Source: Planctomycetota bacterium (GTDB lineage: Bacteria > Planctomycetota > UBA8742 > UBA2392). From it: a stretch of 64,000 nucleotides of DNA. The stretch lies in the NCBI GenBank assembly GCA_019636215.1, contig JAHBXZ010000003.1:285284-349283 (forward strand), read 5' to 3'. A model generated the notes under the pieces. The model saw only the letters and a program-made list of their open reading frames with translations. It searched no databases and was not told where the DNA came from. A program made the position numbers and the translations under genes. How positions within the stretch are numbered: the first letter of the stretch is position 1; the number at the start of each line of letters is the position of its first letter. Below, one piece after another: positions 1 through 64,000 of this stretch.

Positions 1-332
1 ACAAAGAGCGCCTGCGCCTCGAGAAGCAACTTGCTCCGCACGAGGCTACCGTGCAGCGACTGCTGCGTGCCTGCGTGAAACTGCTGAATGACCTTACCCA
101 GAACCGCTTCGTGGAGGCCGGCCGGCCCAGTTACGACATTCGCCTGCGCGACGACTTTGATCGCGCGTTTGGCCCCAACAAAGCCAGCATGGTCGTACAG
201 ACCTGGCCCAAGGGCGCGCTTGGCCCTGACCCCAAGCCGCAGGCGTTCACCTTGCACTTTGTGCAGGATCGCCAGCGCTGGCTGATTGACGACATGGACC
301 CGAATCCGCTCAAGGGTGCCTTCACGCGTTAG
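1..332 (+). CDS. C-terminal part of an unrecognised protein (truncated by window edge)
   Basis: The reading frame is open from the first complete codon (base 3) to a TAG at 330-332, so the N-terminus lies outside the window. A GTG at 51 could be a start, but the preceding codons (KERLRLEKQL...) continue the same charged, helical character, so truncation is more likely. The visible 110 residues begin with a short amphipathic helix and end in a compact segment containing DRQRWLIDDMD, which looks like the last strands of a small alpha-beta fold. I do not recognise the family. It converges on rodA, which ends about 100 bases downstream on the other strand. Confidence 0.6.
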   Translation, partial: KERLRLEKQLAPHEATVQRLLRACVKLLNDLTQNRFVEAGRPSYDIRLRDDFDRAFGPNKASMVVQTWPKGALGPDPKPQAFTLHFVQDRQRWLIDDMDPNPLKGAFTR

Positions 333-434
333 AGCTCTTTCAGCGTTTGTATGCAGCGATTCCGGGAGGAAGCGCGGCAAAGCCATGCTACGACCGCCGC
401 AAGCACAAGCCTGCGGGCTAATGTTGAGAGTGCT

Positions 435-1634
435 CTAGAACGTGGCCTTGCCCATCACGCGGCTGGGCTGGATGGCAATGTTGCAGACCAAGCCCAGCGC
501 AAAGAAGGCGGACAACAGGCTGGATCCGCCATAGCTCATCAGCGGCAGCGTGATGCCCGTAACCGGCAGCACGCCGCTGACCACACCGATATTGATGAAC
601 GTCTGGGAGAAAAACAATGCGGCCACGCCTGTGGTCACCAGCCGCCCGAATGGTTCTCGCGTACGACGCGCAATCGCCAGGATCCCCAGCAGCATCGCAA
701 ACATCAGCACAAGGTACAGGGCAACGCCCAGCAGGCCGGTTTCCTGGGCATACACCGCGAAGATGAAATCGTTGTGGCGCTCCGGCAGAAACGCCAGTTG
801 GCTCTGCACCCCGCTGCCGTAGCCCTGGCCCGACAAGCCGCCGCTGCCGATGGCCGTCATGCTCTGCAGAACCTGGTACCCGTCGCCGGACTGGTCGGCA
901 ACCTCGCCCGAAAGGCTGCTCAGATAGATATCGATGCGCCGCACCTGGTGCTCTTTCAACACACCAGCAAGGTACGCGGCAGGAATCACGCAAATCGCCG
1001 ACGTGCCAAGCGCCGAAAGGTACAGGCGGTTGCCGCCCGCCACCCACACCATGGCCGCCACAACCGGCAGAAAGACCATGGCCGAACCAAGGTCGGGCTG
1101 CAGCAGGATCGGCAGCAGAAACGCGCCTGATATGCAAAGACAGGCGGCGAAGGTGGCAAAGCTGTCCACCTGCTGGTGATAGCGCAGATACCCCGCCAGC
1201 ACGATGACAAGCAGCGGCTTGCAAAGCTCTGACGGCTGAAGGCTGATCGGGCCAAGCACAATCCAGCTCTTGGCACCGTTGATGGTTCGCCCGAAAACGA
1301 ACACCGCCGCCAGCATGACAAGGCCCAATCCAAGCCACGCGTACCAAGGGCCACACAGCCACCGCGAGGGCATCAGGGCCACTGTGAGCATCAGCAGCAC
1401 ACCCAGCATGGCAAACTGCGCCTGCCGCAGATGATGGCTGCTGGCAACGGCCAGCCCGTCGTGGATGCGCTCAAAGTCGTTGCTGGCGGAATAGATGAAG
1501 GCCACGCCAAGGCCGCACATCAGCAAGGCCGGAAGCAGCACGCCGATTGGCATGGCCCGCAACAGTGACACGCGACGTTTGATGTCCAGCCGGTTGCGCA
1601 AGGAAAACCTCTGTGTTTCATCGGCGTTTTGCAT
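435..1634 (-). CDS. rodA: RodA/FtsW family SEDS peptidoglycan polymerase, RodA-like
   Basis: This integral inner-membrane protein of 399 residues belongs to the SEDS family, glycosyltransferases that polymerise lipid II with a partner class B penicillin-binding protein during wall elongation. The sequence shows about ten hydrophobic segments. Family motifs are NGAKSW (119-124) with QPSE (133-136), QPDLGSA (179-185), PERHNDFIF (284-292), and the C-terminal signature PVTGITLPLMSYGGSS (357-372). Asp289 within HNDF corresponds to the essential extracellular aspartate of SEDS proteins. The length fits RodA. The ATG at 1634 leaves a 30-residue cytoplasmic N-terminus. No strong ribosome site is visible. 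The gene diverges from the sigma factor at 1710. No mreBCD or pbp2 gene is present in the window, so assignment to RodA rather than FtsW rests on motifs alone. Confidence 0.85.
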   Translation of the reverse strand: MQNADETQRFSLRNRLDIKRRVSLLRAMPIGVLLPALLMCGLGVAFIYSASNDFERIHDGLAVASSHHLRQAQFAMLGVLLMLTVALMPSRWLCGPWYAWLGLGLVMLAAVFVFGRTINGAKSWIVLGPISLQPSELCKPLLVIVLAGYLRYHQQVDSFATFAACLCISGAFLLPILLQPDLGSAMVFLPVVAAMVWVAGGNRLYLSALGTSAICVIPAAYLAGVLKEHQVRRIDIYLSSLSGEVADQSGDGYQVLQSMTAIGSGGLSGQGYGSGVQSQLAFLPERHNDFIFAVYAQETGLLGVALYLVLMFAMLLGILAIARRTREPFGRLVTTGVAALFFSQTFINIGVVSGVLPVTGITLPLMSYGGSSLLSAFFALGLVCNIAIQPSRVMGKATF

Positions 1635-1654
1635 GCCACATCTTGAGCGTCGCC

Positions 1655-1683
1655 TTGTGCGAACGACCGCGCGGGGGTTAAAT
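1655..1683 (+). promoter_or_regulatory. weak candidate sigma-70 promoter for the sigma factor gene
   Basis: TTGTGC (1655-1660) and TTAAAT (1678-1683) are separated by 17 bases, 26 bases before the proposed ATG. They match 3 and 4 of 6 consensus positions. This is a suggestion from spacing only. Confidence 0.25.
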
Positions 1684-1709
1684 CAGGCTGTCACGAGGGG
1701 GTGTCCCGG

Positions 1710-2549
1710 ATGGCCCGCATCAACGACGCTCACTTCGACGTTTACCTCAAGGAAATCCGCGAAACACCGCTGCTTACGGCGGAAGAGGAACTTGAGCTCG
1801 CACGCCGCATCCAGGCCGGCGACATGCAGGCCCGCGAACGCATGATCAAGGCCAACCTGCGGCTGGTGGTGTCTGTCGCCAAAGAGTTTCTCAACCGCGG
1901 CCTGCCTTACATGGACCTGATTGCCGAAGGCAACATCGGCCTGATGCGTGGCATTGAGAAGTTCGACCCCGCGCAGGGCAACCGCTTTTCGACTTACGGC
2001 GTGCACTGGATCAAGCAATCCATCCGGCGCGCGCTGGTGAACTCGGCCAAAACCGTGCGCATACCCAGCTACATGGTCGAGCTGATCAGCGAGTTCAAGC
2101 AGAAGGCGGCCGAGATGGCCTCGCGCAACGGCGGAAACGCGCCCGAGCTGCATGAAGTGGCAACCGAAATCGGCCTGACCGAAGACCAGTTCGACATGCT
2201 GCGCAGCGCGCTGAACTCCAACACACAGAGCAGCGACGTGCCTTCCAACCAGGGCAACCAGAGCATCAGTGAAAAGCTGCCCGACACCCGCAGCGAAGAC
2301 CCCGCCGAAAAGGTAATGACCGAAAACGAGGTCCAGATGCTGGCGGGCATGCTGTCGGCCGTCGATGAACGTGAGTCCAAAATCCTGCGCATGCGCTATG
2401 GCATCGGCATGGACCACCCCATGACGCTGTCGGAGATCGGCGACCAGCTAGGCCTCACGCGTGAACGCATCCGCCAGATTGAAAACGACGCGATTCGCAC
2501 CCTGCAGGAAGTCATGATGCGCCGCCGCGGCTACCGGGAAGACGATTGA
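1710..2549 (+). CDS. RNA polymerase sigma-70 factor, group 1/2 type without region 1.1
   Basis: The protein has 279 residues and directs RNA polymerase to promoters. Region 1.2 is visible at the N-terminus (FDVYLKEIRETPLLTAEEE), followed by region 2 with NLRLVVSVAKEF, DLIAEGNIGLMRGIEKFDP and RFSTYGVHWIKQSIRRAL. A shorter region 3 follows, then region 4 with a helix-turn-helix near MTLSEIGDQLGLTRERIRQIE. Region 1.1 is absent and the protein is short, so it resembles group 2 (RpoS-like) or small SigA proteins more than a full-length RpoD. The ATG at 1710 is preferred over the GTG at 1701 because the GAGGGG at 1695-1700 is well spaced from it. The stop overlaps the start of the next gene by one base, which implies coupled translation. 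Confidence 0.85.
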   Translation: MARINDAHFDVYLKEIRETPLLTAEEELELARRIQAGDMQARERMIKANLRLVVSVAKEFLNRGLPYMDLIAEGNIGLMRGIEKFDPAQGNRFSTYGVHWIKQSIRRALVNSAKTVRIPSYMVELISEFKQKAAEMASRNGGNAPELHEVATEIGLTEDQFDMLRSALNSNTQSSDVPSNQGNQSISEKLPDTRSEDPAEKVMTENEVQMLAGMLSAVDERESKILRMRYGIGMDHPMTLSEIGDQLGLTRERIRQIENDAIRTLQEVMMRRRGYREDD

Positions 2550-5263
2550 TGCCCCAACAGGCCATCCTTGATCTGCCGGTGATCAGCTTCGAGTCGTACC
2601 TAGACGACCCGGCCCGGCTGCACGCCGAGTGCATTGAAAAGTACGGCCTGGCCGGCATTGCCCCCCATCCCGACGCCGTGTTTCATGTTGCCGCCAGCCT
2701 TTGGCGCTATCGGCAGGATCAGACACTGGCGCAGGTAACTGGCCTGTCCACGTTCTTTCTGAAGGCGCTAAGCGAAGTGGTCGCCAGTCGCCGACGACTG
2801 GCTGCCCAGAGGGCGCAGAACGCGCGGCCTTCGGCGCTGCGCGAAGCCGAGGAAGACGTTGACTTCGCGCTTCGCGACCTTGGCCACCTGACCCGTCTGT
2901 GCTTCCAGGTCGTAACCGAGCTGCAGGACTTTTCACAGCGCAACCGCCAGGCCGCGCTCAAGGTCGTGGAGACCAGCCTGCAGGAAATGGCCGACCCGAA
3001 GTGGGCGCCGGAACTTGACCGGCTGGCGCGCGGTCTGCTGGTGCTGGATGCTTCGCGCATTGACTGGACCAGCCCGCTGGACGAGGTTCAAGAGGCCCTG
3101 GAAGACCTTGCCGCCGGGCTGCCCGCGCCGGATTCGGGCGGCTCCGGGCGCAACCCGGGCGCCAAAGGCACCGACAACCAGCTGCTGTCCCAGTTACAGA
3201 CCGAGCTGCGCGAGTACCAGACCATTGCCAACCAGGCATCAGTGCGCCTGCGGCAGATCGACCGCGAACGTCGCGAACTGGAAACCATGCTGGATCAGGC
3301 CCAGCGTGGCGATTCCGCGCGCAGCCAGGAGATCGACAAGCAGCGCGAAACCCTGGAACTGACAGTCACGGAAGCCAAGCGCCGCCTGCAGTCGATTGAG
3401 TCCCAGCAGCAGGCCGAGCTGGCCCGCCTGCGCGATGACAACCGCCGCCTGCGCGCCGAAAACGAACGCCTCACGACGGAACTGTTGCACGCCGTATCGC
3501 AATCCACCGAGGGCGAAGGCGAGACCGAAGACCTGCTGATCAAGATCGAGGAGATGGACAGCCAGCGGCTGGAGGCCGCAGCCGCCATCGAACAGCTTTC
3601 GGCGCGCCTGACGACCGTGCAACAGCATGCCCAGACGTCCGTCGACAGCGCTGCTGCGGCCTCGGCCCGCATGGTGGAGTTGCAGGCCACCGTGGACGAG
3701 CTTGGTCGCGAACTGGCCGATGCCGAATCCCGCCTGACCCAGGCCCAGGCCACAATCCTGGCCCTGGAAAACGCCGCCGGCCGCAGCACGGAGTTCGACG
3801 AGGTACTGACCGAATCCGAGGCCAGGCTGGCGGAAACCGAAGCCAAGCTGATCGAGGCCGAAGCCCGCGCCGAACAACTGGCGCACCAGATGGAAGATCG
3901 CGACTATCGCCTGGGACAGCTTGAACAGCGCGTGGCGGCAGGCAAGCGCACGATTGACGCGCTCTCGGGGCAACTGGCCGAATCCGAGACCCTGTCATCG
4001 GAGCACTCGGGCCGCATACGCGAGCTGGAGCGCGAGAACGAGCGACTGCGCCGTGACCTGAGTGGCGCCCAGACGCGCATGCTGGACTCGCAAGGCAACA
4101 TCGACGACGCCCGGCAGGCAGAGCGCGCCGCCAGGGCCGAACTTGATCGCCTGCGGGATGACCTGCGCACGGAACGCGCCCGCACCGACAAAACCCGTGT
4201 GGACACAGGCCGTATCCGCGACGAGCTGGAAGCCGCCAACCAGCGCGCCACAAAATCAGAGGCCGAAGCCGTTGCCCTGCGCACCGACCTGGGCCAGGCA
4301 CGAGCCGAAGCTGACCGGCGCAAGGCGGAACTTGAGCAAGCCATGGCCGCCGCGCGCGGCGTTGAACGCCGGGCCAAGGACGCAGAAGAAAAACTCACCC
4401 GCCAGGCCAAAGACACCGAAGACCTGCGCGCCCGACTGGCCACTGCCGAAAGTCAACTGCGCGACGCGGGCACAAGCGCGGCAGCAGGGCTCGAAGCCGC
4501 GCGGGCCGAGGCTTCACGCGCCAGGTCTGAGCTGGAGGCACTGCGCCGCACAGACCAGAGCGGCGGTGAGGCCATTGCGCGCCTGCGGGCCGAGCTTGCC
4601 CAGACAAAGTCCGAACTGGCCGAGGTTCGCGAGGAAGGGTCGGCCGCCCGCGACCTGCTGGCCGAAAAGCTGCAGCGCGCCGAAGAACGCTACGCACTTG
4701 CCACCGAACGCATCCGCAACGGCGAGGCCGAACGCAAGGCATTGGCCGAGGCCAACCAGGCCGCTGAGGCCGCGCGCACGGCCGACCGGGCCGAGACCGA
4801 GGCCGTGGTCGCGCGCCTGCGCGAGGAAGTTGCCGACGCGACGCGCGCCGCAGCAGCCGCGACCCGCGAGCTGGACACGATGAAGGCCAGGCTGAACGAG
4901 AGCGACACGTTCGTGATCGCGCGCGAACGCGAGATCGAGAAGCAGACGGCCAGGGTGAAGTACCTGCTGGCCGAAATCGGCATGGTGGCCGACCTGCGCA
5001 CCAAATTTGAGGCCGCGCCCGAAGGGCCCAAACGCGACGAGGTGGCCAGCCAGATCTCACGCAAGCTGGATAACCTGTTTGCTGAATCCGGCCGCCCGGT
5101 ACACGCGGACCGGCGCACCGAGAAGATTGTCATACTGCACGTCAAGAAAGACGCACAGCAGATCGCCGACGAGGCCGCCAAGCCTTTTGTGGCTACAAAA
5201 GAAGACGATGATTCGAAACCCGCCAAACCTTCACCCAAGCGCAAGCGCGATGCACAATCCTGA
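2549..5263 (+). CDS. very long coiled-coil protein coupled to the sigma factor gene
   Basis: This is a 904-residue protein of unknown function. The first 200 residues look globular and contain a segment rich in Arg and Ala (SEVVASRRRLAAQRAQNARPS). From about residue 215 to 800 the sequence is almost pure heptad-repeat coiled coil (Glu, Arg, Ala, Leu rich; few Pro or Gly), similar in style to SMC arms or myosin rods. The last 100 residues form a short globular piece followed by a lysine-rich tail. There is no signal peptide, membrane segment or ATPase motif, so it is probably a cytoplasmic scaffold or filament. The ATG overlaps the TGA of the sigma factor (TGATG). The next gene starts 10 bases after its stop, so all three probably form one operon. 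Confidence 0.8.
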   Translation: MPQQAILDLPVISFESYLDDPARLHAECIEKYGLAGIAPHPDAVFHVAASLWRYRQDQTLAQVTGLSTFFLKALSEVVASRRRLAAQRAQNARPSALREAEEDVDFALRDLGHLTRLCFQVVTELQDFSQRNRQAALKVVETSLQEMADPKWAPELDRLARGLLVLDASRIDWTSPLDEVQEALEDLAAGLPAPDSGGSGRNPGAKGTDNQLLSQLQTELREYQTIANQASVRLRQIDRERRELETMLDQAQRGDSARSQEIDKQRETLELTVTEAKRRLQSIESQQQAELARLRDDNRRLRAENERLTTELLHAVSQSTEGEGETEDLLIKIEEMDSQRLEAAAAIEQLSARLTTVQQHAQTSVDSAAAASARMVELQATVDELGRELADAESRLTQAQATILALENAAGRSTEFDEVLTESEARLAETEAKLIEAEARAEQLAHQMEDRDYRLGQLEQRVAAGKRTIDALSGQLAESETLSSEHSGRIRELERENERLRRDLSGAQTRMLDSQGNIDDARQAERAARAELDRLRDDLRTERARTDKTRVDTGRIRDELEAANQRATKSEAEAVALRTDLGQARAEADRRKAELEQAMAAARGVERRAKDAEEKLTRQAKDTEDLRARLATAESQLRDAGTSAAAGLEAARAEASRARSELEALRRTDQSGGEAIARLRAELAQTKSELAEVREEGSAARDLLAEKLQRAEERYALATERIRNGEAERKALAEANQAAEAARTADRAETEAVVARLREEVADATRAAAAATRELDTMKARLNESDTFVIAREREIEKQTARVKYLLAEIGMVADLRTKFEAAPEGPKRDEVASQISRKLDNLFAESGRPVHADRRTEKIVILHVKKDAQQIADEAAKPFVATKEDDDSKPAKPSPKRKRDAQS

Positions 5264-5273
5264 CCGGTGAACC

Positions 5274-6164
5274 ATGGCGATTCTGGACAACATTCCTGGC
5301 TGGAAGATCTTCAGCACCGGCATAGGCATTGCCGCGCTGGTTGTGGTTGGCTGGCTGGTGTACCGCTGGCAGTTTTCGTCGCCCAGCGACCTGAAGCAGC
5401 TTCAGCAGGAGGCCACCGTCCACGCGCTGGATCAGCTTACCCAGACCTACGTTGAAAAAGTGCGCATGGAAGGCGAGCAGCGCATTGTGGTCATGCCCGT
5501 GCTCAAGGACACCAGCAACGGGCAGATTCGCGACATGATCATCCGCCGCCTGAACAAGCTTGACGGCGTCAAGGCCGACGTGCCCCGTGACCCGTCGCTG
5601 GAAGAGCGCGCCACGGAACTGATCAAATCCGTCATCAAGAAAGAAGACTCGCGCCCTGACCCGATGAGTGTCTTTGCCAAATCTGCCGAGGCCGATGAAG
5701 TCATCAGTGTGAGCGTAGAAAAACTCTGGTCCGGCACTGACTCGGGCATCTGCGAAATCGACGTCGTCCGCATCGTACGCGAAAAGGACAAGGCCAAGGT
5801 CGAGCCCACATTGAGCATCAAGGGGCTCAGCGGCACCGCGCGCAGCGAGCCCGGGTCAACAGACGAAGACGGCCCCGGGTTCTGGTCGACACTGGGCGGC
5901 TTTCTCTGGCGCATGCTGGTAGTGCTGGCCGCCACAGCGGCCTTGCCGCTGCTGGCATGGCCGGGTATCCGGGCTGCACTCAAGGCCGACAGCAATGCCA
6001 TGAACGGGGGTCTGCTGGTTGCGCTGACCGTGGCCGACCTTGTGGTGCTGTTTGCGCTGGTCAGCTTCCAGTTCAGTACCACGGCCGTGGTGTGCGCAGG
6101 CCTGCTGCTGCCGGCAGCGCTGCTGTACAACTTCCGGATCATGAACCTGATTGAAGAGCGCTAG
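5274..6164 (+). CDS. hypothetical membrane protein with soluble middle domain
   Basis: This 296-residue protein has an N-terminal membrane anchor (about 17-33), a charged soluble domain of about 170 residues, and two to three C-terminal membrane helices (about 210-230, 242-262, 266-285). The soluble part includes QRIVVMPVLKDTSNGQIRDM and a Lys/Glu-rich segment. The pattern RIVVMPVLKD is reminiscent of periplasmic domains that sense or assemble at the envelope, but I cannot assign a family. It follows the coiled-coil gene after 10 bases and ends just before a perfect 30-base palindrome, so it is the last gene of the sigma-factor operon. A role at the membrane with the coiled-coil protein is a guess from position only. 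Confidence 0.7.
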   Translation: MAILDNIPGWKIFSTGIGIAALVVVGWLVYRWQFSSPSDLKQLQQEATVHALDQLTQTYVEKVRMEGEQRIVVMPVLKDTSNGQIRDMIIRRLNKLDGVKADVPRDPSLEERATELIKSVIKKEDSRPDPMSVFAKSAEADEVISVSVEKLWSGTDSGICEIDVVRIVREKDKAKVEPTLSIKGLSGTARSEPGSTDEDGPGFWSTLGGFLWRMLVVLAATAALPLLAWPGIRAALKADSNAMNGGLLVALTVADLVVLFALVSFQFSTTAVVCAGLLLPAALLYNFRIMNLIEER

Positions 6165-6181
6165 GATTCAGGCCATCAACG

Positions 6182-6211
6182 ACAAAGGGCGCCGCATGCG
6201 GCGCCCTTTGT
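6182..6211. terminator. perfect 30-base palindrome, bidirectional terminator
   Basis: The stem contains ACAAAGGGCGCCGC and its exact complement with no unpaired loop bases in the DNA palindrome. It lies between two convergent stop codons (6164 plus, 6231 minus), and the CCCTTTGT end gives a short U-rich tail in either direction. Confidence 0.8.
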
Positions 6212-6230
6212 ATCACTGGAAATCCATCGG

Positions 6231-7343
6231 CTAGAAGAAGTAGGCCGCGCCGAACGAGATGGTGTAGGTCAGCGAAGGATGGCCATCGCTGCTCCACAGT
6301 GCATCGCCGACGTAATCCGACATGAACAGGCCCAGGTTCAGCGGGAAGCTGAACGTCGTGCCGATCCAGAACCGCCAGTTGTTGATCAGGCCGCCCGAGC
6401 GCGACACGAAGATCGGCGTCAGGTTGGCCGTCAGGCCCATGTTGAACAGGTAGGTCGGGATGAAGTCGTGGCGGCGAATCGCGATACCGTCGTAGTCCGC
6501 CACGCCGTTGCCGTCCTGGTCAAGCTGCGACTTGCCGTAGAAGCCAAGGTCGAAGTTGTCGTTCAACACTTCCTGGCCGGCCGTGGCGCTGGTCGGGTTG
6601 GTGTCGATCAACGCGTTGTCGATGCCCATCTTGTAGTTGATTTCGAGAAACGCGTACGGTGTCAGCGACAGCAGGTCTTCCGCGCCCGGGATTGGAATCG
6701 GGAAGTCCGCCGTCAGGCCTACTGTCAGCCCGATGCTGGCAAAGCCGTTCAGGTCGCTGAAGTCACCGAACATCATGCCGGCCTTGGCGCCCAGCAGCAG
6801 GGCCAGGCCCCAGCTTTCGCGGGTGCGGCGGCCGTCAGTTTCGATGAACTCGCTCTTGTAGAAGTTGATCGTGAAGTTGAACCCCAGGTACAGCAGGGTT
6901 ACCGACTCGTTCGCGTCCAGGTACACCGGGTTTGTGCCCGGGGCAATGATGAAATTTTCCTGGCCCGAGCTTTTGGTCGCGCCGCTGGTACTCAGGTTGA
7001 TGTTGTGAAACTCCAACCCGAAGTCCGTGCCGATCACGTCGTTGTCGGAACCGACCTGGAAGTCGATCTTGCCGCCAAAGGCGTAACGGGACTGCGACTG
7101 GTGGAAGTTGCGGCGGAACACTGCCTCGAGGTTGCCGCCCACGTTGCGCGACGCCAGGCCTTCACGATGGAGCTCGCCGCCGACCATGGCGCCGTAGCCC
7201 ATCTGGAAGCCGACACCGCCCGTGGAGTACTTGCCCTCGTGCGTGTTGGGGTTGATCACCTGGGGAAAGCGCTGGGCGTGAACAACTGCCGCAAACACAG
7301 ACGCAGTCGCCATCAGGGAGAGGGCGAGCCAAAGCTGGCGCAT
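6231..7343 (-). CDS. outer-membrane beta-barrel protein, unknown family
   Basis: The 370-residue product starts with a signal peptide (MRQLWLALSLMATASVFAAVVHA, cleavage near residue 23). The rest alternates short amphipathic strands with polar turns, and it ends in SFGAAYFF; a terminal Phe on an aromatic beta strand is the BAM recognition signal of outer-membrane barrels. Segments such as VTLLYLGFNFTINFYKSEF and GLALLLGAKAGMMFGDF fit barrel strands. The ATG at 7343 is chosen because AGGAG lies 9-10 bases upstream. The frame stays open to 7385, but the extra residues would precede the signal peptide. Function is unknown; it could be a porin-like or OmpA-barrel-like protein. It stands alone between two terminators. 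Confidence 0.75.
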   Translation of the reverse strand: MRQLWLALSLMATASVFAAVVHAQRFPQVINPNTHEGKYSTGGVGFQMGYGAMVGGELHREGLASRNVGGNLEAVFRRNFHQSQSRYAFGGKIDFQVGSDNDVIGTDFGLEFHNINLSTSGATKSSGQENFIIAPGTNPVYLDANESVTLLYLGFNFTINFYKSEFIETDGRRTRESWGLALLLGAKAGMMFGDFSDLNGFASIGLTVGLTADFPIPIPGAEDLLSLTPYAFLEINYKMGIDNALIDTNPTSATAGQEVLNDNFDLGFYGKSQLDQDGNGVADYDGIAIRRHDFIPTYLFNMGLTANLTPIFVSRSGGLINNWRFWIGTTFSFPLNLGLFMSDYVGDALWSSDGHPSLTYTISFGAAYFF

Positions 7344-7488
7344 GCCGCATGCTCCTGCAAAAGCGCAGAACAGCGTCCCGAGCATTGCGCGGGCCTGTCT
7401 GACACTCGACTTCGGGGGGTCAGGGGCAGATTCAAGCCGACACGCGCCGGATTGTCAACCACCTTCGCGTCATGCTTTGGCAACGGAA

Positions 7489-7510
7489 GGGGCCCGGTTT
7501 CCCGGGCCCC
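7489..7510 (-). terminator. GC-rich hairpin downstream of the acidic secreted protein gene
   Basis: GGGGCCCGG and CCGGGCCCC pair around a 4-base loop, about 35 bases past the minus-strand stop at 7544. There is no clear U-run. Confidence 0.6.
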
Positions 7511-7543
7511 CTGGTGTGACTCAAAACTTGTTGCAGAAACGAC

Positions 7544-8299
7544 TTAGCCGTCCATGCCGTCTTCGGCTTCGCCTTCCTCGTCGTCCATGCCGGCCATCTT
7601 GGCCAGTTCTTTCTCGTGGGTCTTGAAGATTTTGGCTTCGGCTTCGGTCGGGCCGGGGATCTTTTTGAGTTCCTTCAGCGAGTTCTCGAAGTCCGCCTTG
7701 GCATCCGCAAGCATCTTCATGCCCTGCTTGTACTCCTCTTCGTCCATCTCGCCTGCGTCCTTGGCCTTCTTGTAGGCGTCTTCGTACTCCTTGAAGCTGT
7801 CGGTCAGCTGCTTGAAGGTCTTTTCAAGGCTCATTTTCATGGCGTTGGTAAACACGCGCATGAACACCTTGAGGAACTTCTCCGGGTCCTGGCCCTTTTC
7901 CTTGGCCCAGGCCTTGTACTTGTCGCTCTTGAGCATGTACTCGTAAGCGGCCTTGAGGCTCTGGTCCTTGACCTTGTCGAACTCGGCGTCGTCCTTGGTC
8001 AGCCCGTCGATCTCTTCGTGATGCTTCAGCACCAGCTTGACGTCGTCTTCCGTAACCTCGGTCTTGCCGGTGACCTGGTCAAGGTCCTTGAACAGCTTGG
8101 CAAAACGCTGGGCGGTGGTTTCGTCTTCGCCCTCAAGACCCTCACCCTCTTTGCCTTCCTTGCCTTCGCCTTCTTTGCCTTCCTCTTTGCCCTCAGCCTT
8201 GGGCTTTTCCTTGGGCTGGCCCATCTGCGCCTTCAATGCGGGCGCGGCACCAACCATCGCCAGGAAAGCCAGGACAGCGAGCAACCTCATGGTCTTCAT
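7544..8299 (-). CDS. secreted acidic Lys/Glu-rich protein
   Basis: This 251-residue protein has a clear signal peptide (MKTMRLLAVLAFLAMVGAAPALKA, about 24 residues). A low-complexity stretch built on KEGEGKEG-type repeats follows (about 30-58). Residues 60-235 look helical and are rich in Lys, Asp and Glu, with aromatic residues spaced as in helical bundles. The tail (DDEEGEAEDGMDG) is strongly acidic. There is no lipobox and no catalytic motif that I recognise. The start is supported by GGAG six bases before the ATG. The first ten codons contain two ATGs (8299 and 8290), and either could be used. It is probably a periplasmic or surface protein of unknown role. Confidence 0.75.
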   Translation of the reverse strand: MKTMRLLAVLAFLAMVGAAPALKAQMGQPKEKPKAEGKEEGKEGEGKEGKEGEGLEGEDETTAQRFAKLFKDLDQVTGKTEVTEDDVKLVLKHHEEIDGLTKDDAEFDKVKDQSLKAAYEYMLKSDKYKAWAKEKGQDPEKFLKVFMRVFTNAMKMSLEKTFKQLTDSFKEYEDAYKKAKDAGEMDEEEYKQGMKMLADAKADFENSLKELKKIPGPTEAEAKIFKTHEKELAKMAGMDDEEGEAEDGMDG

Positions 8300-8557
8300 T
8301 CAAGTCTCCGAGAGAACGCCCCGCAGCGGGGGCAACGTGGCCCAATGTACCTACGAACAGGGGGCCCACATTAACACGCCAGAAAACCTGCACCATATGG
8401 GCGTTTTGGCGGACAGGTCACTGTCTGTGCAACTCGTTGAGGCCATGCAACTTGCGCGCAGTCCACAGGCTGCATATTTGTGAAATGCCGGATGCACCTG
8501 CCTTGCAATGGCCCGATTGATGCACTAAACCAACCTGACCCCGTCTGTGGAAAAGTC

Positions 8558-9973
8558 GTGACTGACAGCCGCATCAGCAGCCGCAACGTCGCCTTGAAGG
8601 ACTTTCCGCGCCTGGCGGAGATCGACCGCAACGTGGTCTGGCACCCCTACACCCAGATGCGTGAGTACGCGCAACTGGACTCGATCATCATCGAACGCGG
8701 TGAGGGCCCCTATCTGTTCGATATCCGGCGTCGCCGCTTTCTGGATGCCTTTGGCTCGATGTGGTGCAACGTCTGGGGTCACAACCACCCAGAACTGGTC
8801 AAGGCCATCCAGACCCAGGCCGGGCAGCTTTGCCACAGCAGCCTGTTCACGCTGAGCCACCTTCCGGCCGTTGAGCTGGCCGGGGCGCTGGTGGACGCCA
8901 TCCGCGAGGACTTCCGGTTTGCGGACGACCCGCCCACATTGAACCACGTGTTCTTCAGCGACAACGGCAGCACGGCCGTTGAAGTGGCCATGAAGATGGC
9001 CCTGCAGTACCAGAACCAGATCGGCCAGATCAGCCGCACACAGTTTCTTACCTTCTACGACGGCTACCACGGCGACACCTTTGGCGCCATGAGCGCCAGC
9101 GCCATCCAGGTGTTCCGACAGAAGTTCGCGCCCTCGCTGTTCAACTGCACCAACCAGTCGTACCCGATGCAGGTTGACCCGGACGAGAAACCCGACAACT
9201 GGCGCATGAACGACCGCAACCTGGAGGCCACCATGGCAGGCCTCAGCGACAAGCTGGCGGCCGTGATCATTGAGCCGGTGATCCAGGGCGCCTCCGGCAT
9301 GAGGCCGCTGTGCGAGGACTACCTGGGGCGCGTCAAGAGATACTGCCGCGAGTACGGCATCCTGCTGATCACCGACGAGGTGTTCACCGGCTTCTGCCGC
9401 ACCGGCCCGCTGGTGGCCAGTTCCGCGGAGTTGGTCGAGCCCGATATTCTTTGCCTGGGCAAGGGCATCACCGGCGGCGAACTGCCGATGGGCGTGACAG
9501 TGGCCAGCGACCGCATCTGGCAGGCGTTCCAGGGTGACTGGTCGGAAATGAAGCACTTCCTGCACGGGCACACTTTCAGTGGCAACCCGCTGGCCTGCGC
9601 AGCCGCGATTCGCAGTCTCCAGATGATCAACGAGTACAAGCTGAAAGAGAACGTGAAGGCCCGTGCCCGGGAATTCCAGCTTGCGCTGAAGCAGTCCATC
9701 GGCAAGCACCCGCGCGTGGGCCTGATACGCCAGCGCGGCCTGGCCATCGGCATCCCGATCAAAGACGCCAAGGGCGCCGAAGACGCCGGCTACACCGCGC
9801 GCGCCGATGCCAACAGGGTTTGCGCCGCGGCGCTGAAGAACCACCGCGTGATTCTGCGTCCACTGGGCAACGTGATCACGATTGTCCCGCCACTGAACAT
9901 TGAGACCCAGCACATCCTGGAAATCGTCAACGCACTCACCGAAAGCCTGAAGGTACTGGACCAGCCTGCCTGA
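8558..9973 (+). CDS. bioA: adenosylmethionine-8-amino-7-oxononanoate aminotransferase
   Basis: BioA is a PLP-dependent class III aminotransferase that converts KAPA to DAPA in biotin synthesis, using S-adenosylmethionine as amino donor. Family hallmarks are WHPYTQM (28-34, numbered from the GTG), the SDNGSTAVEVAMKMA cofactor loop (134-148), YDGYHGDTFGAMS (167-179), TDEVFTGFCRTG (272-283) with the PLP-binding aspartate, and the Schiff-base lysine in LGKGITGG (Lys302). The 471-residue length fits. The frame is open upstream to 8480, but GTG 8558 follows a purine-rich TGGAAAAG and gives the usual start. No other bio genes are nearby, and the gene is followed by about 300 bases without a gene. 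Confidence 0.9.
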   Translation: MTDSRISSRNVALKDFPRLAEIDRNVVWHPYTQMREYAQLDSIIIERGEGPYLFDIRRRRFLDAFGSMWCNVWGHNHPELVKAIQTQAGQLCHSSLFTLSHLPAVELAGALVDAIREDFRFADDPPTLNHVFFSDNGSTAVEVAMKMALQYQNQIGQISRTQFLTFYDGYHGDTFGAMSASAIQVFRQKFAPSLFNCTNQSYPMQVDPDEKPDNWRMNDRNLEATMAGLSDKLAAVIIEPVIQGASGMRPLCEDYLGRVKRYCREYGILLITDEVFTGFCRTGPLVASSAELVEPDILCLGKGITGGELPMGVTVASDRIWQAFQGDWSEMKHFLHGHTFSGNPLACAAAIRSLQMINEYKLKENVKARAREFQLALKQSIGKHPRVGLIRQRGLAIGIPIKDAKGAEDAGYTARADANRVCAAALKNHRVILRPLGNVITIVPPLNIETQHILEIVNALTESLKVLDQPA

Positions 9974-10284
9974 CCTAAGCTGCGGCTATCCTTGTGCTTT
10001 CCGCAAATGGCACACTGGTTGCCCCCGGGCTGGCGCTGCTGCTACAAAACCTGTGCTTGAGTCGGGCGCGTTTGGCTGTTACTTGTTTAAGCATCATGCC
10101 CGCAAGCGAACCTGGCAGTAGATGCGCGCCCTGTGTCCCGGGCGCCTTGCAATCCGGAAACGGGCTTTCGCAGATCAGCAACAGACCTTTGCTGAGTTGG
10201 GTTGATTCGTTTCACGCAACGGCAAAGGTGGGCTACAATTCGGTTGCAGGGTGCCGCGTAGCACCCGCAAACCGGAGCTTCCCT
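9974..10284. other. gene-poor stretch between bioA and the pseudopilin gene
   Basis: About 310 bases. No coding frame here is convincing. The last 75 bases hold a promoter candidate for the pseudopilin gene. No terminator hairpin stands out after bioA. Confidence 0.5.
10211..10239 (+). promoter_or_regulatory. candidate sigma-70 promoter of the pseudopilin gene
   Basis: TTCACG (10211-10216) and TACAAT (10234-10239) are separated by 17 bases and match 4 and 5 of 6 consensus positions. Transcription would start about 40 bases before the ATG at 10285. Confidence 0.45.
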
Positions 10285-10929
10285 ATGGCTTCCAAGCGCA
10301 ATGCCGGCTTCACGCTGGTCGAGCTGATGGTCGTGATCGCGATCCTGGGCCTGCTGGCCAGTGTGCTGGCTACCAGCGTTGTGTCCAAGATGAAGCACGC
10401 AACCCACGAACTGGACAAGAAGACGCTTCAGGACCTCTACAACCAGTTGCAGATGTCCGCGGCACTGGACCAGAAGGCCAAAAGCATGATGGTGCGCGGC
10501 CCGCTGGCCGAGCTGCGCGGACGCGCATTCTTTGAGGGCTGCTTCAAGCACAAGCTGTTCGACACCGACATGCTGGGCAAGATGGTCAGCCACGCCGGCA
10601 ACGACGTGTCGCCGGATTCCCGCTGGCTGGATGACCCGCAGGGCACCCTGCCCGAATTCTCGTGCAGCTGGGCCGCCCCGCAGGGCAATGAATGCCTGAT
10701 CCTGATGACGCTGCGCGGCAGCAACCGGCGCGTGGTGTTGTCTGCCAACACCCGCAACTGGGCGAACTTTGACGACGAGGTCATTGTGATGTGGTCGGAT
10801 GCCGAGACCGCCAGCTACATGACCGTGGAAGAATCGGCCGCATGGGGTTACTCGATTACGCCCGAGCAATGGAAAATGCCGCAGGAACTGCTGGGCAAGG
10901 TAAGGCCTTTCGACGGTGTGTTCGACTAG
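10285..10929 (+). CDS. type IV pilin-like / type II secretion pseudopilin
   Basis: The 214-residue protein carries a class III prepilin leader: a short basic leader (MASKRNAG), cleavage after Gly8, then FTLVELMVVIAILGLLASVL with Glu at mature position 5. This is the substrate of prepilin peptidase (PilD/GspO), and the hydrophobic helix packs into the pilus or pseudopilus core. The C-terminal 170 residues have no motif I can name and contain several cysteines (FEGCFKHKLF, FSCSW, NECLI), which might form a disulfide-stabilised head. GGAG lies eight bases before the ATG. A GspK-like gene and a PDZ protein lie just downstream on the opposite strand, so a role in type II secretion is likely, as GspG/H-like or a planctomycete-specific minor pseudopilin. 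Confidence 0.8.
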   Translation: MASKRNAGFTLVELMVVIAILGLLASVLATSVVSKMKHATHELDKKTLQDLYNQLQMSAALDQKAKSMMVRGPLAELRGRAFFEGCFKHKLFDTDMLGKMVSHAGNDVSPDSRWLDDPQGTLPEFSCSWAAPQGNECLILMTLRGSNRRVVLSANTRNWANFDDEVIVMWSDAETASYMTVEESAAWGYSITPEQWKMPQELLGKVRPFDGVFD

Positions 10930-11026
10930 CAACGCCCTGCGGGCCCGCGAAACCCGCATGGCACAAGGCTTGGGGCCGCGAGCCCGCCCGACATGGCGCA
11001 AGCAGTGATTGCGAGATGCCGGGCAG

Positions 11027-11147
11027 GTTCGAACCCGCTGACCTGGATGAAAGGGACGCGCGTCCCACCCGGTCAGGGTAAGGAGGATAAGCTTATGCAG
11101 CACAGGCAGCGGGGTTGAACAACGGCGCGGCGATTGCCGCGCGTTGC
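11027..11147 (+). ncRNA. structured intergenic element, candidate RNA with mini-ORF
   Basis: Bases 11027-11045 (GTTCGAACCCGCTGACCTG) pair with 11103-11120 in a long, nearly continuous stem. Inside it lie a perfect 14-base palindrome (GGGACGCGCGTCCC, 11053-11066) and the self-complementary ATAAGCTTAT. A compact hairpin (GCGCGGC, loop GATT, GCCGCGC, 11125-11142) follows and could end a transcript, though it has no U-run. A near-ideal ribosome site (AAGGAGG, 11080-11086) sits eight bases before an ATG opening a seven-codon frame (11095-11118). I compared it by eye with tRNA, 4.5S SRP RNA, tmRNA and RNase P signatures and found no match. Strand is uncertain; plus is chosen because of the ribosome site and the upstream plus-strand gene. 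Confidence 0.35.
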
Positions 11148-11288
11148 CCGGTGCCTAAGCGCGCAAAACAAACTCCAAAACTGGTATCCGACACGACCGG
11201 TCTTTGAAGGGTAAGGCTCCGTCACGATGCAAGCGCGCCGACGGAATTGAGCCGCCCCGAGAGGGCCGGTCACCATTTGCGGCCGGTT

Positions 11289-12812
11289 TCAGCTCTGCTT
11301 GAGGTCTTTGAACAGCAGCGTCAGCTTGATCTTCGGCTCTTCCGGAAGGGCGGTCTCGCCTCCCCGCGTGGCCGGCTGGGCGGTGCCGCCAGTGCCAGTG
11401 CCCCCCGTGCCTGTTCCGCCCGTGCCCGTGCCACCGGTTCCTGTTCCGCCCGTGCCCGTGCCACCAGCTGGAGCCGCCGTCTGGTTGCTGCCGGTGCGGC
11501 GGTACAGCGCGTAAACCGTGTTGGTGATCTTGCCGACCTTGGCGCTGGCCTCTACGCGAAACACGGTGCTGCGAACAACCAGCCACGGGCGAATGGCCGT
11601 GTAAATTTCCTGCGTGAAACCTTCCAGCGTGGGCTGCTGGCCCTCGGCCGTTTCTTCGTTGGTAGCGCGGGCCACAAACGCCGCGTAGTTGGCGATGTCC
11701 TGCGGCCGGAAACTGGCTTTGTCCTCGGGCTCGGCATTTGGGTCTTCAACCGGCGCAGCCTCGGGCAGCGTGCCGCCGTTCTCCTCGGCGGTCTTTACGT
11801 CACGGCGGTCCTGTTCGCGGGCGGTGATGATGCGATCCACAACATCCCAGGTCAGGCGCTCGTCCATTGCAAGCAGCAACTCGCGCGAGCAGGTGTTGAT
11901 GTTGATGCGGCCCGATGAATACAGGGTAATGTAGTGGATCAGCGGCAAGGGGTTCGGGTCGCGTGACTTGGTGTCCAGGTCTTCGACCTGCCGGCGGGTT
12001 CGCTCGAAGCGCTCTTCGTCGGTAAGCTCGTAATACGAACGATTGTCATCTTCCTGCGTTCCACTGCTGCCGGTGCCCTGTTTCAGTTCGCCGTGCAGCA
12101 GTTCGTGGGTCCAGCCTTCAACCTGCAGCAGTTCGCCCAGCGTCAGCATCTGAAACGGCGTCTGCTTCTTCATGCTGCGCTGCTCGGCCTTGCCGGCCGT
12201 GCCGCTGGTGAACTCCAGGTCGTCCGAGTCTTCACTGGCGCGTTCGTCCAGGTACTTCAGCAGGTTGCGCACCAGCGTGTCGGTGTTGGCAATGTCGTCG
12301 TCCGCCCGGCGCACCACGCGCACCTGCCCGTCCAGGTTGTCTTTCAGGCGTTCGTCACTGCGCCGGCAGATCTCGATCAGGCGCTTGAACACGGCCACCG
12401 CGCGGGTGCGCTGTTCCTCGGTGCCGCGAACCAGAGTCAGCAGGTTGAACTTGCGTTCTTCGTCGCTGATCAGCACCTGCGGCTCCGTCGGCTTGGCTCC
12501 GTCGGATGAATCGGCCACGCCCCAGGTTTCGCCCGTCCAGCGCAAAGGCTTGGCCCATGGCTCATTCAGGCTGTCGTACTCGGCGTGGCTGTCCAGCCTC
12601 AACACTACCTGCCCGCGCACCAGCCCCATGTTGGCCAGGTAAGCCGCCGAAAGGTCGTCGCGCACGTTTGCGCTGATGGCACCCTCACGGGCAACGTCGC
12701 GCTGAAGTATGTAGACAACAATCGCCAGGGCGATGATCAGCAACAGCACGATCAACAGCGCGAACCCGCGCCTCGAAATCCGCCGCCTGCCGATCGTCAC
12801 GGCCTGAATCAT
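11289..12812 (-). CDS. gspK: type II secretion minor pseudopilin GspK-like
   Basis: About 507 residues from the ATG at 12812 (the frame is open to a TTG at 12830). The start is RRRISRRGFALLIVLLLIIALAIVVYI, a prepilin-like leader with Gly-Phe at the cleavage site. GspK proteins cap the pseudopilus tip and typically lack the Glu5 of other pilins; here mature position 5 is Leu. The middle contains LYSSGRININTCSRELLLAMDE, matching the GspK helix-hairpin-helix segment. The size is large for GspK (usually about 320 residues) because of acidic insertions and a C-terminal tail of Gly-Thr-Gly repeats (positions 11382-11465). It follows the PDZ gene after about 40 bases, so the two are probably cotranscribed. 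Confidence 0.75.
   Translation of the reverse strand: MIQAVTIGRRRISRRGFALLIVLLLIIALAIVVYILQRDVAREGAISANVRDDLSAAYLANMGLVRGQVVLRLDSHAEYDSLNEPWAKPLRWTGETWGVADSSDGAKPTEPQVLISDEERKFNLLTLVRGTEEQRTRAVAVFKRLIEICRRSDERLKDNLDGQVRVVRRADDDIANTDTLVRNLLKYLDERASEDSDDLEFTSGTAGKAEQRSMKKQTPFQMLTLGELLQVEGWTHELLHGELKQGTGSSGTQEDDNRSYYELTDEERFERTRRQVEDLDTKSRDPNPLPLIHYITLYSSGRININTCSRELLLAMDERLTWDVVDRIITAREQDRRDVKTAEENGGTLPEAAPVEDPNAEPEDKASFRPQDIANYAAFVARATNEETAEGQQPTLEGFTQEIYTAIRPWLVVRSTVFRVEASAKVGKITNTVYALYRRTGSNQTAAPAGGTGTGGTGTGGTGTGGTGTGGTGTGGTAQPATRGGETALPEEPKIKLTLLFKDLKQS
11382..11465 (-). repeat. tandem repeats encoding Gly-Thr-Gly-rich linker in gspK
   Basis: Units of about 15 and 30 bases, reading GTGCCCGTGCCACCG with variants on the plus strand, encode GGTGT repeats near the C-terminus of the GspK-like protein. 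Copy number may vary between strains. Confidence 0.75.
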
Positions 12813-12849
12813 TGTGTGTTTAACGCACAACCTGCGCCTGCGTTTGCGC

Positions 12850-13734
12850 CTAATTGCGCGGCCGCAGAACCACTGTCACGGTCACCCGCTTGCCCGCACG
12901 CAGTACCTCAAGTTCCAGCTTGTCGCCGGCCTTCATGCCTGCCAGCAACGTGCGCATGTGGCCGGTGCCGCCCACGGCCTCGCCGCCGGCCTTGACCAGG
13001 ATATCGCCTTCCTTCAGGCCGGCTTCGGCTGCCGCGCCATTGTCAGTGATGGTGGAAGCCTTGACGCCGCCTTCAATGCCGTGGCGCTTGCTTTCTTCGG
13101 GCGTCAGGTTCACAAAGCTTGCGCCCATGGTCACGGTAAGGGTGGCGCGCTCAGGCTCAATCACTTTGGGCTCGGGCTTGGCCGGGGCGGGTTCTTCCAC
13201 ACGCGGGGGCACCGGCTGCGGCTGGGTTTCCTTGTGCGCCTTGCCACTGCGCAGATCTTCCAGGCGGCGCTCAAGCTCGTTGGCGGTGCGGCGCCGTTCG
13301 GCATCCAGGTCGCCCAGCTTCTTGCGAAGTTCCTTCACCTTGGCGTCGTCAGCAAATGGGTCTTCCTTGCCGGGCTGGGTGCCCAGCGTGACGATCAGCG
13401 GCTCGTTGCGGCCGTTGCCGCGGCGCACACCAAGGCTGAGAAGATCGCCGGGGCGCAGGTCTTTCAGCACCGCGCGCATGGCGTCAATCGTCGTGACGGT
13501 GGACTGCCCGGCCGAAAGGATGATGTCGCCCACTTCAAGGCCGGCATCCTTGGCGGGCGATTTGTCGTCTACCCGCGTGACCTTCAGGCCGCCTTCAATA
13601 CCCATGCGGCGGGCATCCGCAGCTTCCACCACCTGCAGGCCGCAACCCAGCCACGGCGTGTTTGCCTGGGCAGTGACGGTGCCGGCCGCGAACATGACAG
13701 CCATCACCAATACGATGCGGGTTAAGTGTCTCAT
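12850..13734 (-). CDS. secreted protein with two PDZ domains
   Basis: The 294-residue product starts with a signal peptide (MRHLTRIVLVMAVMFAAGTVTAQA). PDZ domain 1 spans about 25-110 (GCGLQVVEAADARRMGIEGGLKV... AGLEVGDIILSAGQ) and PDZ domain 2 about 205-290 (GIEGGVKASTITDNGAAAEAGLKEGDILVKAGG). A charged coiled segment and a Pro/Glu linker lie between them. No serine-protease domain is present, so it is not a Deg/HtrA protease. PDZ domains bind short C-terminal or internal peptides, and GspC of type II secretion carries one, so a scaffold or substrate-recognition role next to gspK is possible. The ATG at 13734 is preferred because GGAG lies seven bases upstream and the signal peptide begins there. 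Confidence 0.8.
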   Translation of the reverse strand: MRHLTRIVLVMAVMFAAGTVTAQANTPWLGCGLQVVEAADARRMGIEGGLKVTRVDDKSPAKDAGLEVGDIILSAGQSTVTTIDAMRAVLKDLRPGDLLSLGVRRGNGRNEPLIVTLGTQPGKEDPFADDAKVKELRKKLGDLDAERRRTANELERRLEDLRSGKAHKETQPQPVPPRVEEPAPAKPEPKVIEPERATLTVTMGASFVNLTPEESKRHGIEGGVKASTITDNGAAAEAGLKEGDILVKAGGEAVGGTGHMRTLLAGMKAGDKLELEVLRAGKRVTVTVVLRPRN

Positions 13735-13846
13735 GCTTTGTCTCCGTGGCAGTTTGGACCATTCAATATACGCATGCCGGGGTTCAAGTGGGAATCCTTT
13801 GGTTGAATCGCTGGACAACCGGTGCCGGGCTGGCAAATTCCCGCCC

Positions 13847-14275
13847 ATGGTTCACTTGGTGCAGATATTGGCCTATTCGCCCAAAGGGGCAGCCCCCGGA
13901 CGCCTTCACTTCAGGCTGGATGGCCGCGATTTTCACGCGCGCTGCGACGCCGACCCCCAGTTGGCCGAAGGCCTGCTGGTGGTGGGTTCCACCTACCCGA
14001 TTGCCCTGACCGTAGAGGCCGAGGGCAAAGTCGAGTACGCCATGGGCCCGGAACCCAGCCTGACTGTCACGCAGCCCGCAGAAAGCGGCGACCGCGTCGC
14101 GCTGATGGGCCGCACCTGGGACAGCATTGATCACCAGACTGTCAAGTTGGATGCCGCCCCCACGGTGGCACTGCGACTGAACCTTCCGCAGACGGCAACG
14201 GATTATCGCGGCGGCAGCTGGCTGGCCGCAAACGGCCTGCTGTGCGCCGATCTTCCGCCCGAGGATCACGACTAG
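13847..14275 (+). CDS. hypothetical protein
   Basis: This frame encodes 142 residues beginning MVHLVQILAYSPKGAAPGRL. The composition is that of a folded protein, with alternating hydrophobic and charged residues and no low complexity. There is no signal peptide, membrane helix or recognisable motif. The frame extends further upstream, but only as the antisense of the PDZ gene, so the ATG at 13847 is taken. It diverges from the PDZ gene and is followed 35 bases later by the DedA gene, with which it may be cotranscribed. I do not recognise the family. Confidence 0.6.
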   Translation: MVHLVQILAYSPKGAAPGRLHFRLDGRDFHARCDADPQLAEGLLVVGSTYPIALTVEAEGKVEYAMGPEPSLTVTQPAESGDRVALMGRTWDSIDHQTVKLDAAPTVALRLNLPQTATDYRGGSWLAANGLLCADLPPEDHD

Positions 14276-14310
14276 CCCGCCCCGGACAAGCCTTGCTTCC
14301 TGTGTTGACC

Positions 14311-15081
14311 ATGCTGCTGCAGGCCGCCGCCGACACCGCCGAGAAAGGCTGGGTCGCGACGTGGATTGACAAGTTCTTTGACCCGGCCTGGAACATCGCC
14401 CACGGCCCCACCATATGGGCAGCAATCCTGGTGATTCTGGTGGCGACCGGCTTCGGTCTGCCCACACCGGAAGACATCTGGCTGACCCTGGCCGGGTTCT
14501 CGGCCTACAAGCAGGCCGGCGACAAGTTCGTCTGGTACTACTTTGTGGCGGCCTTTTTTGCCTGCACCACAGCCAACCTGATCGGCGATTCCGTGGCCTG
14601 GTGGATGGGCCGGAGGTACGGGTTTGCCATCCGGGACCGCTTCAAGTTCATGCGCCGCATGCTGAATGAAAAACGCATGCTGAAGGTGCAGGGCTGGTTT
14701 GACAACTACGGCAACTGGACGGTGTTCTTCGGCAGGCAGCTCGCGGGCATTCGCTTTGTTTCGTTCTTCACCGCAGGCACCATGCGGGTGCCCTGGCTCA
14801 AGTTTGTGCTGTTCGACTTCCTGGGTTGCTTCGTCAGCATCCCTGTCTGGCTGACGCTTGGCGCGCTTGCGGCAATCTATGGCCAGGACTTCCTGAAAAA
14901 GGCTTCCTCGACTGCCAGCATCTCCATCCTGGGCGGGGCAGTTGTGGCGATTGCCATCTTTCTGGTGGTGATCAAGGTTCGCTCCCGGCGCCGGGCCCGC
15001 CAGGCCGAGGAACTGCTTGCGGCCGATCAACCCCTCAAGCCTGATGCCCCGGCCGCCAAGACCGAACCCCAGGCACCCTGA
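14311..15081 (+). CDS. DedA/VTT family membrane protein
   Basis: The 256-residue inner-membrane protein has four to five hydrophobic segments and the DedA signature region. It shows GLPTPEDIWLTLAGF near residue 50 and the conserved block GRQLAGIRFVSFFTAGTMRVPW around 145-165, where Arg and Gly positions match the family consensus. DedA proteins act in membrane homeostasis, and several are undecaprenyl-phosphate or phosphatidylethanolamine flippases. The C-terminal 25 residues are a cytoplasmic tail rich in Ala, Pro and Lys. The ATG at 14311 starts MLLQAAADTAEK; GTG and TTG codons shortly upstream are alternatives. No strong ribosome site decides between them. Confidence 0.8.
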   Translation: MLLQAAADTAEKGWVATWIDKFFDPAWNIAHGPTIWAAILVILVATGFGLPTPEDIWLTLAGFSAYKQAGDKFVWYYFVAAFFACTTANLIGDSVAWWMGRRYGFAIRDRFKFMRRMLNEKRMLKVQGWFDNYGNWTVFFGRQLAGIRFVSFFTAGTMRVPWLKFVLFDFLGCFVSIPVWLTLGALAAIYGQDFLKKASSTASISILGGAVVAIAIFLVVIKVRSRRRARQAEELLAADQPLKPDAPAAKTEPQAP

Positions 15082-15147
15082 CGAGCCAAATCCGGCAGCC
15101 ACCCCTGTTTTGTCGCATGCCTTTCTATGATCGGCGCCGGGGGAACC

Positions 15148-16173
15148 ATGGCCGAGAAACTCCGGGCGTCTGAACGCCAGCTGAACCTGCTGGGCGCGCT
15201 GCTGAAGGCGCGCGACGGCCTGTTGTGGCAGAACATTGCCAACGTGGAGGGCTACAACGACAAACTGCCCGAGCGCTCGCGCCAGAAGCGTTTCGAGCGC
15301 GACCTGCATGACCTTCGCGCACAGGGGCTGGTGGTCAGCCGCGATCTTGAGGATGGCGCACGAGCCCGCTACACGCTGGACCGCGCGGCCTGCCTGATGC
15401 CCGCGCTGAACCTGCGGCCAGAACAGCGCCTGCTGATGTTCCAGGTTGGCTCGGCCTATCTGCGCGATGGCGAAGAGGGCCCACTTTCGTCGCTGTTGTC
15501 TTCGGCATTGCTGAAGCTGCAGGCCGGCGCGGGCCGTGAAGGTCTGCCGGCCGTAGTGCCACCGTCGCTGGTGCGGCGCAGCCTGCGTCGCCGCCCCGCC
15601 GAAGCCGGTGTGCTGCAGGAAATCGGTGCCGCGCTGGTGACGCGCCGGCACATCAAGTTCCGCTACGAGGCACCCGATGGCAAGACCAGCACCCGCACCG
15701 TCGCGCCCTGGGGCATGGTGTCACGGCGCGGCGGATGGTACCTGGTGGCGCGCGACCTTGACCGCGGTGCGCCGCGCACCTACCGGCTGTCGCGCATCCG
15801 CGCACCGCTGGCCCTGGCGTGGCCGGATCGAGACGCCCCCGAGTACGACATCCCGGACGGGTTCGACCCCGAGGTCGTGTTCAGCAGCGAGGCCTTCGGC
15901 GCCGGCGAGAACAGCTTTCGCAACGTGCAGATTCGCTTTGACCCGCAGGTTGCGTTCATTGTGCGCAACGAGTTTGAAGGCATCTATCGCCTGGATGCGC
16001 ACAGCGACGGCGGGGCCACCTTGCACCTGCCCCAGGCCTATGCCGGGGAGCTGCTGCGTTACCTGTGCGAGTTTGGCGGGCACTGGCGCATCCTGCGGCC
16101 TGCGGAGCTTCGTCAGCATGTCATGGCCCACCTGAAGGGTGCCATCAGCGGCAAGAGCGGGGGCGTGGCATGA
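15148..16173 (+). CDS. WYL-domain transcriptional regulator, first of a PafBC-like pair
   Basis: The 341-residue protein has an N-terminal winged-helix region (about 5-85, with LLGALLKARDGLLWQNIANVEGYND), a linker helical region, and a WYL domain at about 165-245 whose signature residues appear in SRRGGWYLVARDLDRG. A C-terminal WCX-like extension follows. WYL proteins bind single-stranded DNA or nucleotides and regulate DNA-damage and phage-defence genes; PafB and PafC of actinobacteria form such a pair. The ATG at 15148 follows GGGGGA at ideal spacing, and the upstream in-frame ATG (15127) is less likely. Its stop overlaps the next start by four bases (ATGA), so the two proteins are translationally coupled and probably form a heterodimer. 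Confidence 0.82.
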   Translation: MAEKLRASERQLNLLGALLKARDGLLWQNIANVEGYNDKLPERSRQKRFERDLHDLRAQGLVVSRDLEDGARARYTLDRAACLMPALNLRPEQRLLMFQVGSAYLRDGEEGPLSSLLSSALLKLQAGAGREGLPAVVPPSLVRRSLRRRPAEAGVLQEIGAALVTRRHIKFRYEAPDGKTSTRTVAPWGMVSRRGGWYLVARDLDRGAPRTYRLSRIRAPLALAWPDRDAPEYDIPDGFDPEVVFSSEAFGAGENSFRNVQIRFDPQVAFIVRNEFEGIYRLDAHSDGGATLHLPQAYAGELLRYLCEFGGHWRILRPAELRQHVMAHLKGAISGKSGGVA

Positions 16174-17156
16174 GCGAACTTTCGGAGCTCTCTTCGCTGC
16201 TCAGCTTCCTTGCCGCCAACCGCGGCATTTCTCTGCGCGATGCGGCGCGGGCCACCGGGCTGCGGGTGGACCAGATCTGCCGCAGGCTCGAAGTGCTCAG
16301 CTTCTGCGGGGTGCCCCCTTACTCGCCCCACGATTACGTCAGTTACCGCCTGGTCGGGCACGGTGATGACGCCGTGATCGACCTGCAGTACGCGCAGCAC
16401 TTCGCCCGGCCGCTGAACTTCACGCCCGGTGAGGCCCTGGCACTGAAGTACGCGCTGGAGCACTTCGCCGGCGGGGCAGACGAAGAAAGCGTCGGGCTGC
16501 TGGCAGAACTGCAGGAAATGCTTGCCAACGCACTGCATGGCCGGGCACGCGAGCTGATGGCCAGAACCGGCCGCGGCTTTGTGGTGCCGCGCAAGGCCAA
16601 GGTCATGCGCGAGATGTTGCAGACATTGCAGGACGCCATTGACCGCCGCCGCGCCTGTGAATTGGAATACTTCTCTTCGCACCGCGCCAGGCTGTCGTCG
16701 CGCCGGGTGTACCCATTCCAGGTGGTAGAGCACGACGCCGCATTTTACCTGTATGGCTGGTGCGAGACCGCGCAGGCCACGCGGCACTTCCGGCTGGAAC
16801 GCATCCGCGAAGTGCGCGTCACCGACCAGCGCTACGACCGGCGCCCCCCGCCGTCACGCAAGTCCGGCCGCATGGCCGGGCTGTTTGAGGGCAAGCCAGG
16901 CGATTCGCTTCAGGTGCGCTTTGCGCCTGAGGTTGCACGCGAAGTGCAGAATGACTGGGCCAGCGCCCCCGGCGCGAAAGTGCAGGCCGGGCGGGATGGG
17001 TCATTGCTGTTGACACTTCCGCTTTACAACCCGCACTGGGCCGTCGGGTTTGTGGCTTCGTTCGGGCCCTTTGCGCGGATCGTGCAGCCCCGCTGGCTTT
17101 CGGCAGAACTGGCCGCCACGGTGCGCAGCATCCTGCAAAGCCACAAGCAAGGCTGA
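16170..17156 (+). CDS. WYL-domain transcriptional regulator, second of a PafBC-like pair
   Basis: This 328-residue paralogue of the preceding gene has an N-terminal helix-turn-helix (LLSFLAANRGISLRDAARAT, then GLRVDQICRRLEVL). A central helical region follows, then a WYL domain at about 155-235 where the motif reads AAFYLYGWCE, and a WCX-like C-terminus ending in PRWLSAELAATVRSIL. Only the loose family pattern remains at the WYL tripeptide (FYL). The start overlaps the previous stop. No defence or DNA-repair gene lies next to it, so the regulatory target is not evident from context; a palindromic repeat element follows. Confidence 0.8.
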   Translation: MSELSELSSLLSFLAANRGISLRDAARATGLRVDQICRRLEVLSFCGVPPYSPHDYVSYRLVGHGDDAVIDLQYAQHFARPLNFTPGEALALKYALEHFAGGADEESVGLLAELQEMLANALHGRARELMARTGRGFVVPRKAKVMREMLQTLQDAIDRRRACELEYFSSHRARLSSRRVYPFQVVEHDAAFYLYGWCETAQATRHFRLERIREVRVTDQRYDRRPPPSRKSGRMAGLFEGKPGDSLQVRFAPEVAREVQNDWASAPGAKVQAGRDGSLLLTLPLYNPHWAVGFVASFGPFARIVQPRWLSAELAATVRSILQSHKQG

Positions 17157-17164
17157 CCGCAGCC

Positions 17165-17369
17165 TTTAGAGCATTTTCACAGTTCGTTTGCAGGCTTCCG
17201 CTTGCGGCGGGCTTCGCATCTCTGCGTCGCGCTTCCTCGGCCCCTTGAAAACGCGGTGCGTTTTCAAGCCGTTGCGCTGCAACCCTCCAGCCACGCCTGC
17301 GTCCGCGCTCCTTGATCTGCTCGCCGGCGCGGCGCGGAACCTCTGCAAACAAACAGTGAAAAAGCTCTA
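17165..17369. repeat. 205-bp inverted-repeat element (MITE-like)
   Basis: The outer arms (17167-17193 and the reverse complement of 17343-17369) agree at 24 of 27 positions, starting TAGAGC. The core holds a second perfect hairpin (TTGAAAACGC ... GCGTTTTCAA near 17247-17269). The minus strand reads an open frame of about 60 codons ending KRTVKML, but this looks incidental. The outermost TAG of the right arm is used as the stop codon of the CPBP gene. Confidence 0.65.
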
Positions 17370-18230
17370 CAACACAAAAAACTGCAGCGTCACGACCAGC
17401 GTGTTGTGCAGCGCATGCAGCACCACCGGCGGCCACAGGCTGCGGCTGTGCGCAAACAATGCCGCAAGCACCCAGGCCAGCAACGTCAGCGGCAGCACGC
17501 CGATCCACCAGGGCCCGTGCACGGCGACAAACAGGCCCGTAGAAATCACCATCGCCCACAGCCGCGCCGGGTGCGACCAGCGGCCGTTGCCCGCCAGCGA
17601 CGCGATCGAGCCATACACCACCACGCGAAACACAAACTCCTCGCGCAGCGGCGCCGCGACGCAGGCCAGCAGGTAAACGCCCGCGATCCACAGGCCGTCG
17701 CGCCTTGACGTAAGCTCAATGACCTGGGGCTGCGGCTTTACTTCCATTCCTGCCACCAGCGCGATGCCGACCACGGCCGCAATCAGCGCCAGCAGTGCCG
17801 GGGCCACAATCGCATAGACCACAAAAGACCTGCCCAGCGCGGAAGGCTGTACGGCAAGCCAGTGCAGCCGATGGTGCGGCGGGTTGAAGGTCTGGAACAA
17901 GGCAAGCCCGCCGATTGCCGCCACCGTCACGGCAATCTGCACCGCGCCCTCCAGCAGCGGCCCGTGGGCCTGGCCTTCGGCAATGGCCGTCCCCGCGCCA
18001 ATGAACATCGGTGCCAGCAGCGCAAACCCACCCGCCAGCCAGGCCGGCAAAATCATCCCCACCGGCAACGCCCCCCAGGGCTCGCCCATGGCGCGCAACG
18101 GCCTGCGCACCAGCCAGATACAGCCGGCACAGACCGCAAGCCCGCCGACAATCATCGGCCACACCCACGCCAAAGGCGGCGGGGCTGCCACCGGGTCAAG
18201 CAGGTGCTGAAGAACCGAAGCCTCCGACAT
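17367..18230 (-). CDS. CPBP (CAAX-like) intramembrane metalloprotease family protein
   Basis: This 287-residue polytopic protein has about eight hydrophobic segments. The three conserved elements of the CPBP/Abi family are present: EEFVFR (Glu197, Glu198, Arg202), FVAVHGPWW (FxxxH), and HALHNT near the C-terminus. In Rce1-type enzymes these residues form the membrane-embedded glutamate/histidine catalytic centre. Bacterial members are implicated in membrane-protein or peptide processing, bacteriocin immunity and regulation. The C-terminus coincides with the edge of the palindromic element at 17165-17369, which supplies the TAG stop, so a few original residues may have been replaced. Confidence 0.82.
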   Translation of the reverse strand: MSEASVLQHLLDPVAAPPPLAWVWPMIVGGLAVCAGCIWLVRRPLRAMGEPWGALPVGMILPAWLAGGFALLAPMFIGAGTAIAEGQAHGPLLEGAVQIAVTVAAIGGLALFQTFNPPHHRLHWLAVQPSALGRSFVVYAIVAPALLALIAAVVGIALVAGMEVKPQPQVIELTSRRDGLWIAGVYLLACVAAPLREEFVFRVVVYGSIASLAGNGRWSHPARLWAMVISTGLFVAVHGPWWIGVLPLTLLAWVLAALFAHSRSLWPPVVLHALHNTLVVTLQFFVL

Positions 18231-18247
18231 GGCCGCAGCTTACCGCA

Positions 18248-19828
18248 TCAATGGCGGAAGTGCCTCATGCCGGTAAACACCATGGCAATGCCGTGGTTGT
18301 TGCAGGCGGCGATCACTTCTTCGTCGCGCACGCTGCCGCCCGGCTGGATGATCGCGGCCACGCCGGCCTTGGCGGCCTTGTCGATGCTGTCCGGGAACGG
18401 AAAGAAGGCGTCGCTTGCCAACACGCCGCCCTTGGCCTTTTGCCCGGCGCGGGTCAGCGCGTGTTCGGTGGAATCCACGCGGTTGGTCTGGCCGGCACCG
18501 TATCCCGCCAGGGCCCTGCCGGCGGTCAGCACGATCGCGTTCGATTTGTAGTGCTTGCACAGGCGCCACGCGAAACTGAGTTCTTTCATCTGCGCCGAGT
18601 TCGGCACGTGGCTTGTCACCACCTTCAGCTCGGGCGACGCATCGCTGTGGCCGTCGCTGGTCTGGGCCAGCATGCCACCTGTGACACTTCGGTACTCGAC
18701 CGGCGGGCGGCTTACGACCAGCGGCAGGGCCTTCACCAGGCGGATCGATTTGCGCCACTTCTTCTTGCTGTCTTCCACCAGCGCCTTGACTGCGGCAGGC
18801 TCAAACCCGGGCGCGACCACCGCCTCGAGAAACTTCTCGCCGGCCAGAAAGGCCTCGGCCGTGGCAAGGTCAAAGGGCCGGTTCAGGCCCACGATGCCGC
18901 CAAAGGCACTCAGCGGGTCGCAGTCGTAGCTGCGCGCAAACGCCTCGGCGATTGTCTCGCCAAGGGCCGCGCCGCATGGGTTGGTATGCTTGATCACCAC
19001 GGCAAACGGGGCGTCGTGGTACTCGGCGGCAACGCGCATGGCGGCATCAAGATCAAGGATGTTGTTGTAGGAAAGCTCCTTGCCGCTGACCTGCTGCAGG
19101 TCGCCCAGGCCCTCGCGCCTGCGACCGGTCGCGTAAAATGCCGCCTTCTGGTGCGGGTTTTCGCCGTATCGCAGTTCCTGGGTTTGCGTCAGTGCCACCA
19201 GTTTGCGGGCCGGCATTTCTTCGTCGCCAGACAACTGCCCCTGCAGGTATTCGGCAATCGCGTGGTCGTACCACGAGGTCAGCCGAAACGCTTTCAACGC
19301 CAGCCTGCGCCGCGTGGCAAGACCCAGCTTGCCGTCGTGCTCGGACAGCTCGCGGATCAGTTCGGCGTAATCGGCGGGGTCGGTGACCACCGCCACGGCC
19401 TCGTGGTTCTTGCTGGCGCTGCGCACCATGCTGGGGCCGCCGATGTCGATGTTCTCAATCGCGTCTTCAAAACTCACGCCGGGTTTGGCCACGGTACTTT
19501 CGAACGGATACAGGTTCACAATCACCATGTCGATCAGCCCGATGCCGTGTTTTTCAGCCACGCGCAGGTGGTCGGGCACGTCGCGCCGCGCCAGCAGCCC
19601 GCCGTGCACCAGCGGGTGCAGGGTCTTCACACGTCCGTCCAGCATTTCGGGAAAGCCGGTGTGTTCGCTGATGTCTTTCACGCCCAGTCCGGCATCGCGC
19701 AGGGCCTTGGCCGTGCCGCCGGTAGAAATGAACTCCGCGCCGTGGCCTGCCAACACCTTGCAGAAGTCCACCACCCCGGCCTTGTCGCTTACCGAAACCA
19801 GAACACGCTTGATCGCGAGTTTATCCAT
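18248..19828 (-). CDS. purH: bifunctional AICAR formyltransferase / IMP cyclohydrolase
   Basis: PurH catalyses the last two steps of purine synthesis, AICAR to FAICAR with 10-formyl-tetrahydrofolate and FAICAR to IMP. The N-terminal cyclohydrolase domain (about 1-195) shows SVSDKAGVVDF, STGGTAKAL, GRVKTLHP and NIDIGGPSMVRSASKNH. The C-terminal transformylase domain shows RYGENPHQKA, KHTNPCGAA with the catalytic Lys-His, DPLSAFGGIVGLN, and SDAFFPFPDSID. The 526 residues fit the family. The ATG at 19828 begins MDKLAIKRVLVSVSDK; upstream codons in frame have no family support. It stands apart from other pur genes. Confidence 0.95.
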   Translation of the reverse strand: MDKLAIKRVLVSVSDKAGVVDFCKVLAGHGAEFISTGGTAKALRDAGLGVKDISEHTGFPEMLDGRVKTLHPLVHGGLLARRDVPDHLRVAEKHGIGLIDMVIVNLYPFESTVAKPGVSFEDAIENIDIGGPSMVRSASKNHEAVAVVTDPADYAELIRELSEHDGKLGLATRRRLALKAFRLTSWYDHAIAEYLQGQLSGDEEMPARKLVALTQTQELRYGENPHQKAAFYATGRRREGLGDLQQVSGKELSYNNILDLDAAMRVAAEYHDAPFAVVIKHTNPCGAALGETIAEAFARSYDCDPLSAFGGIVGLNRPFDLATAEAFLAGEKFLEAVVAPGFEPAAVKALVEDSKKKWRKSIRLVKALPLVVSRPPVEYRSVTGGMLAQTSDGHSDASPELKVVTSHVPNSAQMKELSFAWRLCKHYKSNAIVLTAGRALAGYGAGQTNRVDSTEHALTRAGQKAKGGVLASDAFFPFPDSIDKAAKAGVAAIIQPGGSVRDEEVIAACNNHGIAMVFTGMRHFRH

Positions 19829-19893
19829 GCACGCGCTTGTAGCAGCCAAGGGCGCGGCGTGAAGGCTGTGGAAAGGTGTCGGGTTCGGTCGCG

Positions 19894-21303
19894 TCAACCG
19901 CCGCGCTGCAGCCAGCCGTGGCAGCCCTGTTCCAGACGGGCCAGGGTGGTCTGCGAGGCCGACTTCAGCGCGTCTTCCATGGTCTCGCCGGCCTTCAGTG
20001 CGGCACAGAAGGGCTCCAGGCAGGCCGAGCGTTCCTGCACCAGATAGCGCGTGAAAAAGTGCGCCAGGATCACCTGGTGTTCATCGGGGTCGCGCGTGAC
20101 GACCAGCTTGTCGAGCCGCGGCTGGGTTTCGTCGGCCAGCTTCTGCAATAGCGTGCGTTTCCAGCGGCCGGGTTCGGACGGCCCTTCGGCCTTGCCTGCA
20201 AACGGAATCAGCGCCACGCTGCCGCACAGCCGCCGGGTCATGTTCGAGGCAAAGCCAAGTTCAAACCAGGGCTGGCTTACCTCGCCGCAGCGTGAACGTA
20301 CCTCATGCATCGCCACGGCCAGCACAAGCCTTTCCATGGTGACCTTGAAGTCCTTCTCGTCGGCCTCCACGGCGACTTCTCCACCGGCCACGCACCAAAG
20401 CTCCGCTGCCAGGCCCGGGTTGCCGGGGTGCCGCATGGTCGCGTAGGCCTGCTGCTGCTTGCGATTGACTGAACAGAACACCAGCAGCTCAGGGGCTTCG
20501 CCACCCAGGGCGGATGCCGCCAGCGACTGAACTGCCGCGGCGTACTTGACCAGGTCGGAATGAAGCACGCCGGCAGTCAGCACCGTCAGCTTGCCGGCCC
20601 TGTGCCCGGTGACCGGGTTGGCCGCATCACCAAGCCCGGTTGCCCACTCTGGCACCTTATCGAGTTCCTGCGACTCCGGCGGATTGGCCAAGGCCTTGCG
20701 GGCGGCCTCGCTGTGCAGAATCTCGCGGGGGCTGGTCCAGCTTATCCCGTCCTTGACCCAGCCGGCACCCTTCAATGCGTCCTCATTCAGCGGGTTGTAG
20801 GCCAACGCGGATTCGCAGGCCACCCGCGCATGCGCTTCCAGGCCCTGGCGCGCCGCAAACTGGCCCAGTGCCACCAGTTCCTTGGCCGCGTCGGCATAGA
20901 TCTTGTCTCGGGCCTTGCGGTATTCGGTGCGCACGGCCGGCGTTACGCCCTTGGCGTCCTCGGCTGGCGGGGCCTTTTTGGGGTCAAGGACCCAGCGGTT
21001 TTCGCCGTCGACCTTCTTCTTTTCATGGCCCAGGGACTTCATGGCCTTTTCATTGCCGGGTTCGTGCTCAAGCGCCTGCTGAAGGTGTTCCACCGCCGCC
21101 AGGTTCAAGCCCTGTTTCAGGCAATCCGCGCCCAGCCTGGCCAGCGCGTCGGCAATGGCGCGGTGTGTTTTGGTTGCGCGTTCCTGGAACTTTGTCTCGG
21201 CCTCTGTGGGCTGTGCCGACGCGGCCAATGCCGCGCAAACCAGCACCAGGCCGACAGCGACCTGGCGTGACGCAAAGCGCAATCCATTGCCTGTCGTGGA
21301 CAT
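19894..21303 (-). CDS. secreted TPR-like protein, unknown function
   Basis: The 469-residue product has a signal-anchor or signal peptide (about 12-30, VAVGLVLVCAALAASAQ). Tetratricopeptide-like helices follow (GLNLAAVEHLQQALEHEPGNEKAMKSLG and ARVACESALAYNPLNEDALKGAGW). The C-terminal half has mixed alpha-beta character, with WFELGFASNMTRRL resembling the zincin-adjacent region of peptidase-like domains, but I see no HExxH. It is the third gene of an operon after the diguanylate cyclase (15-base gap) and DsbD, so its expression is probably tied to theirs. The ATG at 21303 is chosen because the signal peptide starts just after it. Confidence 0.7.
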   Translation of the reverse strand: MSTTGNGLRFASRQVAVGLVLVCAALAASAQPTEAETKFQERATKTHRAIADALARLGADCLKQGLNLAAVEHLQQALEHEPGNEKAMKSLGHEKKKVDGENRWVLDPKKAPPAEDAKGVTPAVRTEYRKARDKIYADAAKELVALGQFAARQGLEAHARVACESALAYNPLNEDALKGAGWVKDGISWTSPREILHSEAARKALANPPESQELDKVPEWATGLGDAANPVTGHRAGKLTVLTAGVLHSDLVKYAAAVQSLAASALGGEAPELLVFCSVNRKQQQAYATMRHPGNPGLAAELWCVAGGEVAVEADEKDFKVTMERLVLAVAMHEVRSRCGEVSQPWFELGFASNMTRRLCGSVALIPFAGKAEGPSEPGRWKRTLLQKLADETQPRLDKLVVTRDPDEHQVILAHFFTRYLVQERSACLEPFCAALKAGETMEDALKSASQTTLARLEQGCHGWLQRGG

Positions 21304-21317
21304 GGCCTGCACCCTGA

Positions 21318-23084
21318 TCAGCGGATCTTGCCGCTCTTGCGGGGAACCTTGCCGCTTTTGCTCTTCTTGGCCGGCGGTGGCGAAACGGGGGTGGACTTCA
21401 GTCGGGTCACGATGTCGCTGGTCTTGCGCGGGCGGGCGGGTGCCGGGGCCTGGGTGCTTTCTTCGCCGGGCTCGGGCAACTGTTCGGCGCCACACACGCG
21501 GTTGCGGCCGCGTTCTTTGGCCAGGTAAAGCGACTCATCGGCCAGCGCGATCAGCTCGGCCGCGCTGGATGCATGCAGCGGGAAGGTCGCCACGCCGAAG
21601 CTGGCCGTGACACTCAGTTTCTCGCCCTTGGGGCCTGTCACGGTGGCTTTGCGGGCCACGCCGTCACGCAGACGCTCTGCGGTTTCGCGCGCGGCCTGGT
21701 AGGTCGTCTGGGGCAGCAGCACGGCAAATTCTTCGCCGCCATAGCGCGCCGCCACGTCGGATACGCGCACCAGCGAGTTCAGCAGCAGCGCTGTCTGGCG
21801 CAGCACTTTGTCGCCGGTCTGGTGACCGTACACGTCGTTGAACTTCTTGAAGTGGTCGATGTCCAGCAGCACAAGGCTGAGCACGTTCCCGTAACGCTCG
21901 GCGCGGTCGATTTCGGATTTCAGCACTTCCTGGAAGTGGCCGTGGTTGTAAAGGCGCGTCAGGCTGTCGCGCTGGGCGCGGTCAACCATGTTCTGGTACT
22001 TCAGCGCGTTGTTGATGGCCAGCGCGGCCTGGCTGGCAAACATCTCCAGCATGGTCAGTTGCTCGGGCGAAAAGTGCATCGGCTTGCCGCCGGCGTCGGC
22101 GACAATCAGGCCGATTGCCTCGCGATCGGCCAGCAGCGGCGCGGCGGCAAAGTGCTTCAGGTTGAAGTGTTCCGTTACAGCCTCATGCACACGCAGCTGC
22201 GGGTGGTCGCGCAGCGTTTCATGCGTGATGGTTTCGCCGGTGCGCACGGCATGGGCCAGAATGCTGTGATCAGCATCCAGGGGCACCTTGATGCTCTTGA
22301 CCTTCTCCGTCAGTTCGCCCCAGCGCCGCGCCAGGATCGGCTGCGACTTTTCCAGTGACTGCGACACCGGGCCGTCGTTGCTGGTCAGGCCGCGCCAGAT
22401 GCCGCGCGGGTCACTGACGCCAAGGCTGTCCACGCAAACGGTGCCCTGCAGGAACTCGCGGTGTTCATCCACCAGAAAGATCATGGCCTGGGCGTAGCCG
22501 CCGGTTTCGCCGCTGGTCAGGGCGCTGGCGATGATCAGCGCCGCACGGTCAAGGTCCATGGTCTTGCGCAGCGCGTTGCTTACGCGCTGAAGGGCCAGCA
22601 GATCGCGGTTCTGGTCGGCCAGTTTCCGTCGCAGCAGAGTGCGCTCTGTGGAATCCAGCCCGATGACGGAAACACCGGCCATCTTGCCGTCGTCACCAAG
22701 GATCGGATCAACGGTGAAATCAAAGTAGTAGGGCTCGCCGGATTCCGGGTCCGTGATCTCCACCTCGCGGGCCTCGTTGGGTGTGCCCAGCGCGATGGTA
22801 CGCTGGATGATGTGGTCGCGGTTCACGCGCCCGAAGATCTCAAGTACTTCATCGTAGGGCTTGCCCAGGACTTCCACGTACGAACGGCCGAACAGGCGCT
22901 CAGCCTGGCGGTTGAAGCGCACAATGCGCATGTTGGTATCCAGCACCGCAGCGACGATGGATACCTGGTCAAAAATGCGCTTGGCGGGCGGGCCGCCGAT
23001 ATCAAGAGTGCGGGTGCGCTTGTCCGGCGGCATTTCGGCCGGTGGATGGCGCTGCGGGCGTACAGTTGTTTCGTCAGGGTTCAT
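21318..23084 (-). CDS. PAS-GAF-GGDEF diguanylate cyclase
   Basis: The 588-residue soluble protein makes cyclic di-GMP from two GTP. A PAS domain (about 35-150, DTNMRIVRFNRQAERLFGRS) is followed by a GAF domain (about 165-360) and a GGDEF domain (about 370-535). The active site reads GGEEF (449-453). The autoinhibitory I-site RxxD is intact (Arg440 to Asp443, five residues before GGEEF), so product inhibition is expected. The Lys/Arg/Pro-rich C-terminal tail (about 540-588) is unusual. Its start overlaps the end of the DsbD gene (ATGA), so the cyclase is translated with a thiol-redox protein; the PAS or GAF domain may report envelope or redox state, which is inference. Confidence 0.88.
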   Translation of the reverse strand: MNPDETTVRPQRHPPAEMPPDKRTRTLDIGGPPAKRIFDQVSIVAAVLDTNMRIVRFNRQAERLFGRSYVEVLGKPYDEVLEIFGRVNRDHIIQRTIALGTPNEAREVEITDPESGEPYYFDFTVDPILGDDGKMAGVSVIGLDSTERTLLRRKLADQNRDLLALQRVSNALRKTMDLDRAALIIASALTSGETGGYAQAMIFLVDEHREFLQGTVCVDSLGVSDPRGIWRGLTSNDGPVSQSLEKSQPILARRWGELTEKVKSIKVPLDADHSILAHAVRTGETITHETLRDHPQLRVHEAVTEHFNLKHFAAAPLLADREAIGLIVADAGGKPMHFSPEQLTMLEMFASQAALAINNALKYQNMVDRAQRDSLTRLYNHGHFQEVLKSEIDRAERYGNVLSLVLLDIDHFKKFNDVYGHQTGDKVLRQTALLLNSLVRVSDVAARYGGEEFAVLLPQTTYQAARETAERLRDGVARKATVTGPKGEKLSVTASFGVATFPLHASSAAELIALADESLYLAKERGRNRVCGAEQLPEPGEESTQAPAPARPRKTSDIVTRLKSTPVSPPPAKKSKSGKVPRKSGKIR

Positions 23085-26000
23085 CCGGTGGGCTGCAGTT
23101 TACCCTTGGCCCGCGACATGAACGCGGCGAACTCGCCGGCAGTGAGGGTGTTAATGAACTGGGGCGGCACGAACTTCTCAATCAGGTTGCCGTCGGCATC
23201 AACGATCACGTACATCGGGACGCCCTTGCTGCCGACGCCGTACTTTTTGTAGGTGTCCTTGGCGGCCTGGTCACTCTTGACGTCCGTCCACTGCTGCACG
23301 AGCACAAAGTCTTTCTGAAGCATGGGCAGCACTTCCGGTTTGGGCATGATGTTGGTTTCCACCCAGCGGCAGTTGGCGCAGATTTTGCCCGTAAAATCAA
23401 TGAACACCGGCTTGCCGGTGGCCCTGGCCTCGGCCAGGCCGTCGGGAAGGTTCTGGTGCCACTTCAGCGCATGGGCTGCCGAGCCGCCGCCTTCACCGCC
23501 GACCCCCGCATGGTACTCGCGCGGCGGCAAGAAGCCGTCCAGCAGACCCATTGGCTTGCCGTTGACCAGCCCCGGAATCAGGTAGGCACCGAACGCCAGA
23601 AAGGCAACTGCAAACAGCATGCGGACCACGCCGATCTGTTCGACCTTCTCATGGTCGTGCGGCATGCGAAAAGTGCCCAGCAGGTAAAGGCCGGCCCCGA
23701 TGCTGCAGGCAATCCACACGGCATCGACAAGGTCGCGGCTGATCCAGGTGGGGATGGTCTCCTCGGTGAACGCGATCTCGGCCCACGAGAAGTAACGAAT
23801 GGCAATCGCGACCTCAATGAACGCGAACACCACTTTCAGGGCGTTCATCCAGCCGCCGGATTTGGGCAGGCGCTTGAGCAGGTTTGGAAACTGGCCCAGC
23901 ACAAAAATCGGCGCGGCCAAACCCAAAGCAAACACCAGCATGGCCAGGGTCGGAATCCACATGCTGGAGCCTTCGCCGCCGCCAAAGCCTGTGGCTACGC
24001 CAGCAAGCAGGGTTGCCGCAATCGGGCCGGTGCATGAAAAGCTGATCACGGCAAAACTTCCGCCGCTCAACAAAGCCGTCGCGTACCCTTTGCCCTGCTG
24101 CTGCGCGTTCATCTGCTTGCGGCTGATCCACGAGCTGATGAAAGTCGGCATGCGCAACTCGAACATGCCAAAGAAGCTCAGGGCAAACACAAAAAACAGC
24201 ACACCAATGGCGATGTTCACCCAGGCATTGGTCGAAATGATCTGCGCGCCTTGTTCGCCAAGTGCCAGCGAAGTGATCAGCCCGAACATGGTGAACACAA
24301 CTACAATGCAGGTGCAGTAGATGCCCGCTGCCACCAGCGGCGAACGGCCTTGCTCGGATTGCTTGACAAAGAACGCGACAGTCAGGGGCAGCACCGGCAA
24401 AACGCAGGGCGTAAGCAGCGTGACCATGCCCAGCCCGAAAATGCCCAGCAGAAACCAGAACAGTCCCTTTGCTTCGACCTCAGACGTGAAGCCAGTCGTT
24501 GAATCGACTGGACCGACCGTAGGCGGCTTGGCGCCTGCATGGCTGCGTGCCGTCATGGTGGCCGCGGCAATGGCGCCGGCTTCGCCACTGGCCGAAGCCG
24601 TTACTGTGGCCAGCCAGCCAAAGGGCGTCTGATCCATGTCGGTGAACCAGGTGCAGGAACCTTCGTCGCAGTACTGGCCGGCCAATGTGCCAGTGACACG
24701 GAACGTCGCGCCCTCGGCCGCGTTTGCGGGCAGCTTGAAACGGCGCACGATGCGGAAATCGTCGTGGAACTGCCACTCGTCAACCTTGAACTGATTCTTT
24801 GGGTCGTTCGCCGCCAGCACAAAAGGCTTGGGAAACTCCCACGGGCCGGCTGACGACAGCCCGCCAAGATCAACGGATTCCAGCAGCATCAGCGTGGCGC
24901 CGAGTTCTTTGGCATGGGGGCTTTGCGGGTGGTACAGGTGATAGGCGCCACCCGGCCCGGTCTTGAGTTTGAAGCGCAGTTCCAGGGTTACTTCGCCACC
25001 CGGCGTGACCTTGCCCGCCGTGAACACAGACTCGAAGTCAAACACATCCTTCAGGTCATCGGGCTTGGGGGCCGCAAGCCCCGCAGGCCAGCCGCTGGGC
25101 GCTTTCGAAGGTTCAACCTTCGGGGCAGGTTCAGGTTTCTGGCCACCGCCTGCGACTTCCGGAATTGGCTCGCCCTTCAGAAATGCCGCAAACTGCAAGC
25201 CGTGGGTGCTGCCGGGCAGGGTGCTGCCAATCGATCGAACCGCCTTCTCTGAATGATCGACCACTACATACAGGGGAATCGACTGTCCCGGCTCGGATTG
25301 AAACCGGCTGAACAACTGGTTGGCCTTGGCATCCTTCACATCTGTAATGATGCTGACCACCACAAACCCCTCCAGCAGCTTGTGGACCTCCGGCAGGGTG
25401 AAGACCTCTTTCTCCATGCGGCGGCAGGGCACGCAGAACTTCCCGTTGAAGTCAATCAGCAACGGCTTGTTCAGGCGCCGGGACTCGGCCAGCGCAAAGT
25501 CGTAATCGAGATAAAACCCGTGTGCATCCTTGGCGTCGTTTTTCTTCTCGTCGGCAATGGTGCCGACCTTCGCAGTTGCCGCGAACGTGCCGCTGCGGTC
25601 GTGGCAGCCGTCGTCGTCGCAGATCTGCCCGTCAAATGTGCCGGCGACCTTCAACTCGCCCCTGGCGTCGGCGGGAACCGTGAACGTGTACCGGATGGTG
25701 AACTTGCCGCTTAGCTTCCATTCCTCGGCGTCGGCCCATTCTTCTTTGACCTTCTTGGGCTCGGGCCAGGTTTCGCTTTCCAGCTTCAGCCCGCCAAGGT
25801 CGGTAAACTTGATCGCCAGCGGCTTGCTGATGCCGGGGTTGTCCTTGTGGTAGGCCGAAAAGCCCTTGCTGACCTCAAATGTCAGGGCAAGCACGGCCTT
25901 GCCGCCCGGCTTGGCTTCGCCTTCAAAGGCTGCACTTGCGGTCAGTGCGGGGCCCTTTGGGGCCTCAGCTTTCGCGGCGCCGGTTTCAACGGAAGTATCG

Positions 26001-26440
26001 ATCGTTCCTTCGGCAATGTGGCAGCCATGCTCATCGCAGAACTGGAGTTCCCATTCGGCCTTGATGGCCAGTTTGCCCTTGGCATCAGCGGGCACAGCGA
26101 ACGTCCAGGCGATGTCGACATTGCCCGAAAGCTCCCATTCCTCGCCGTACTCGTACTTGTGTTTCTTGGGCTCGGGCCAGGTCTGCTTGACTTCCTTGAG
26201 GCCCGAAAGCTCCTTGAAATCAACCTTGATCGGCTGGCTGACGCCGGGATTATCCTTGTGATAGGCGTGGAAGCCCTCCGGGATAGGAAAGCGCAGCTTC
26301 AGGGTCCACTCTTTGCCGGGCTCAGCCTTGCCGGTGTCCAGAACTTCGGCGACGACCTTGGATTCCTGCGCCGCCAGGGAAGTGGCCGCACATAGCAGCG
26401 CCAGGGTGAACGAAAGTGCAAATCGGATGGACGGAATCAT
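23081..26440 (-). CDS. dsbD: DsbD-like thiol:disulfide interchange protein with extra domains
   Basis: This 1,119-residue protein transfers reducing power across the inner membrane. Order of domains from the ATG at 26440: signal peptide (1-24); DsbD-alpha-like domain 1 with Cys pair CDEHGC (about 135-140); domain 2 with CDDDGC (about 274-279); a thioredoxin-like domain with CVPC (336-339); domain 3 with CDEGSC (about 591-596); a CcdA-type membrane domain with TPCVLP (677-682) and SFSCTGP (800-806); and a C-terminal thioredoxin domain with CANC (1021-1024). Classical DsbD has one alpha domain, the membrane domain and one thioredoxin domain (about 570 residues), so two alpha domains and a thioredoxin domain are extra. 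It heads the operon with the cyclase and TPR gene. Confidence 0.9.
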   Translation of the reverse strand: MIPSIRFALSFTLALLCAATSLAAQESKVVAEVLDTGKAEPGKEWTLKLRFPIPEGFHAYHKDNPGVSQPIKVDFKELSGLKEVKQTWPEPKKHKYEYGEEWELSGNVDIAWTFAVPADAKGKLAIKAEWELQFCDEHGCHIAEGTIDTSVETGAAKAEAPKGPALTASAAFEGEAKPGGKAVLALTFEVSKGFSAYHKDNPGISKPLAIKFTDLGGLKLESETWPEPKKVKEEWADAEEWKLSGKFTIRYTFTVPADARGELKVAGTFDGQICDDDGCHDRSGTFAATAKVGTIADEKKNDAKDAHGFYLDYDFALAESRRLNKPLLIDFNGKFCVPCRRMEKEVFTLPEVHKLLEGFVVVSIITDVKDAKANQLFSRFQSEPGQSIPLYVVVDHSEKAVRSIGSTLPGSTHGLQFAAFLKGEPIPEVAGGGQKPEPAPKVEPSKAPSGWPAGLAAPKPDDLKDVFDFESVFTAGKVTPGGEVTLELRFKLKTGPGGAYHLYHPQSPHAKELGATLMLLESVDLGGLSSAGPWEFPKPFVLAANDPKNQFKVDEWQFHDDFRIVRRFKLPANAAEGATFRVTGTLAGQYCDEGSCTWFTDMDQTPFGWLATVTASASGEAGAIAAATMTARSHAGAKPPTVGPVDSTTGFTSEVEAKGLFWFLLGIFGLGMVTLLTPCVLPVLPLTVAFFVKQSEQGRSPLVAAGIYCTCIVVVFTMFGLITSLALGEQGAQIISTNAWVNIAIGVLFFVFALSFFGMFELRMPTFISSWISRKQMNAQQQGKGYATALLSGGSFAVISFSCTGPIAATLLAGVATGFGGGEGSSMWIPTLAMLVFALGLAAPIFVLGQFPNLLKRLPKSGGWMNALKVVFAFIEVAIAIRYFSWAEIAFTEETIPTWISRDLVDAVWIACSIGAGLYLLGTFRMPHDHEKVEQIGVVRMLFAVAFLAFGAYLIPGLVNGKPMGLLDGFLPPREYHAGVGGEGGGSAAHALKWHQNLPDGLAEARATGKPVFIDFTGKICANCRWVETNIMPKPEVLPMLQKDFVLVQQWTDVKSDQAAKDTYKKYGVGSKGVPMYVIVDADGNLIEKFVPPQFINTLTAGEFAAFMSRAKGKLQPTG

Positions 26441-26583
26441 GTGTTTAAAGTTCCAGATCGCACCGACCCGCATAATAGCAAAGTTTCCATGAATGGCCCC
26501 GTTTGCATCCTTATGGGGGTCTTATATCGTCCCTGCCTAACATACGGATGACGTGAGTTATTCTGGCGCTTCTGGGGGCCCGA

Positions 26584-27831
26584 TTGCGCTACCTTCTGGT
26601 GCTTGTCGATGGCCTGGCGGATACACCGCTTGCCAGCCTGGGCGGGAAGACCCCGCTTGAGGCTTCCACTACGCCCACTTTGGACAAACTGGCCACCGGC
26701 GGGCGGCTTGGGACAATCCGCACTATCCCGCGCAACACGCCACCGGAAACCCTTGCGGCGATTTTTACCATCCTGGGTTATCCACCCGGGCCATACCTTA
26801 CCGGCCGCGGCTATTACGAGGCCCTGGCGGCCGGGCTGATGCTTGGCGAAAACGAATGGTGCTTTCGACTTCAGTTCGTCACGACTGCCGACGGCAAAGT
26901 CGCTGATCCCCGCGCGGGCGGCCTGACCGAAGCCGAAGGCCGCGAGCTGCTTCGCGCGCTGGAACAGCACTTCAAGCAGACAAGAGTTCGGTTTGTGCAG
27001 GGGCACGGCCACAATCACCTGCTGGTGGTGGAGGGCGTGGACTTCCGCGGCCTGACCACAGTCAGCCCCTTTAACGTGGTTGACCTGCCGCAAAGCGCGC
27101 ACCGGCCCGAGGGCCCCGGCGCGGAAGTGCTGCTGAAGTTGATGGACGAAGCCCCGCAGGTGCTGGCACGCCATGAGGTCAACCGGGTGCGCATTGACCT
27201 GAAGCAGAACCCGGCCAACGGCATCTGGGTGTGGGGCGGCGGCACGATTGTGGAAGTGCCCGGTTTCCAGAAGACTTTCGGATTGGATGCCGCCATGGCG
27301 AGTTTTTCCAGCCTGGTGCGTGGTGTGGGCGTGGCCACGGGCATTCGCGTGATTACGCCCGGCGAAACTCCGCTGGTGCCCGACCCCAGCGGTCGCATGC
27401 CCCGAATTGCCGCCGACGCCGTTGACCGCAAGGCCGCGATGATCGACGAAATCAGCAAGGTCAAGGATGCGACAGAACAGGCGCTGGCGCGGCACCAGCT
27501 TGTGATTGCGCACTTCAGCTACCCGGACGACTACAGCCACCAGGGTGACGCGCAGGGCAAGGTGAAGTCGATTGAGCTGATCGACAAGCACTTCTTCAAG
27601 CCGCTGGCCAAGCTGCTGGACGGCGACGAAGTGCGCGTGACGGTGGTGCCGGTGCTGATGTCGCGCGTGGAAACGCGCCAGCACGACGAGCGGCCAGTGC
27701 CGTTTTTGATGCACGGCCAAGGCGTGGAAAGCCGCGCACAACTGACCCTGACTGAGGCCAACGCCGAACAATCCGGCATCCGTGTTGACGACGGCACCAG
27801 GCTGATGGACTACATCATGAACGGCCTTTGA
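26584..27831 (+). CDS. apgM: 2,3-bisphosphoglycerate-independent phosphoglycerate mutase, archaeal type
   Basis: ApgM interconverts 3- and 2-phosphoglycerate in glycolysis and is a metal-dependent member of the alkaline phosphatase superfamily. The 415-residue protein shows the N-terminal metal site LVLVDGLADTP, the catalytic serine-equivalent threonine region (RTIPRNTPPETLAAIFTILGYPP), GPYLTGRGYYEALAAG, and the C-terminal metal residues in YPDDYSHQGD and TRQHDERPVPFLMHG. The start is TTG at 26584, preceded by GGGGG at good spacing; no ATG fits. The gene diverges from dsbD. The hpt gene follows after two bases, so the two form an operon. Confidence 0.9.
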   Translation: MRYLLVLVDGLADTPLASLGGKTPLEASTTPTLDKLATGGRLGTIRTIPRNTPPETLAAIFTILGYPPGPYLTGRGYYEALAAGLMLGENEWCFRLQFVTTADGKVADPRAGGLTEAEGRELLRALEQHFKQTRVRFVQGHGHNHLLVVEGVDFRGLTTVSPFNVVDLPQSAHRPEGPGAEVLLKLMDEAPQVLARHEVNRVRIDLKQNPANGIWVWGGGTIVEVPGFQKTFGLDAAMASFSSLVRGVGVATGIRVITPGETPLVPDPSGRMPRIAADAVDRKAAMIDEISKVKDATEQALARHQLVIAHFSYPDDYSHQGDAQGKVKSIELIDKHFFKPLAKLLDGDEVRVTVVPVLMSRVETRQHDERPVPFLMHGQGVESRAQLTLTEANAEQSGIRVDDGTRLMDYIMNGL

Positions 27832-27833
27832 CC

Positions 27834-28349
27834 ATGAGCGACTACCCCACCGTGTTTTCTGCCGAACAGATCCAGCAGCGTGTGCGCGATCTGGCCCAGC
27901 GCATTTCCACGGATTACGCCGGCAAGCGCCTGCTGTGCCTTGTGGTGCTGCGCGGCGGCTTCTTCTTTGCGGCTGACCTGATCCGCAGCATTGAAGGCGT
28001 ACAGGTAGAACTCGATTTCGTGAGACTGCAAAGCTATGCCGGGCGCGAAAGCCAGGGCCGCCTGCGCACCAAAGGCCACCTGCCCCGCGTGGCCGGGTAC
28101 GACGTGCTGGTGATTGAAGACCTGGTTGATACCGGACTGACGCTGGCCAACCTGCATGAGGCGCTGAGGGCCCAGGGGCCGCGTTCCTTGCGGTACGCGA
28201 TCGTGGTGGACAAGAAAGCCCGCCGCAAGATTCCGTTTGAGTGCGAGTACGTGGCGTTTGACGTTGCCGACGACACGTTCCTTGTGGGCTATGGCATGGA
28301 TGACAACGACAAGGGCCGCAACTTGCCCTACATTGGCACCGTGAAATAG
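27834..28349 (+). CDS. hpt: hypoxanthine phosphoribosyltransferase
   Basis: This purine salvage enzyme makes IMP or GMP from hypoxanthine or guanine and PRPP. The 171-residue length is typical. Motifs are VVLRGGFFFAADL (loop I), the flexible loop around LQSYAGRES, the PRPP-binding motif VLVIEDLVDTGLTL (about 93-106), and VVDKKARRK before the base-binding FDVADDTFLVGYGMD. The ATG at 27834 is three codons after the apgM stop; an upstream TTG overlapping that stop is possible. A strong terminator follows at 28374. Confidence 0.92.
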   Translation: MSDYPTVFSAEQIQQRVRDLAQRISTDYAGKRLLCLVVLRGGFFFAADLIRSIEGVQVELDFVRLQSYAGRESQGRLRTKGHLPRVAGYDVLVIEDLVDTGLTLANLHEALRAQGPRSLRYAIVVDKKARRKIPFECEYVAFDVADDTFLVGYGMDDNDKGRNLPYIGTVK

Positions 28350-28373
28350 CAGCTGCAGGTGCGCAACGCCAAC

Positions 28374-28404
28374 CAACGGCCCATAGCGGGCCGTTGCTGT
28401 TTTT
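28374..28404 (+). terminator. rho-independent terminator of apgM-hpt
   Basis: The stem CAACGGCCC / GGGCCGTTG with a five-base loop is followed by CTGTTTTT. It sits 25 bases after the hpt stop. Confidence 0.9.
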
Positions 28405-28560
28405 GGGGCTGGACACTGCCAGTTTCCCGGCACCCCTGCCAAAACATTTGCACCTAAGTTCTTATAAAATAATGGTTTACATGGAACCCAGGAAACGCGG
28501 CCTGCATCTATGAAGGTGCAGGGCCAAACAACCAAGTGTCCCAAACTTCGGGAGAAAGCC

Positions 28561-29199
28561 ATGAACAAGTTCTTTGCCAGCATCGCAGGAATCGCGCTGA
28601 TGGGTGCCATCGGCGCGACGACCGCCCAGGCGCAGTCGGTTCACATCAAGATCGAGAAGCCGGGCAAGTCCATCGAGATCAAGCACGGCCAGCCCGCGCC
28701 CAAGCCGGCCGACGACTGCAACGACGGGCACTACATCACCGTCAAGAAGAAGGTGTGGATTGAGGGCCACTACGACACCGTCTGCGAAAACGTGTGGATC
28801 CCCCCCACCTGCAAGATCGTTGAGGAACGCGTCTGGGTTCCCGCCACCTGCAGGATCGTTGAAGAGCGCGTGTACGTGCCCGCCCAGCATGTGACAGTAA
28901 AGGAACGTCGGGTGGATCACTGCGGCCACGTCTACTACGTGAACGTGTGCAAAGTGGTACCCGCGCACTACAAGACCGTGCAGAAGGAAGTGCATGTGCC
29001 CGGCTTCTTCCAGTGCGTGCAGCGCGAAGTTCATGTGCCCGGCCGCTATGAGAAGGTCGAGAAAAGGGTCTACGTCGCCGGCCGGTACGAGATCGTTGAA
29101 GAAAGGGTGTTCGTGAAGCATGACCACGGGCACGCCAAGCCGAAGGTGGAACACAAGGAAACGATCAGTGTCCCGCGCGGCGGCCGCAGCACCCGGTAA
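28561..29199 (+). CDS. secreted protein of tandem V-x-VPG-x-Y repeats
   Basis: The 212-residue protein has a signal peptide (about 24 residues, MNKFFASIAGIALMG...). From about residue 57 to 190 it is built from about nine imperfect repeats of 13-18 residues centred on (V/W)x(V/I)(P/A/E)G-x-Y-(D/E)xV, for example VWIEGHYDTV, VHVPGRYEKV and VYVAGRYEIV. Some repeats carry cysteines (IPPTCKIVEE, VPATCRIVEE, FFQCVQRE), up to seven in all, which may cross-link. Each unit looks like a beta hairpin, so the whole is probably an elongated beta structure in the periplasm or on the surface. An AT-rich segment (28460-28480) upstream may be its promoter. GGAGAA precedes the ATG. Confidence 0.8.
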   Translation: MNKFFASIAGIALMGAIGATTAQAQSVHIKIEKPGKSIEIKHGQPAPKPADDCNDGHYITVKKKVWIEGHYDTVCENVWIPPTCKIVEERVWVPATCRIVEERVYVPAQHVTVKERRVDHCGHVYYVNVCKVVPAHYKTVQKEVHVPGFFQCVQREVHVPGRYEKVEKRVYVAGRYEIVEERVFVKHDHGHAKPKVEHKETISVPRGGRSTR

Positions 29200-29233
29200 C
29201 CGGGCGCCGAAGTCCCCCCTTCTGCGCCCCCTT

Positions 29234-29259
29234 CCACCCCGCGCGCTTGCGCGGGGTGG
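29234..29259 (+). terminator. GC-rich terminator hairpin
   Basis: CCACCCCGCGC and GCGCGGGGTGG pair around GCTT, followed by TTCATTT. It lies 35 bases after the repeat-protein stop. Confidence 0.75.
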
Positions 29260-29308
29260 TTCATTTGCTGCCGGGTTCAAAACGCCGACGCCAAGGCATA
29301 ATCCGGCC

Positions 29309-29548
29309 ATGGACTGGGACTTTCGCCGGCTTGGTGTGAACATCTGCGTGTGTTACCAGGTCACCAATGCGCAGGCATTGGCGGCCTGGCAGGCCACTGA
29401 CCAGCCCAGCGTTGAACAACTGGGCAGGTTGTTCCATTGCGGGCACCACTGCGCTATGTGTGTGCCGTACTTCCAGTCACTGCTGCAGGAATGGAAGCAG
29501 GGCACCTGGCCGCCCACGGGGGATGCATGCCGCAACGCTTCTGGCTGA
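29309..29548 (+). CDS. BFD-like [2Fe-2S]-binding small protein
   Basis: The 79-residue protein has cysteines at 13, 15, 48 and 51 (CVC, then CAMC) with 32 residues between the pairs, the spacing of bacterioferritin-associated ferredoxin domains that bind a 2Fe-2S cluster. An extra Cys44 and His46-His47 sit beside the second pair. The stretch VTNAQALAAWQATDQPSVEQLGRLF matches the helical region between ligands in that family. It could deliver electrons to an iron-store protein or act as a sensor. The next gene starts 22 bases before its stop, in another frame. No bacterioferritin gene is in the window. Confidence 0.7.
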   Translation: MDWDFRRLGVNICVCYQVTNAQALAAWQATDQPSVEQLGRLFHCGHHCAMCVPYFQSLLQEWKQGTWPPTGDACRNASG

Positions 29549-29997
29549 TGAAAGTGGAGCCCGCCGTGCTGACGATCGATCAGCTTGCCAGGGTTGCATC
29601 GACCAGCTGGGAGGGCGTGCGCAACTACCAGGCCCGCAACTACCTGCGCGATGACTTCCAGGTGGGTGACGCCGTGCTGTTTTACCAGAGCAACGCGGAA
29701 CCTTCGGGAGTGACCGGCATTGCCGAAGTTTCACGGGCCGGCTACCCGGACCATTTCGCGCGCAAGAAGGGGCACGAGTACTTCGACCCCAAGGCAACCA
29801 AAGACAACCCGATCTGGTACATGGTGGACCTGCGTCATGTGGAAAGCTTCCCGCGCGTGGTCACACTGGCGGAACTGAAGGCGGCAAGGGGCCTAGAGCA
29901 GATGGCCGTTACCCGCAAGGGCCAGCGCCTGAGCATCATGCCCGTGACAGCCGAAGAGTTCTCTATTGTGTGCAGGCTGGGGCGCGGCGAAGGCTGA
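29527..29997 (+). CDS. EVE-domain protein
   Basis: The 156-residue protein is a single EVE (PUA-like) domain. Hallmarks are RFWLMKVEP at the start, WEGVRNYQARNYLRDDFQVGDAVLFYQSN, GVTGIAEVSRAGYPD, and the Asp-Pro segment EYFDPKATKDNPIWYMVDLRHV. EVE domains bind modified bases in DNA or RNA, and some are fused to or neighbour restriction enzymes. Here it is a free-standing protein, like the widespread Thymocyte nuclear protein 1 homologues. The ATG at 29527 overlaps the BFD-like gene. Function in the cell is not settled by the context. Confidence 0.87.
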   Translation: MPQRFWLMKVEPAVLTIDQLARVASTSWEGVRNYQARNYLRDDFQVGDAVLFYQSNAEPSGVTGIAEVSRAGYPDHFARKKGHEYFDPKATKDNPIWYMVDLRHVESFPRVVTLAELKAARGLEQMAVTRKGQRLSIMPVTAEEFSIVCRLGRGEG

Positions 29998-29998
29998 C

Positions 29999-30502
29999 AT
30001 GAGATTTCTTGACCGACGCTGGGTGAACCGCAAGCTCGACAACCACGAGCTGATGCTGCATCTGTCGGTATACATCCGGCACCTGGAGTCCATCGCCGAT
30101 GACATGCCGCCAAAACTGCGCGCCTACGCGGGGCTTACGGCCGGCACCGGGCTGCTGGGCAGCCGGCTGATCAAGGCGCGACTGCACCGGGCCAAGGGCA
30201 CACTCAGGATTGTCTTTCAGCTTGACCCGGGTGAAGGTGACTCAGTGAAGGTGCGCATGCTGTTTTCCAAGGTCGACCTTGAGTCACTCAACGTTGAGTC
30301 CTGGAAGCGCATCTGCGCAAGCAAGTCCAGCATCGCCGGCACCGACGAAGTGGACCTTGCACCCGGCGGCCTGTTTGAGCACCGCATCCTGTTTCTGCCG
30401 CGCGGCGAAACCGCCGTGCGATTCGGCCGCTTCCGCATGGAGATTGAAAAGCTGCCGCCCGATCACGTGGAGCCCCACGGCGGCTGGCGCGAGGACGGCT
30501 GA
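29999..30502 (+). CDS. hypothetical protein
   Basis: The 167-residue soluble protein begins MRFLDRRWVNRKLDNHELMLHLSVYIRHLE one base after the EVE stop, so it is probably cotranscribed. It contains a basic helix (LLGSRLIKARLHRAKGTL) followed by beta-rich sequence with the pattern LRIVFQLDPGEGDSVKVRMLFSKVDLE. There are no signal peptide, membrane segments or known motifs. Its stop abuts the stop of the convergent dehydrogenase gene directly (30502/30503) with no space for a terminator. Confidence 0.65.
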   Translation: MRFLDRRWVNRKLDNHELMLHLSVYIRHLESIADDMPPKLRAYAGLTAGTGLLGSRLIKARLHRAKGTLRIVFQLDPGEGDSVKVRMLFSKVDLESLNVESWKRICASKSSIAGTDEVDLAPGGLFEHRILFLPRGETAVRFGRFRMEIEKLPPDHVEPHGGWREDG

Positions 30503-31468
30503 TCAGCCGGCAACGTTGGGCGGCACGCGACCCTGCAGCACGTCAACGACAGCTTGCGCGCACAACCGGCCCATCTCGTCCCGCGTTTCGACGGTCGCGC
30601 TGCCGATGTGCGGCAGCAGCACCACGTTCTCCAGGGCCGCAAGACCCGGTGCAAGGCGCGGCTCTTCTTCGTAGACGTCAAGCCCGGCACCGGCAATCAC
30701 GCCCTGTCGCAGCGCGTGCACCAGCGCCGTCTCATCGACCACGGGCCCGCGCGCGGTGTTGACAAGAACTGCCGTCGGCTTCATCAGGCCGATGCGGCGT
30801 TCATCCAGCAGGTGGCGCGTCTGTGGCGTAAGCGGGCAATGCAGCGACACAAAGTCGCTTTCCTGCAGCAGGGACTCAAGCCCTGTGTGGGTCGCGCCCA
30901 GACTTTCGTCCCAGTCGCTGTGGCGGTTGCGCGATGCATACAGCACGCGGCAGCCAAAGCCGTGACGCATCGTGGCGGCCACGCGATAGCCGATACGCCC
31001 GGCACCGACTATGCCCAGTGTCTTGCCGTAAACTCCCTGGCCGCGGTGAAACAGCGGCGCCCATCCTGTGAAGCGATCACCCCGGGTCAGGCGCTCGCCT
31101 TCCCCAAACCTGCGAGCGCAGGCCAGAATCAGCCCCACCGCAACTTCGGCCGTGGCGTCGGTCAGCACACCCGGCGTGTTGCACACCGTCACGCCAAGTT
31201 CCCGCGCGGCCTGAAGATCGATGTTGTTTGTGCCCACCGCATAGGTAGCCAGCACACGCATCGGCGGCGCGAGCCTGCCAATCAGCGCGGCGTCCATCGG
31301 GTCGGCCAGGGTGCAGATCACCGCGTCGGCCCCCTTGGCGGCAACGGCAATCTCGTCACGCGACAGGTTGGTATCGCGCGGGTTCACTTCCACGCGGGCA
31401 CCGGCCAGGCTGGAACGCAGTATCTCCAGCGTTACTCCGGGCACTGCCCGTGTGATGTAGATGAACAT
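30503..31468 (-). CDS. D-2-hydroxyacid dehydrogenase (glyoxylate reductase / phosphoglycerate dehydrogenase-like)
   Basis: This 321-residue NAD(P)-dependent enzyme of the D-isomer-specific family has a Rossmann motif GIVGAGRIG (about 148-156). The catalytic residues are in place: Arg in VNTARGPVVDE, Glu in GLDVYEEEP and His in LLPHIGSAT. The N-terminal substrate domain includes YAVGTNNID. The enzyme could reduce glyoxylate or hydroxypyruvate, or act in serine synthesis; there is no C-terminal ACT domain, so a full SerA is less likely. The ATG at 31468 is followed by MFIYITRAVPGV. It is the last gene of a minus-strand run beginning with the HTH-membrane protein. Confidence 0.85.
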   Translation of the reverse strand: MFIYITRAVPGVTLEILRSSLAGARVEVNPRDTNLSRDEIAVAAKGADAVICTLADPMDAALIGRLAPPMRVLATYAVGTNNIDLQAARELGVTVCNTPGVLTDATAEVAVGLILACARRFGEGERLTRGDRFTGWAPLFHRGQGVYGKTLGIVGAGRIGYRVAATMRHGFGCRVLYASRNRHSDWDESLGATHTGLESLLQESDFVSLHCPLTPQTRHLLDERRIGLMKPTAVLVNTARGPVVDETALVHALRQGVIAGAGLDVYEEEPRLAPGLAALENVVLLPHIGSATVETRDEMGRLCAQAVVDVLQGRVPPNVAG

Positions 31469-31488
31469 GGCAGCACCCCGGTTCCGTT

Positions 31489-32259
31489 TCACGCCGGCCT
31501 GCGGCTCCTCAGCGCATCGGTAATCACAGCCGCAATCTGGTCCGGCGTGGCCGGAAGCTGCACCGCCCAGCGGCCGGCACCGGTCAGCGGCTGTGTGTGT
31601 TCCAGCAGGAACACAACAGGCAGGTTCAGGCCAAACTGGTCCAAGAAGTTCGAAACCTGGCGCTGGACGTCCTGCAACGGGTCGGATTCGCACAGCAGCA
31701 GGTCAAACTTCTCGCGGTCCGCGCGGCTCAGGGCTGTGGCAAGCGTTGGCTCGATCTCCAGTTCGCAAAGGGCCTGGCGGCAGGCCGACCGCAGCAACGC
31801 CGCGCGCGGGCCCGTGACTGCGGCAATCGCCCGGCCGGTGTCCTTCAATGCGGCCAGACGAGCGCTGGAACTCGGGCGCGAGTTTCCCCACAGTACGCGA
31901 TCAAGCGCATCCAGAAGGTCGCGCGCGCGAAACGGCTTGGTAAGCCAGGCATCGCCGCCTGAAAGGTAACCCTGAAACTCGTCTTCCATCCCGCCACCGG
32001 ACGCCAGGAACACAATCGGGACGTGAGCGAGTTCGGGTGTACTGCGGATGCCGCGGCACAACGTGAAGGCCTCCGCGCCCCCGACGGTGGATTCCGAGAC
32101 AATGGCGTCAATGCCGCCGGCGCGCAGCAGGCTCAGTGCAGACTCGGCATCGGTGGCCACACGCGCGACATAGCCGTTGCGATGCAGCAGTGCGGAAACG
32201 AGTTCCCCGGCCGTGGGGTTGTCATCGATCAGGAGAATCTGTCGCGGCTTGGCGGCCAT
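31489..32259 (-). CDS. tandem pseudo-receiver protein with Glu at both phospho-acceptor positions
   Basis: The 256-residue protein has two CheY-like domains. Domain 1 (about 5-122) keeps the acidic pocket (LLIDDN), the Ser/Thr switch (VFLAS) and the Lys in LTKPF, but the aspartate that normally ends DxxLLD is Glu56 (DAIVSE). Domain 2 (about 143-250) is more degenerate and also has Glu191 at that point (DLLLCE). Glu can mimic phospho-Asp, so the protein may be constitutively in the active form or serve only as a binding platform. No output domain or histidine kinase is present. It lies between the HTH-membrane gene and the dehydrogenase. Confidence 0.78.
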   Translation of the reverse strand: MAAKPRQILLIDDNPTAGELVSALLHRNGYVARVATDAESALSLLRAGGIDAIVSESTVGGAEAFTLCRGIRSTPELAHVPIVFLASGGGMEDEFQGYLSGGDAWLTKPFRARDLLDALDRVLWGNSRPSSSARLAALKDTGRAIAAVTGPRAALLRSACRQALCELEIEPTLATALSRADREKFDLLLCESDPLQDVQRQVSNFLDQFGLNLPVVFLLEHTQPLTGAGRWAVQLPATPDQIAAVITDALRSRRPA

Positions 32260-32290
32260 TTCGTTGTTTCCAGCCCTTGCCCGGAATGAA

Positions 32291-32316
32291 CAACGCCCCG
32301 CACAGGCGGGGCGTTG
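32291..32316 (-). terminator. hairpin between HTH-membrane gene and pseudo-receiver gene
   Basis: CAACGCCCCGC and GCGGGGCGTTG pair with a four-base loop, followed on the minus strand by TTCATTCC. It is probably a terminator or attenuator after the gene ending at 32334. Confidence 0.6.
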
Positions 32317-32333
32317 GGTTGGTCAGCCTGCTG

Positions 32334-33404
32334 CTATTCTGCCGGCGCGGGCGGCGGAGCATCACCCTTGTCGGCCTTGCCCATGGCGCTTTCCACGTCA
32401 TAGCCGCCGAAGCTGCGGATCACCGGCATGCCCGGCCACACCACAGTCTTGGGACCCGAGCCGACCGAATGGGCCGTCGTGCGCGTCACCACGCCGTTTG
32501 CATCCTTGGCCTGGTAGGGCTCCTGCGCCAGTGCCTGGTTCGGGCTCTTGCTGTAAAGCGAGTAGCCGGTGGAACCGTAGAAGTCGACCAGCGGGTTCTT
32601 GCCCTCGCGCATGCCAAGCGCCGGCAGTGTCACCAGCGCAACCATGACCAGCAGGAACGTGACACCGGTAAGCACCTTCCACGCAATGCCCTCGTTGGGC
32701 ACAATTTCCACGTACTTGACCTGCTCCTGGATCTGGACCGGGCCGGGCATGCCCATCGGCGCGCCCATCTGGCGCGGCGCTGCGGGCTCTTCGTCCAGCT
32801 CGTCCACGGTGCCAAGGTCGTCCAGTTCGTCCAGTTCGTCCGCGGGCGGCTTCTTGCCCTTGGCGGGTGGCTTGGCCTTTGCCTTGGGCTTGGCTTCGAC
32901 CGGTTCCGTTTGAAGGCCCAGTTCGTCGTCATCAAGCTTCAGGTCGCCTTCAATCTTCTGCGTGGCGTCTGCGTCGCCTTCGCCGAAGTCCAGGCCGCCG
33001 AGTTCGTCGGTTTCGTCGAACACCAGCTCTTCGGTGAGTGTGGCGTCCTGGTCGTCGCCGCCGCCGGAATCGGCAAGCTCGACGGTCGGCACGCTGGTGG
33101 CGCCGGTGTCTTCAAAGTCCTGGTCCTGCGAGAGATTGCCGAGGTCCAGCAGTGTCTCGTCTGTTTCCTCTTCCACTACTTCCAGACCCTCGCCGCCAAG
33201 CTGGGTCTCGCCCAGGTCAAGGTCGTCGCCGCCGCTGCCGGGCACGCGCTGGCGCGCCAGCGATGCAACGTCTTCCGACCGGAACTTCATGCGGTCGTCG
33301 TCGCGGAACGCACGGATCTGGCCTTCGGAGACGAGCCTTTTCAGCTCGTCTTCATCCATATCCAGTTCGTTCAGAACGTCGTCGAAGGACTTATAGTTGG
33401 GCAT
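32334..33404 (-). CDS. N-terminal HTH protein with acidic linker and membrane anchor
   Basis: The 356-residue protein begins with a MerR/excisionase-like DNA-binding fold (YKSFDDVLNELDMDEDELKRLVSEGQIRAFRDDDRMKFRSEDV, residues 4-46). About 150 residues of low-complexity Asp/Glu/Gly/Leu sequence follow, then a Lys/Pro linker (about 165-185) and one membrane helix (about 240-262, VLTGVTFLLVMVALVTLPAL). The final 90 residues would lie outside the cytoplasm. A DNA-binding domain tethered to the membrane suggests a transmembrane regulator like ToxR or a chromosome anchor; this is inference. GGAG precedes the ATG at 33404. The gene is the first of a minus-strand run. Confidence 0.75.
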   Translation of the reverse strand: MPNYKSFDDVLNELDMDEDELKRLVSEGQIRAFRDDDRMKFRSEDVASLARQRVPGSGGDDLDLGETQLGGEGLEVVEEETDETLLDLGNLSQDQDFEDTGATSVPTVELADSGGGDDQDATLTEELVFDETDELGGLDFGEGDADATQKIEGDLKLDDDELGLQTEPVEAKPKAKAKPPAKGKKPPADELDELDDLGTVDELDEEPAAPRQMGAPMGMPGPVQIQEQVKYVEIVPNEGIAWKVLTGVTFLLVMVALVTLPALGMREGKNPLVDFYGSTGYSLYSKSPNQALAQEPYQAKDANGVVTRTTAHSVGSGPKTVVWPGMPVIRSFGGYDVESAMGKADKGDAPPPAPAE

Positions 33405-33510
33405 CGCGTTACTCCGGAAATCGATCCGGTCCACCGGGGGTCGGGATACAGCAACGGGCGCGATTCGGACGCGCACACCGCACACCATTCCCGTACGTCT
33501 GCATACTATG

Positions 33511-33548
33511 AAAAGGGGCGTTTCCGGCGCAAGTCCCGAAAACGCCCC
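33511..33548 (-). terminator. terminator of the small membrane-anchored protein gene
   Basis: GGGGCGTTT and AAACGCCCC form the stem. On the minus strand the hairpin is followed by TTTTCATAG. It lies about 45 bases after the stop at 33595. Confidence 0.65.
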
Positions 33549-33594
33549 ATGATCGGCTTATGACAGGGGGCTGAAACCCGCCTGATGCCCCAAA

Positions 33595-34032
33595 CTAGTC
33601 GCCGCGCTTCTTGGCGAAATCCTCGGCAGCCTTCTTGAGTGACTTGGGCGACCACTTTTCACCTGTCATCTGCTTGCCGCTTTCATCCGGGAACTTGAAG
33701 TCGTATTCCATGGTGCGCGAACCCACAAAGAACAGGTCGCACTTGCCGTTGTTGCCGCGCAGCTCATACACCGCCATCTGCTTGGTCTGTTTGCCCGCTT
33801 CGTACGGGTTCTCAACTTCCGTGACCACCATCACCAGCTGTGTGCTGCCGCTGACTGTAACCGGCGTGACTGTCCAGTTGGGCCCCTTGTCGCTGCCGGC
33901 CTGGGCGTGAACCGCCGGGGCCTCGGCAAGGAAGGTGTTGTAGGCGTACAGGCCGCCCACAATCGACAGCATCAGCGCAATGCATCCCAGCAACGCCAGG
34001 GTCACTGCCGGCAAGATCACTTTCTTATCCAT
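33595..34032 (-). CDS. small membrane-anchored hypothetical protein
   Basis: The 145-residue protein has an N-terminal membrane helix (about 8-30, AVTLALLGCIALMLSIVGGLYAY). A periplasmic domain of about 110 residues with beta character follows (TVTPVTVSGSTQLVMVVTEVENP and QMAVYELRGNNGKCDLFFVGSRTMEYDFKF). The single cysteine at Cys103 could be exposed. No family is recognised. GGAGAAC lies eight bases before the ATG at 34032. The gene is separate from its neighbours, with a terminator downstream. Confidence 0.7.
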   Translation of the reverse strand: MDKKVILPAVTLALLGCIALMLSIVGGLYAYNTFLAEAPAVHAQAGSDKGPNWTVTPVTVSGSTQLVMVVTEVENPYEAGKQTKQMAVYELRGNNGKCDLFFVGSRTMEYDFKFPDESGKQMTGEKWSPKSLKKAAEDFAKKRGD

Positions 34033-34227
34033 GACATGTTCTCCGTTCGGGCCAAGACCCGCTTGTTCTCTAATGGGGCATAAGGCGGAGGGGCCCACAG
34101 TGTAACTTGCCCCATGCCTTCCCTCAATCAGTACGCGAAACTGTACCCGGCCTTTCATGCAAAAAAACCGGCAGCGGCGGCGCGTTTGCGGATCGGGGAT
34201 GCGCAGCCCGCCTGTGCGGCCATGCTT

Positions 34228-35154
34228 TCAGCCGCGCCGAAACTGCATCCCGCTGGCCGTATCGCGGCCAATGGCCTCGGCATCCTGCGCGTTGCCGCTG
34301 CGCTGGGCCCGCTGGGCATTACCCGATTCATCGAACACCGCGCCAGACAAGGTCAGGTTTCCTTCCTGTAGAGTAGCCAGCGCCCCCACCGGCGCCGTAC
34401 AGCCCGCGCCCAGCGTGCGCAGGAACGACCGTTCGGCCTGCACACAGGCCCAGGTCTGTGGGTGGTTCATCGGCGCAAGCAGCTGCGCGACCCTGTCATC
34501 CCCGCTGCGGGCCTCCATGCCAAGCGCGCCCTGCCCCACCGCCGGCAGCCACTGCGGCGCATCCAGCGCGTGCATCCCAAAGCGCGCCGCCAGCGGTTCA
34601 ATGCTATCCAGCAGGCCCAGGCGCTTCAGGCCGGCCCGCGCCAGGATCGTCGCATCGGCCTGGCCCTCTTGCAGCTTGCGCAACCGCGTGTCCACGTTGC
34701 CGCGAAACTCGATCACGCGCAGGTCAGGCCGCCGGGCAAGCAGTTGCGCTTTGCGACGCGGGCTGCTGCTGCCCACGGTGGCGCCCTGCGGCAGCGACGC
34801 AAATGGGTCACCCGCCCAGGCCCGGTCGCGCAGAACCATGATGTCGCCAGTGTCCTCGCGCTCGGGTGTGCAGGCCAGGCAGAGCCCTTGGGGCAGGATT
34901 GTCGGCAGATCCTTCAAGGAATGAACGGCCAGGTCGGCGCGGCCGTCCAGCAGCGCGTCTTCAAGTTCTTTGGTGAAGGCACCCTTGCCGCCGATGGCGG
35001 TCAGCGATTCGCCCAGCTTGACGTCGCCAGTGGTCTTGAGTTCCAGCAGTTCCACGCGCAGGCCGGGGTGCATGCGTTCCAGTTCTGCCTGGACCCAGCG
35101 TGACTGGGTCAGGGCCAGCAGGCTGCCGCGGGTGGCAATGCGAACAATCGGCAT
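34228..35154 (-). CDS. hemC: hydroxymethylbilane synthase (porphobilinogen deaminase)
   Basis: HemC polymerises four porphobilinogens into hydroxymethylbilane in haem synthesis. The 308-residue protein has RIATRGSLLALTQ, the catalytic Asp in AVHSLKDLPT, TVGSSSPRRKAQL, EFRGNVDTRLRKL, AVGQGALGMEAR, and the dipyrromethane cofactor cysteine Cys252 in TLGAGCTAPVG. The ATG at 35154 gives MPIVRIATRGS. It follows the metB/C-like gene after four bases, so the pair is cotranscribed, an odd pairing of haem and sulfur amino-acid metabolism. Confidence 0.93.
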   Translation of the reverse strand: MPIVRIATRGSLLALTQSRWVQAELERMHPGLRVELLELKTTGDVKLGESLTAIGGKGAFTKELEDALLDGRADLAVHSLKDLPTILPQGLCLACTPEREDTGDIMVLRDRAWAGDPFASLPQGATVGSSSPRRKAQLLARRPDLRVIEFRGNVDTRLRKLQEGQADATILARAGLKRLGLLDSIEPLAARFGMHALDAPQWLPAVGQGALGMEARSGDDRVAQLLAPMNHPQTWACVQAERSFLRTLGAGCTAPVGALATLQEGNLTLSGAVFDESGNAQRAQRSGNAQDAEAIGRDTASGMQFRRG

Positions 35155-35158
35155 GGGC

Positions 35159-36301
35159 TTAGTAACTGGACAACCCTTCTTCCAGGTCGGCAATCAGGTC
35201 TTCGGCGGCCTCAATGCCGCAGCTGAGGCGGATCAGGCCGTCGTTCAACCCGGCCTTCATGCGCAGTTCCTTGGGAATGCTGGCGTGGGTCATGCTGGCC
35301 GGGTGTTCCAGCAGGCTTTCCACCCCGCCCAGCGATTCTCCCAGCGTCCAGACACGCCGGCCGGAAACGACACGTTCGCCGTCGGCGACGCTGCCGTTGA
35401 TTTCAAAAGCAATCATGGCGCCGTAACGCTTCATCTGGCGGGCTGCCACGGCCTGGTTGGGGTGACCCTCCAGCGCGGGGTAATGAACCTTGGTTACGCG
35501 CTTGTGTTCCAGCAGATAGCTGACCACTTGTTCCGCATTGTCGCAGGCGCGCTCCATGCGGATTCCCAGCGTCTTGATGCCGCGGTGCACCATGTAGCAA
35601 TCCAGAAAGCCTGGCACAGCGCCGCTGGCGTTCTGGTTGAACTTGATGCGCTCATGCAGGCCCGGGTCACGGGTGATGCAGGCACCGGCAATCACGTCGC
35701 TGTGGCCGCCCAGGTACTTTGTGGCGCTGTGCATGGCAATGTCGGCACCAAGGTTAAGGGGCTGCTGCAGATACGGGGTGGCAAAGGTGTTGTCGACCAC
35801 GCTGATGACCTTGCGCGACCGCGCCAGCGCGCAAAGCGCCTCAATGTCGCTGATCTTAAGCAGCGGATTGCTGGGCGTCTCGACAAACAGCATTTTCGTC
35901 TTGGGCGTGATGGCTTTTTCAACGTTGCGCACGTCGGTGGTGTCGACCATCGTGAAGTCGATGCCGAAGCGCTTGAAGGTCTTGTCGAAAATGCGGAAGG
36001 TGCCGCCGTAGACGTCGTCGGCCATCACCACGTGGTCGCCGGCGTTCAGCAGCTTGATGATCGAATCGGTGGCACCCAGTCCCGAAGAAAACGCGCAGGC
36101 GAACTCGCCTTCTTCAAGGCTGGCCAGCACGCCCTCAAGCGCCGCGCGAGTCGGGTTGCCGCTGCGCGCGTATTCAAAGCCCTGGTGCTTGCCGGGGCTG
36201 GCCTGGGCAAAGGTGCTGGAAAGAAAGACCGGCGGGTTGACCGCGCCGAAGTGGTCAAACGGGTCATAGCCGGCGTGGATGGCGCGTGTGTCGAAGTGCA
36301 T
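35159..36301 (-). CDS. cystathionine gamma-synthase/lyase (Cys/Met metabolism PLP enzyme)
   Basis: The 380-residue enzyme belongs to the trans-sulfuration PLP family. PLP contacts appear as YARSGNPTRAALE, FSSGLGATDSII, DDVYGGTFR, ETPSNPLLK, VVDNTFATPYLQQP and the Schiff-base Lys195 in HSATKYLGGHSDV. The C-terminal SLGGVESLLEHPASMTH and GLIRLSCGIE are typical. Sequence alone does not separate gamma-synthase (MetB), gamma-lyase and beta-lyase (MetC). The ATG at 36301 is selected because GGAG lies seven bases upstream; the frame continues to 36424 without family support. Confidence 0.88.
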   Translation of the reverse strand: MHFDTRAIHAGYDPFDHFGAVNPPVFLSSTFAQASPGKHQGFEYARSGNPTRAALEGVLASLEEGEFACAFSSGLGATDSIIKLLNAGDHVVMADDVYGGTFRIFDKTFKRFGIDFTMVDTTDVRNVEKAITPKTKMLFVETPSNPLLKISDIEALCALARSRKVISVVDNTFATPYLQQPLNLGADIAMHSATKYLGGHSDVIAGACITRDPGLHERIKFNQNASGAVPGFLDCYMVHRGIKTLGIRMERACDNAEQVVSYLLEHKRVTKVHYPALEGHPNQAVAARQMKRYGAMIAFEINGSVADGERVVSGRRVWTLGESLGGVESLLEHPASMTHASIPKELRMKAGLNDGLIRLSCGIEAAEDLIADLEEGLSSY

Positions 36302-36749
36302 GGCAGGCTCCGTAACAGTGGCGCGAATCATGGAACCGGCCGGCCCGATTGGAAATGGAAAATCGAAGTTACGACGTTCAGGCGCGGGCGCGGCGCCAAC
36401 TTTCCTCAAGTCAACGCGCCCCAAGCGCCGAAGTCATGGTTAACAGGCGAAGTGATCGCCTTCAGTTTCAGCCGCAATCCCCCGGCCAGGAGACTTCTCC
36501 GCGGGGCTGCCCGATTGCGGCTTTCGCACTGGTCACAACGGGAGGTCAGTCCCTCACACCAGTAGCAGACACCAACCACGGACCAGCGCGTGAGCGTTTG
36601 TCCCGGCGCAAGGGTAAGCGCCTGTCACCCATCCCACCCCAACATCCTCAATACACCGGCGCGAACTGACCCACGCGCCGGACCTGCATTTGGGCGGAAG
36701 CTCTGGCCGCGAGAAAGCGAAAGCCCGAATCGTGAACGCCGCCATTGCC

Positions 36750-36771
36750 TCGCGCTTTCGCTTTTTCGCGG
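36750..36771 (+). repeat. 22-base repeat copy 1 (GCTTTCGCTTTTTCGCGG type)
   Basis: Identical over 22 bases to 55774-55795. Here its inner 14 bases also pair with 36711-36724 (13 of 14), giving a hairpin with a 29-base loop. Confidence 0.6.
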
Positions 36772-36883
36772 CTGACTTGCGGTCCAAGCACTGGGCTGTT
36801 CTTGGTGCTCTTGGTGTCATGGCGGCAATGCTGCTCGTCTTTGCGGGCCGCGCACCAAGCGGATTCGCCAGACTCGAAAACAA

Positions 36884-36910
36884 CCTCGCTTGCGCTTCGG
36901 GCTCTTGTTT
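36884..36910 (-). repeat. SPKRKRG-type dispersed repeat remnant
   Basis: CCTCGCTTGCGCTTCGGGCT and flanking bases are a variant of the repeats near 37661, 37777 and 63311-63830. The minus strand would encode SPKRKRG. Confidence 0.6.
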
Positions 36911-37046
36911 CCTTGCGCTTCCCCGCTATCCTTCCCGCCCCTTAGCGCCCGCCAACGTTGGCGGCTCGTTGTCTCTGCCGGCGAGCAACGACACCTCGGG
37001 ATGTGTACCCCCGAACGTGGCCTGACCGGAGAAGGAATCCACGACC

Positions 37047-37655
37047 ATGGGTCGTTACACTGGGGCAAAGCACCGCGTATCGCGCCGCTTTGCCGAGAAT
37101 TTGTGGGGCACCAAGAAGTCGCCCCTGGCCACACGCCCGTACAAGCCCGGACAGCACGGCAAGGACGGCAAGCGCACCAAGATTTCTACCTACGGTGCGG
37201 GCATGATCGAAAAGCAGAAGGTCAAGTTCTATTACCAGCTGCGCGAGCGTTCGTTCCGCCGTTACTACCAGGAGGCCCTGCGCCTGCCCGGTAACACCGG
37301 CGAGACGCTGATGCAGATGCTGGAACGCCGCCTCGACAACATCATCTACCGCCTTGGCTTTGCACCAACCAACCGTGCGGCGCGCCAGCTGGTGGCACAC
37401 GGCCACGTGCGCGTCAACGGCAAGAAGGTGGACCGCGCCAGCTTCCTGGTGAGCGTGGGCGACAAGGTTTCGATCAAGGACCAGTCCAAGGCCCACATCC
37501 AGGTTCAGGAAGCCATCGGCGCAAAGCCGCAGGTGGTAAGCTATCTCAAGGCTGACCCGGAAAAGCTTGAAGGCGAACTGATCCAGATTCCGAAGCGCAA
37601 GGATATCCCGGTCATCGCCAACGAACGCCTGATCATCGAATTCCTGGGCCGATAA
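37047..37655 (+). CDS. rpsD: 30S ribosomal protein S4
   Basis: S4 is a primary 16S rRNA binding protein and often represses its own operon. The 202-residue protein begins MGRYTGAKHRVSRRF and includes the S4 RNA-binding domain (LERRLDNIIYRLGFAPTNRAARQLVAHGHVRVNGKKVD, about 95-135). It lacks the N-terminal zinc-binding cysteines found in some S4 proteins. The gene stands alone, not in the alpha operon with rpsM, rpsK and rpoA, which is seen in several phyla. AAGGAA lies about ten bases before the ATG. A palindrome at 36949-36964 upstream might be regulatory. Confidence 0.96.
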   Translation: MGRYTGAKHRVSRRFAENLWGTKKSPLATRPYKPGQHGKDGKRTKISTYGAGMIEKQKVKFYYQLRERSFRRYYQEALRLPGNTGETLMQMLERRLDNIIYRLGFAPTNRAARQLVAHGHVRVNGKKVDRASFLVSVGDKVSIKDQSKAHIQVQEAIGAKPQVVSYLKADPEKLEGELIQIPKRKDIPVIANERLIIEFLGR

Positions 37656-37659
37656 ACAG

Positions 37660-37797
37660 GAGCCGCAAGCGCCAGCGCGCGGTGCAGTTGAAACGAGTTC
37701 ATGCCAATCGAGGCCCCCGCAACGCGGGGGCCTTCCCAATTTGCCTGCCGAGCCACGTTCGAAGCCTTGATGCCCCGCGCGCTGGCGCTTGCGGCTC
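37660..37797. repeat. inverted pair of SPKRQRG-type repeats around the rpsD terminator
   Basis: AGCCGCAAGCGCCAGCGCGC at 37661-37680 is exactly complementary to 37777-37796. The two copies flank the terminator at 37711-37733 and could pair in the transcript. Confidence 0.75.
37711..37733 (+). terminator. rpsD terminator hairpin
   Basis: AGGCCCCCGC and GCGGGGGCCT pair around AAC, followed by TCCCAATTT. Confidence 0.8.
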
Positions 37798-37872
37798 TTG
37801 CTGCCAATTCGCAGTTTCCTGATCCATTTGCCGCCTGGCCCGTTTGTAGCATCTACTCCCTGTGCCCCTTGG

Positions 37873-38439
37873 ATGACCATGCAGCATCCAAGCAGCCTGA
37901 GCGACGAGGACATTGTCCGACGCTGTCTGGCCGGCGAGAGTTCGCTATTTGAGGCCCTGATCAAGCGCTACGAGCGCCTGGTGTACGGGTTTGTCCTGCG
38001 CAAGGTCAGCGACGGCGGCACCGCCCAGGACCTGGCGCAGGAGACCTTCCTGATTGGCTTTGAGAACCTGTCTCGCCTGAAAGAGCACGCCCGGGTGAAG
38101 TCCTGGCTCATGGGCATTGCCGGCAACCTGGTGCGCGACTACTACAAGCGCCGCAAGCTGGCCGGGCTTCCCGAAGGCTTTGAGGGCGAGTTCGTCGGCA
38201 TTGACCCGTTGCAGTCGGCCGAAGAAAAAGAGCGCCACGAGCTGCTTTACAAGGCCATGGCCAAGCTATCCGAACGCTATCGCGCTGTACTGATCAAACG
38301 CTATCTCGAAGGCGCAGAGTACGATGACATTGCCAAAGACCTTGGCTTATCTATTGGCGCCGTAGAGGTTTGCATGCACCGGGCGCGCAAGGCACTGGCC
38401 TCGGCACTAAAGGAATACATGCCCGAGATCGACGAATGA
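37873..38439 (+). CDS. ECF-family RNA polymerase sigma factor
   Basis: The 188-residue protein contains sigma region 2 (LFEALIKRYERLVYGFVLRKVSDGGTAQDLAQETFLIGFENL, about 22-63), and region 4 with a helix-turn-helix (LSERYRAVLIKRYLEGAEYDDIAKDLGLSIGAVEVCMHRARKAL). Region 3 is absent, as in extracytoplasmic-function sigma factors. Two start codons, ATG 37873 and ATG 37879, are possible and neither has a strong ribosome site. The following gene encodes a single-pass membrane protein whose N-terminal cytoplasmic part could hold the sigma factor, so it is the probable anti-sigma regulator. Confidence 0.87.
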   Translation: MTMQHPSSLSDEDIVRRCLAGESSLFEALIKRYERLVYGFVLRKVSDGGTAQDLAQETFLIGFENLSRLKEHARVKSWLMGIAGNLVRDYYKRRKLAGLPEGFEGEFVGIDPLQSAEEKERHELLYKAMAKLSERYRAVLIKRYLEGAEYDDIAKDLGLSIGAVEVCMHRARKALASALKEYMPEIDE

Positions 38440-38594
38440 TCGCGTCGTGCCCTAAGGCACATGGCTGACAGGGTCGCCGCGGTTAATAACAGTAAGAATG
38501 TGATGGTCGGTGCCACCAATCAGTGCAGGCCGTAAATGCGTGGCCTGATGTCTGGCCAGATGTCGTCGTACGTCGAAGCAACGAAAGCAGTTCG

Positions 38595-40442
38595 ATGAAC
38601 CGTGAATACCTCAGCACATTGATCCAGCGTTCGCTGGATGGCGCATTGAACGCCGACGAGCGCGAAGTACTTGCGCGCGCCCTGCGTGACGACGCGCTGC
38701 TGCGTGCCGAGGCCGATGAAATGAAAGTCGTGCATGCCAGCACGGAATCCATGTTCCGGCGCATGGCACTGCCCGCGGATTTCAGCCAGCGCGTGATGAA
38801 GCGCCTGCAGGCCCATGATGTACCGGCCGACGAACTTGCAACCGCGGCGCCGCGCCTTCGCCGCCGCCATGGACAGCACAGCCGCCGCCCGGCCAGCCGC
38901 AGCCTGATCTGGGTCAGCGGCATCGCCGCGGCCGCTGTCGTTGCGCTGGCGGTTTCGTTGATCGTGCAGTTGTCAGGCCAGGGCATGAAACCAAATACAA
39001 CCGGTCCTTCCCTGACCGGCGGGGCTCCGGGTGTGCCGGAACCCAGTGGAGGCAACCGCACCGATCCACTGAACCCGTCTTCAGGGAATCGGGAGGCCTC
39101 GGGCCCCACGCCTGAGGCTTCCCAACCGGACCGTGCCCCGGCCGGCGAGACTGATGCTCCGAAGCTGCCCGACAACGTCGAAGGTGAGTCGCCCAAAGCG
39201 CCGATCCCACGCGAGAGCCCCGCGCCCGTTGCACCCGATAATCCCGGCGCGACTGTGGAAGATCCCGCAACAGGTCGTGGGGATCGTGTAGAAGCCCCCG
39301 AAAAGGGCCCCCAGGACCCTGTGCCCGGCGTGACTCCTGAAGCGCCCAACCCCGGCCCGCGCATTGACGGCGAAGGCGAAGGCCGCAAGACCGCCGCCGA
39401 GCCCGGCCCGGCAGTTCCGGCCGAGCGCCCCGTGCTTGCCAGGCTGTCGATCCTTGGCGGTCGCGCCGAAATGCTGCAGACCGACGGCAAGTGGAAGGTG
39501 CTCGCCAATGACGAAGAGCTGCGCCAGGGCGCGCAGATTCGCACTAACTCCAATGGCAACGCCAGCATCGTGTTTGTGGACGGCGCCGTGACTCTGGCCA
39601 AGGGTTCCGCGCTTACGCTGGTGGATGTCGACGTGGTTTCGCTGGATTCCGGGACACTGGCGCTGGACCGGCCCAATGCGCGCGACGGCGAATCACTTTC
39701 CGTCGTTTGCGACGCGTACACCTTCTATGTGATGCATGGCAACGCCACGGTGCGCCGCAAGTCGCGCGGCCTGGAGATTCAGCACTTTGTCGGCTTCAGC
39801 ACACTGACTCACGAAGAGCTTGGCTCGGTGATGTTTGACGCGCCGGCCAGCTATGAAATGGAGTTCGGCAAGGATTACCCGGTGGTGAAACCCGCCGGGA
39901 CGCTGCTGGCACCGGACTGGGTAGCCGACGCCCGCAGCGCCGGTTTGATGGCCGCCATTGAGCCAAAACTGGCCGAGCGTTTTGCCGGCGCGCCGCGCGA
40001 ACGCCGCGAAATCGACAAGAACCTGCCGCGCGCCCTGCGCCGCCTGATGACCTTCCCGATGGACCAGGCCAGCGCACTGGAGTTCCTGACCCGCGCGCTG
40101 GACAACCTGAAGCTGGATGCGGCCACGGTCGTGCGCATGGTTGGCGAAGTTGAGACCGCGATTGTTGAGGTCAAGGATTCCGTGCCGAACATGGTCGCGT
40201 ACAACGGCGCCCGCGCCGCGATGCTTGGCACCGTGGTGGACTTCAACTCCTGGCGCGACAACTTTCTGCGCATCACCCGCGGCGAAACGACCCGCCCGCC
40301 CCAGGCCAGTGTGCCACGCAAGACCGAAGTGATTGAGGCCGGCAAGCTGCGCGGAGTGGTTCCCCCACCCGCACCCAAGGCCGAGCCAAGGCCCGAACCC
40401 AAGCCTGAGCCAAAACCGGAAACCGAACAGCCAGGCAAGTAG
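38595..40442 (+). CDS. FecR-like membrane protein, probable anti-sigma factor
   Basis: The 615-residue protein has a cytoplasmic N-terminus (1-95) with an anti-sigma-like start (MNREYLSTLIQRSLDGALNADEREVLARALRDDALLRAEADEM). One membrane helix lies at about 104-124, then a 150-residue Pro/Glu/Gly linker, a FecR-type domain (about 275-385: ARLSILGGRAEML... ASIVFVDGAVTLAKGSALTLVDVDVVSLDSGTLALD), and a helical C-terminal region ending in a Pro/Lys/Glu tail. No zinc-binding HxxxCxxC is present. The membrane topology and its place after the ECF sigma gene suggest a cell-surface signalling pair. GAAAG precedes the ATG weakly. Confidence 0.78.
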   Translation: MNREYLSTLIQRSLDGALNADEREVLARALRDDALLRAEADEMKVVHASTESMFRRMALPADFSQRVMKRLQAHDVPADELATAAPRLRRRHGQHSRRPASRSLIWVSGIAAAAVVALAVSLIVQLSGQGMKPNTTGPSLTGGAPGVPEPSGGNRTDPLNPSSGNREASGPTPEASQPDRAPAGETDAPKLPDNVEGESPKAPIPRESPAPVAPDNPGATVEDPATGRGDRVEAPEKGPQDPVPGVTPEAPNPGPRIDGEGEGRKTAAEPGPAVPAERPVLARLSILGGRAEMLQTDGKWKVLANDEELRQGAQIRTNSNGNASIVFVDGAVTLAKGSALTLVDVDVVSLDSGTLALDRPNARDGESLSVVCDAYTFYVMHGNATVRRKSRGLEIQHFVGFSTLTHEELGSVMFDAPASYEMEFGKDYPVVKPAGTLLAPDWVADARSAGLMAAIEPKLAERFAGAPRERREIDKNLPRALRRLMTFPMDQASALEFLTRALDNLKLDAATVVRMVGEVETAIVEVKDSVPNMVAYNGARAAMLGTVVDFNSWRDNFLRITRGETTRPPQASVPRKTEVIEAGKLRGVVPPPAPKAEPRPEPKPEPKPETEQPGK

Positions 40443-40459
40443 TACCCGCCGACCCCCCG

Positions 40460-40482
40460 GAACCCCCGCCCTGCGGGGGTTC
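40460..40482. terminator. terminator hairpin between convergent genes
   Basis: GAACCCCCGC and GCGGGGGTTC pair around a three-base loop, between the FecR-like stop (40442) and the minus-strand acyltransferase stop (40517). Confidence 0.8.
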
Positions 40483-40516
40483 TGCGTTATTCGAATACAA
40501 CTCGTGACGCCTGGGG

Positions 40517-42991
40517 TTACCTGGCGCGGTCTTCGGCCTTCTTCAGCCAGACGCGGATGCCGGCGCGCACGTCCTCATAGTGCGGGTCGCGGGCCAGGGA
40601 TTTTTCAAACCAGTCGGCGGCCTCGCGGTACTTCTCGCGCAGGAACGCCAGCCGGCCCTGCAGGTACGCGGTTTCAAACGAATGTTCGTTCAGGTTGTGG
40701 CAGGTGCGCACGGCCGTGCTTGCGGCATCCAGGTCGCCGGCGTCCAGCGCAAGCCGGGCAACCCTGGCCACCTTGCGGAACTCGGCCAGGTCCGATGCCA
40801 CGCCCAGACGCGGATCACGGGCCATGTCAAAATCCGCCAGGTGCTGCATGCGCAGTGCGCCCTCGGGCCCGGCCGCCAGCATGCGGCGCACATCCACGCG
40901 GATGTACTTGCCAAAAGTGTGAGGCCCGGCGCTGACCCACATTTCGCCGCGCGTGACGTTGGCGATCACACTGTGGCTGCAGATGCCGGCGTCAATCGCG
41001 TTGCGGTTGCCAAGGCCAAGCGGCTTGTCGCCGATGCCCCTTTCGTCGCGCAGGATGTCCAGAGTCAGCTTGGCGTTGAAGGTCCTATAGCCCCGGCCGG
41101 TCAGTTCTTCCAGGCGCGCCCACCGGTAGGTGGTTGTTGCTCCCTCCACCTGTTTGCGGTTCTCGGTGTCGTTGGCAAATGGCTCGGTCAGGAAGTGGTT
41201 GGTCTGCAGTATCAGCCCGGGCTTGGCGGCCTCGCGCAGGGCGCTGCGGGTGGGCGACTTTTCAATCACCACCGCGCGGCCATCCACGCGGCTGGCGACC
41301 AGGTAGCTGTCCGAAACAAACACCTGCGCGTCGCGCAGAATCGCGTGGGCTTCGTCAATCGTGCGGGCGCTCTCCAGTACGCGGCGCACCAGCATGCTGA
41401 CGGGCGTGCCGATGCGGCCAAAGCCGGTGTCGTCGGTGCGCGCGGCGTTCAAGTGAATGTACAGGCCCTCGGCATTCATGCCGGTTACGGCACCGGCCAT
41501 GCCCGCCCAGGCCACGTGCACGTACGGGATGCCGTCTTCGGGCCACACGTACAGCACAGCCTTGTCCTCGTCGAACACCGGCCCGGCCTCAAAGTCAAAG
41601 TTGCGGCCGATGATCATGTCGCCGGCAAAGGTGGCTTTGTCCCAGGCGGCAAAGGCGGTGCAGCCCGCAAGTTCGCGGCCGCTGACCAGCGGGCTGTCGA
41701 TGAACATGTGGCTGATGTCGTGGACCGCGTGATAGTTGAGAATGCGGTGGTACAGCGGCACGTCATCCGGAAAGTGATTGATGCTGCCCTCGGCCAGGCC
41801 CAGCACTTCAAGTTTCTCGGCATCGGTCACGTACTCGGGAAGCCGGCGGTTGTTCACGCCGACCAGTTGCTTGACGAACCACAGGCTGGCGGCGTTGGGC
41901 AGGAATTCGCGTGCGGTTTTCAGCAGGTACTGTTCCTGCTTCTCGACAAGGTCCTGCCCCAGCTTTGCGTTGGCATAGCCGCGCTGCCACGGGTTGCCGA
42001 CCAGCCCGAACTCGTGCACGTTGTCGCGCGTGCGGCGCCAGTTCTTGCCCAGTCGGCGCGCATCGCCGCGGTCGATGACCTCGGTTTGCGCCAGGCTTCG
42101 GTCACCCGAATAGGTCGGCGGCTCGGCGATGCAGAAGTTCTTCACGTACAGGGACAGACCCGCCAGCATCGCAATCACCACAGCGGCAAAGAACATGGCT
42201 GTGCGCGTGACTGCGCCAATGGGCCAGGCCACGCCGGCCGGTTCCTCGTTCTTGCGCAGCCGGGAAAGGGCCGCGGCCATGCGGTCCTGTGTTTCGGCCT
42301 TCAGGCGCGCGACCGCAAGCTCGCCTTCCACACCGGCAGTCGGCACCGGCGGCAACACCTGCATCACAAGATCGGGCGGGTTGACGGCCGCGCCGCCCTT
42401 GCGCAGGCAGGCCCCGGTGCCGTGCAGCACGACGGGCACGATCGGCACCTTGGCCTCGGCGGCCAGCAGAAACGCGCCGTTTCGGAAACGCCGCATGCGG
42501 CCGTCGGGGCTGCGCGAGCCCTCCGGGAACACAACCACAGAAACGCCCCTGGACAGCCACTCCAGCGCGGTTTCAAAGCCGCGGGGGCGGTCGGGGTCGC
42601 CCTCTTCGGCGTCGTCCAGCACGATGTGCCGGGCCAGTTTGTTCAGCTCGCCCATCAGGGGAATGCGCGCGGCCCAGCCTTTGACAAACCAGCGGGCATT
42701 GATGGGCAGCAGCAGCGCCATCAGGATGTCCAGCATCGACTGGTGATTGACCACAACCACGCAGGGTTGGGGAAACGCCCTGGCGCGCACGTTGATCAGG
42801 CGCTTGCGGCCAAACGGGTACAGACGGAAGAACCACTTCACGATGCGCTTCTGGCCCGCGTAAAAGGCGTCGCCGCGGTGCTTGCTTGCAAAGCGGTCCC
42901 ACAGCCAGTACGGAACCTCCAGGATGAACAAGAAAACGACAAGCTGGGTCCACAGAAGGCCGAAAGCCGCAGCCGTGCGCAGGCCGTTCAT
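40517..42991 (-). CDS. PlsC-type acyltransferase fused to a C45-type autoproteolytic hydrolase
   Basis: The protein has 824 residues from the ATG at 42991. An N-terminal membrane helix leads into a 1-acylglycerol-phosphate acyltransferase domain with NHQSMLD (82-88, the HxxxxD catalytic motif) and FPEGSRS (155-161). A second membrane helix (about 265-283) is followed by a domain whose motif AGCTAFAAWDKATFAG (Cys444) and GRNFDFE match C45 acyl-CoA:6-APA acyltransferase-like NTN hydrolases, which self-cleave to expose the Cys nucleophile. The C-terminal 60 residues resemble TPR helices. The domain order places the second catalytic domain outside the cytoplasm. The frame is open to a TTG at 43090, but that leaves little room for control of the divergent ACP gene. 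Confidence 0.83.
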   Translation of the reverse strand: MNGLRTAAAFGLLWTQLVVFLFILEVPYWLWDRFASKHRGDAFYAGQKRIVKWFFRLYPFGRKRLINVRARAFPQPCVVVVNHQSMLDILMALLLPINARWFVKGWAARIPLMGELNKLARHIVLDDAEEGDPDRPRGFETALEWLSRGVSVVVFPEGSRSPDGRMRRFRNGAFLLAAEAKVPIVPVVLHGTGACLRKGGAAVNPPDLVMQVLPPVPTAGVEGELAVARLKAETQDRMAAALSRLRKNEEPAGVAWPIGAVTRTAMFFAAVVIAMLAGLSLYVKNFCIAEPPTYSGDRSLAQTEVIDRGDARRLGKNWRRTRDNVHEFGLVGNPWQRGYANAKLGQDLVEKQEQYLLKTAREFLPNAASLWFVKQLVGVNNRRLPEYVTDAEKLEVLGLAEGSINHFPDDVPLYHRILNYHAVHDISHMFIDSPLVSGRELAGCTAFAAWDKATFAGDMIIGRNFDFEAGPVFDEDKAVLYVWPEDGIPYVHVAWAGMAGAVTGMNAEGLYIHLNAARTDDTGFGRIGTPVSMLVRRVLESARTIDEAHAILRDAQVFVSDSYLVASRVDGRAVVIEKSPTRSALREAAKPGLILQTNHFLTEPFANDTENRKQVEGATTTYRWARLEELTGRGYRTFNAKLTLDILRDERGIGDKPLGLGNRNAIDAGICSHSVIANVTRGEMWVSAGPHTFGKYIRVDVRRMLAAGPEGALRMQHLADFDMARDPRLGVASDLAEFRKVARVARLALDAGDLDAASTAVRTCHNLNEHSFETAYLQGRLAFLREKYREAADWFEKSLARDPHYEDVRAGIRVWLKKAEDRAR

Positions 42992-43151
42992 GACGGCGTT
43001 TCCGGGCCTGGGGTAAGTGTAGTCATCCCCTGAAATGGCAGCTTCGGGCTCTGTCAACGCGGCTCCTAAGGTCTTGCAGTCCGGGCACAATGCGCGAGAA
43101 TGGACACCATACCGGGGCCAGCGCCGGTTTCCACGGCTTCACGGATTGCCC

Positions 43152-43397
43152 ATGGACACCCTGGACACAAGCCTGAAGGACAGCGTCAACAAACTGGTCG
43201 CCACAGAGTTTGAGCTTGAGCCGGCCTCCGTAACGCCGGAAGCCGACCTGTACAAGGATCTCGGGCTCGACAGCCTTGACGCCATTGACCTTGTGGTCGC
43301 CCTGGAACGCAAGTTCGGCTTCAAGGTCGAAGAAGGCGCGGCCAAGCTGATTCGCACGGTGAACCAGCTTTACGAGTTCGTCGCGATGCACCTGTAG
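43152..43397 (+). CDS. acyl carrier protein 1 of the cluster
   Basis: The 81-residue acyl carrier protein has the phosphopantetheine attachment motif LGLDSLDAIDLVV, with Ser41 modified by a holo-ACP synthase. Surrounding acidic helix II residues (LERKFGFKVEEG) are typical for contact with ketosynthases. It diverges from the PlsC-C45 gene and converges on the dehydratase gene. ATG 43152 follows CTTCACGGATTGCCC, with no strong ribosome site. It probably carries the growing or finished chain of the cluster product. Confidence 0.88.
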   Translation: MDTLDTSLKDSVNKLVATEFELEPASVTPEADLYKDLGLDSLDAIDLVVALERKFGFKVEEGAAKLIRTVNQLYEFVAMHL

Positions 43398-43407
43398 GGG
43401 CAAACTG

Positions 43408-43521
43408 CGGTTTTGGGTTGAAGGCTTTGGGTTTTGGGGAAGGACAACGGCAACGACAACTGCCGTTCTCCATGCCCCAACACCTGTGCCCTATGCTGTT
43501 CCCGAAAACCCGAAACCCTAA
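43408..43521. repeat. imperfect GGTTTTGGG-type quasi-palindrome
   Basis: Runs such as GGGTTTTGGGGA near 43430 face CCCGAAAACCCGAAACCC near 43501-43518. It looks like a degraded dispersed repeat between the convergent ACP and dehydratase genes. Confidence 0.4.
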
Positions 43522-43886
43522 TCCGCCGCCTCTACTCTCAGCGTGAATTCGGACACCTGCGTTTCGCTGTCATGGATGCTGGCGCGCACGCGGTGGCGGT
43601 CGCCATCGGCATCCATGGCAATGCGCAGCGCCAGCGCACGGCCCGGGGCCGCCGGGCTGGTGAACTTGGCACGGGTGACTTCGACCAGCCGCTGCGGCTG
43701 CTTCAACAACCGCGAGGCCAGCTCCACGGCCGCGCTGACCTGCACCACCGCAGGCAGCACGGGCGCGCCGGGAAAGTGGCCTTCAAAGAAGAACTCGTCG
43801 CCGGCGAAATGCAACTCGGCCTGCGCTCCGGCATCATCGACAGAGACAGATTGCAGCGCGCGAGCAAGTGTTTCCTGCAGGTTCAT
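43518..43886 (-). CDS. FabZ/ApeI-like hotdog dehydratase with missing acidic residue
   Basis: The 122-residue hotdog-fold protein has the FabZ-type active-site helix FFFEGHFPGAPVLPAVVQV. His37 matches the catalytic histidine of 3-hydroxyacyl-ACP dehydratases. The partner Glu of FabZ would fall at residue 51, which is Ser here. It may dehydrate through His alone, as proposed for some aryl-polyene dehydratases, or act as a thioesterase or chain-binding subunit. Its start overlaps the lipoprotein gene stop by four bases (ATGA), so both are translated together. Confidence 0.78.
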   Translation of the reverse strand: MNLQETLARALQSVSVDDAGAQAELHFAGDEFFFEGHFPGAPVLPAVVQVSAAVELASRLLKQPQRLVEVTRAKFTSPAAPGRALALRIAMDADGDRHRVRASIHDSETQVSEFTLRVEAAD

Positions 43887-44614
43887 TCGCGTAACTCAAA
43901 AGTCTTTTCAGGCCAGGGTTTGTCGCGCACTGTGAACTCGGTGATCTGGATCGTCAGTTTGTAGGCGGGCCCTTTGGGTTGCACTCCACGGTTTCTCAGC
44001 ACGATCACGGAAGGCACCCATGCCGGGCCAAACTCCTTCCATTCGTAGTAGTTCGCGCGATACAGTTCAGCACCGCGCGCCGCACGCACCCAATCCACCC
44101 TTGGATCGGCCCCTACCAGCCTGGCCCGCCGGAAGATGACGTTCTCGCCATGGTTGCGCTTCACCGTCAACTCAGTCCCCGAATTCGTGTACTCCAACCA
44201 TGCCGGGCCGCGCTGTTCCTGCGGTGCAGGGCTGTCCATTCTTTGCAGGAACACTTTCCAGATGTCGGCCGCAATCTGCTCCAGCGTTGGCCGATCAAAC
44301 TCATCAACAGCAAAGGCAACTTCCGGCCCCATGACCCCGCCGTCCACGATGTCAAACAGCTTGATGCCCTGTTCCGTCATGCCCTGCAAGCGAAACCGGC
44401 CCGGCTGCTGCACAATTAGGTATCCAACCAGAGTTCGCGTAACCGGCCCGAAGTCCAGCGTCACCGTCTGCACCGCCTTGAACTGCTCCGGCCAGCGCGA
44501 ATCGTAAGCCGCAACAGCCTCTTCAACGGTCAACCTGGGCGTGGGCGCGGGGTCCAGCCGCTTGTAGGGGTCCGTCTCGGCGCAGGATGACAGCCACAGG
44601 AGACAGGCCAGCAT
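43883..44614 (-). CDS. LolA/DUF3261-like lipoprotein
   Basis: The 243-residue product starts with a signal peptide and lipobox (MLACLLWLSSC, with Cys11 as the lipidated residue). The mature part alternates beta strands as in LolA-like folds (FKAVQTVTLDFGPVTRTLVGYLIVQQPGRFRLQGMTEQGIKLFDI), which carry hydrophobic cargo between membranes. Genes of this type sit next to MMPL exporters in aryl polyene clusters. It would help deliver an acylated product to the outer membrane. A 245-base palindromic element (44642-44886) lies just upstream and separates it from the exporter gene. The frame upstream of the ATG runs through that element and is not coding. Confidence 0.75.
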   Translation of the reverse strand: MLACLLWLSSCAETDPYKRLDPAPTPRLTVEEAVAAYDSRWPEQFKAVQTVTLDFGPVTRTLVGYLIVQQPGRFRLQGMTEQGIKLFDIVDGGVMGPEVAFAVDEFDRPTLEQIAADIWKVFLQRMDSPAPQEQRGPAWLEYTNSGTELTVKRNHGENVIFRRARLVGADPRVDWVRAARGAELYRANYYEWKEFGPAWVPSVIVLRNRGVQPKGPAYKLTIQITEFTVRDKPWPEKTFELRE

Positions 44615-44641
44615 CAGGGCTGCCCGCCCGTATGGCAGTAC

Positions 44642-44886
44642 CGCGCGGAGCGCGGCCACAACGTTAGCCCCCGGCAAGCGCCCACGGAGTGGGCGTGCAG
44701 CCGGGGGTTTGGGGCCAATAGAACCCTGAGGCGCACAGTGCCGACACAAGACCAGGCGGTCCATGCCGCCGGCCTGTGCCGGCGCTCCGCGCCTCTGCGA
44801 GTGTGATGCACGAGTACCCCCAGCGTCTTGACTGCCTGCGGCAGTCTCGAAGCCGGGGGCTAACGTTGTCCCGGCGCTCCGCGCCG
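44642..44886. repeat. 245-bp element with about 33-bp inverted ends
   Basis: The core arms 44658-44675 and 44852-44869 are perfectly complementary over 18 bases (ACAACGTTAGCCCCCGGC). The match extends outwards through GCGCTCCGCGC with small gaps. A third GCCGGGGG copy and a CGCCCAC/GTGGGCG hairpin lie inside. It contains no open frame of use and separates two cluster genes. Confidence 0.75.
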
Positions 44887-44919
44887 CACGACCTGACAAC
44901 TCATATGGCATTACTTCCG

Positions 44920-47373
44920 TCACGCGGCCCGCCTTCCGCCAAGTTCCAGCAGCGTCGGTACTACAAACAGCGTGAGCCCCAGCGAACTCGCGATGCCGAA
45001 CAGTGTTGTGATACCCACGCTGAACAATGCCGGGTGGCTTGCAAGGCTCATCGCGCCAAAGCCCGCCAGGTTCACCAGCGCCGCCAGCAGCACGCCCGTG
45101 CCCGCCACGCGCAGGCGTTTTGCGGCCTGCGCCGTGTCGCCGCATTCGCGCCAGGTCTGCACGAAGAATACGCCGTAATCAATGCCAAGCCCGGCGATGA
45201 ACACCGTAACAAGCGTGTTGATGATGTTGAACTCAATCCCCAGTGCCCCCATCGCGCCCAGCGTCCACAGCAGCGAGCCCAGCACCGGCACCAGCGCGAT
45301 CAACGACTCGCGCACGCGCCGGAAGGTCAGCCACACCAGACCCACCACCAGCGCCAGGGAAAGCCCGCCCATCAGCGCCAGGTCACGCTGGATCAGCACG
45401 ATCATGCGCGAGACAAACGCGGCCTTGTTCACCACCAGCGCCGACGGCACACCCGCGCGCAGAGTGCCAAGCTGGTCGTCCGCAAGCTGCGCCGTGGTGC
45501 CCACCCATAGGCGCCCGTCGCGCTCCTGCACAAAGTTTGCCATCAGCGACCATACCGGCCGTTTGCGCAATGACTCTGCATCCAGAAGCTCAGGGTCGGC
45601 CTTTGCACGCATGGCCTCAAAGAACGCGGCAAAGCGCTTCTCGACAACGCCTTCGGCAAAACGCACTTCGCCGCCGTCAGGCCGAGTTGCCCTGGCCTCG
45701 ACCATCGCCCTTTTGATTTCGGCAATGCGCGCATCATTGAAAAACGCGCGCCAGCGGCCAAGGTTCTCTCGCTGGGTCTGGCGGGCAGGAATCACCCAGG
45801 CCGCGCTTTCATAGCGCGCCCCTGCTGCATGCAGTGCCTGCGCGGCAAGGTCGTTCTCGCGCAGCGCGGACTCCAGGTTTTCGCCGCCGGTTACCACCAG
45901 CGTGCGGCGCAGGCTGTCAGTGCCAAACGCCTGCTGCACGCGGGTTTCGGCGGCACGGGTTCGCCCCGATTTGCCGTCAAGGTTCGTCACGTCGCCGTCA
46001 AAGGCCACACGCGGAACAAGCAGCGCCGCCCCAGCGGTGACCAGCGCCGCAACCCCCAGCAGCACCCAGCGCAGCCGGGCGCGCGCAGATTCCGCCGCAC
46101 CCAGTGCCTTGCCAAGCACGGATTCGGACTTCGGCATCGGCCCGGCCTTGCGCAGCATCTGCGGCCCTGCCAGCAAGGAAAACGCCAGCGCCGCTGCCAT
46201 GCCGACAATGCCCATCTCACAAAGCTGGTGCAGGCCGTCAAAGCTGCTCAGGCGCAGTGTAGCCACGGCGACAATCGTGGTGAGCACGGCCATCGAAGAC
46301 GGCAGCGCAACGTGTGCCAGTGCCAGCCGCGCGCGCTGGGTGCGGTCTCCTTCTGTGCCTGCAAAACCGGCGGAAAGGTGAATCGCGCAATCGAGGCTGA
46401 TTGCCATCAGCACCCCGGCAAAGCCGGCCGAAATCGCCGAAATCTCGCCCCGCGTCCAGGCCTGCACGCCCATCGCCACCGCAAAGCCGAACCCGGCACT
46501 CAGTGCCGCCAACAGCATCGGGGTTGCCGACCGGAACGCGACCAGAAACAGCAGCAGCACGCCAATCACGCTGGCAGCCACAGTCAGGTGCAGGTCACTG
46601 CGCAGCACAGTGGCGTTGTCCACGCTGCTGGCATGGGCGCCAATCACGTGGGCCGCGGACTTCCCCGGCAGTTCGGCCAAGGCGGCGCGGACATCGGCCA
46701 GAAAATCCAGCCCGCGGCCGGTGTCGCTGGCAGGAAAATCCGCTTCCACCAGAAGCACGGCCATGCGCTGGTCTTTGCTGAACAGCCGGCCGCCGACCAG
46801 GCTGCCATCGAAACCAGAGTTGAGCCGCTCGAATCGCCGCAGCACCAGTTCGTTCAGGCCGAACGGATCAGCCCGAAAGCTGTCCGCAACACTGATGCCC
46901 TCACTGCCGGCCTGTCGATCAATGTGCTGTTGCAGGCGACGCTGGAATTCCTCCCGGGTCAGGCGCTGCTCTGTGGCTTGCTTCATGGGCTCGTCAAACA
47001 GCAGTGGTGCCGTGCCCAGGTAGTGCGTGGCGATGTCGTCCTGGGCCTCCTTGCTCACGCGAGCCACGATCGACGTCACGCCCGAAACTCCCGCCAACCG
47101 GGATTCAGCCTCATCCACGTCGCGGGCCAGGGCATCCGCAGTGTCGTTCTCAAGGGCCACAACCATGCGCTCAAGCCCGTGAAAGCGCCCCAGCGCCAGC
47201 CTGGTCTCCACCACAGTGGGGTCTTCTTTGGGCAGCAGGCCGAGAACGTCCTCTGTGAACCGCAGGCGTAATGCGCCCGAGGCGGCAAGGCCGAGAACAA
47301 CCAGCAATCCCGTAACCAGCCAAAGCGGCCGGCGTGCAAAGAACTCAAACCATCGGACAACTAGCGCGCCCAT
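44920..47373 (-). CDS. MMPL/RND-family exporter of the cluster
   Basis: The 817-residue inner-membrane protein has the two-fold RND layout: helix 1 (about 18-35), a periplasmic loop of about 220 residues, five helices (about 255-405), then a second helix, another loop and five more helices. Conserved parts are the GFAVAMGVQAWTRG and LMAISLDCAIHL segment (Asp in helix 4) and VFIAGLGIDYGVFF in the second half. It belongs with predicted exporters of aryl polyene and lipid clusters (COG4258-like). The ATG at 47373 lies seven bases after the FAD oxidoreductase stop, so the genes are cotranscribed. The expected substrate is the product of the neighbouring ketosynthases. Confidence 0.83.
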   Translation of the reverse strand: MGALVVRWFEFFARRPLWLVTGLLVVLGLAASGALRLRFTEDVLGLLPKEDPTVVETRLALGRFHGLERMVVALENDTADALARDVDEAESRLAGVSGVTSIVARVSKEAQDDIATHYLGTAPLLFDEPMKQATEQRLTREEFQRRLQQHIDRQAGSEGISVADSFRADPFGLNELVLRRFERLNSGFDGSLVGGRLFSKDQRMAVLLVEADFPASDTGRGLDFLADVRAALAELPGKSAAHVIGAHASSVDNATVLRSDLHLTVAASVIGVLLLFLVAFRSATPMLLAALSAGFGFAVAMGVQAWTRGEISAISAGFAGVLMAISLDCAIHLSAGFAGTEGDRTQRARLALAHVALPSSMAVLTTIVAVATLRLSSFDGLHQLCEMGIVGMAAALAFSLLAGPQMLRKAGPMPKSESVLGKALGAAESARARLRWVLLGVAALVTAGAALLVPRVAFDGDVTNLDGKSGRTRAAETRVQQAFGTDSLRRTLVVTGGENLESALRENDLAAQALHAAGARYESAAWVIPARQTQRENLGRWRAFFNDARIAEIKRAMVEARATRPDGGEVRFAEGVVEKRFAAFFEAMRAKADPELLDAESLRKRPVWSLMANFVQERDGRLWVGTTAQLADDQLGTLRAGVPSALVVNKAAFVSRMIVLIQRDLALMGGLSLALVVGLVWLTFRRVRESLIALVPVLGSLLWTLGAMGALGIEFNIINTLVTVFIAGLGIDYGVFFVQTWRECGDTAQAAKRLRVAGTGVLLAALVNLAGFGAMSLASHPALFSVGITTLFGIASSLGLTLFVVPTLLELGGRRAA

Positions 47374-47380
47374 GGTGTGA

Positions 47381-48916
47381 TTAAGGGGAGGGCCCCGGCG
47401 CAGCGCAAGGCAAGAACGCATCAGTTTCGCGGCGCACTTCACGAATCAGGCTGTCGTTGCCCAGCGCGGTTGCGGCGACGGCAAAGCCCGTAACGCAGGC
47501 GCCAAGCACGCCCGGCGTGCCCGTGCCCGCCCCGGTCACGTACAGGCCGTGATAGCGGGTCTTGCGGCGCACACCGTTGACGCCCTGCGAGTCAACCGAC
47601 GGCTCGAGCCCGTACAGGCCGCCGCCGGGGTAGTTTACATAGTCGCGGATCGTCAACGGTGTGGAGGCTTCCACCACGGTCAGGCGCCCGCGCAGGGCAG
47701 GCAAGCGCTGTTCGACCATGGCCATCACGTTGGCAACCAGGCGTTGCTTGAGCGCCATATACTCGGCATCGCGGCGGGCGGTGCGTGTGGCCTGCCAGGG
47801 CGCGAACCACTCGGCACGAGCCGAACTCATTGCAGTGAACGTCTGTACGCCATCGGCCGGAGGCGCGAAGTTTACAATGGCGTCAGCGGGCCCCTTCGTT
47901 GACGGGTCGTAGAAACAGTCCGGGTCGTCGTCGCGCAGCAGGTAGTGATTTCTCCCGGCGTACTCGCCCAGTTCCCCCTGCACCACGCCGTACACACAGA
48001 ACAGCCCCACGCACTCCGGCGCGAGGGCCAGGCGTTGCCGCAGCACGCTGCGCCATGCGTCCGAAGGCATCAAATTCAGGGCCCGACGCGGGTGCAGTGC
48101 CAGGATGACCTCCGGCGCGCGCAGCACTTCGCCGCTGGCCAGTTCGACACCGGCGGCGCGGTCGCCCTCCACCAGCACGCGCACCACGGCGGCGCGGGTG
48201 CGCAGATCGCCTCCTAGTTCGCGCAGTCGCGCCACCAGCCGCGAGGTGATCGCGTCGCCGCCGCCGACCACGTAATGCGGGCCCTCCGTGGCGCTGCCGA
48301 TCACCGCCGCATGTATCGCCAGTGGCGCGCGGGCCGACGGCGCGCCGTACAGGCTGCTTTGCGCCAGCAGCAGCGACCGCAGGCGCGGAGAAACGCCAAG
48401 TTCACCCAACAGGCCCGCCACCGTCACTTCGTGCGGCGTACGGTCGTAGGCGCCGGGCGCATCAGCATTCAGCGAATGCCAGGTCAGGGAACTTTCCACG
48501 GCACGCATTCGCGCCACGAAGGCAGCAATCGCGGCGGCCTCGCCGGGGCAGGCCTGTCGCAGGTTCCGCGCCAGCGCATCCCATCCCACAGGCACGGCAA
48601 ACTCGCCCGATGGCAGAGAAATGCGGTCAAAGCAGTTGGCGTCCAGCGGCAAGGCCGGGACGCTCACGCCCAGGTACCGAAACAGCCGCCACATCGTCTG
48701 GCCGGGCTTGAGCGAACCAACGTAGTGCACTCCCACGTCAAAGCGCACCTTGCCGCCCGCGGGCCCGCGGCGCTGGAACATCTGCATGCAGCCGCCGGGC
48801 ACCACGTGCGATTCAAGCACCTGCACACGCCAGCCGTGGCGCGCCAGCACAATCGCCGCGCTGAGACCGCTGATGCCGCTGCCGACAATGATGGTGTACG
48901 GTGCCATGCCGGACAT
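47381..48916 (-). CDS. CrtI/RetSat-like FAD-dependent oxidoreductase
   Basis: The 511-residue protein has a Rossmann FAD motif at the start (IIVGSGISGLSAAIVLARHGW; GxGxxG at 12-17) and a C-terminal FAD site (GLYVTGAGTGTPGVLGACVTGFAVA). It also has the PGGC region of phytoene-desaturase-like enzymes. Such enzymes desaturate, saturate or isomerise polyene chains. Members are found in ladderane and flexirubin/aryl polyene-type clusters. It follows the KS gene after 14 bases. An alternative ATG nine bases in (48907) is also good. The enzyme would adjust double bonds in the chain; substrate unknown. Confidence 0.83.
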   Translation of the reverse strand: MSGMAPYTIIVGSGISGLSAAIVLARHGWRVQVLESHVVPGGCMQMFQRRGPAGGKVRFDVGVHYVGSLKPGQTMWRLFRYLGVSVPALPLDANCFDRISLPSGEFAVPVGWDALARNLRQACPGEAAAIAAFVARMRAVESSLTWHSLNADAPGAYDRTPHEVTVAGLLGELGVSPRLRSLLLAQSSLYGAPSARAPLAIHAAVIGSATEGPHYVVGGGDAITSRLVARLRELGGDLRTRAAVVRVLVEGDRAAGVELASGEVLRAPEVILALHPRRALNLMPSDAWRSVLRQRLALAPECVGLFCVYGVVQGELGEYAGRNHYLLRDDDPDCFYDPSTKGPADAIVNFAPPADGVQTFTAMSSARAEWFAPWQATRTARRDAEYMALKQRLVANVMAMVEQRLPALRGRLTVVEASTPLTIRDYVNYPGGGLYGLEPSVDSQGVNGVRRKTRYHGLYVTGAGTGTPGVLGACVTGFAVAATALGNDSLIREVRRETDAFLPCAAPGPSP

Positions 48917-48930
48917 TGTGGCAAGGCCGG

Positions 48931-50151
48931 TCAGTCAACGGCAGACAGGATCAACGCGGCATTGGTGCCGCCAAAGCCGAAGCTGTTGACCAGTACGTTG
49001 CGCAGCCTGCGCTCGAGCATGGATGCAACAACGTGGATGCGCGGGGCGCCGTCTTCCTGGGCCTCAAAGTTGATGTTCGGCGCGATGAACCCGCCGCGCA
49101 GCATCAGGGCCGAGTACAGGATTTCACTGGCGCCGCTCATCCAGCATTCGTGGCCGGTCATGGATTTGGTGCTGCTGACAGGCGTGGCTTCGCCGAACAC
49201 TTCGCGAATCGCCCCGGCCTCTTTGGCGTCGCCGACCGGTGTGCTGGTGGCGTGGGCGTTGATGTAGTCAACGTTGCCGGGTGCGCATTGGGCCTGCTGC
49301 AGTGCCGCCTGCATGGCGCGTTTGGCGCCGTCGCCGCTGGGCAGGGTCAAGTGCTCGCCATCGCTGGAAAACCCGTAGCCGCGTACCTCAACCAGCGGCC
49401 TTCCGCCGCGGGCCTTTAGGTGGCTTTCGCTTTCCAGGATCAATGCGGCCGCCCCGCCGCTTGGCACCAGGCCGTCGCGGGCGCGGTCAAAGGGGCGGCT
49501 GGCCTGCTGCGGCGCGTCCATGCGTGTGCTGAACGTTCCCAGCGCGTCAAAGCTGGCCATGGATTCCCAGTTGATTTCCTGCATGCCGCCGGTGATCACG
49601 ACATCCTGCATGCCGGCCCTGATCAGCATGAACCCCTGGCCCACGGCGTGGGCGCCGCTGGCGCAGGCTGCCGCCAGTGTCCAGTTCGCGCCCTGGCAGC
49701 CGATCAGCGCGTTCAGGTTCATGCTGGCCGTGCTGTTCATGGCCTGGAAAATGTAGCCGCTGCCAAGCTGCTGGGTGGTTTTGTCGCGGCGCACGGCATC
49801 GGCAATCTCGACGTTGGCGGCGCTGGTGCTGTCGTTGCCGATGATCAGCCCGGTGCGCGGGTTGCGAAGGCTTGACGGGTCAAGACCCGCATGGGCAATC
49901 GCCTCCAGCACGGAAAAGGCCTGCCACTGGGCGCTTTCATGCATGGACTTGCGGGCCTTGCGGTCCAGCCGCGCCTTGGGCTCAAAGCCGGTGATCGCGC
50001 CGGTCAGGGGTGAACGAAAGCCAAGTTCCATCCTGCGCGGGTCAACGACAACGCCGCTTCGTCCAGCGCGCAACGAAGCTTCCATCTCGGCCAGGGACTT
50101 GCCGAGAACCGAAATGGCGGAAAGGCCGGTGATGAAGACGCGGTCAGGCAT
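48931..50151 (-). CDS. 3-oxoacyl-ACP synthase (FabB/F type), intact
   Basis: The 406-residue ketosynthase has the Cys-His-His triad: Cys163 (AACASGAHA), His300 (NAHATSTPVGD), Lys329 and His334 (SSTKSMTGHECW). The TGHECWMSGASE variant of the usual TGHSLGAAG resembles FabB-like proteins of aryl polyene clusters. It extends the ACP-bound chain by two carbons. The start at 50151 lies only eight bases from the left inverted repeat of the inserted four-helix gene, and no ribosome site is visible, so insertion may have altered its leader. Confidence 0.87.
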   Translation of the reverse strand: MPDRVFITGLSAISVLGKSLAEMEASLRAGRSGVVVDPRRMELGFRSPLTGAITGFEPKARLDRKARKSMHESAQWQAFSVLEAIAHAGLDPSSLRNPRTGLIIGNDSTSAANVEIADAVRRDKTTQQLGSGYIFQAMNSTASMNLNALIGCQGANWTLAAACASGAHAVGQGFMLIRAGMQDVVITGGMQEINWESMASFDALGTFSTRMDAPQQASRPFDRARDGLVPSGGAAALILESESHLKARGGRPLVEVRGYGFSSDGEHLTLPSGDGAKRAMQAALQQAQCAPGNVDYINAHATSTPVGDAKEAGAIREVFGEATPVSSTKSMTGHECWMSGASEILYSALMLRGGFIAPNINFEAQEDGAPRIHVVASMLERRLRNVLVNSFGFGGTNAALILSAVD

Positions 50152-50158
50152 GATGCGG

Positions 50159-50643
50159 GAGTCGGCAGTCTGAAGTCCGCAGTCGGCAGCAACTGCAACT
50201 ACAACTACCGCGAGTCCTTTCTCTCGAGAGAGTCCATGAGGCCGTTCAAGATTCGTCCCACTTCTTGCGCCTGAGCGAGCAATCCCGCATGCGATTCTGC
50301 GGGCATGAACTGCAGATCCAACGCCGCATACAGGTGGCTTTCAATCTCCATCACCGACCCATTGGCGATGCGAAGAAAACGAAGAAAGTCAGCGTCGCTG
50401 CCCCTTCCGGAGCCTTCCGCAATGTTCGCCATGACGGACACGGCTGCGCTGCGAATTTGGCTGGTAAGGCCGAAGCGCTCTTCGGTCGGCCAGGATCGGC
50501 TCGCAAGGTACACCTGCTTGTTCAACAATCGCGCCTTCTGCCAGGCAATCAGGTCAAAGTACCGGCGTGCTCCCATCTTCGTTCCTCAGCCTGTGACAAC
50601 TTTCCGCAGTTGCTCCCGACTGCCGACTCCAGACTGCCGACTT
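50159..50643. mobile_element. 485-bp unit with 38-bp inverted ends carrying a four-helix-bundle gene
   Basis: The left arm 50159-50196 and the reverse complement of 50606-50643 match at 34 of 38 positions. The arms contain AGTCGGCAGTCTG and GCAACTGC. The unit lies exactly between the fabG stop (50650) and the KS start (50151) and carries one complete gene with its own ribosome site. I see no target-site duplication or transposase. Confidence 0.65.
50205..50576 (-). CDS. four-helix-bundle protein (23S rRNA intervening-sequence type)
   Basis: The 123-residue protein matches the S23/IVP family: YFDLIAWQKARLLNKQVYLASRSWP, EERFGLTSQIRSAAVSVMANIAEGSGR and FLRFLRIANGSVMEIESHL. These form a pentameric four-helix bundle related to the Avd accessory protein of diversity-generating retroelements. 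Members are often encoded in insertions of 23S rRNA genes or scattered as single genes; function is unknown. GAGGA lies seven bases before the ATG. It sits inside inverted repeats and interrupts the fabG-KS gene order, in the same direction as both. I see no reverse transcriptase nearby. Confidence 0.87.
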   Translation of the reverse strand: MGARRYFDLIAWQKARLLNKQVYLASRSWPTEERFGLTSQIRSAAVSVMANIAEGSGRGSDADFLRFLRIANGSVMEIESHLYAALDLQFMPAESHAGLLAQAQEVGRILNGLMDSLERKDSR

Positions 50644-50647
50644 GCCC

Positions 50648-51373
50648 CTACATGTACATCCCGCCATTGACGCCAAGCACCTGGCCGGTGATGTAGCCTG
50701 CCTCCGGCCCGGCCAGAAAGCTCACTGCGGCGGCAATCTCGTCGGCTGTGCCGAACCGGCCCAGCGGTACGTGCTTTACCAGTTCTTCCTTGGGCAGGTC
50801 CTTGACCATGTCGGTTTCCACGAACCCCGGCGCCACCACGTTTACCGTCACCTTGCGGCTGGCGATCTCCTTGGCCAGGGCCTTGCAGGCGCCGATCAGC
50901 CCCGCCTTGCTGGCGGAGTAATTCACCTGGCCGGCGTTTCCGGCCTCGCCGCTGACACTGGAAATCGCAACGATGCGGCCCTGGCGTTTGCGCAGCATGG
51001 GCCGAAGGCAGGGCTTTACCACATTGAAGAAGCCGCCCAGGTTGGTCTCAATCACTTCCTTCCACTCGTTGCCTGACATCATGGCCATCAGGCCGTCGCG
51101 GGTGATACCCGCGTTGCTGACGACAATCTCCGGGCCGCCTTCTTCTTCAATCATGGCCTCCAGCACATGGGCGCACTGTTCGCCATCGGCCACATTGAAC
51201 TGAAGGGCCCGGGCCGTACCGCCCGCCTGGGTGATTTCTGCCACCAGGGATTCGGCGGCGTCTTTGTTGCCCGCATAGTTGACCCAGATGCGGCAGCCGT
51301 CACGGGCCAGGCGGGCCGCAATGCCCCGCCCGATGCCCCGCGAGGCGCCGGTTACCAGCGCAATTCGTGTCAA
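50648..51373 (-). CDS. fabG: 3-oxoacyl-ACP reductase
   Basis: This 241-residue short-chain dehydrogenase reduces 3-ketoacyl-ACP with NADPH. It has TGASRGIG (8-15), NAG (87-89), Asn111, Ser139, Tyr152 and Lys156 (YSASK), and a glycine-rich C-terminus ending VLGVNGGMYM. Start is TTG at 51373 with GGGAG six bases upstream; ATG codons further in would remove the cofactor motif. It is the first gene of the minus-strand arm and diverges from ACP 2. Its association with two KS genes and an exporter suggests service to the cluster rather than housekeeping fatty-acid synthesis. Confidence 0.9.
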   Translation of the reverse strand: MTRIALVTGASRGIGRGIAARLARDGCRIWVNYAGNKDAAESLVAEITQAGGTARALQFNVADGEQCAHVLEAMIEEEGGPEIVVSNAGITRDGLMAMMSGNEWKEVIETNLGGFFNVVKPCLRPMLRKRQGRIVAISSVSGEAGNAGQVNYSASKAGLIGACKALAKEIASRKVTVNVVAPGFVETDMVKDLPKEELVKHVPLGRFGTADEIAAAVSFLAGPEAGYITGQVLGVNGGMYM

Positions 51374-51392
51374 ACTGGACTCCCAGGGTCGT

Positions 51393-51420
51393 TTGCGTCG
51401 TTTCGAGAACAGCGTATATT
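51393..51420 (+). promoter_or_regulatory. candidate promoter of the plus-strand ACP-KS operon
   Basis: TTGCGT (51393-51398) and TATATT (51415-51420) are separated by 16 bases. The -10 matches 5 of 6 positions. Transcription would begin about 55-60 bases before the TTG start of ACP 2. Confidence 0.4.
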
Positions 51421-51483
51421 AGCCGCTCAGCCCGTGGCCGACAGGCTGCGGTTTTTGGGGCAGCAACCCGCAGGATCAGAACT

Positions 51484-51741
51484 TTGCAACCACTGGTAGA
51501 CGAACTCAAGCACCTCATTATCCGGCACCTCAACCTCGAGGATGTAGACCCCCAAAGTGTCAGCCCCGACGAGCCCCTGTTCGGCGGCGGGCTTGGCCTG
51601 GACAGTGTCGATGCGCTGGAGCTGGTCATGTTGATGGAAACTAACTACGGCGCCAAGATTGAATCCTCAGATTCCGGTCGCAAGGCCTTTGCCAGCCTCA
51701 AAACACTGGCGGATTTTGTGCAGGCCCACCGCAAGAAGTAG
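51484..51741 (+). CDS. acyl carrier protein 2 of the cluster
   Basis: The 85-residue protein begins with TTG at 51484 (MQPLVDELKHLIIRHL), with AGGA about ten bases upstream. The attachment motif is LGLDSVDALELVMLM, with Ser41. Helices II and III are acidic and keep the ACP pattern (ETNYGAKIESSD, LKTLADFVQAH). It lies six bases before a KS gene. Together with ACP 1 it gives the cluster two carrier proteins, as in aryl polyene systems. Confidence 0.88.
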   Translation: MQPLVDELKHLIIRHLNLEDVDPQSVSPDEPLFGGGLGLDSVDALELVMLMETNYGAKIESSDSGRKAFASLKTLADFVQAHRKK

Positions 51742-51747
51742 CCCCCA

Positions 51748-53010
51748 ATGACTGCGTCCCATCCTTCGCGCGCAGTGGCAATCACCGGTCTGGGCGTGAT
51801 CAGTGCCGTGGGCCGCGGTGTGGCAAGCATGGATGCGGCGCTGGCAGCTGGGCGGGACGGCCTTGGGCCTCTGAGCCTGTGGGACACGGACCTTGCCGGC
51901 GAGTTCCCCGTGGGGCAGTACCGCGGCGACCTTGACGCGGATCTTGCCGAAGTCGGCCTTGCACCCACGCGCCGCAGCCTGGCACGCATGTCGCGGTCCG
52001 ACAAACTGGCGCTGGTGGCCTGTGCAGAGGCCTGCGCCCACGCGGGGCTTTCGCCCGCAGCCCTGAACCGCCTGGGTGCTGGGGCCTTTGTGGGACAATC
52101 CGTGTGCGGGACACTGGCCAGCGAGGCCCAGTACCAGCGGGCCCGCGCCGGCCACACATCGCGCCGGGGCATGGGCGCCATGTTTACGCATGAAGGCGCC
52201 AACACGCAGGACCAGCTGGCCCGGCACTTTCATCTGGGCGGCCCCACGCTTGGTTTCATGACCGCATGCAGCAGCGGTGCCAACGCCATCGGCCTGGCGG
52301 CGGCCCGCGTGGCTGCGGGCCAGTGTGAGGTCATGCTGGCAGGCGGCGCGGACAGCCTTTCGCGCATTGCCGTGTACGGGTTTCATTCGTTGCAGGTAGT
52401 AAGCCCCGAAGGCCCGCGCCCCTTTGACGCGAACCGCAAGGGTATGAGTGTGGGCGAAGGCGCAGGCTTTGTCGTGCTGGAAGCGCTGGCCCACGCGCGC
52501 CAACGCGGGGCAACGCCGCTGGCCTTGCTGACGGGTTATGGCCACAGTTGCGACGCCCACCACCTGACGGCGCCCCACCCGCAAGGGGCCGGCGCGATTG
52601 CCGCCATGCGGGGGGCACTGGCCATGGCCGGCCTGGAACCACGCGACATCGGGTACATCAACGCCCACGGCACGGCGACGCTTGACAACGACCGCACCGA
52701 GGCCCTGGCGATTGCATCGGTTTTCGCGCAGGCACCGGTGCCCGTCAGCAGCGTCAAGCGCTTCTTCGGGCACACGCTGGCCGCCGCCGGCGCGATTGAG
52801 GCCGTGGTGTGCGCGCGCGCCCTGCAAACAGAGACCCTGCCGCAGAATCTGGGCCTGCAAACGCCATTGCCCGAGGCCGCGCTGGACCTGGTGCGTTCGC
52901 CGCGGCACGCGCCCGGCCTGCGGCACGTGCTTTCCAACAGTTTCGGCTTTGGCGGCAACAATGCCGCGCTGCTGTTCAGTGCCACGGAGGCCGCATGGAA
53001 CCCAAGCTGA
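51748..53010 (+). CDS. 3-oxoacyl-ACP synthase (FabF type), intact
   Basis: The 420-residue ketosynthase has the catalytic residues Cys174 (TACSSGANA), His307 (NAHGTATLDND), Lys337 and His342 (SSVKRFFGHTLAAAG). The SVKRFFGH version of the usual STKxxxGH motif keeps Lys and His. It lies between ACP 2 and the GxxExxY-like gene and overlaps the latter by 16 bases. The next KS-like gene lacks all catalytic residues, so this enzyme may be the active half of a KS/CLF pair that sets chain length. Confidence 0.9.
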   Translation: MTASHPSRAVAITGLGVISAVGRGVASMDAALAAGRDGLGPLSLWDTDLAGEFPVGQYRGDLDADLAEVGLAPTRRSLARMSRSDKLALVACAEACAHAGLSPAALNRLGAGAFVGQSVCGTLASEAQYQRARAGHTSRRGMGAMFTHEGANTQDQLARHFHLGGPTLGFMTACSSGANAIGLAAARVAAGQCEVMLAGGADSLSRIAVYGFHSLQVVSPEGPRPFDANRKGMSVGEGAGFVVLEALAHARQRGATPLALLTGYGHSCDAHHLTAPHPQGAGAIAAMRGALAMAGLEPRDIGYINAHGTATLDNDRTEALAIASVFAQAPVPVSSVKRFFGHTLAAAGAIEAVVCARALQTETLPQNLGLQTPLPEAALDLVRSPRHAPGLRHVLSNSFGFGGNNAALLFSATEAAWNPS

Positions 53011-53405
53011 CAAACCGCATTCAGGCCCTGTACGACTGCATCCTGGCAGGTGCGGAGCGCGTCCAGCAGGCCCTGGGCGCGGGCATGCCGCTGGCGGCTT
53101 ATCGTGCCTGCCTGAAGCTGGAACTGGACACTGTGCCGCTGTCGGTGGCCTGCGACGTGCCGGTGCCGCTGCTGTATCGCGACGTGGAAGTTGAGAACGC
53201 GATTGTCGTGCCCATGGTGTGCGACGGGCTGGTCGTGGTGGCGTTTGAACAGGAACCATCGATGTCGCCAGCCATGGACGCGCGCATGCACGCGCTGCTG
53301 CGCGCCACCGGCCTGCCGATGGGCGTGATTGCGAACTTCGGCATACCGGCCATCCGCGCCGGGCTGCGCCGCATTGCCAACCCCAACCCCAGGATGGAAG
53401 GCTGA
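52995..53405 (+). CDS. degenerate GxxExxY-family protein
   Basis: The 136-residue protein aligns by eye with GxxExxY (PDDEXK_3-like) proteins: ALGAGMPLAAYRACLKLEL corresponds to the helix with the name motif, VPLLYRDVEVENAIVVPMV to the central strands, and LLRATGLPMGVIANFGIPAIRAGLRRI to the conserved C-terminal stretch. The motif Glu is Leu33 (G-M-P-L-A-A-Y), the following catalytic Asp is replaced in IVVPMV, and the ExK pair is lost in VVAFEQ. A nuclease role is unlikely. It overlaps the KS gene by 16 bases and the next KS-like gene by one base, so translation of all three is coupled. Confidence 0.7.
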   Translation: MEPKLTNRIQALYDCILAGAERVQQALGAGMPLAAYRACLKLELDTVPLSVACDVPVPLLYRDVEVENAIVVPMVCDGLVVVAFEQEPSMSPAMDARMHALLRATGLPMGVIANFGIPAIRAGLRRIANPNPRMEG

Positions 53406-54520
53406 TGCCCGTAGTTATCACCGGCCTTGGGGTGGTCAGCAGCATCGGCACCGGCGCCGCTGAGTTCCGGGCTGCGCTTTTGCAGGGCCGCTGCGGTTGC
53501 GCGCTGCGCGAGTTTCCGCGCCTGGCCGGCAACAGTGTGCATGCCCCGGCCTATGTTTCTGTTGCGGCCGAGCCGCACGGCCTGATTGAACCGCGCAAGC
53601 TTCGCCGCATGTTCCGCATTGTCCGCATGGCGGCGGTCTGCGCCCGCCAGGCACTGCAGATGGCGGGTATTGACCCGTCAACAGTCCCTCCCCACCGCAT
53701 CGGCATTGTGTTCGGCACGGCATTTGGCGCGCTGGAAGTTACGCAGAAGTTCATCGACAGCTGGATCGACAACGGCCAGCGCCACGCAAGCCCCCTGAAC
53801 TTCATGAACAGCGTGCACGGCATCCTGGCCAGCCAGATCGCGCTGGATATCCATGCCACCGGCCTGAACCTCACGATCAGCCAGCGCGACATCAGCTTCG
53901 AGGCCGCACTGGCCCATGGCGCCGCCGCCCTGGAGGCCGGGCAGGTGGATGTCTGCCTGGTCGGCGGGGCCGATGAACTTACGCCATTGCTGCACGAGGT
54001 TGCCGCCCGGTCCCTTTATGCATCGCTGGATGCGGCCGACGCGGCAGGCCTGGACCCCCTGGCGCGGCGCGGCACCACCGTTCCGGGCGACGGCGCGGCG
54101 GTGTTTGTGCTGCAACGCCAGGGGCGCGCCCTGGCACACCTTGCCGGCGTCAGGCTTGGGCGCCACGACCATGGCGGGCCGGACCTTGCCCGCGAATTGC
54201 TGCAGAACGAGGCCGCCGCGGGCGTGGACCTGGTGACCAACAACCGCGACGGCCACCTGCGGTCGGCCAGGGTCCACCAGAGGCGCGAGGCCGTCGTGGG
54301 CCCCGGCGTGAGCCACCGCGGCAACTTCGGAACCTGGCCCACGGCCGGCGCGTTACAGTTTGCCGCCAACGCGCTGATGCTGGCGCATGGTGAATACTAC
54401 GCGCCTCTGGCGGCCGGAAAGCCGCAGCCCATGCGCACGGCGCCGCGCGCAATTCTGCACGACGCCGCCAGCAGCAGCGGCGTGCATGCGGCCTATGTGT
54501 TGACAGCCAATGAACAATGA
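53405..54520 (+). CDS. ketosynthase-like protein without catalytic residues (chain-length-factor type)
   Basis: The 371-residue protein has a thiolase fold (MPVVITGLGVVSSIGTGAAEF and GIVFGTAFGALE), but the cysteine motif reads TISQRDIS (157-164) with no Cys, and neither His motif is present. The C-terminal half is shortened and diverged (SHRGNFGTWPTAGALQFA replaces the GHxxGAAG region). Chain-length factors replace the active Cys, often by Gln, and pair with an active KS. It is translated with the preceding genes and is the likely partner of the KS at 51748. An independent activity is improbable. Confidence 0.78.
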   Translation: MPVVITGLGVVSSIGTGAAEFRAALLQGRCGCALREFPRLAGNSVHAPAYVSVAAEPHGLIEPRKLRRMFRIVRMAAVCARQALQMAGIDPSTVPPHRIGIVFGTAFGALEVTQKFIDSWIDNGQRHASPLNFMNSVHGILASQIALDIHATGLNLTISQRDISFEAALAHGAAALEAGQVDVCLVGGADELTPLLHEVAARSLYASLDAADAAGLDPLARRGTTVPGDGAAVFVLQRQGRALAHLAGVRLGRHDHGGPDLARELLQNEAAAGVDLVTNNRDGHLRSARVHQRREAVVGPGVSHRGNFGTWPTAGALQFAANALMLAHGEYYAPLAAGKPQPMRTAPRAILHDAASSSGVHAAYVLTANEQ

Positions 54521-54595
54521 ACAATGAACAAGGCCCAATGAGCGATGTTCGCTACCCGGCCTTCCATTGTTCATTGCTCATTGTTCATTGTTCAT
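54508..54595. repeat. tandem TGAACAA heptamers facing each other
   Basis: Three copies on the left (54508-54532) face complementary copies on the right (54564-54595) with GGC/GCC between. The unit overlaps the KS-like stop codon and borders the UbiA start, so the stop and the next leader lie inside it. Confidence 0.65.
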
Positions 54596-54599
54596 GCCT

Positions 54600-55697
54600 A
54601 TGTCCGCCGGGTCGCCATTAGCTGTCGCCAAGACCTACGCCAGCTTCGTGAAGCTGTCGCACACCGTGTTTGCGCTGCCATTCGCACTGGCGGGGATGGC
54701 TGCGGCCTATGCCGTGCCCACGGCGTTTGTGTACCCCCGCCACGTGCCGGGCATGGGGCCTGGGCTGGAAAGCTTCGACCAGCACATGCAGTTTTCGTGG
54801 CTGCTGCTGGCGCTGGTCCTTGGCTGCATGGTGGGCGCGCGAACGTTCGCGATGGCGCTCAACCGCATCATCGACCGCCATATCGATGCCCTGAACCCTC
54901 GCACTGCTGCGCGCGAACTGCCCGCCGGGCGCATCAGCGCGGGCCAGGCTTGGACGCTGGCGCTTGCCGCAGCGCTGCTTTACTTCGGGGCCTGCTTCGC
55001 CATCAGCCCGGTCGTACTCTGGCTCAGCCCGATCCCGATCGCGCTGATGGCCGTCTATCCTTACATGAAGCGGGTTTCGGTGCTTTGCCACCTAGTGCTT
55101 GGGGCCAGCCTGGGCCTTGCACCCGTTGGCGCGTGGGTCGCCGTGCGGGCCATGAGCAGTAACAGTTTCAGCGACGGCGACCTGTTCTTTGCCGGCGCGG
55201 GCTGGCGCGCAGACCTGTTCGGCATGGCTCCCCTGTCGTGGGGCCTGGGCTGGGATGCCGTCGGCGAACTTGCCCCCTGGGTGCTGGGCGCGGGCGTGGC
55301 CCTGTGGGTGGCCGGGTTTGACATCATCTACGCCCTGCAAGACGACGAGTTCGACCGCGCCAACAAGCTGCACTCGATTCCCGCCGCCGTCGGTCGCAAG
55401 GCCGCACTGTGGATCAGCCGGGTCACGCACCTGGGTGCCGCCGTCTGCTTTTTCGGTTTCGTATGGCTGCTGACTCATCCCGCGCCCGTGGGCGGCATGG
55501 ACACGCGCCAGTACACCGAAGTCGCCAACTGGGTCTGGGCCGCGCCCTGCCTGATGGTGGTGGGGCTGGCGTACCAGCACTCGCTTGTAAAGCCGGGTGA
55601 CCTGTCACGCGTCAACATGGCCTTCTTCACCGTGAACGGGGTCATCAGTGTCGCGTTCGGTGTAGTGTTTCTGGCCAGTTGGTGGAGGGGTTGGTAG
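54600..55697 (+). CDS. UbiA-family prenyltransferase (4-hydroxybenzoate/MqnP-like)
   Basis: The 365-residue protein has eight to nine membrane segments. The first Asp-rich motif reads NRIIDRHIDALNPRTAARELP, and the second DDEFDRANKLHSIPAAVG. These bind Mg-prenyl diphosphate. Such enzymes attach polyprenyl chains to aromatic acids or to menaquinone precursors. A central insertion of about 30 residues (VRAMSSNSFSDGDLFFAGAGWRADLFG) is unusual. Start ATG 54600 (or 54594) lies just after the repeat; an in-frame TTG at 54567 is inside it. It may belong to quinone synthesis and only border the cluster. Confidence 0.8.
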   Translation: MSAGSPLAVAKTYASFVKLSHTVFALPFALAGMAAAYAVPTAFVYPRHVPGMGPGLESFDQHMQFSWLLLALVLGCMVGARTFAMALNRIIDRHIDALNPRTAARELPAGRISAGQAWTLALAAALLYFGACFAISPVVLWLSPIPIALMAVYPYMKRVSVLCHLVLGASLGLAPVGAWVAVRAMSSNSFSDGDLFFAGAGWRADLFGMAPLSWGLGWDAVGELAPWVLGAGVALWVAGFDIIYALQDDEFDRANKLHSIPAAVGRKAALWISRVTHLGAAVCFFGFVWLLTHPAPVGGMDTRQYTEVANWVWAAPCLMVVGLAYQHSLVKPGDLSRVNMAFFTVNGVISVAFGVVFLASWWRGW

Positions 55698-55773
55698 GCG
55701 CGGCCGCAGTGTCCCATGCTCGAAACCGCCAGGGTGTGAAACAACCGCTGTTACCGTCGGCACTTGTGGCTTT

Positions 55774-55795
55774 TCGCGCTTTCGCTTTTTCGCGG
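55774..55795 (+). repeat. 22-base repeat copy 2 (GCTTTCGCTTTTTCGCGG type)
   Basis: Identical over 22 bases to 36750-36771. This copy lies 117 bases before atpD; the other is about 275 bases before rpsD. Confidence 0.6.
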
Positions 55796-55817
55796 CACAA
55801 CAGCCCCAACAGCGCGC

Positions 55818-57345
<1,528 letters not shown>

Positions 57346-57362
57346 CGTAACAGGAGCCAGCC

Positions 57363-57788
57363 ATGGCAGGCCAACCCCCGCAGGGCCAGAACCCGTACCA
57401 GCCGCAGGGCTATCCGCCCCAGCCGGGCTATCACCAGCCGCAGCCGGGCTATCCGGCACAGCAGGGCCAGGCCTATCCGCCGCAGCAGGGCCAGGCCTAC
57501 CAGGCGCAGCCCGTGAACCCGCAGGCGCCCTACGGCGTCGATCCGCGCACCAACATGCCGTATTCCGAAAAGCAGAAGCAGCTGGCGGGTTTTCTGCAGT
57601 TGCTGCCGCTGGTTGTGGGCATCGGCGGCATCGGCCGCTGCTATGCCGGGCACATCGGTGTCGGCGTTGCCCAGATCATTCTGTCGTGCACGGGCATCGG
57701 ACAGATATGGTCGATCATTGACGGCATCATCATCCTGACCAACGACCAGGCCATGGACGGCAACGGCCTGCCCATGCGCCCGAACTAG
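57363..57788 (+). CDS. Pro/Gln/Tyr-rich TM2-like membrane protein inside the atpD-atpC operon
   Basis: The 141-residue protein has a low-complexity N-terminus (about 1-60) made of PYQPQGYPPQ and QPGYPAQQGQAY units, which is likely disordered. A TM2-like domain follows: LAGFLQLLPLVVGIGGIGRCYAGHIGVGVAQIILSCTGIGQIWSIIDGIIIL, two helices with the GxxGxxR turn and the ending D-G-I-I-I-L. AGGAG precedes the ATG. It lies 17 bases after atpD and 20 bases before atpC, in the same direction. A link to ATP synthase assembly is only positional. A related gene is at 58305. Confidence 0.8.
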   Translation: MAGQPPQGQNPYQPQGYPPQPGYHQPQPGYPAQQGQAYPPQQGQAYQAQPVNPQAPYGVDPRTNMPYSEKQKQLAGFLQLLPLVVGIGGIGRCYAGHIGVGVAQIILSCTGIGQIWSIIDGIIILTNDQAMDGNGLPMRPN

Positions 57789-57808
57789 CACCGGATTGAA
57801 CAGCAACC

Positions 57809-58213
57809 ATGAGCCAAGCCACACTGCAAGTCGATATCATCAGCCCCGAAAAGCCCGTTTACAGCGGCGCGGCCTCCAGCGTGGTTGCGCCCGCCCATGA
57901 CGGGCAGGTCGGTATTCTGCCCGGGCACGCCCCCATGGTGACGCGGCTTGGCATTGGCGAAGTACGGGTCACGGATTCTGCCGGCGCCGCGCGGTTTGCC
58001 ATCCGCCAGGGCTATCTTCAGGTCGTGGGCAACAAGGTTGTGGTGCTCAGCGAAGACGCCAAGGCCATTGCCGACCTCAAGGGCGTGAAGCCCGAAGACC
58101 TGGCCCGGCTGCAGAAAGAACTTTCCGAGACCACCGACCCTGCCATCAGGGCCAAGCTGCAGGCTGACCTGGACTGGCTGAAGGCCTGCGACAGACTGCT
58201 GCAGGGCGTTTAG
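57809..58213 (+). CDS. atpC: F1-ATPase subunit epsilon
   Basis: The 134-residue subunit starts TLQVDIISPEKPVYSGAASSVVAPAHDGQVGILPGHAPMVTRLGIGEVRV, the N-terminal beta-sandwich of epsilon. The shorter C-terminal helical part includes KPEDLARLQKELSETTD. Epsilon connects F1 to the rotor and can inhibit hydrolysis. The family length is about 130-140 residues. It is the last recognisable ATP synthase gene; a hairpin follows at 58239. Confidence 0.92.
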   Translation: MSQATLQVDIISPEKPVYSGAASSVVAPAHDGQVGILPGHAPMVTRLGIGEVRVTDSAGAARFAIRQGYLQVVGNKVVVLSEDAKAIADLKGVKPEDLARLQKELSETTDPAIRAKLQADLDWLKACDRLLQGV

Positions 58214-58238
58214 CCTTCCAACTGCAGTTCCAAATTGT

Positions 58239-58272
58239 AAGGCAAAGGCCCGTTCAACCGGACGGTTGCCTT
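58239..58272 (+). terminator. candidate terminator after atpC
   Basis: AAGGCAA and TTGCCTT pair around a smaller CCG/CGG inner stem, followed by GCTATGCTTTT. It also lies 30 bases before the next gene. Confidence 0.4.
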
Positions 58273-58304
58273 GCTATGCTTTTGGGCAACTTTAGGGAGC
58301 GAAC

Positions 58305-58688
58305 ATGAGCGGGGGCAATCCATACCAACCACAACAGCCGCAAGGCTATCCGCAGCAACCCAACGCGTACCCACCCCAGCAGGGTGGATACCAGCAGCCC
58401 TATGGTCAGCAGGGCCCCGGCGGGTACATGAAGCCCAACCGCGGCAGCATGTTGCTTGTGTTCTCCATCCTTAGCTGGTTTGTCTGTGTTGGCTTCGGCA
58501 TTGCCGCTTACATCATGGCGGGCAAGGACATCGAAGAAATGCAGCGTGGCCAGATGGATCCCACCGGTCTCGGCCTGACCAAGGCCGCGCGCACGATCTC
58601 GCTGGTTCACTTCATTTTCTTTGGCGTGATCATGATGCTGTATGTGGTCCTGTTCGTGTTCATCGGTGCCAGCGGCGGGTTCAAGTAG
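58305..58688 (+). CDS. Pro/Gln/Tyr-rich membrane protein related to the TM2-like gene
   Basis: The 127-residue protein has an N-terminal Pro/Gln/Tyr/Gly-rich part (NPYQPQQPQGYPQQPNAYPP), similar to the gene at 57363. Two membrane helices follow (about 48-68 LVFSILSWFVCVGFGIAAYIM, and about 97-120 LVHFIFFGVIMMLYVVLFVFI), with the spacing of DUF4190-like proteins. GGGAG lies six bases before the ATG. The two tails suggest recent shared ancestry or convergent low complexity; their role is unknown. Confidence 0.77.
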   Translation: MSGGNPYQPQQPQGYPQQPNAYPPQQGGYQQPYGQQGPGGYMKPNRGSMLLVFSILSWFVCVGFGIAAYIMAGKDIEEMQRGQMDPTGLGLTKAARTISLVHFIFFGVIMMLYVVLFVFIGASGGFK

Positions 58689-58711
58689 TCAGCCGAGTTC
58701 TGCAGAAGACT

Positions 58712-58729
58712 GGCGGCCTGCGGGCCGCC
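58712..58729. terminator. GGCGGCC hairpin between convergent genes
   Basis: GGCGGCC and GGCCGCC pair around TGCG, 24 bases after the plus-strand stop and eight before the minus-strand stop. Confidence 0.65.
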
Positions 58730-58736
58730 TGTTCTG

Positions 58737-59219
58737 CTATTTGCGGGCCGCGGCCAGAATGCGGGCGATCTGCTTGATGTGCGCCTCAATGTGAAAGGCC
58801 ATGAACGCCGCCAGATCGGCCGCCGAGACATCATGGCCCTGGCTGTGGCGACCCTTGCGCTTGAGGTCTGAGGGCGAAAGCTTTTCAATCAGCGACGTGT
58901 TCAGCGCGCTGGTGGCCACAAGGCAGTCCACGGCCAGGGTCAAATCCAGGCGCGAACGCCGGAACAGCCGCACCCCGGCCTGGGTGTCCACGCCCGCAAG
59001 TTCGGGGTAATCCTCGCCCAGAATGCGCCGCAGCCGCAGGCCCAGCATCTGGTCAATCTCGGCCACGTGAAAGGCCACGTCGCGCACGGTCCAGCGGTCG
59101 GGCTGCTCCTGCCAGTCCAGCCAATGGGCGGCCACCGAACGCACAGACTCCAGAAACGCATCCACCGCCGCGAGATAGCGTTCGGCCAGAGTCTCGGGGT
59201 TCAGGGCGCTGTCCGTCAT
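58737..59219 (-). CDS. DinB-like protein
   Basis: The 160-residue protein fits the DinB/YfiT four-helix metal-binding family. The histidines are in WTVRDVAFHVAEIDQML (one) and DLAAFMAFHIEAHIKQI (two), in positions that bind a divalent metal. The family includes thiol transferases and many proteins of unknown role. The ATG at 59219 overlaps the TGA of the RND gene by four bases, so it is coupled to the pump. Upstream in-frame codons to 59267 lie within the pump gene and are less likely. Confidence 0.77.
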   Translation of the reverse strand: MTDSALNPETLAERYLAAVDAFLESVRSVAAHWLDWQEQPDRWTVRDVAFHVAEIDQMLGLRLRRILGEDYPELAGVDTQAGVRLFRRSRLDLTLAVDCLVATSALNTSLIEKLSPSDLKRKGRHSQGHDVSAADLAAFMAFHIEAHIKQIARILAAARK

Positions 59220-62200
59220 GCCGTCACCGGCCGGCGCCTGCGCAACGATGTGTTCACCCACGCCCACAGCGTCGGGATCACGAACAGCGTAAGCAGCGTG
59301 CTGACCGCAAGGCCGGAGATCACCGTGATTGCCAGCGGCTTGCGCACCTCGGCGCCCTCGCCGCCGCCCACCAGCATGGAAAGCCCCCCCTGAACCGAGA
59401 ACGTCATGCCCCCCACCAGCTTCCAGTCCTTGGGCGCAGTCAGGCTGCGACCCATGCCTTCCACCACCGATTGCATCACCGAATCCACGCCCCCGCCCAC
59501 CGCCAGCGCGGCGGGCATGAACGGGTCCAGCACGCCCGTCATCGGCAGCAGGCCCAGCAGGGTGGTCAGTGTGGTAATCGCAATCGGCCGCAGGCGAATG
59601 CGTGCGGCGTTCAAGGCGGCCTCGCGCGGCGACTGGCCCCGGGCCACAAGCTGGTTGGCATAACTGACCAGCACAATCGCGTTGTTCACCACAATGCCCG
59701 CCAGCACAATCAGGCCCAGCAGAACCATCACGCTTACCGGCATGCCCAGCACCGCCAGTGTGAACACAACGCCCACACCCGCCAGGGGAACGGCGACCAT
59801 GATCACCAGCGGGTCCAGCAGGCTTTCAAACTGTACCGCCATCACCACGTAAACCAGAAACAGCGCCAGGCACAGTGCCAGCACCAGGTTGGTGACACTG
59901 CGGGACATTTCCTGGGCCTGACCGGCAAAGCCTATGTCGGTTTCTTCAAGGTCAACGACGCCCGCATCCAGCATGCCCTGCACCTCTTGGGCCACGGCAC
60001 CCAGCGCAACGTTGTTGGGTTCTGCAAACACGATCACCGCGCGCTGGTTGCCGACACGGCGGATCTCGCTTGGGCCCTCCAGGGCGCGCAGGCCGGCGCC
60101 CGCCCCTGCCAGCACATCGCGCAGCCGCACGCCAGGCGCGACCTGGATGTCGCGCACCTGTTCAAGGCTGCGTTTGTCGCCGCCCTGAAGCTCGACAAAC
60201 ACCTCCATGTCTTCGCCGCCCTGGCTGAACTGGGTACTGACGGCGCCGCCGATCTTGTTGCGCACCTCGCGCGTGACGGACTCGGCACTCAGGTTGTGGC
60301 GCTGCAGCGCAATGCGGTCATACACCAGCTGCACCTGCGGCCTGCCGACGCTGAGGCTTGAACGCACGTCCAGAAACAGCGGCCCGCCGTCGCTGCGCTG
60401 CATCCCGCGCAAGGCCGCCACAAGCCGCGCGCCGACGCGGCCCAGCTGCTCTTTGTCGGAACCGCGGATCTCGATTTCCAGGCCGTTGTCGATCTTCACC
60501 AGTGACGGCGCGTCAAATTCGGCCGAGGCCTGCAGCAACGGTATGTCGTCGGCCTGCGCGCGAACGGCATCCTGCACCAGTGTGGTGGCATCGCCGGCGT
60601 TGACGGTGCTGCGCAGTCCTATCACCAGGCGCGCCACGTGGCTGCCGCGCTGGCGGGTTTCACCCGCCTGCTGCTCGCCGCCGGTTTCGACGGTGATGCG
60701 GCTGATGTTCTCGGCCAGCGTGTTGTCGGCAAGCAACCGTTCGGCCAGGCGGGCCACTTCGCGGTCGGTGTCTTCAATCTGCGTGCCTTCGGGCGCGGAA
60801 AGGTCGGCGTAGAGTTCGTCCTGCTTGAAGCGGGGCAGCAATTCTGTCTGCAGGCTGCCCGCGGCCACAATGGCCAGCAGTCCGGCGCCCAGCGCAACCC
60901 CGACCACCAGCAGCGGCTGTGCCAGCGCCCCGCGCAGCGCCAGCGGGTAAGTGCCCGAAACCACCGTCCACACGGCCTCAAACGCCCAGCCCAGCGGCTT
61001 GAACAGCCACGTAAACACAAACGCCAGCCCGCGCCAGATAAACCGCGACACCAGCACCGCGGTATCCATCAGGGGCACGACCGCCGCCAGCAGCAGTACG
61101 CCGCCCACCAGCATGCCCAGAAACGGCGCCCCGAAAAGCACACCCGAGATCCTGTCCCAGTCCATCGGCGCCTGGGCGGGGCCGCCCATGCCACGCATGC
61201 CGGCCGTCGGCGCAGGGGCTGGCGCGGCCGCGGTATCCATGGCCATCGCAATCAGAAACGCCACCGGCCCGGCGAGCACCACCAGCACTGCCACCACGTA
61301 CGCCACCCGGGCCGCCGCGACTGCCCAGCGTCGCTTGCCGTCCGCAGTGCGCGCGCGCAGCGGATAGCCAAATACGCGCCTGGTCATCGCATAGGCGCCC
61401 AGTTTGCCGATGCCTGCAAAGCCGATGCCGAAGAACGCCGGCACAACAAACTGCGCCACAATCAGCGACGCCAGCAGGCTGAACACAACCGTCAGGCTCA
61501 AATCGCGGAAGATCTGGCCGGCCACGCCGTCTACGAACACAATCGGGAAGAACACCGCCACCGTGGTCATGGTGCTGGCCAGAATCGCGCCGCCGACTTC
61601 ACTGATGCCGCGAATGCTGGCATCCAGAAGGTTGTCGCCCTCTTCACGGCAGCGGGCGATGCTCTCCAGTACCACAACGCTGTTGTCCACCAGCATGCCC
61701 ACGCCCAGCGCAAGCCCACCCAGCGACATCAGGTTCAGCGTCACGCCGGCCATCTGCATCGGGATAAACGTCGTGACAATGCTCAGCGGGATAGACACGG
61801 CAATCAGCACCGTGGCCTTGAGAGACCTCAGGAAGAAAAACAGCACCAGCACCGCCAGAATCGCGCCCAGCACGGCACTGGCCGTCACGTCGTTGACGGC
61901 GTCCTCAATGAAGTAGCTCTGGTCGCTGACCACGCGCAGGCCGAAACCCTCGGGAAGCTGGTCAACCAGCGCGCGCGGCCCGAAACTGAACCCGCCTCCG
62001 CCGCGCCCGCCGCCCATGCGCATGCCGCCGCCTCGGGAAAACCCGCCCTGGCGCGGCCGCGCGGCCGCCTGTGCGGCCTGGGCCTCGGCCTCGGCGCGTT
62101 GCTCGGCGGTCATTTCTCCGCGTTTCTTGCGGGTCTCCTTCCACTTGGATTCGCCGTACAACGCAACCCACACGCGCTGGGCGACCTGCAGGATGTTGGC

Positions 62201-63121
62201 GTCGCCCTCTTTCAGTACCTCCAGCATCACGCCTTCGCCGGCCTTGCCACGGGTTTCGTCGCCGGCAAAGCGGGTAATGGTGTTGCGTTCCTTGGGCACG
62301 GCCTCGATGTCCGCAAGCTCGCCCAGTGTCACCCGGCCCTGCCCCTGGCTGGTAATCTCGAGGTCCTTCAGCACCTGCAGCGACTCATAGGTGCTGACCA
62401 CCCGCAGGATCACGTCCAGGCCGGCCAGGTTGATCACGCCCGCCGAGCTGTCCACACGCGCACCGCGAATGCGGTCGACCACCGCCTGCGCGGTCAGCCC
62501 GTGGCGGTTCAGCGCGGCCTCGCGCAGGGAAACGCGAATCTGCCGCTCCTGGCCGCCCGAGACGCGCACGGCCGCCACGCCCTCGATCTTGCTGAGCTCG
62601 GGCTTGAGGATGTCGTCGGCAAAGGCTCGCAGGTCCAGCAGGCCCACTCGCCCGTCGGTGGCGTAAAGCATCAGGCGCATGGTCGGGTCCTGCGCCGGGT
62701 CGTACCGCAGGATCTGTGGCCGCTGCACAGCCTCGTCGTCGAAGTTGATGCGGTCCAGCCGGTCGCGCACGTCTGCCGTGGCCTGAAGCATGTCGGTGCC
62801 CCAGCCGAACTGCAGCACCACGTCGCTGGATTCCGCGCGGGAAACGCTGCTGCGGCTGCTCAGGCCGCCCACGTTGCCCAGGCGTTCCTCAATGCGCTGG
62901 CTGACTTTTTCTTCGACTTCGCTGGGGGCGGCGGCGGGATAGTTGGTGCGGATGGTGAGCTGCGGGTACTCCAGGTTGGGCATCAGGGTTGTCTGCAGCT
63001 TGCCCAGCGCAACCGAACCAAACACGACAAACGCCATGACAACACAAAGCACCGCCACAGGCCTTGTGGTCACAATCTGAAAAAACCGGCTGGGCCGGCG
63101 GATGGATGGCGCGTCGGTCAC
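59216..63121 (-). CDS. AcrB-type RND efflux transporter, enlarged
   Basis: The 1,301-residue protein has the HAE-RND layout: a first helix near 22-40, a porter domain, a block of helices around residues 420-610 with LGVGMLVDNSVVVLESI (the Asp of the proton relay), and a second half with VPLAGVGVVFTLAVLG and LAGIVVNNAIVLV. Extra sequence includes a charged and Gly-rich segment (KKRGEMTAEQRAEAEAQ..., then GGGMRMGGGRGGGG, about 340-390) and a central region of about 150 residues with additional membrane helices (about 620-770). Typical AcrB is about 1,040 residues. GTG at 63121 follows AGGAAA at good spacing. No membrane-fusion or TolC gene is in view. Confidence 0.88.
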   Translation of the reverse strand: MTDAPSIRRPSRFFQIVTTRPVAVLCVVMAFVVFGSVALGKLQTTLMPNLEYPQLTIRTNYPAAAPSEVEEKVSQRIEERLGNVGGLSSRSSVSRAESSDVVLQFGWGTDMLQATADVRDRLDRINFDDEAVQRPQILRYDPAQDPTMRLMLYATDGRVGLLDLRAFADDILKPELSKIEGVAAVRVSGGQERQIRVSLREAALNRHGLTAQAVVDRIRGARVDSSAGVINLAGLDVILRVVSTYESLQVLKDLEITSQGQGRVTLGELADIEAVPKERNTITRFAGDETRGKAGEGVMLEVLKEGDANILQVAQRVWVALYGESKWKETRKKRGEMTAEQRAEAEAQAAQAAARPRQGGFSRGGGMRMGGGRGGGGFSFGPRALVDQLPEGFGLRVVSDQSYFIEDAVNDVTASAVLGAILAVLVLFFFLRSLKATVLIAVSIPLSIVTTFIPMQMAGVTLNLMSLGGLALGVGMLVDNSVVVLESIARCREEGDNLLDASIRGISEVGGAILASTMTTVAVFFPIVFVDGVAGQIFRDLSLTVVFSLLASLIVAQFVVPAFFGIGFAGIGKLGAYAMTRRVFGYPLRARTADGKRRWAVAAARVAYVVAVLVVLAGPVAFLIAMAMDTAAAPAPAPTAGMRGMGGPAQAPMDWDRISGVLFGAPFLGMLVGGVLLLAAVVPLMDTAVLVSRFIWRGLAFVFTWLFKPLGWAFEAVWTVVSGTYPLALRGALAQPLLVVGVALGAGLLAIVAAGSLQTELLPRFKQDELYADLSAPEGTQIEDTDREVARLAERLLADNTLAENISRITVETGGEQQAGETRQRGSHVARLVIGLRSTVNAGDATTLVQDAVRAQADDIPLLQASAEFDAPSLVKIDNGLEIEIRGSDKEQLGRVGARLVAALRGMQRSDGGPLFLDVRSSLSVGRPQVQLVYDRIALQRHNLSAESVTREVRNKIGGAVSTQFSQGGEDMEVFVELQGGDKRSLEQVRDIQVAPGVRLRDVLAGAGAGLRALEGPSEIRRVGNQRAVIVFAEPNNVALGAVAQEVQGMLDAGVVDLEETDIGFAGQAQEMSRSVTNLVLALCLALFLVYVVMAVQFESLLDPLVIMVAVPLAGVGVVFTLAVLGMPVSVMVLLGLIVLAGIVVNNAIVLVSYANQLVARGQSPREAALNAARIRLRPIAITTLTTLLGLLPMTGVLDPFMPAALAVGGGVDSVMQSVVEGMGRSLTAPKDWKLVGGMTFSVQGGLSMLVGGGEGAEVRKPLAITVISGLAVSTLLTLFVIPTLWAWVNTSLRRRRPVTA

Positions 63122-63249
63122 TCGTTTCCTGCCTGTTTGTACGCGGATACCACACACACGGGGAGAGGAAAAGCCCGCGCCGGCGTTCGCCGCAAGCGCG
63201 CGCGCCGCTGCCGCGCCTGGCGAACATCGCGTCCTTGGCGGTAAAGCCG

Positions 63250-63870
63250 TTGCCGTGATCCGTGTGCATCTGTGTCCATCCGTGGTCCAAAGCCCTTGCC
63301 GTGCAACATGCCCCTCGCTGGCGCTTCGGGCTCCTGTTCAAGCCGTTGATGAAGGACCCGTCCTTTTGCTTTTTCGGCCCGAAGGGCCGGTTCTGTCAGC
63401 CCAGGCCGAAGGCCTGGGATCCTGAGAAGGCCCCGCCATCCGGCCTGTAAGGCCGGCTCGCCTGGCCCGGGGGGTAAGTATGCCGCCCCCGTCGGGGGCT
63501 CAGCGAACTCGGACATCTGTTCTCCGCCCTTACGGGCGGAGCTAATCCATGGCGCCACCGTCGGGGGCTCAAACGCAACGCCAACGTTTTCGACAGAGCC
63601 TGTGCATCTGTGTCCATCCGTGGCCCAAAGCCGTTGCTATGCAACATGCCCCTCGCTGGCGCTTCGGGCTCCTGTTCAGGGCCTTGCCGTGATCTGTGTG
63701 CATCTGTGTTCATCCGTGGACCAAAGCCGTGGCCGTGTATCAGCCGCGCGCTGGCGCTTGCGGCTCTTGTTCAAGCCGTTGCCGTGCATCACACACCACA
63801 GGCCCTCGCTGGCGCTTCGGGCTCCTGTTCCTGACCCGACCCCGAACCCCAACCCCTGCCTTCACTTGCG
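63250..63870. repeat. repeat island with hairpins and SPKRQRG-type copies
   Basis: It holds (1) three copies of a sequence near GCATCTGTGTCCATCCGTGG at about 63265, 63605 and 63700. It also holds (2) four copies of CCTCGCTGGCGCTTCGGGCT or its CGCGCTGGCGCTTGCGGCTC variant, at 63311-63340, 63647-63676, 63745-63776 and 63801-63830. Finally (3), between 63380 and 63560, there is a run of short perfect hairpins such as CCAGGCCGAAGGCCTGG, GCCGGCCTGTAAGGCCGGC and CTCCGCCCTTACGGGCGGAG. No coding frame here is convincing. Confidence 0.75.
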
Positions 63871-63922
63871 CGGTTTTTGTCGCGTTGCCTGCCCTCAAGC
63901 TTGCCATGGAGTGGAGGAACCC

Positions 63923-64000
63923 ATGTCCAAGCCCAAGGCTGACCTGCCGTCGCACTTCATTGCGCTGGTCTTTGAATCCAGCCCGTCTTTGCGCGCGGCA
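63923..64000 (+). CDS. start of a gene cut by the window edge
   Basis: The ATG at 63923 follows a good ribosome site (GGAGG about eight bases upstream) and opens MSKPKADLPSHFIALVFESS..., 26 residues to the edge. The upstream repeat island holds no other candidate start. Too little is visible to assign a family. Confidence 0.6.
   Translation, partial: MSKPKADLPSHFIALVFESSPSLRAA

Follow-up and report, generated by a model that had tools for sequence, protein, structure and literature searches.

Aryl polyene (APE) clusters, which encode yellow pigments with an aromatic group and are represented by apeA-R of E. coli CFT073 and relatives in Acinetobacter and Xenorhabdus, have two dedicated acyl carrier proteins (ACPs; ApeE and ApeF types), a ketosynthase (KS) of the ApeO type with an inactive ApeC-type partner, a second KS of the ApeR type, in-cluster ApeH and ApeG, an ApeI/ApeP dehydratase pair, and an MMPL exporter with LolA/LolB-like partners. 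In E. coli, the primary lipid could still be observed after deletion of apeR (PMC8253772), so an ApeR-type KS may not be a strict requirement. Anammox clusters proposed for ladderane lipids (kuste2802-2805 and kuste3603-3608) are described as placing a KS beside a dead KS, together with ACP, dehydratase, CrtI-like, and radical SAM genes (PMC2649909, PMC4790861). The highly reducing type II polyketide synthase (PKS) of ishigamide biosynthesis, Iga11-Iga12, is likewise described as combining a KS-chain length factor (CLF) pair with KR and DH (PMC8358021), as in the region reported here.

We analyzed a 64,000-nucleotide stretch (the window) of contig JAHBXZ010000003.1 from a Planctomycetota bacterium. 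Gene calling and Pfam/NCBIfam scans located an acyl-assembly gene set on both strands at 40.5 to 55.7 kb. All components listed in a prior sequence-only reading were found where it had placed them: two ACPs, two intact KSs, a dead KS-like partner, FabG, a hotdog dehydratase, a CrtI-like FAD enzyme, an MMPL exporter, a lipoprotein with the LolA/LolB fold, and an intact PlsC-C45 fusion. Its divergence point at 51.4 kb was also correct, since minus-strand genes begin at 51373 and plus-strand genes at 51484. Three further genes were absent from its list and encode a GxxExxY-family protein (52995-53405), a 23S-IVP protein (50205-50576), and a UbiA-type prenyltransferase (54648-55697).

Carrier proteins, ketosynthases, and tailoring enzymes

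Of the 14 window proteins compared, eight have a counterpart among the Ape proteins of E. coli CFT073, with identities of 48% (ACP2/ApeE), 41% (ACP1/ApeF), 50% (FabG/ApeQ), 35% (KS2/ApeO), 30% (dehydratase/ApeI), 22% (MMPL/ApeM), 28% (PlsC/ApeD), and 32% (KS1/ApeR). ACP2 (51484..51741, plus strand; PF00550) scored 88.3 bits against PRK09184 (cutoff, 70), compared with 89.5 for E. coli ApeE. ACP1 (43152..43397, plus strand; PF00550), in which the DSL serine site is present, scored 68.4 bits against PRK05350 (cutoff, 65), compared with 146.6 for E. coli ApeF; both dedicated ACP types of APE clusters are thus encoded in the region. The FabG-type ketoreductase (50648..51373, minus strand) scored 326 bits against the housekeeping FabG model PRK05653 (cutoff, 273) and 311.5 against the flexirubin FlxB model, below its cutoff of 340. 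It is 51% identical to E. coli FabG, and by these sequence scores, equal against both, it does not discriminate between APE and housekeeping enzymes; the KS1 pairing does not discriminate either, as KS1 is nearer FabB. The hotdog dehydratase (43518..43886, minus strand; PF07977) scored 29.6 bits against the ApeI-like model PF22818 (cutoff, 28.5); in the alignment its His is kept and the usual acidic partner residue is gone.

No second dehydratase was found among the region's proteins, none of which significantly matched ApeP, ApeH, ApeG, ApeB, ApeJ, ApeK, or ApeL. The region therefore lacks the in-cluster ApeH/ApeG and the ApeI/ApeP pair of APE clusters, and the prior statement that no aromatic starter ligase was seen agrees with our Pfam/NCBIfam scans and Ape comparison, which showed no ligase in the region. 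A search of the whole genome with E. coli ApeH also returned no match, a weak negative because the search had no positive control and missed an AMP-binding enzyme on contig C32.

KS1 (48931..50151, minus strand) and KS2 (51775..53010, plus strand) both match PF00109 and PF02801, and both retain Cys-His-His. The best model for KS2, PRK09185, is also the best model for E. coli ApeO (KS2, 320.9 bits; below the cutoff of 407). In AU tests, grouping of KS2 with ApeO was compatible with the data (p = 0.37), while grouping with FabF (p = 0.00046) or with the anammox KSs (p-AU = 0.0032 for a 13-row KS2 clade plus two anammox KSs) was rejected; these p-values are optimistic because the groups were named post hoc, once the tree was known. 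KS2 accordingly falls outside the kuste2804/3605 KS clade. For KS1, the best model was FabB PRK07967 (378 bits; below cutoff), and sequence comparison, tree, and AU test all placed it nearer FabB than ApeR, a grouping with ApeR being rejected (p = 0.0036, optimistic in the same way). The expectation that the KSs would stand apart from housekeeping enzymes in a conserved neighborhood held for KS2, which is rejected from FabF and whose neighborhood is conserved, and failed for KS1, which groups with FabB.

The dead KS-like partner (53405..54520, plus strand) matches PF00109 and lacks the C-terminal PF02801. Fifteen family partner sequences were available; in all 9 rows taken into the active-site alignment, Asp occupies the Cys position and both catalytic His residues are gone. 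Its structure model keeps the full ketosynthase fold and matches ishigamide and actinorhodin KS/CLF entries, and comparison with ApeC itself was not significant (E = 0.33). An active KS2 next to a KS-fold partner without the catalytic triad is the KS-CLF layout of type II PKSs, and a heterodimer is predicted from the sequences and the model; from anammox, a homologous KS is deposited together with its dead KS in one PDB entry, 9S5H. Between KS2 and the partner gene, overlapping the former by 16 bases and the latter by one, lies the gene for the GxxExxY protein (52995..53405, plus strand; TIGR04256, 57.4 bits; cutoff, 35). This PDDEXK_3-like protein is degenerate: the GxxExxY motif Glu is missing in all 12 proteins, as is the expected E-x-K.

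The "aryl-polyene-like" label given to the region by the sequence-only reading is supported by the Ape pairings, by both ACPs exceeding the curated ApeE/ApeF cutoffs, and by a KS2 compatible with ApeO. Its "ladderane-like" label is not, given the rejection of KS2 with the anammox KSs (p = 0.003) and a FAD enzyme only 23% identical to the anammox one.

Lipid transfer, export, and neighboring genes

The gene at 40517..42991 (minus strand) encodes a PlsC acyltransferase (PF01553) fused to a C45 (Ntn-type) acyltransferase/hydrolase (PF03417) and a C-terminal TPR. It scored 182 bits against NF040521 (cutoff, 85). Twelve distinct fused proteins were compared, and all carry the PlsC motif HX4D, the C45 cleavage-site Gly-Cys motif, and a hydrophobic segment between the two domains; FPEG is found in 11. 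By curated model score and Gly-Cys motif, the C45 domain classifies as an autoproteolytic acyltransferase/hydrolase. A stand-alone C45 protein of genome G030 has 6 K/R residues before its N-terminal segment and 0 after it.

The predicted MMPL/RND-type lipid exporter (44920..47373, minus strand; PF03176), its start set at an ATG that precedes the first hydrophobic segment, scored 114 bits against HpnN-like TIGR03480 (below cutoff). The outer-membrane-type lipoprotein (43883..44659, minus strand) had no Pfam or NCBIfam match; it has a lipobox, its structure model fits the LolA/LolB fold, and it is homologous to a lipoprotein of genome G038 that belongs to ApeN's Pfam family. LolA is encoded on a separate contig of the window's genome, so that the exporter and LolA/LolB-like partners of APE clusters are all present, split between the region and that contig. 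To our knowledge, ishigamide-type highly reducing type II PKS systems, which come from actinomycetes, have no outer-membrane export genes. Two anammox loci (L088 and L089; the kuste3335-3352 locus was left out of the comparison) gave no MMPL, LolA, or C45 match.

The CrtI/CrtD/RetSat-like FAD-dependent oxidoreductase (47381..48916, minus strand) was best matched by the CrtD model TIGR02733 (126 bits), followed by TIGR02730 and TIGR02734, all below cutoff. An insert at 50160..50642 (minus strand) carries the four-helix 23S-IVP gene (50205-50576; PF05635) flanked by 37-nt inverted repeats; among the searched loci of 16 family genomes only the window's genome has this gene, and the insert lies outside the pathway. 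The UbiA-type prenyltransferase (54648..55697, plus strand; menaquinone MqnP-like; PF01040, TIGR01475) adjoins the locus in 13 of 15 relatives and is a conserved neighbor that may have a pathway role.

Taken as a gene set, the region resembles APE clusters in its ApeE/ApeF-type ACPs, its ApeO-compatible KS with a dead partner, FabG, ApeI-type dehydratase, PlsC, MMPL exporter, and LolA/LolB-fold lipoprotein. It differs by a FabB-type KS in ApeR's place; it adds the FAD enzyme, the C45 domain, and the GxxExxY protein; and a second KS/partner pair, a radical SAM enzyme, and a deacetylase-LolA pair lie elsewhere in the genome.

Conservation across the family

KS2 was found in all 16 family genomes, the copies of the 15 relatives being 62 to 80% identical to it, and none of 4 other genomes of the class had it at that level. 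These family genomes are all in several contigs, and the named relatives are metagenome-assembled genomes (MAGs). A core gene set is common to all 15 relatives examined: FabG-ACP2-KS2 linkage was seen in 15 of 15 loci, with the partner adjoining in 14 (the remaining locus is at a contig end), and all 16 genomes carry the PlsC-C45 fusion, which in G005 is divided between two contig pieces. KS1 (at ≥79%) and the FAD enzyme (at ≥65%) occur in 12 of 16; four genomes are missing these two and the GxxExxY protein, so the core does not depend on them. The exporter half is at a separate locus in G001, G003, and G011.

Three other loci of the window's genome hold the second KS/partner pair, a B12-binding radical SAM enzyme, and the deacetylase-LolA pair. 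In other planctomycete families these form one cluster with the rest, and the same gene set is united in a single cluster in G030 and G283; we infer that the scattered parts still serve the pathway. The radical SAM gene, on another contig (C1), is homologous to the in-cluster enzyme of G030, G038, and G283 and was found in all 5 family genomes tested. The earlier statement that there is no radical SAM gene therefore holds for the region's called genes only. Anammox ladderane-type clusters carry theirs in the cluster, unlike the region, and the enzyme of the window's genome is of another subtype, with 22 to 24% identity to the two anammox enzymes compared.

Proposed pathway and alternatives

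The sequence comparisons establish which enzymes are encoded, which catalytic residues they have kept or lost, and that the set is conserved across the family. We tentatively propose, at close to even confidence, that the region represents a planctomycete version of the aryl-polyene pathway, with a polyene-type acyl lipid of the outer membrane as its predicted product, in which an APE-type dissociated (type II) assembly line works with lipid acyltransferases, MMPL exporter, and LolA/LolB-fold lipoprotein. KS2 would pair with its dead partner as a KS-CLF heterodimer and extend the chain with malonyl on ACP2. Each unit would be reduced by FabG and dehydrated by the ApeI-like enzyme, which probably works with a second dehydratase. 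Gene calls and Pfam/NCBIfam scans recognized no enoyl reductase in the region, so the chain would keep its double bonds. KS1, ACP1, and the FAD enzyme would form a variable module, likely preparing or editing a nonaromatic unsaturated starter. PlsC likely moves the chain onto a lipid inside the cell and the C45 domain likely acts on the lipid across the membrane; the MMPL protein would export it, and the lipoprotein and separately encoded LolA would bring it to its place in the outer membrane.

A true aryl polyene pathway, with an aromatic starter and its ligase encoded elsewhere in the genome, would fit the scattering of pathway parts in the family and the AMP-binding ligase beside the KS genes in the related single cluster of G283. 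Each of the 16 family genomes also has one ammonia-lyase family gene, which could be counted toward it, although this gene is likely an ordinary HutH. Given a region without a ligase, an empty (if weak) ApeH search, and a FabB-type KS replacing ApeR, we consider such a pathway unlikely. The FabB-type KS1, the dehydratase without its usual acid, a FabG passing the housekeeping model, and an exporter resembling HpnN-type lipid transporters (below cutoff) would also suit a specialized fatty-acid branch that supplies an outer-membrane lipid with acyl chains that are branched or have nonconjugated double bonds, without a polyene. That branch seems improbable to us in view of the ApeE/ApeF-type ACPs, the ApeO-compatible KS with its dead partner, and the lack of a recognized enoyl reductase in the region.

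Very unlikely, in our judgment, is a ladderane-like or otherwise radical-cyclized lipid on which the radical SAM enzyme acts from its other locus. The presence of that enzyme in the 5 family genomes tested, the location of its counterparts beside homologous KS genes in the G030, G038, and G283 clusters, and the reported joining of KS, dead KS, CrtI-like, and radical SAM genes in anammox clusters (PMC2649909) speak for it, but KS2 was rejected from the anammox KSs, the radical SAM identities are low, and there is no sign of cyclization. Returning to the polyene-type lipid, a bolder extension, which we rate as unlikely, would be a class spanning several planctomycete families. Two KS/dead-KS pairs would build the chain, the B12 radical SAM enzyme would remodel it, and a membrane-spanning PlsC-C45 would acylate one site on each side of the inner membrane; the inactivated nuclease-like GxxExxY protein would have been recruited as a KS2/partner scaffold, and in one family the pathway would have been split into at least four loci with its parts kept.

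The shared KS/dead-KS layout makes the region a point of comparison for the unsolved anammox ladderane route, and the scattering of the pathway in this family cautions that cluster-based miners may catch only part of it. Radical SAM and C45 enzymes, which the annotated E. coli cluster does not have, accompany the machinery here. With KS2 in 16 of 16 genomes, APE-type machinery is apparently part of the core genome of this planctomycete family, and the region is a concrete candidate for a planctomycete outer-membrane lipid.

Gene content and likeness to the E. coli aryl polyene cluster

The window is a single stretch of contig C23 from a 3.99-Mb draft genome (G000) whose named close relatives are Planctomycetota metagenome-assembled genomes (MAGs). 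Genes were called in it and the called proteins were scanned against Pfam and NCBIfam. A sequence-only reading had described an atypical aryl polyene/ladderane-like cluster at 40.5 to 55.7 kb; its gene list and coordinates proved correct, with all named genes present, but it had overlooked genes for a GxxExxY-family and a 23S-IVP protein. From 51373 downward, the minus strand encodes FabG, the 23S-IVP protein, a FabB-type ketosynthase (KS1), a CrtI-like FAD enzyme, an MMPL exporter, a lipoprotein, a hotdog dehydratase, and a PlsC-C45-TPR protein; ACP1 lies within this run on the plus strand. The plus-strand genes encode ACP2, an ApeO-compatible ketosynthase (KS2), the GxxExxY-family protein, a dead KS-like protein (the partner), and a UbiA-type prenyltransferase. 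Gene calls read by eye place an atpD-like gene 3′ of the UbiA-type gene and an atpC-like gene two genes further. Ahead of the PlsC-C45 gene, positions 37873 to 40442 encode an ECF sigma factor and a second protein that matched no Pfam family (FecR-like by eye), and this pair keeps its place beside PlsC-C45 in several relatives.

The 23S-IVP (PF05635) gene lies in an insert of ~490 bp (50160 to 50642) between fabG and KS1, while the same gap is 3 bases in the relative G001. On both sides it is bordered by inverted repeats of 37 nt, 92% complementary to each other. The same repeat word also turns up on contig C32 (L119:6159-6231), there with no gene, and different gene-less palindromes were seen by eye at the fabG-KS1 site in two other genomes (L050 and L053). 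The insert resembles a small mobile element of the stem-loop kind.

Window proteins were paired by BLASTP with those of the aryl polyene cluster of E. coli CFT073. Matches were found between ACP2 and ApeE (48%), ACP1 and ApeF (41%), FabG and ApeQ (50%), KS2 and ApeO (35%), KS1 and ApeR (32%), the dehydratase and ApeI (30%), PlsC and ApeD (28%), and the MMPL exporter and ApeM (22%). ACP2 scored 88.3 bits against PRK09184 (cutoff, 70), close to the 89.5 bits of ApeE itself, and ACP1 scored 68.4 bits against PRK05350, ApeF's own best model (cutoff, 65). PRK09185 was the best model of both KS2 and ApeO, with KS2 at 320.9 bits, under the cutoff of 407, and ApeO at 556 bits. FabG resembles housekeeping FabG (51%) as closely as it does ApeQ; it passed a FabG model (326 bits; cutoff, 273), and its second model, flexirubin FlxB, scored 311.5 bits, under the cutoff of 340.

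BLASTP found no significant counterpart of ApeH, ApeG, ApeB, ApeJ, ApeK, ApeL, or ApeP among the region's proteins, and a whole-genome search of G000 for ApeH, itself a weak search, was empty. The lipoprotein was not identified as LolA/LolB by Pfam or NCBIfam and did not match ApeN or ApeL directly in BLAST; its predicted LolA/LolB identity was settled by a fold match. A direct sequence match between the partner and ApeC failed, and its CLF status therefore rests on position, active-site loss, and a fold that plain FabF entries match equally well. Since a test of the region for the ApeR, ApeH/ApeG, and ApeP criteria of aryl polyene clusters found none of these, we do not claim membership of that class proper. 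The region likely works like an aryl polyene cluster. A search for a published description of it found none in the titles and abstract openings inspected, most subscription papers being beyond reach.

Ketosynthase relationships and the anammox comparison

The ketosynthase tree comprised 58 rows, including part of the available rows from the family (G000 and 15 relatives); it contains long branches (ApeC and CLF3 rows), nine rows of odd composition, among them the four anammox rows, and an E. coli FabF row truncated at 353 amino acids. Family KS2 proteins and the KS2 proteins of G225, G030, G283, and G038 formed one clade of 13 rows (support, 96/92). AU tests were run on this whole clade because family rows alone would have been unfair to FabF and anammox. 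With all groups chosen after inspection of the tree, so that P values lean low, placing three FabF-type rows (P = 0.00046) or the two anammox ketosynthases (P = 0.0032) with the clade was rejected, while placing ApeO with it was not (P = 0.37). On these tests, ladderane membership was rejected. KS1 is nearer to FabB (41%) than to ApeR and joined E. coli FabB in the tree (100/98). A group made up of ApeR, its relative from G030 (a different ketosynthase of that genome; 100/99), and seven KS1 rows was also rejected (P = 0.0036).

An anammox genome (G103) has two comparable gene orders: ACP, dehydratase, KS, dead KS, CrtI-like, and radical SAM; and ACP synthase, radical SAM, KS, and dead KS. The same orders appear in the gene listing of PMC4790861 for kuste3603-3608 and kuste2802-2805. 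PMC2649909 describes four anammox clusters of this kind and divergent copies of FabF that lack the active-site Cys; in a Rhodopirellula copy that it also describes, Asp replaces this Cys, as it does in the window's partner. In PDB entries 9S5H and 9S5I, chains B and C are closely homologous to kuste3605 and kuste3606, consistent with KS/dead-KS complexes in planctomycetes; a literature search by PDB code found no paper on these entries.

Conservation of the locus and the GxxExxY protein

KS2 is present in all 15 family relatives at 62 to 80% identity. At the level of E = 1e-68, it was matched in none of four other genomes of the class and in 69 of 392 genomes of the phylum sample (16 family members and 53 others, 22 of which belong to the family of G103). 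FabG-ACP2-KS2 linkage was seen at all 15 relatives' loci; the partner lies 3′ of the KS2 block in 14, the remaining locus being at a contig end, and the UbiA gene is adjacent in 13. The whole stretch from PlsC-C45 through the partner occupies a single locus in 7 of 15 relatives. The half comprising MMPL, lipoprotein, dehydratase, and PlsC-C45 is at a separate locus in G001, G011, and G003, as is PlsC-C45 in G006 and G009. All 16 family genomes carry PlsC-C45, and among the best 120 of 245 sequence database matches, every fused PlsC-C45 protein with an organism named is planctomycete.

KS1 (at ≥79%), the FAD enzyme (at ≥65%), and the GxxExxY gene between KS2 and partner are found in the same 12 of 16 family genomes and are jointly absent from four, all in genera g3 and g6. 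The two KS2 tree rows from these genera group together (93/72), and the joint absence may thus be a single event.

The GxxExxY protein passed TIGR04256 (57.4 bits; cutoff, 35). In an alignment with two other copies, neither the motif Glu nor the E-x-K expected of such proteins is present in any of the 12 family copies. A database search returned eight proteins including the query, with a limited reach that missed relatives of 34 to 46% known at the loci; a literature search gave one paper, which was unrelated. Its reading frame shares 16 bases with KS2 and one base with the partner gene, which makes translational coupling likely. Our guess is that the protein is structural in a KS2/partner complex.

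Scattered parts of a presumed single pathway

In G030 and G283, a single cluster holds GT2, MMPL, PlsC, methyltransferase, C45, FabG, LpxL-like acyltransferase, B12 radical SAM, KS3 with a dead partner, ACP2, KS2 with its partner, deacetylase, LolA, and lipoprotein genes, and in G283 an AMP-binding ligase as well; G038 and G201 have a shorter version. In parallel to the C45 and deacetylase genes of the G030 and G283 clusters, C45 is fused to a polysaccharide deacetylase (PF01522) in the proteins P0044 and P0045. In G225, from another planctomycete family, KS2 and dead partner are fused in one 1,014-amino-acid reading frame (L093:1288-4332) adjoining ACP2 and a deacetylase.

A locus on another contig of G000 (L119, G000:C32:80000-90000) encodes, in order, an alpha/beta hydrolase, an AMP-binding enzyme, a GxxExxY protein retaining E-x-K, an NAD epimerase-like protein, KS, ACP, two CrtI-like FAD enzymes, and a FabZ-like protein. 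The order from hydrolase to epimerase is presumably OleB/C/D-like, and the whole is a second fatty-acid-like locus, perhaps for polyunsaturated hydrocarbons.

A second B12-type radical SAM gene and a C45-like one (by eye) lie ~5 kb from the KS3/partner pair of G014 (L151, G014:C2:100000-118000). This radical SAM is 26 to 28% identical to anammox radical SAMs, and that on contig C1 of G000 is 22 to 24% identical.

In G000, the KS3/partner pair is on contig C31; KS3 was found in 15 of 16 family genomes, a search of G010 finding none. The B12 radical SAM on C1, 34 to 38% identical by BLASTP to the G030 and G038 enzymes, has counterparts in all eight genomes tested, five of them family members. 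Elsewhere on C1, a deacetylase gene adjoins LolA, a neighborhood common to G000, G030, G283, G108, and G014. We infer that the scattered KS3/partner, radical SAM, and deacetylase-LolA genes still serve one pathway.
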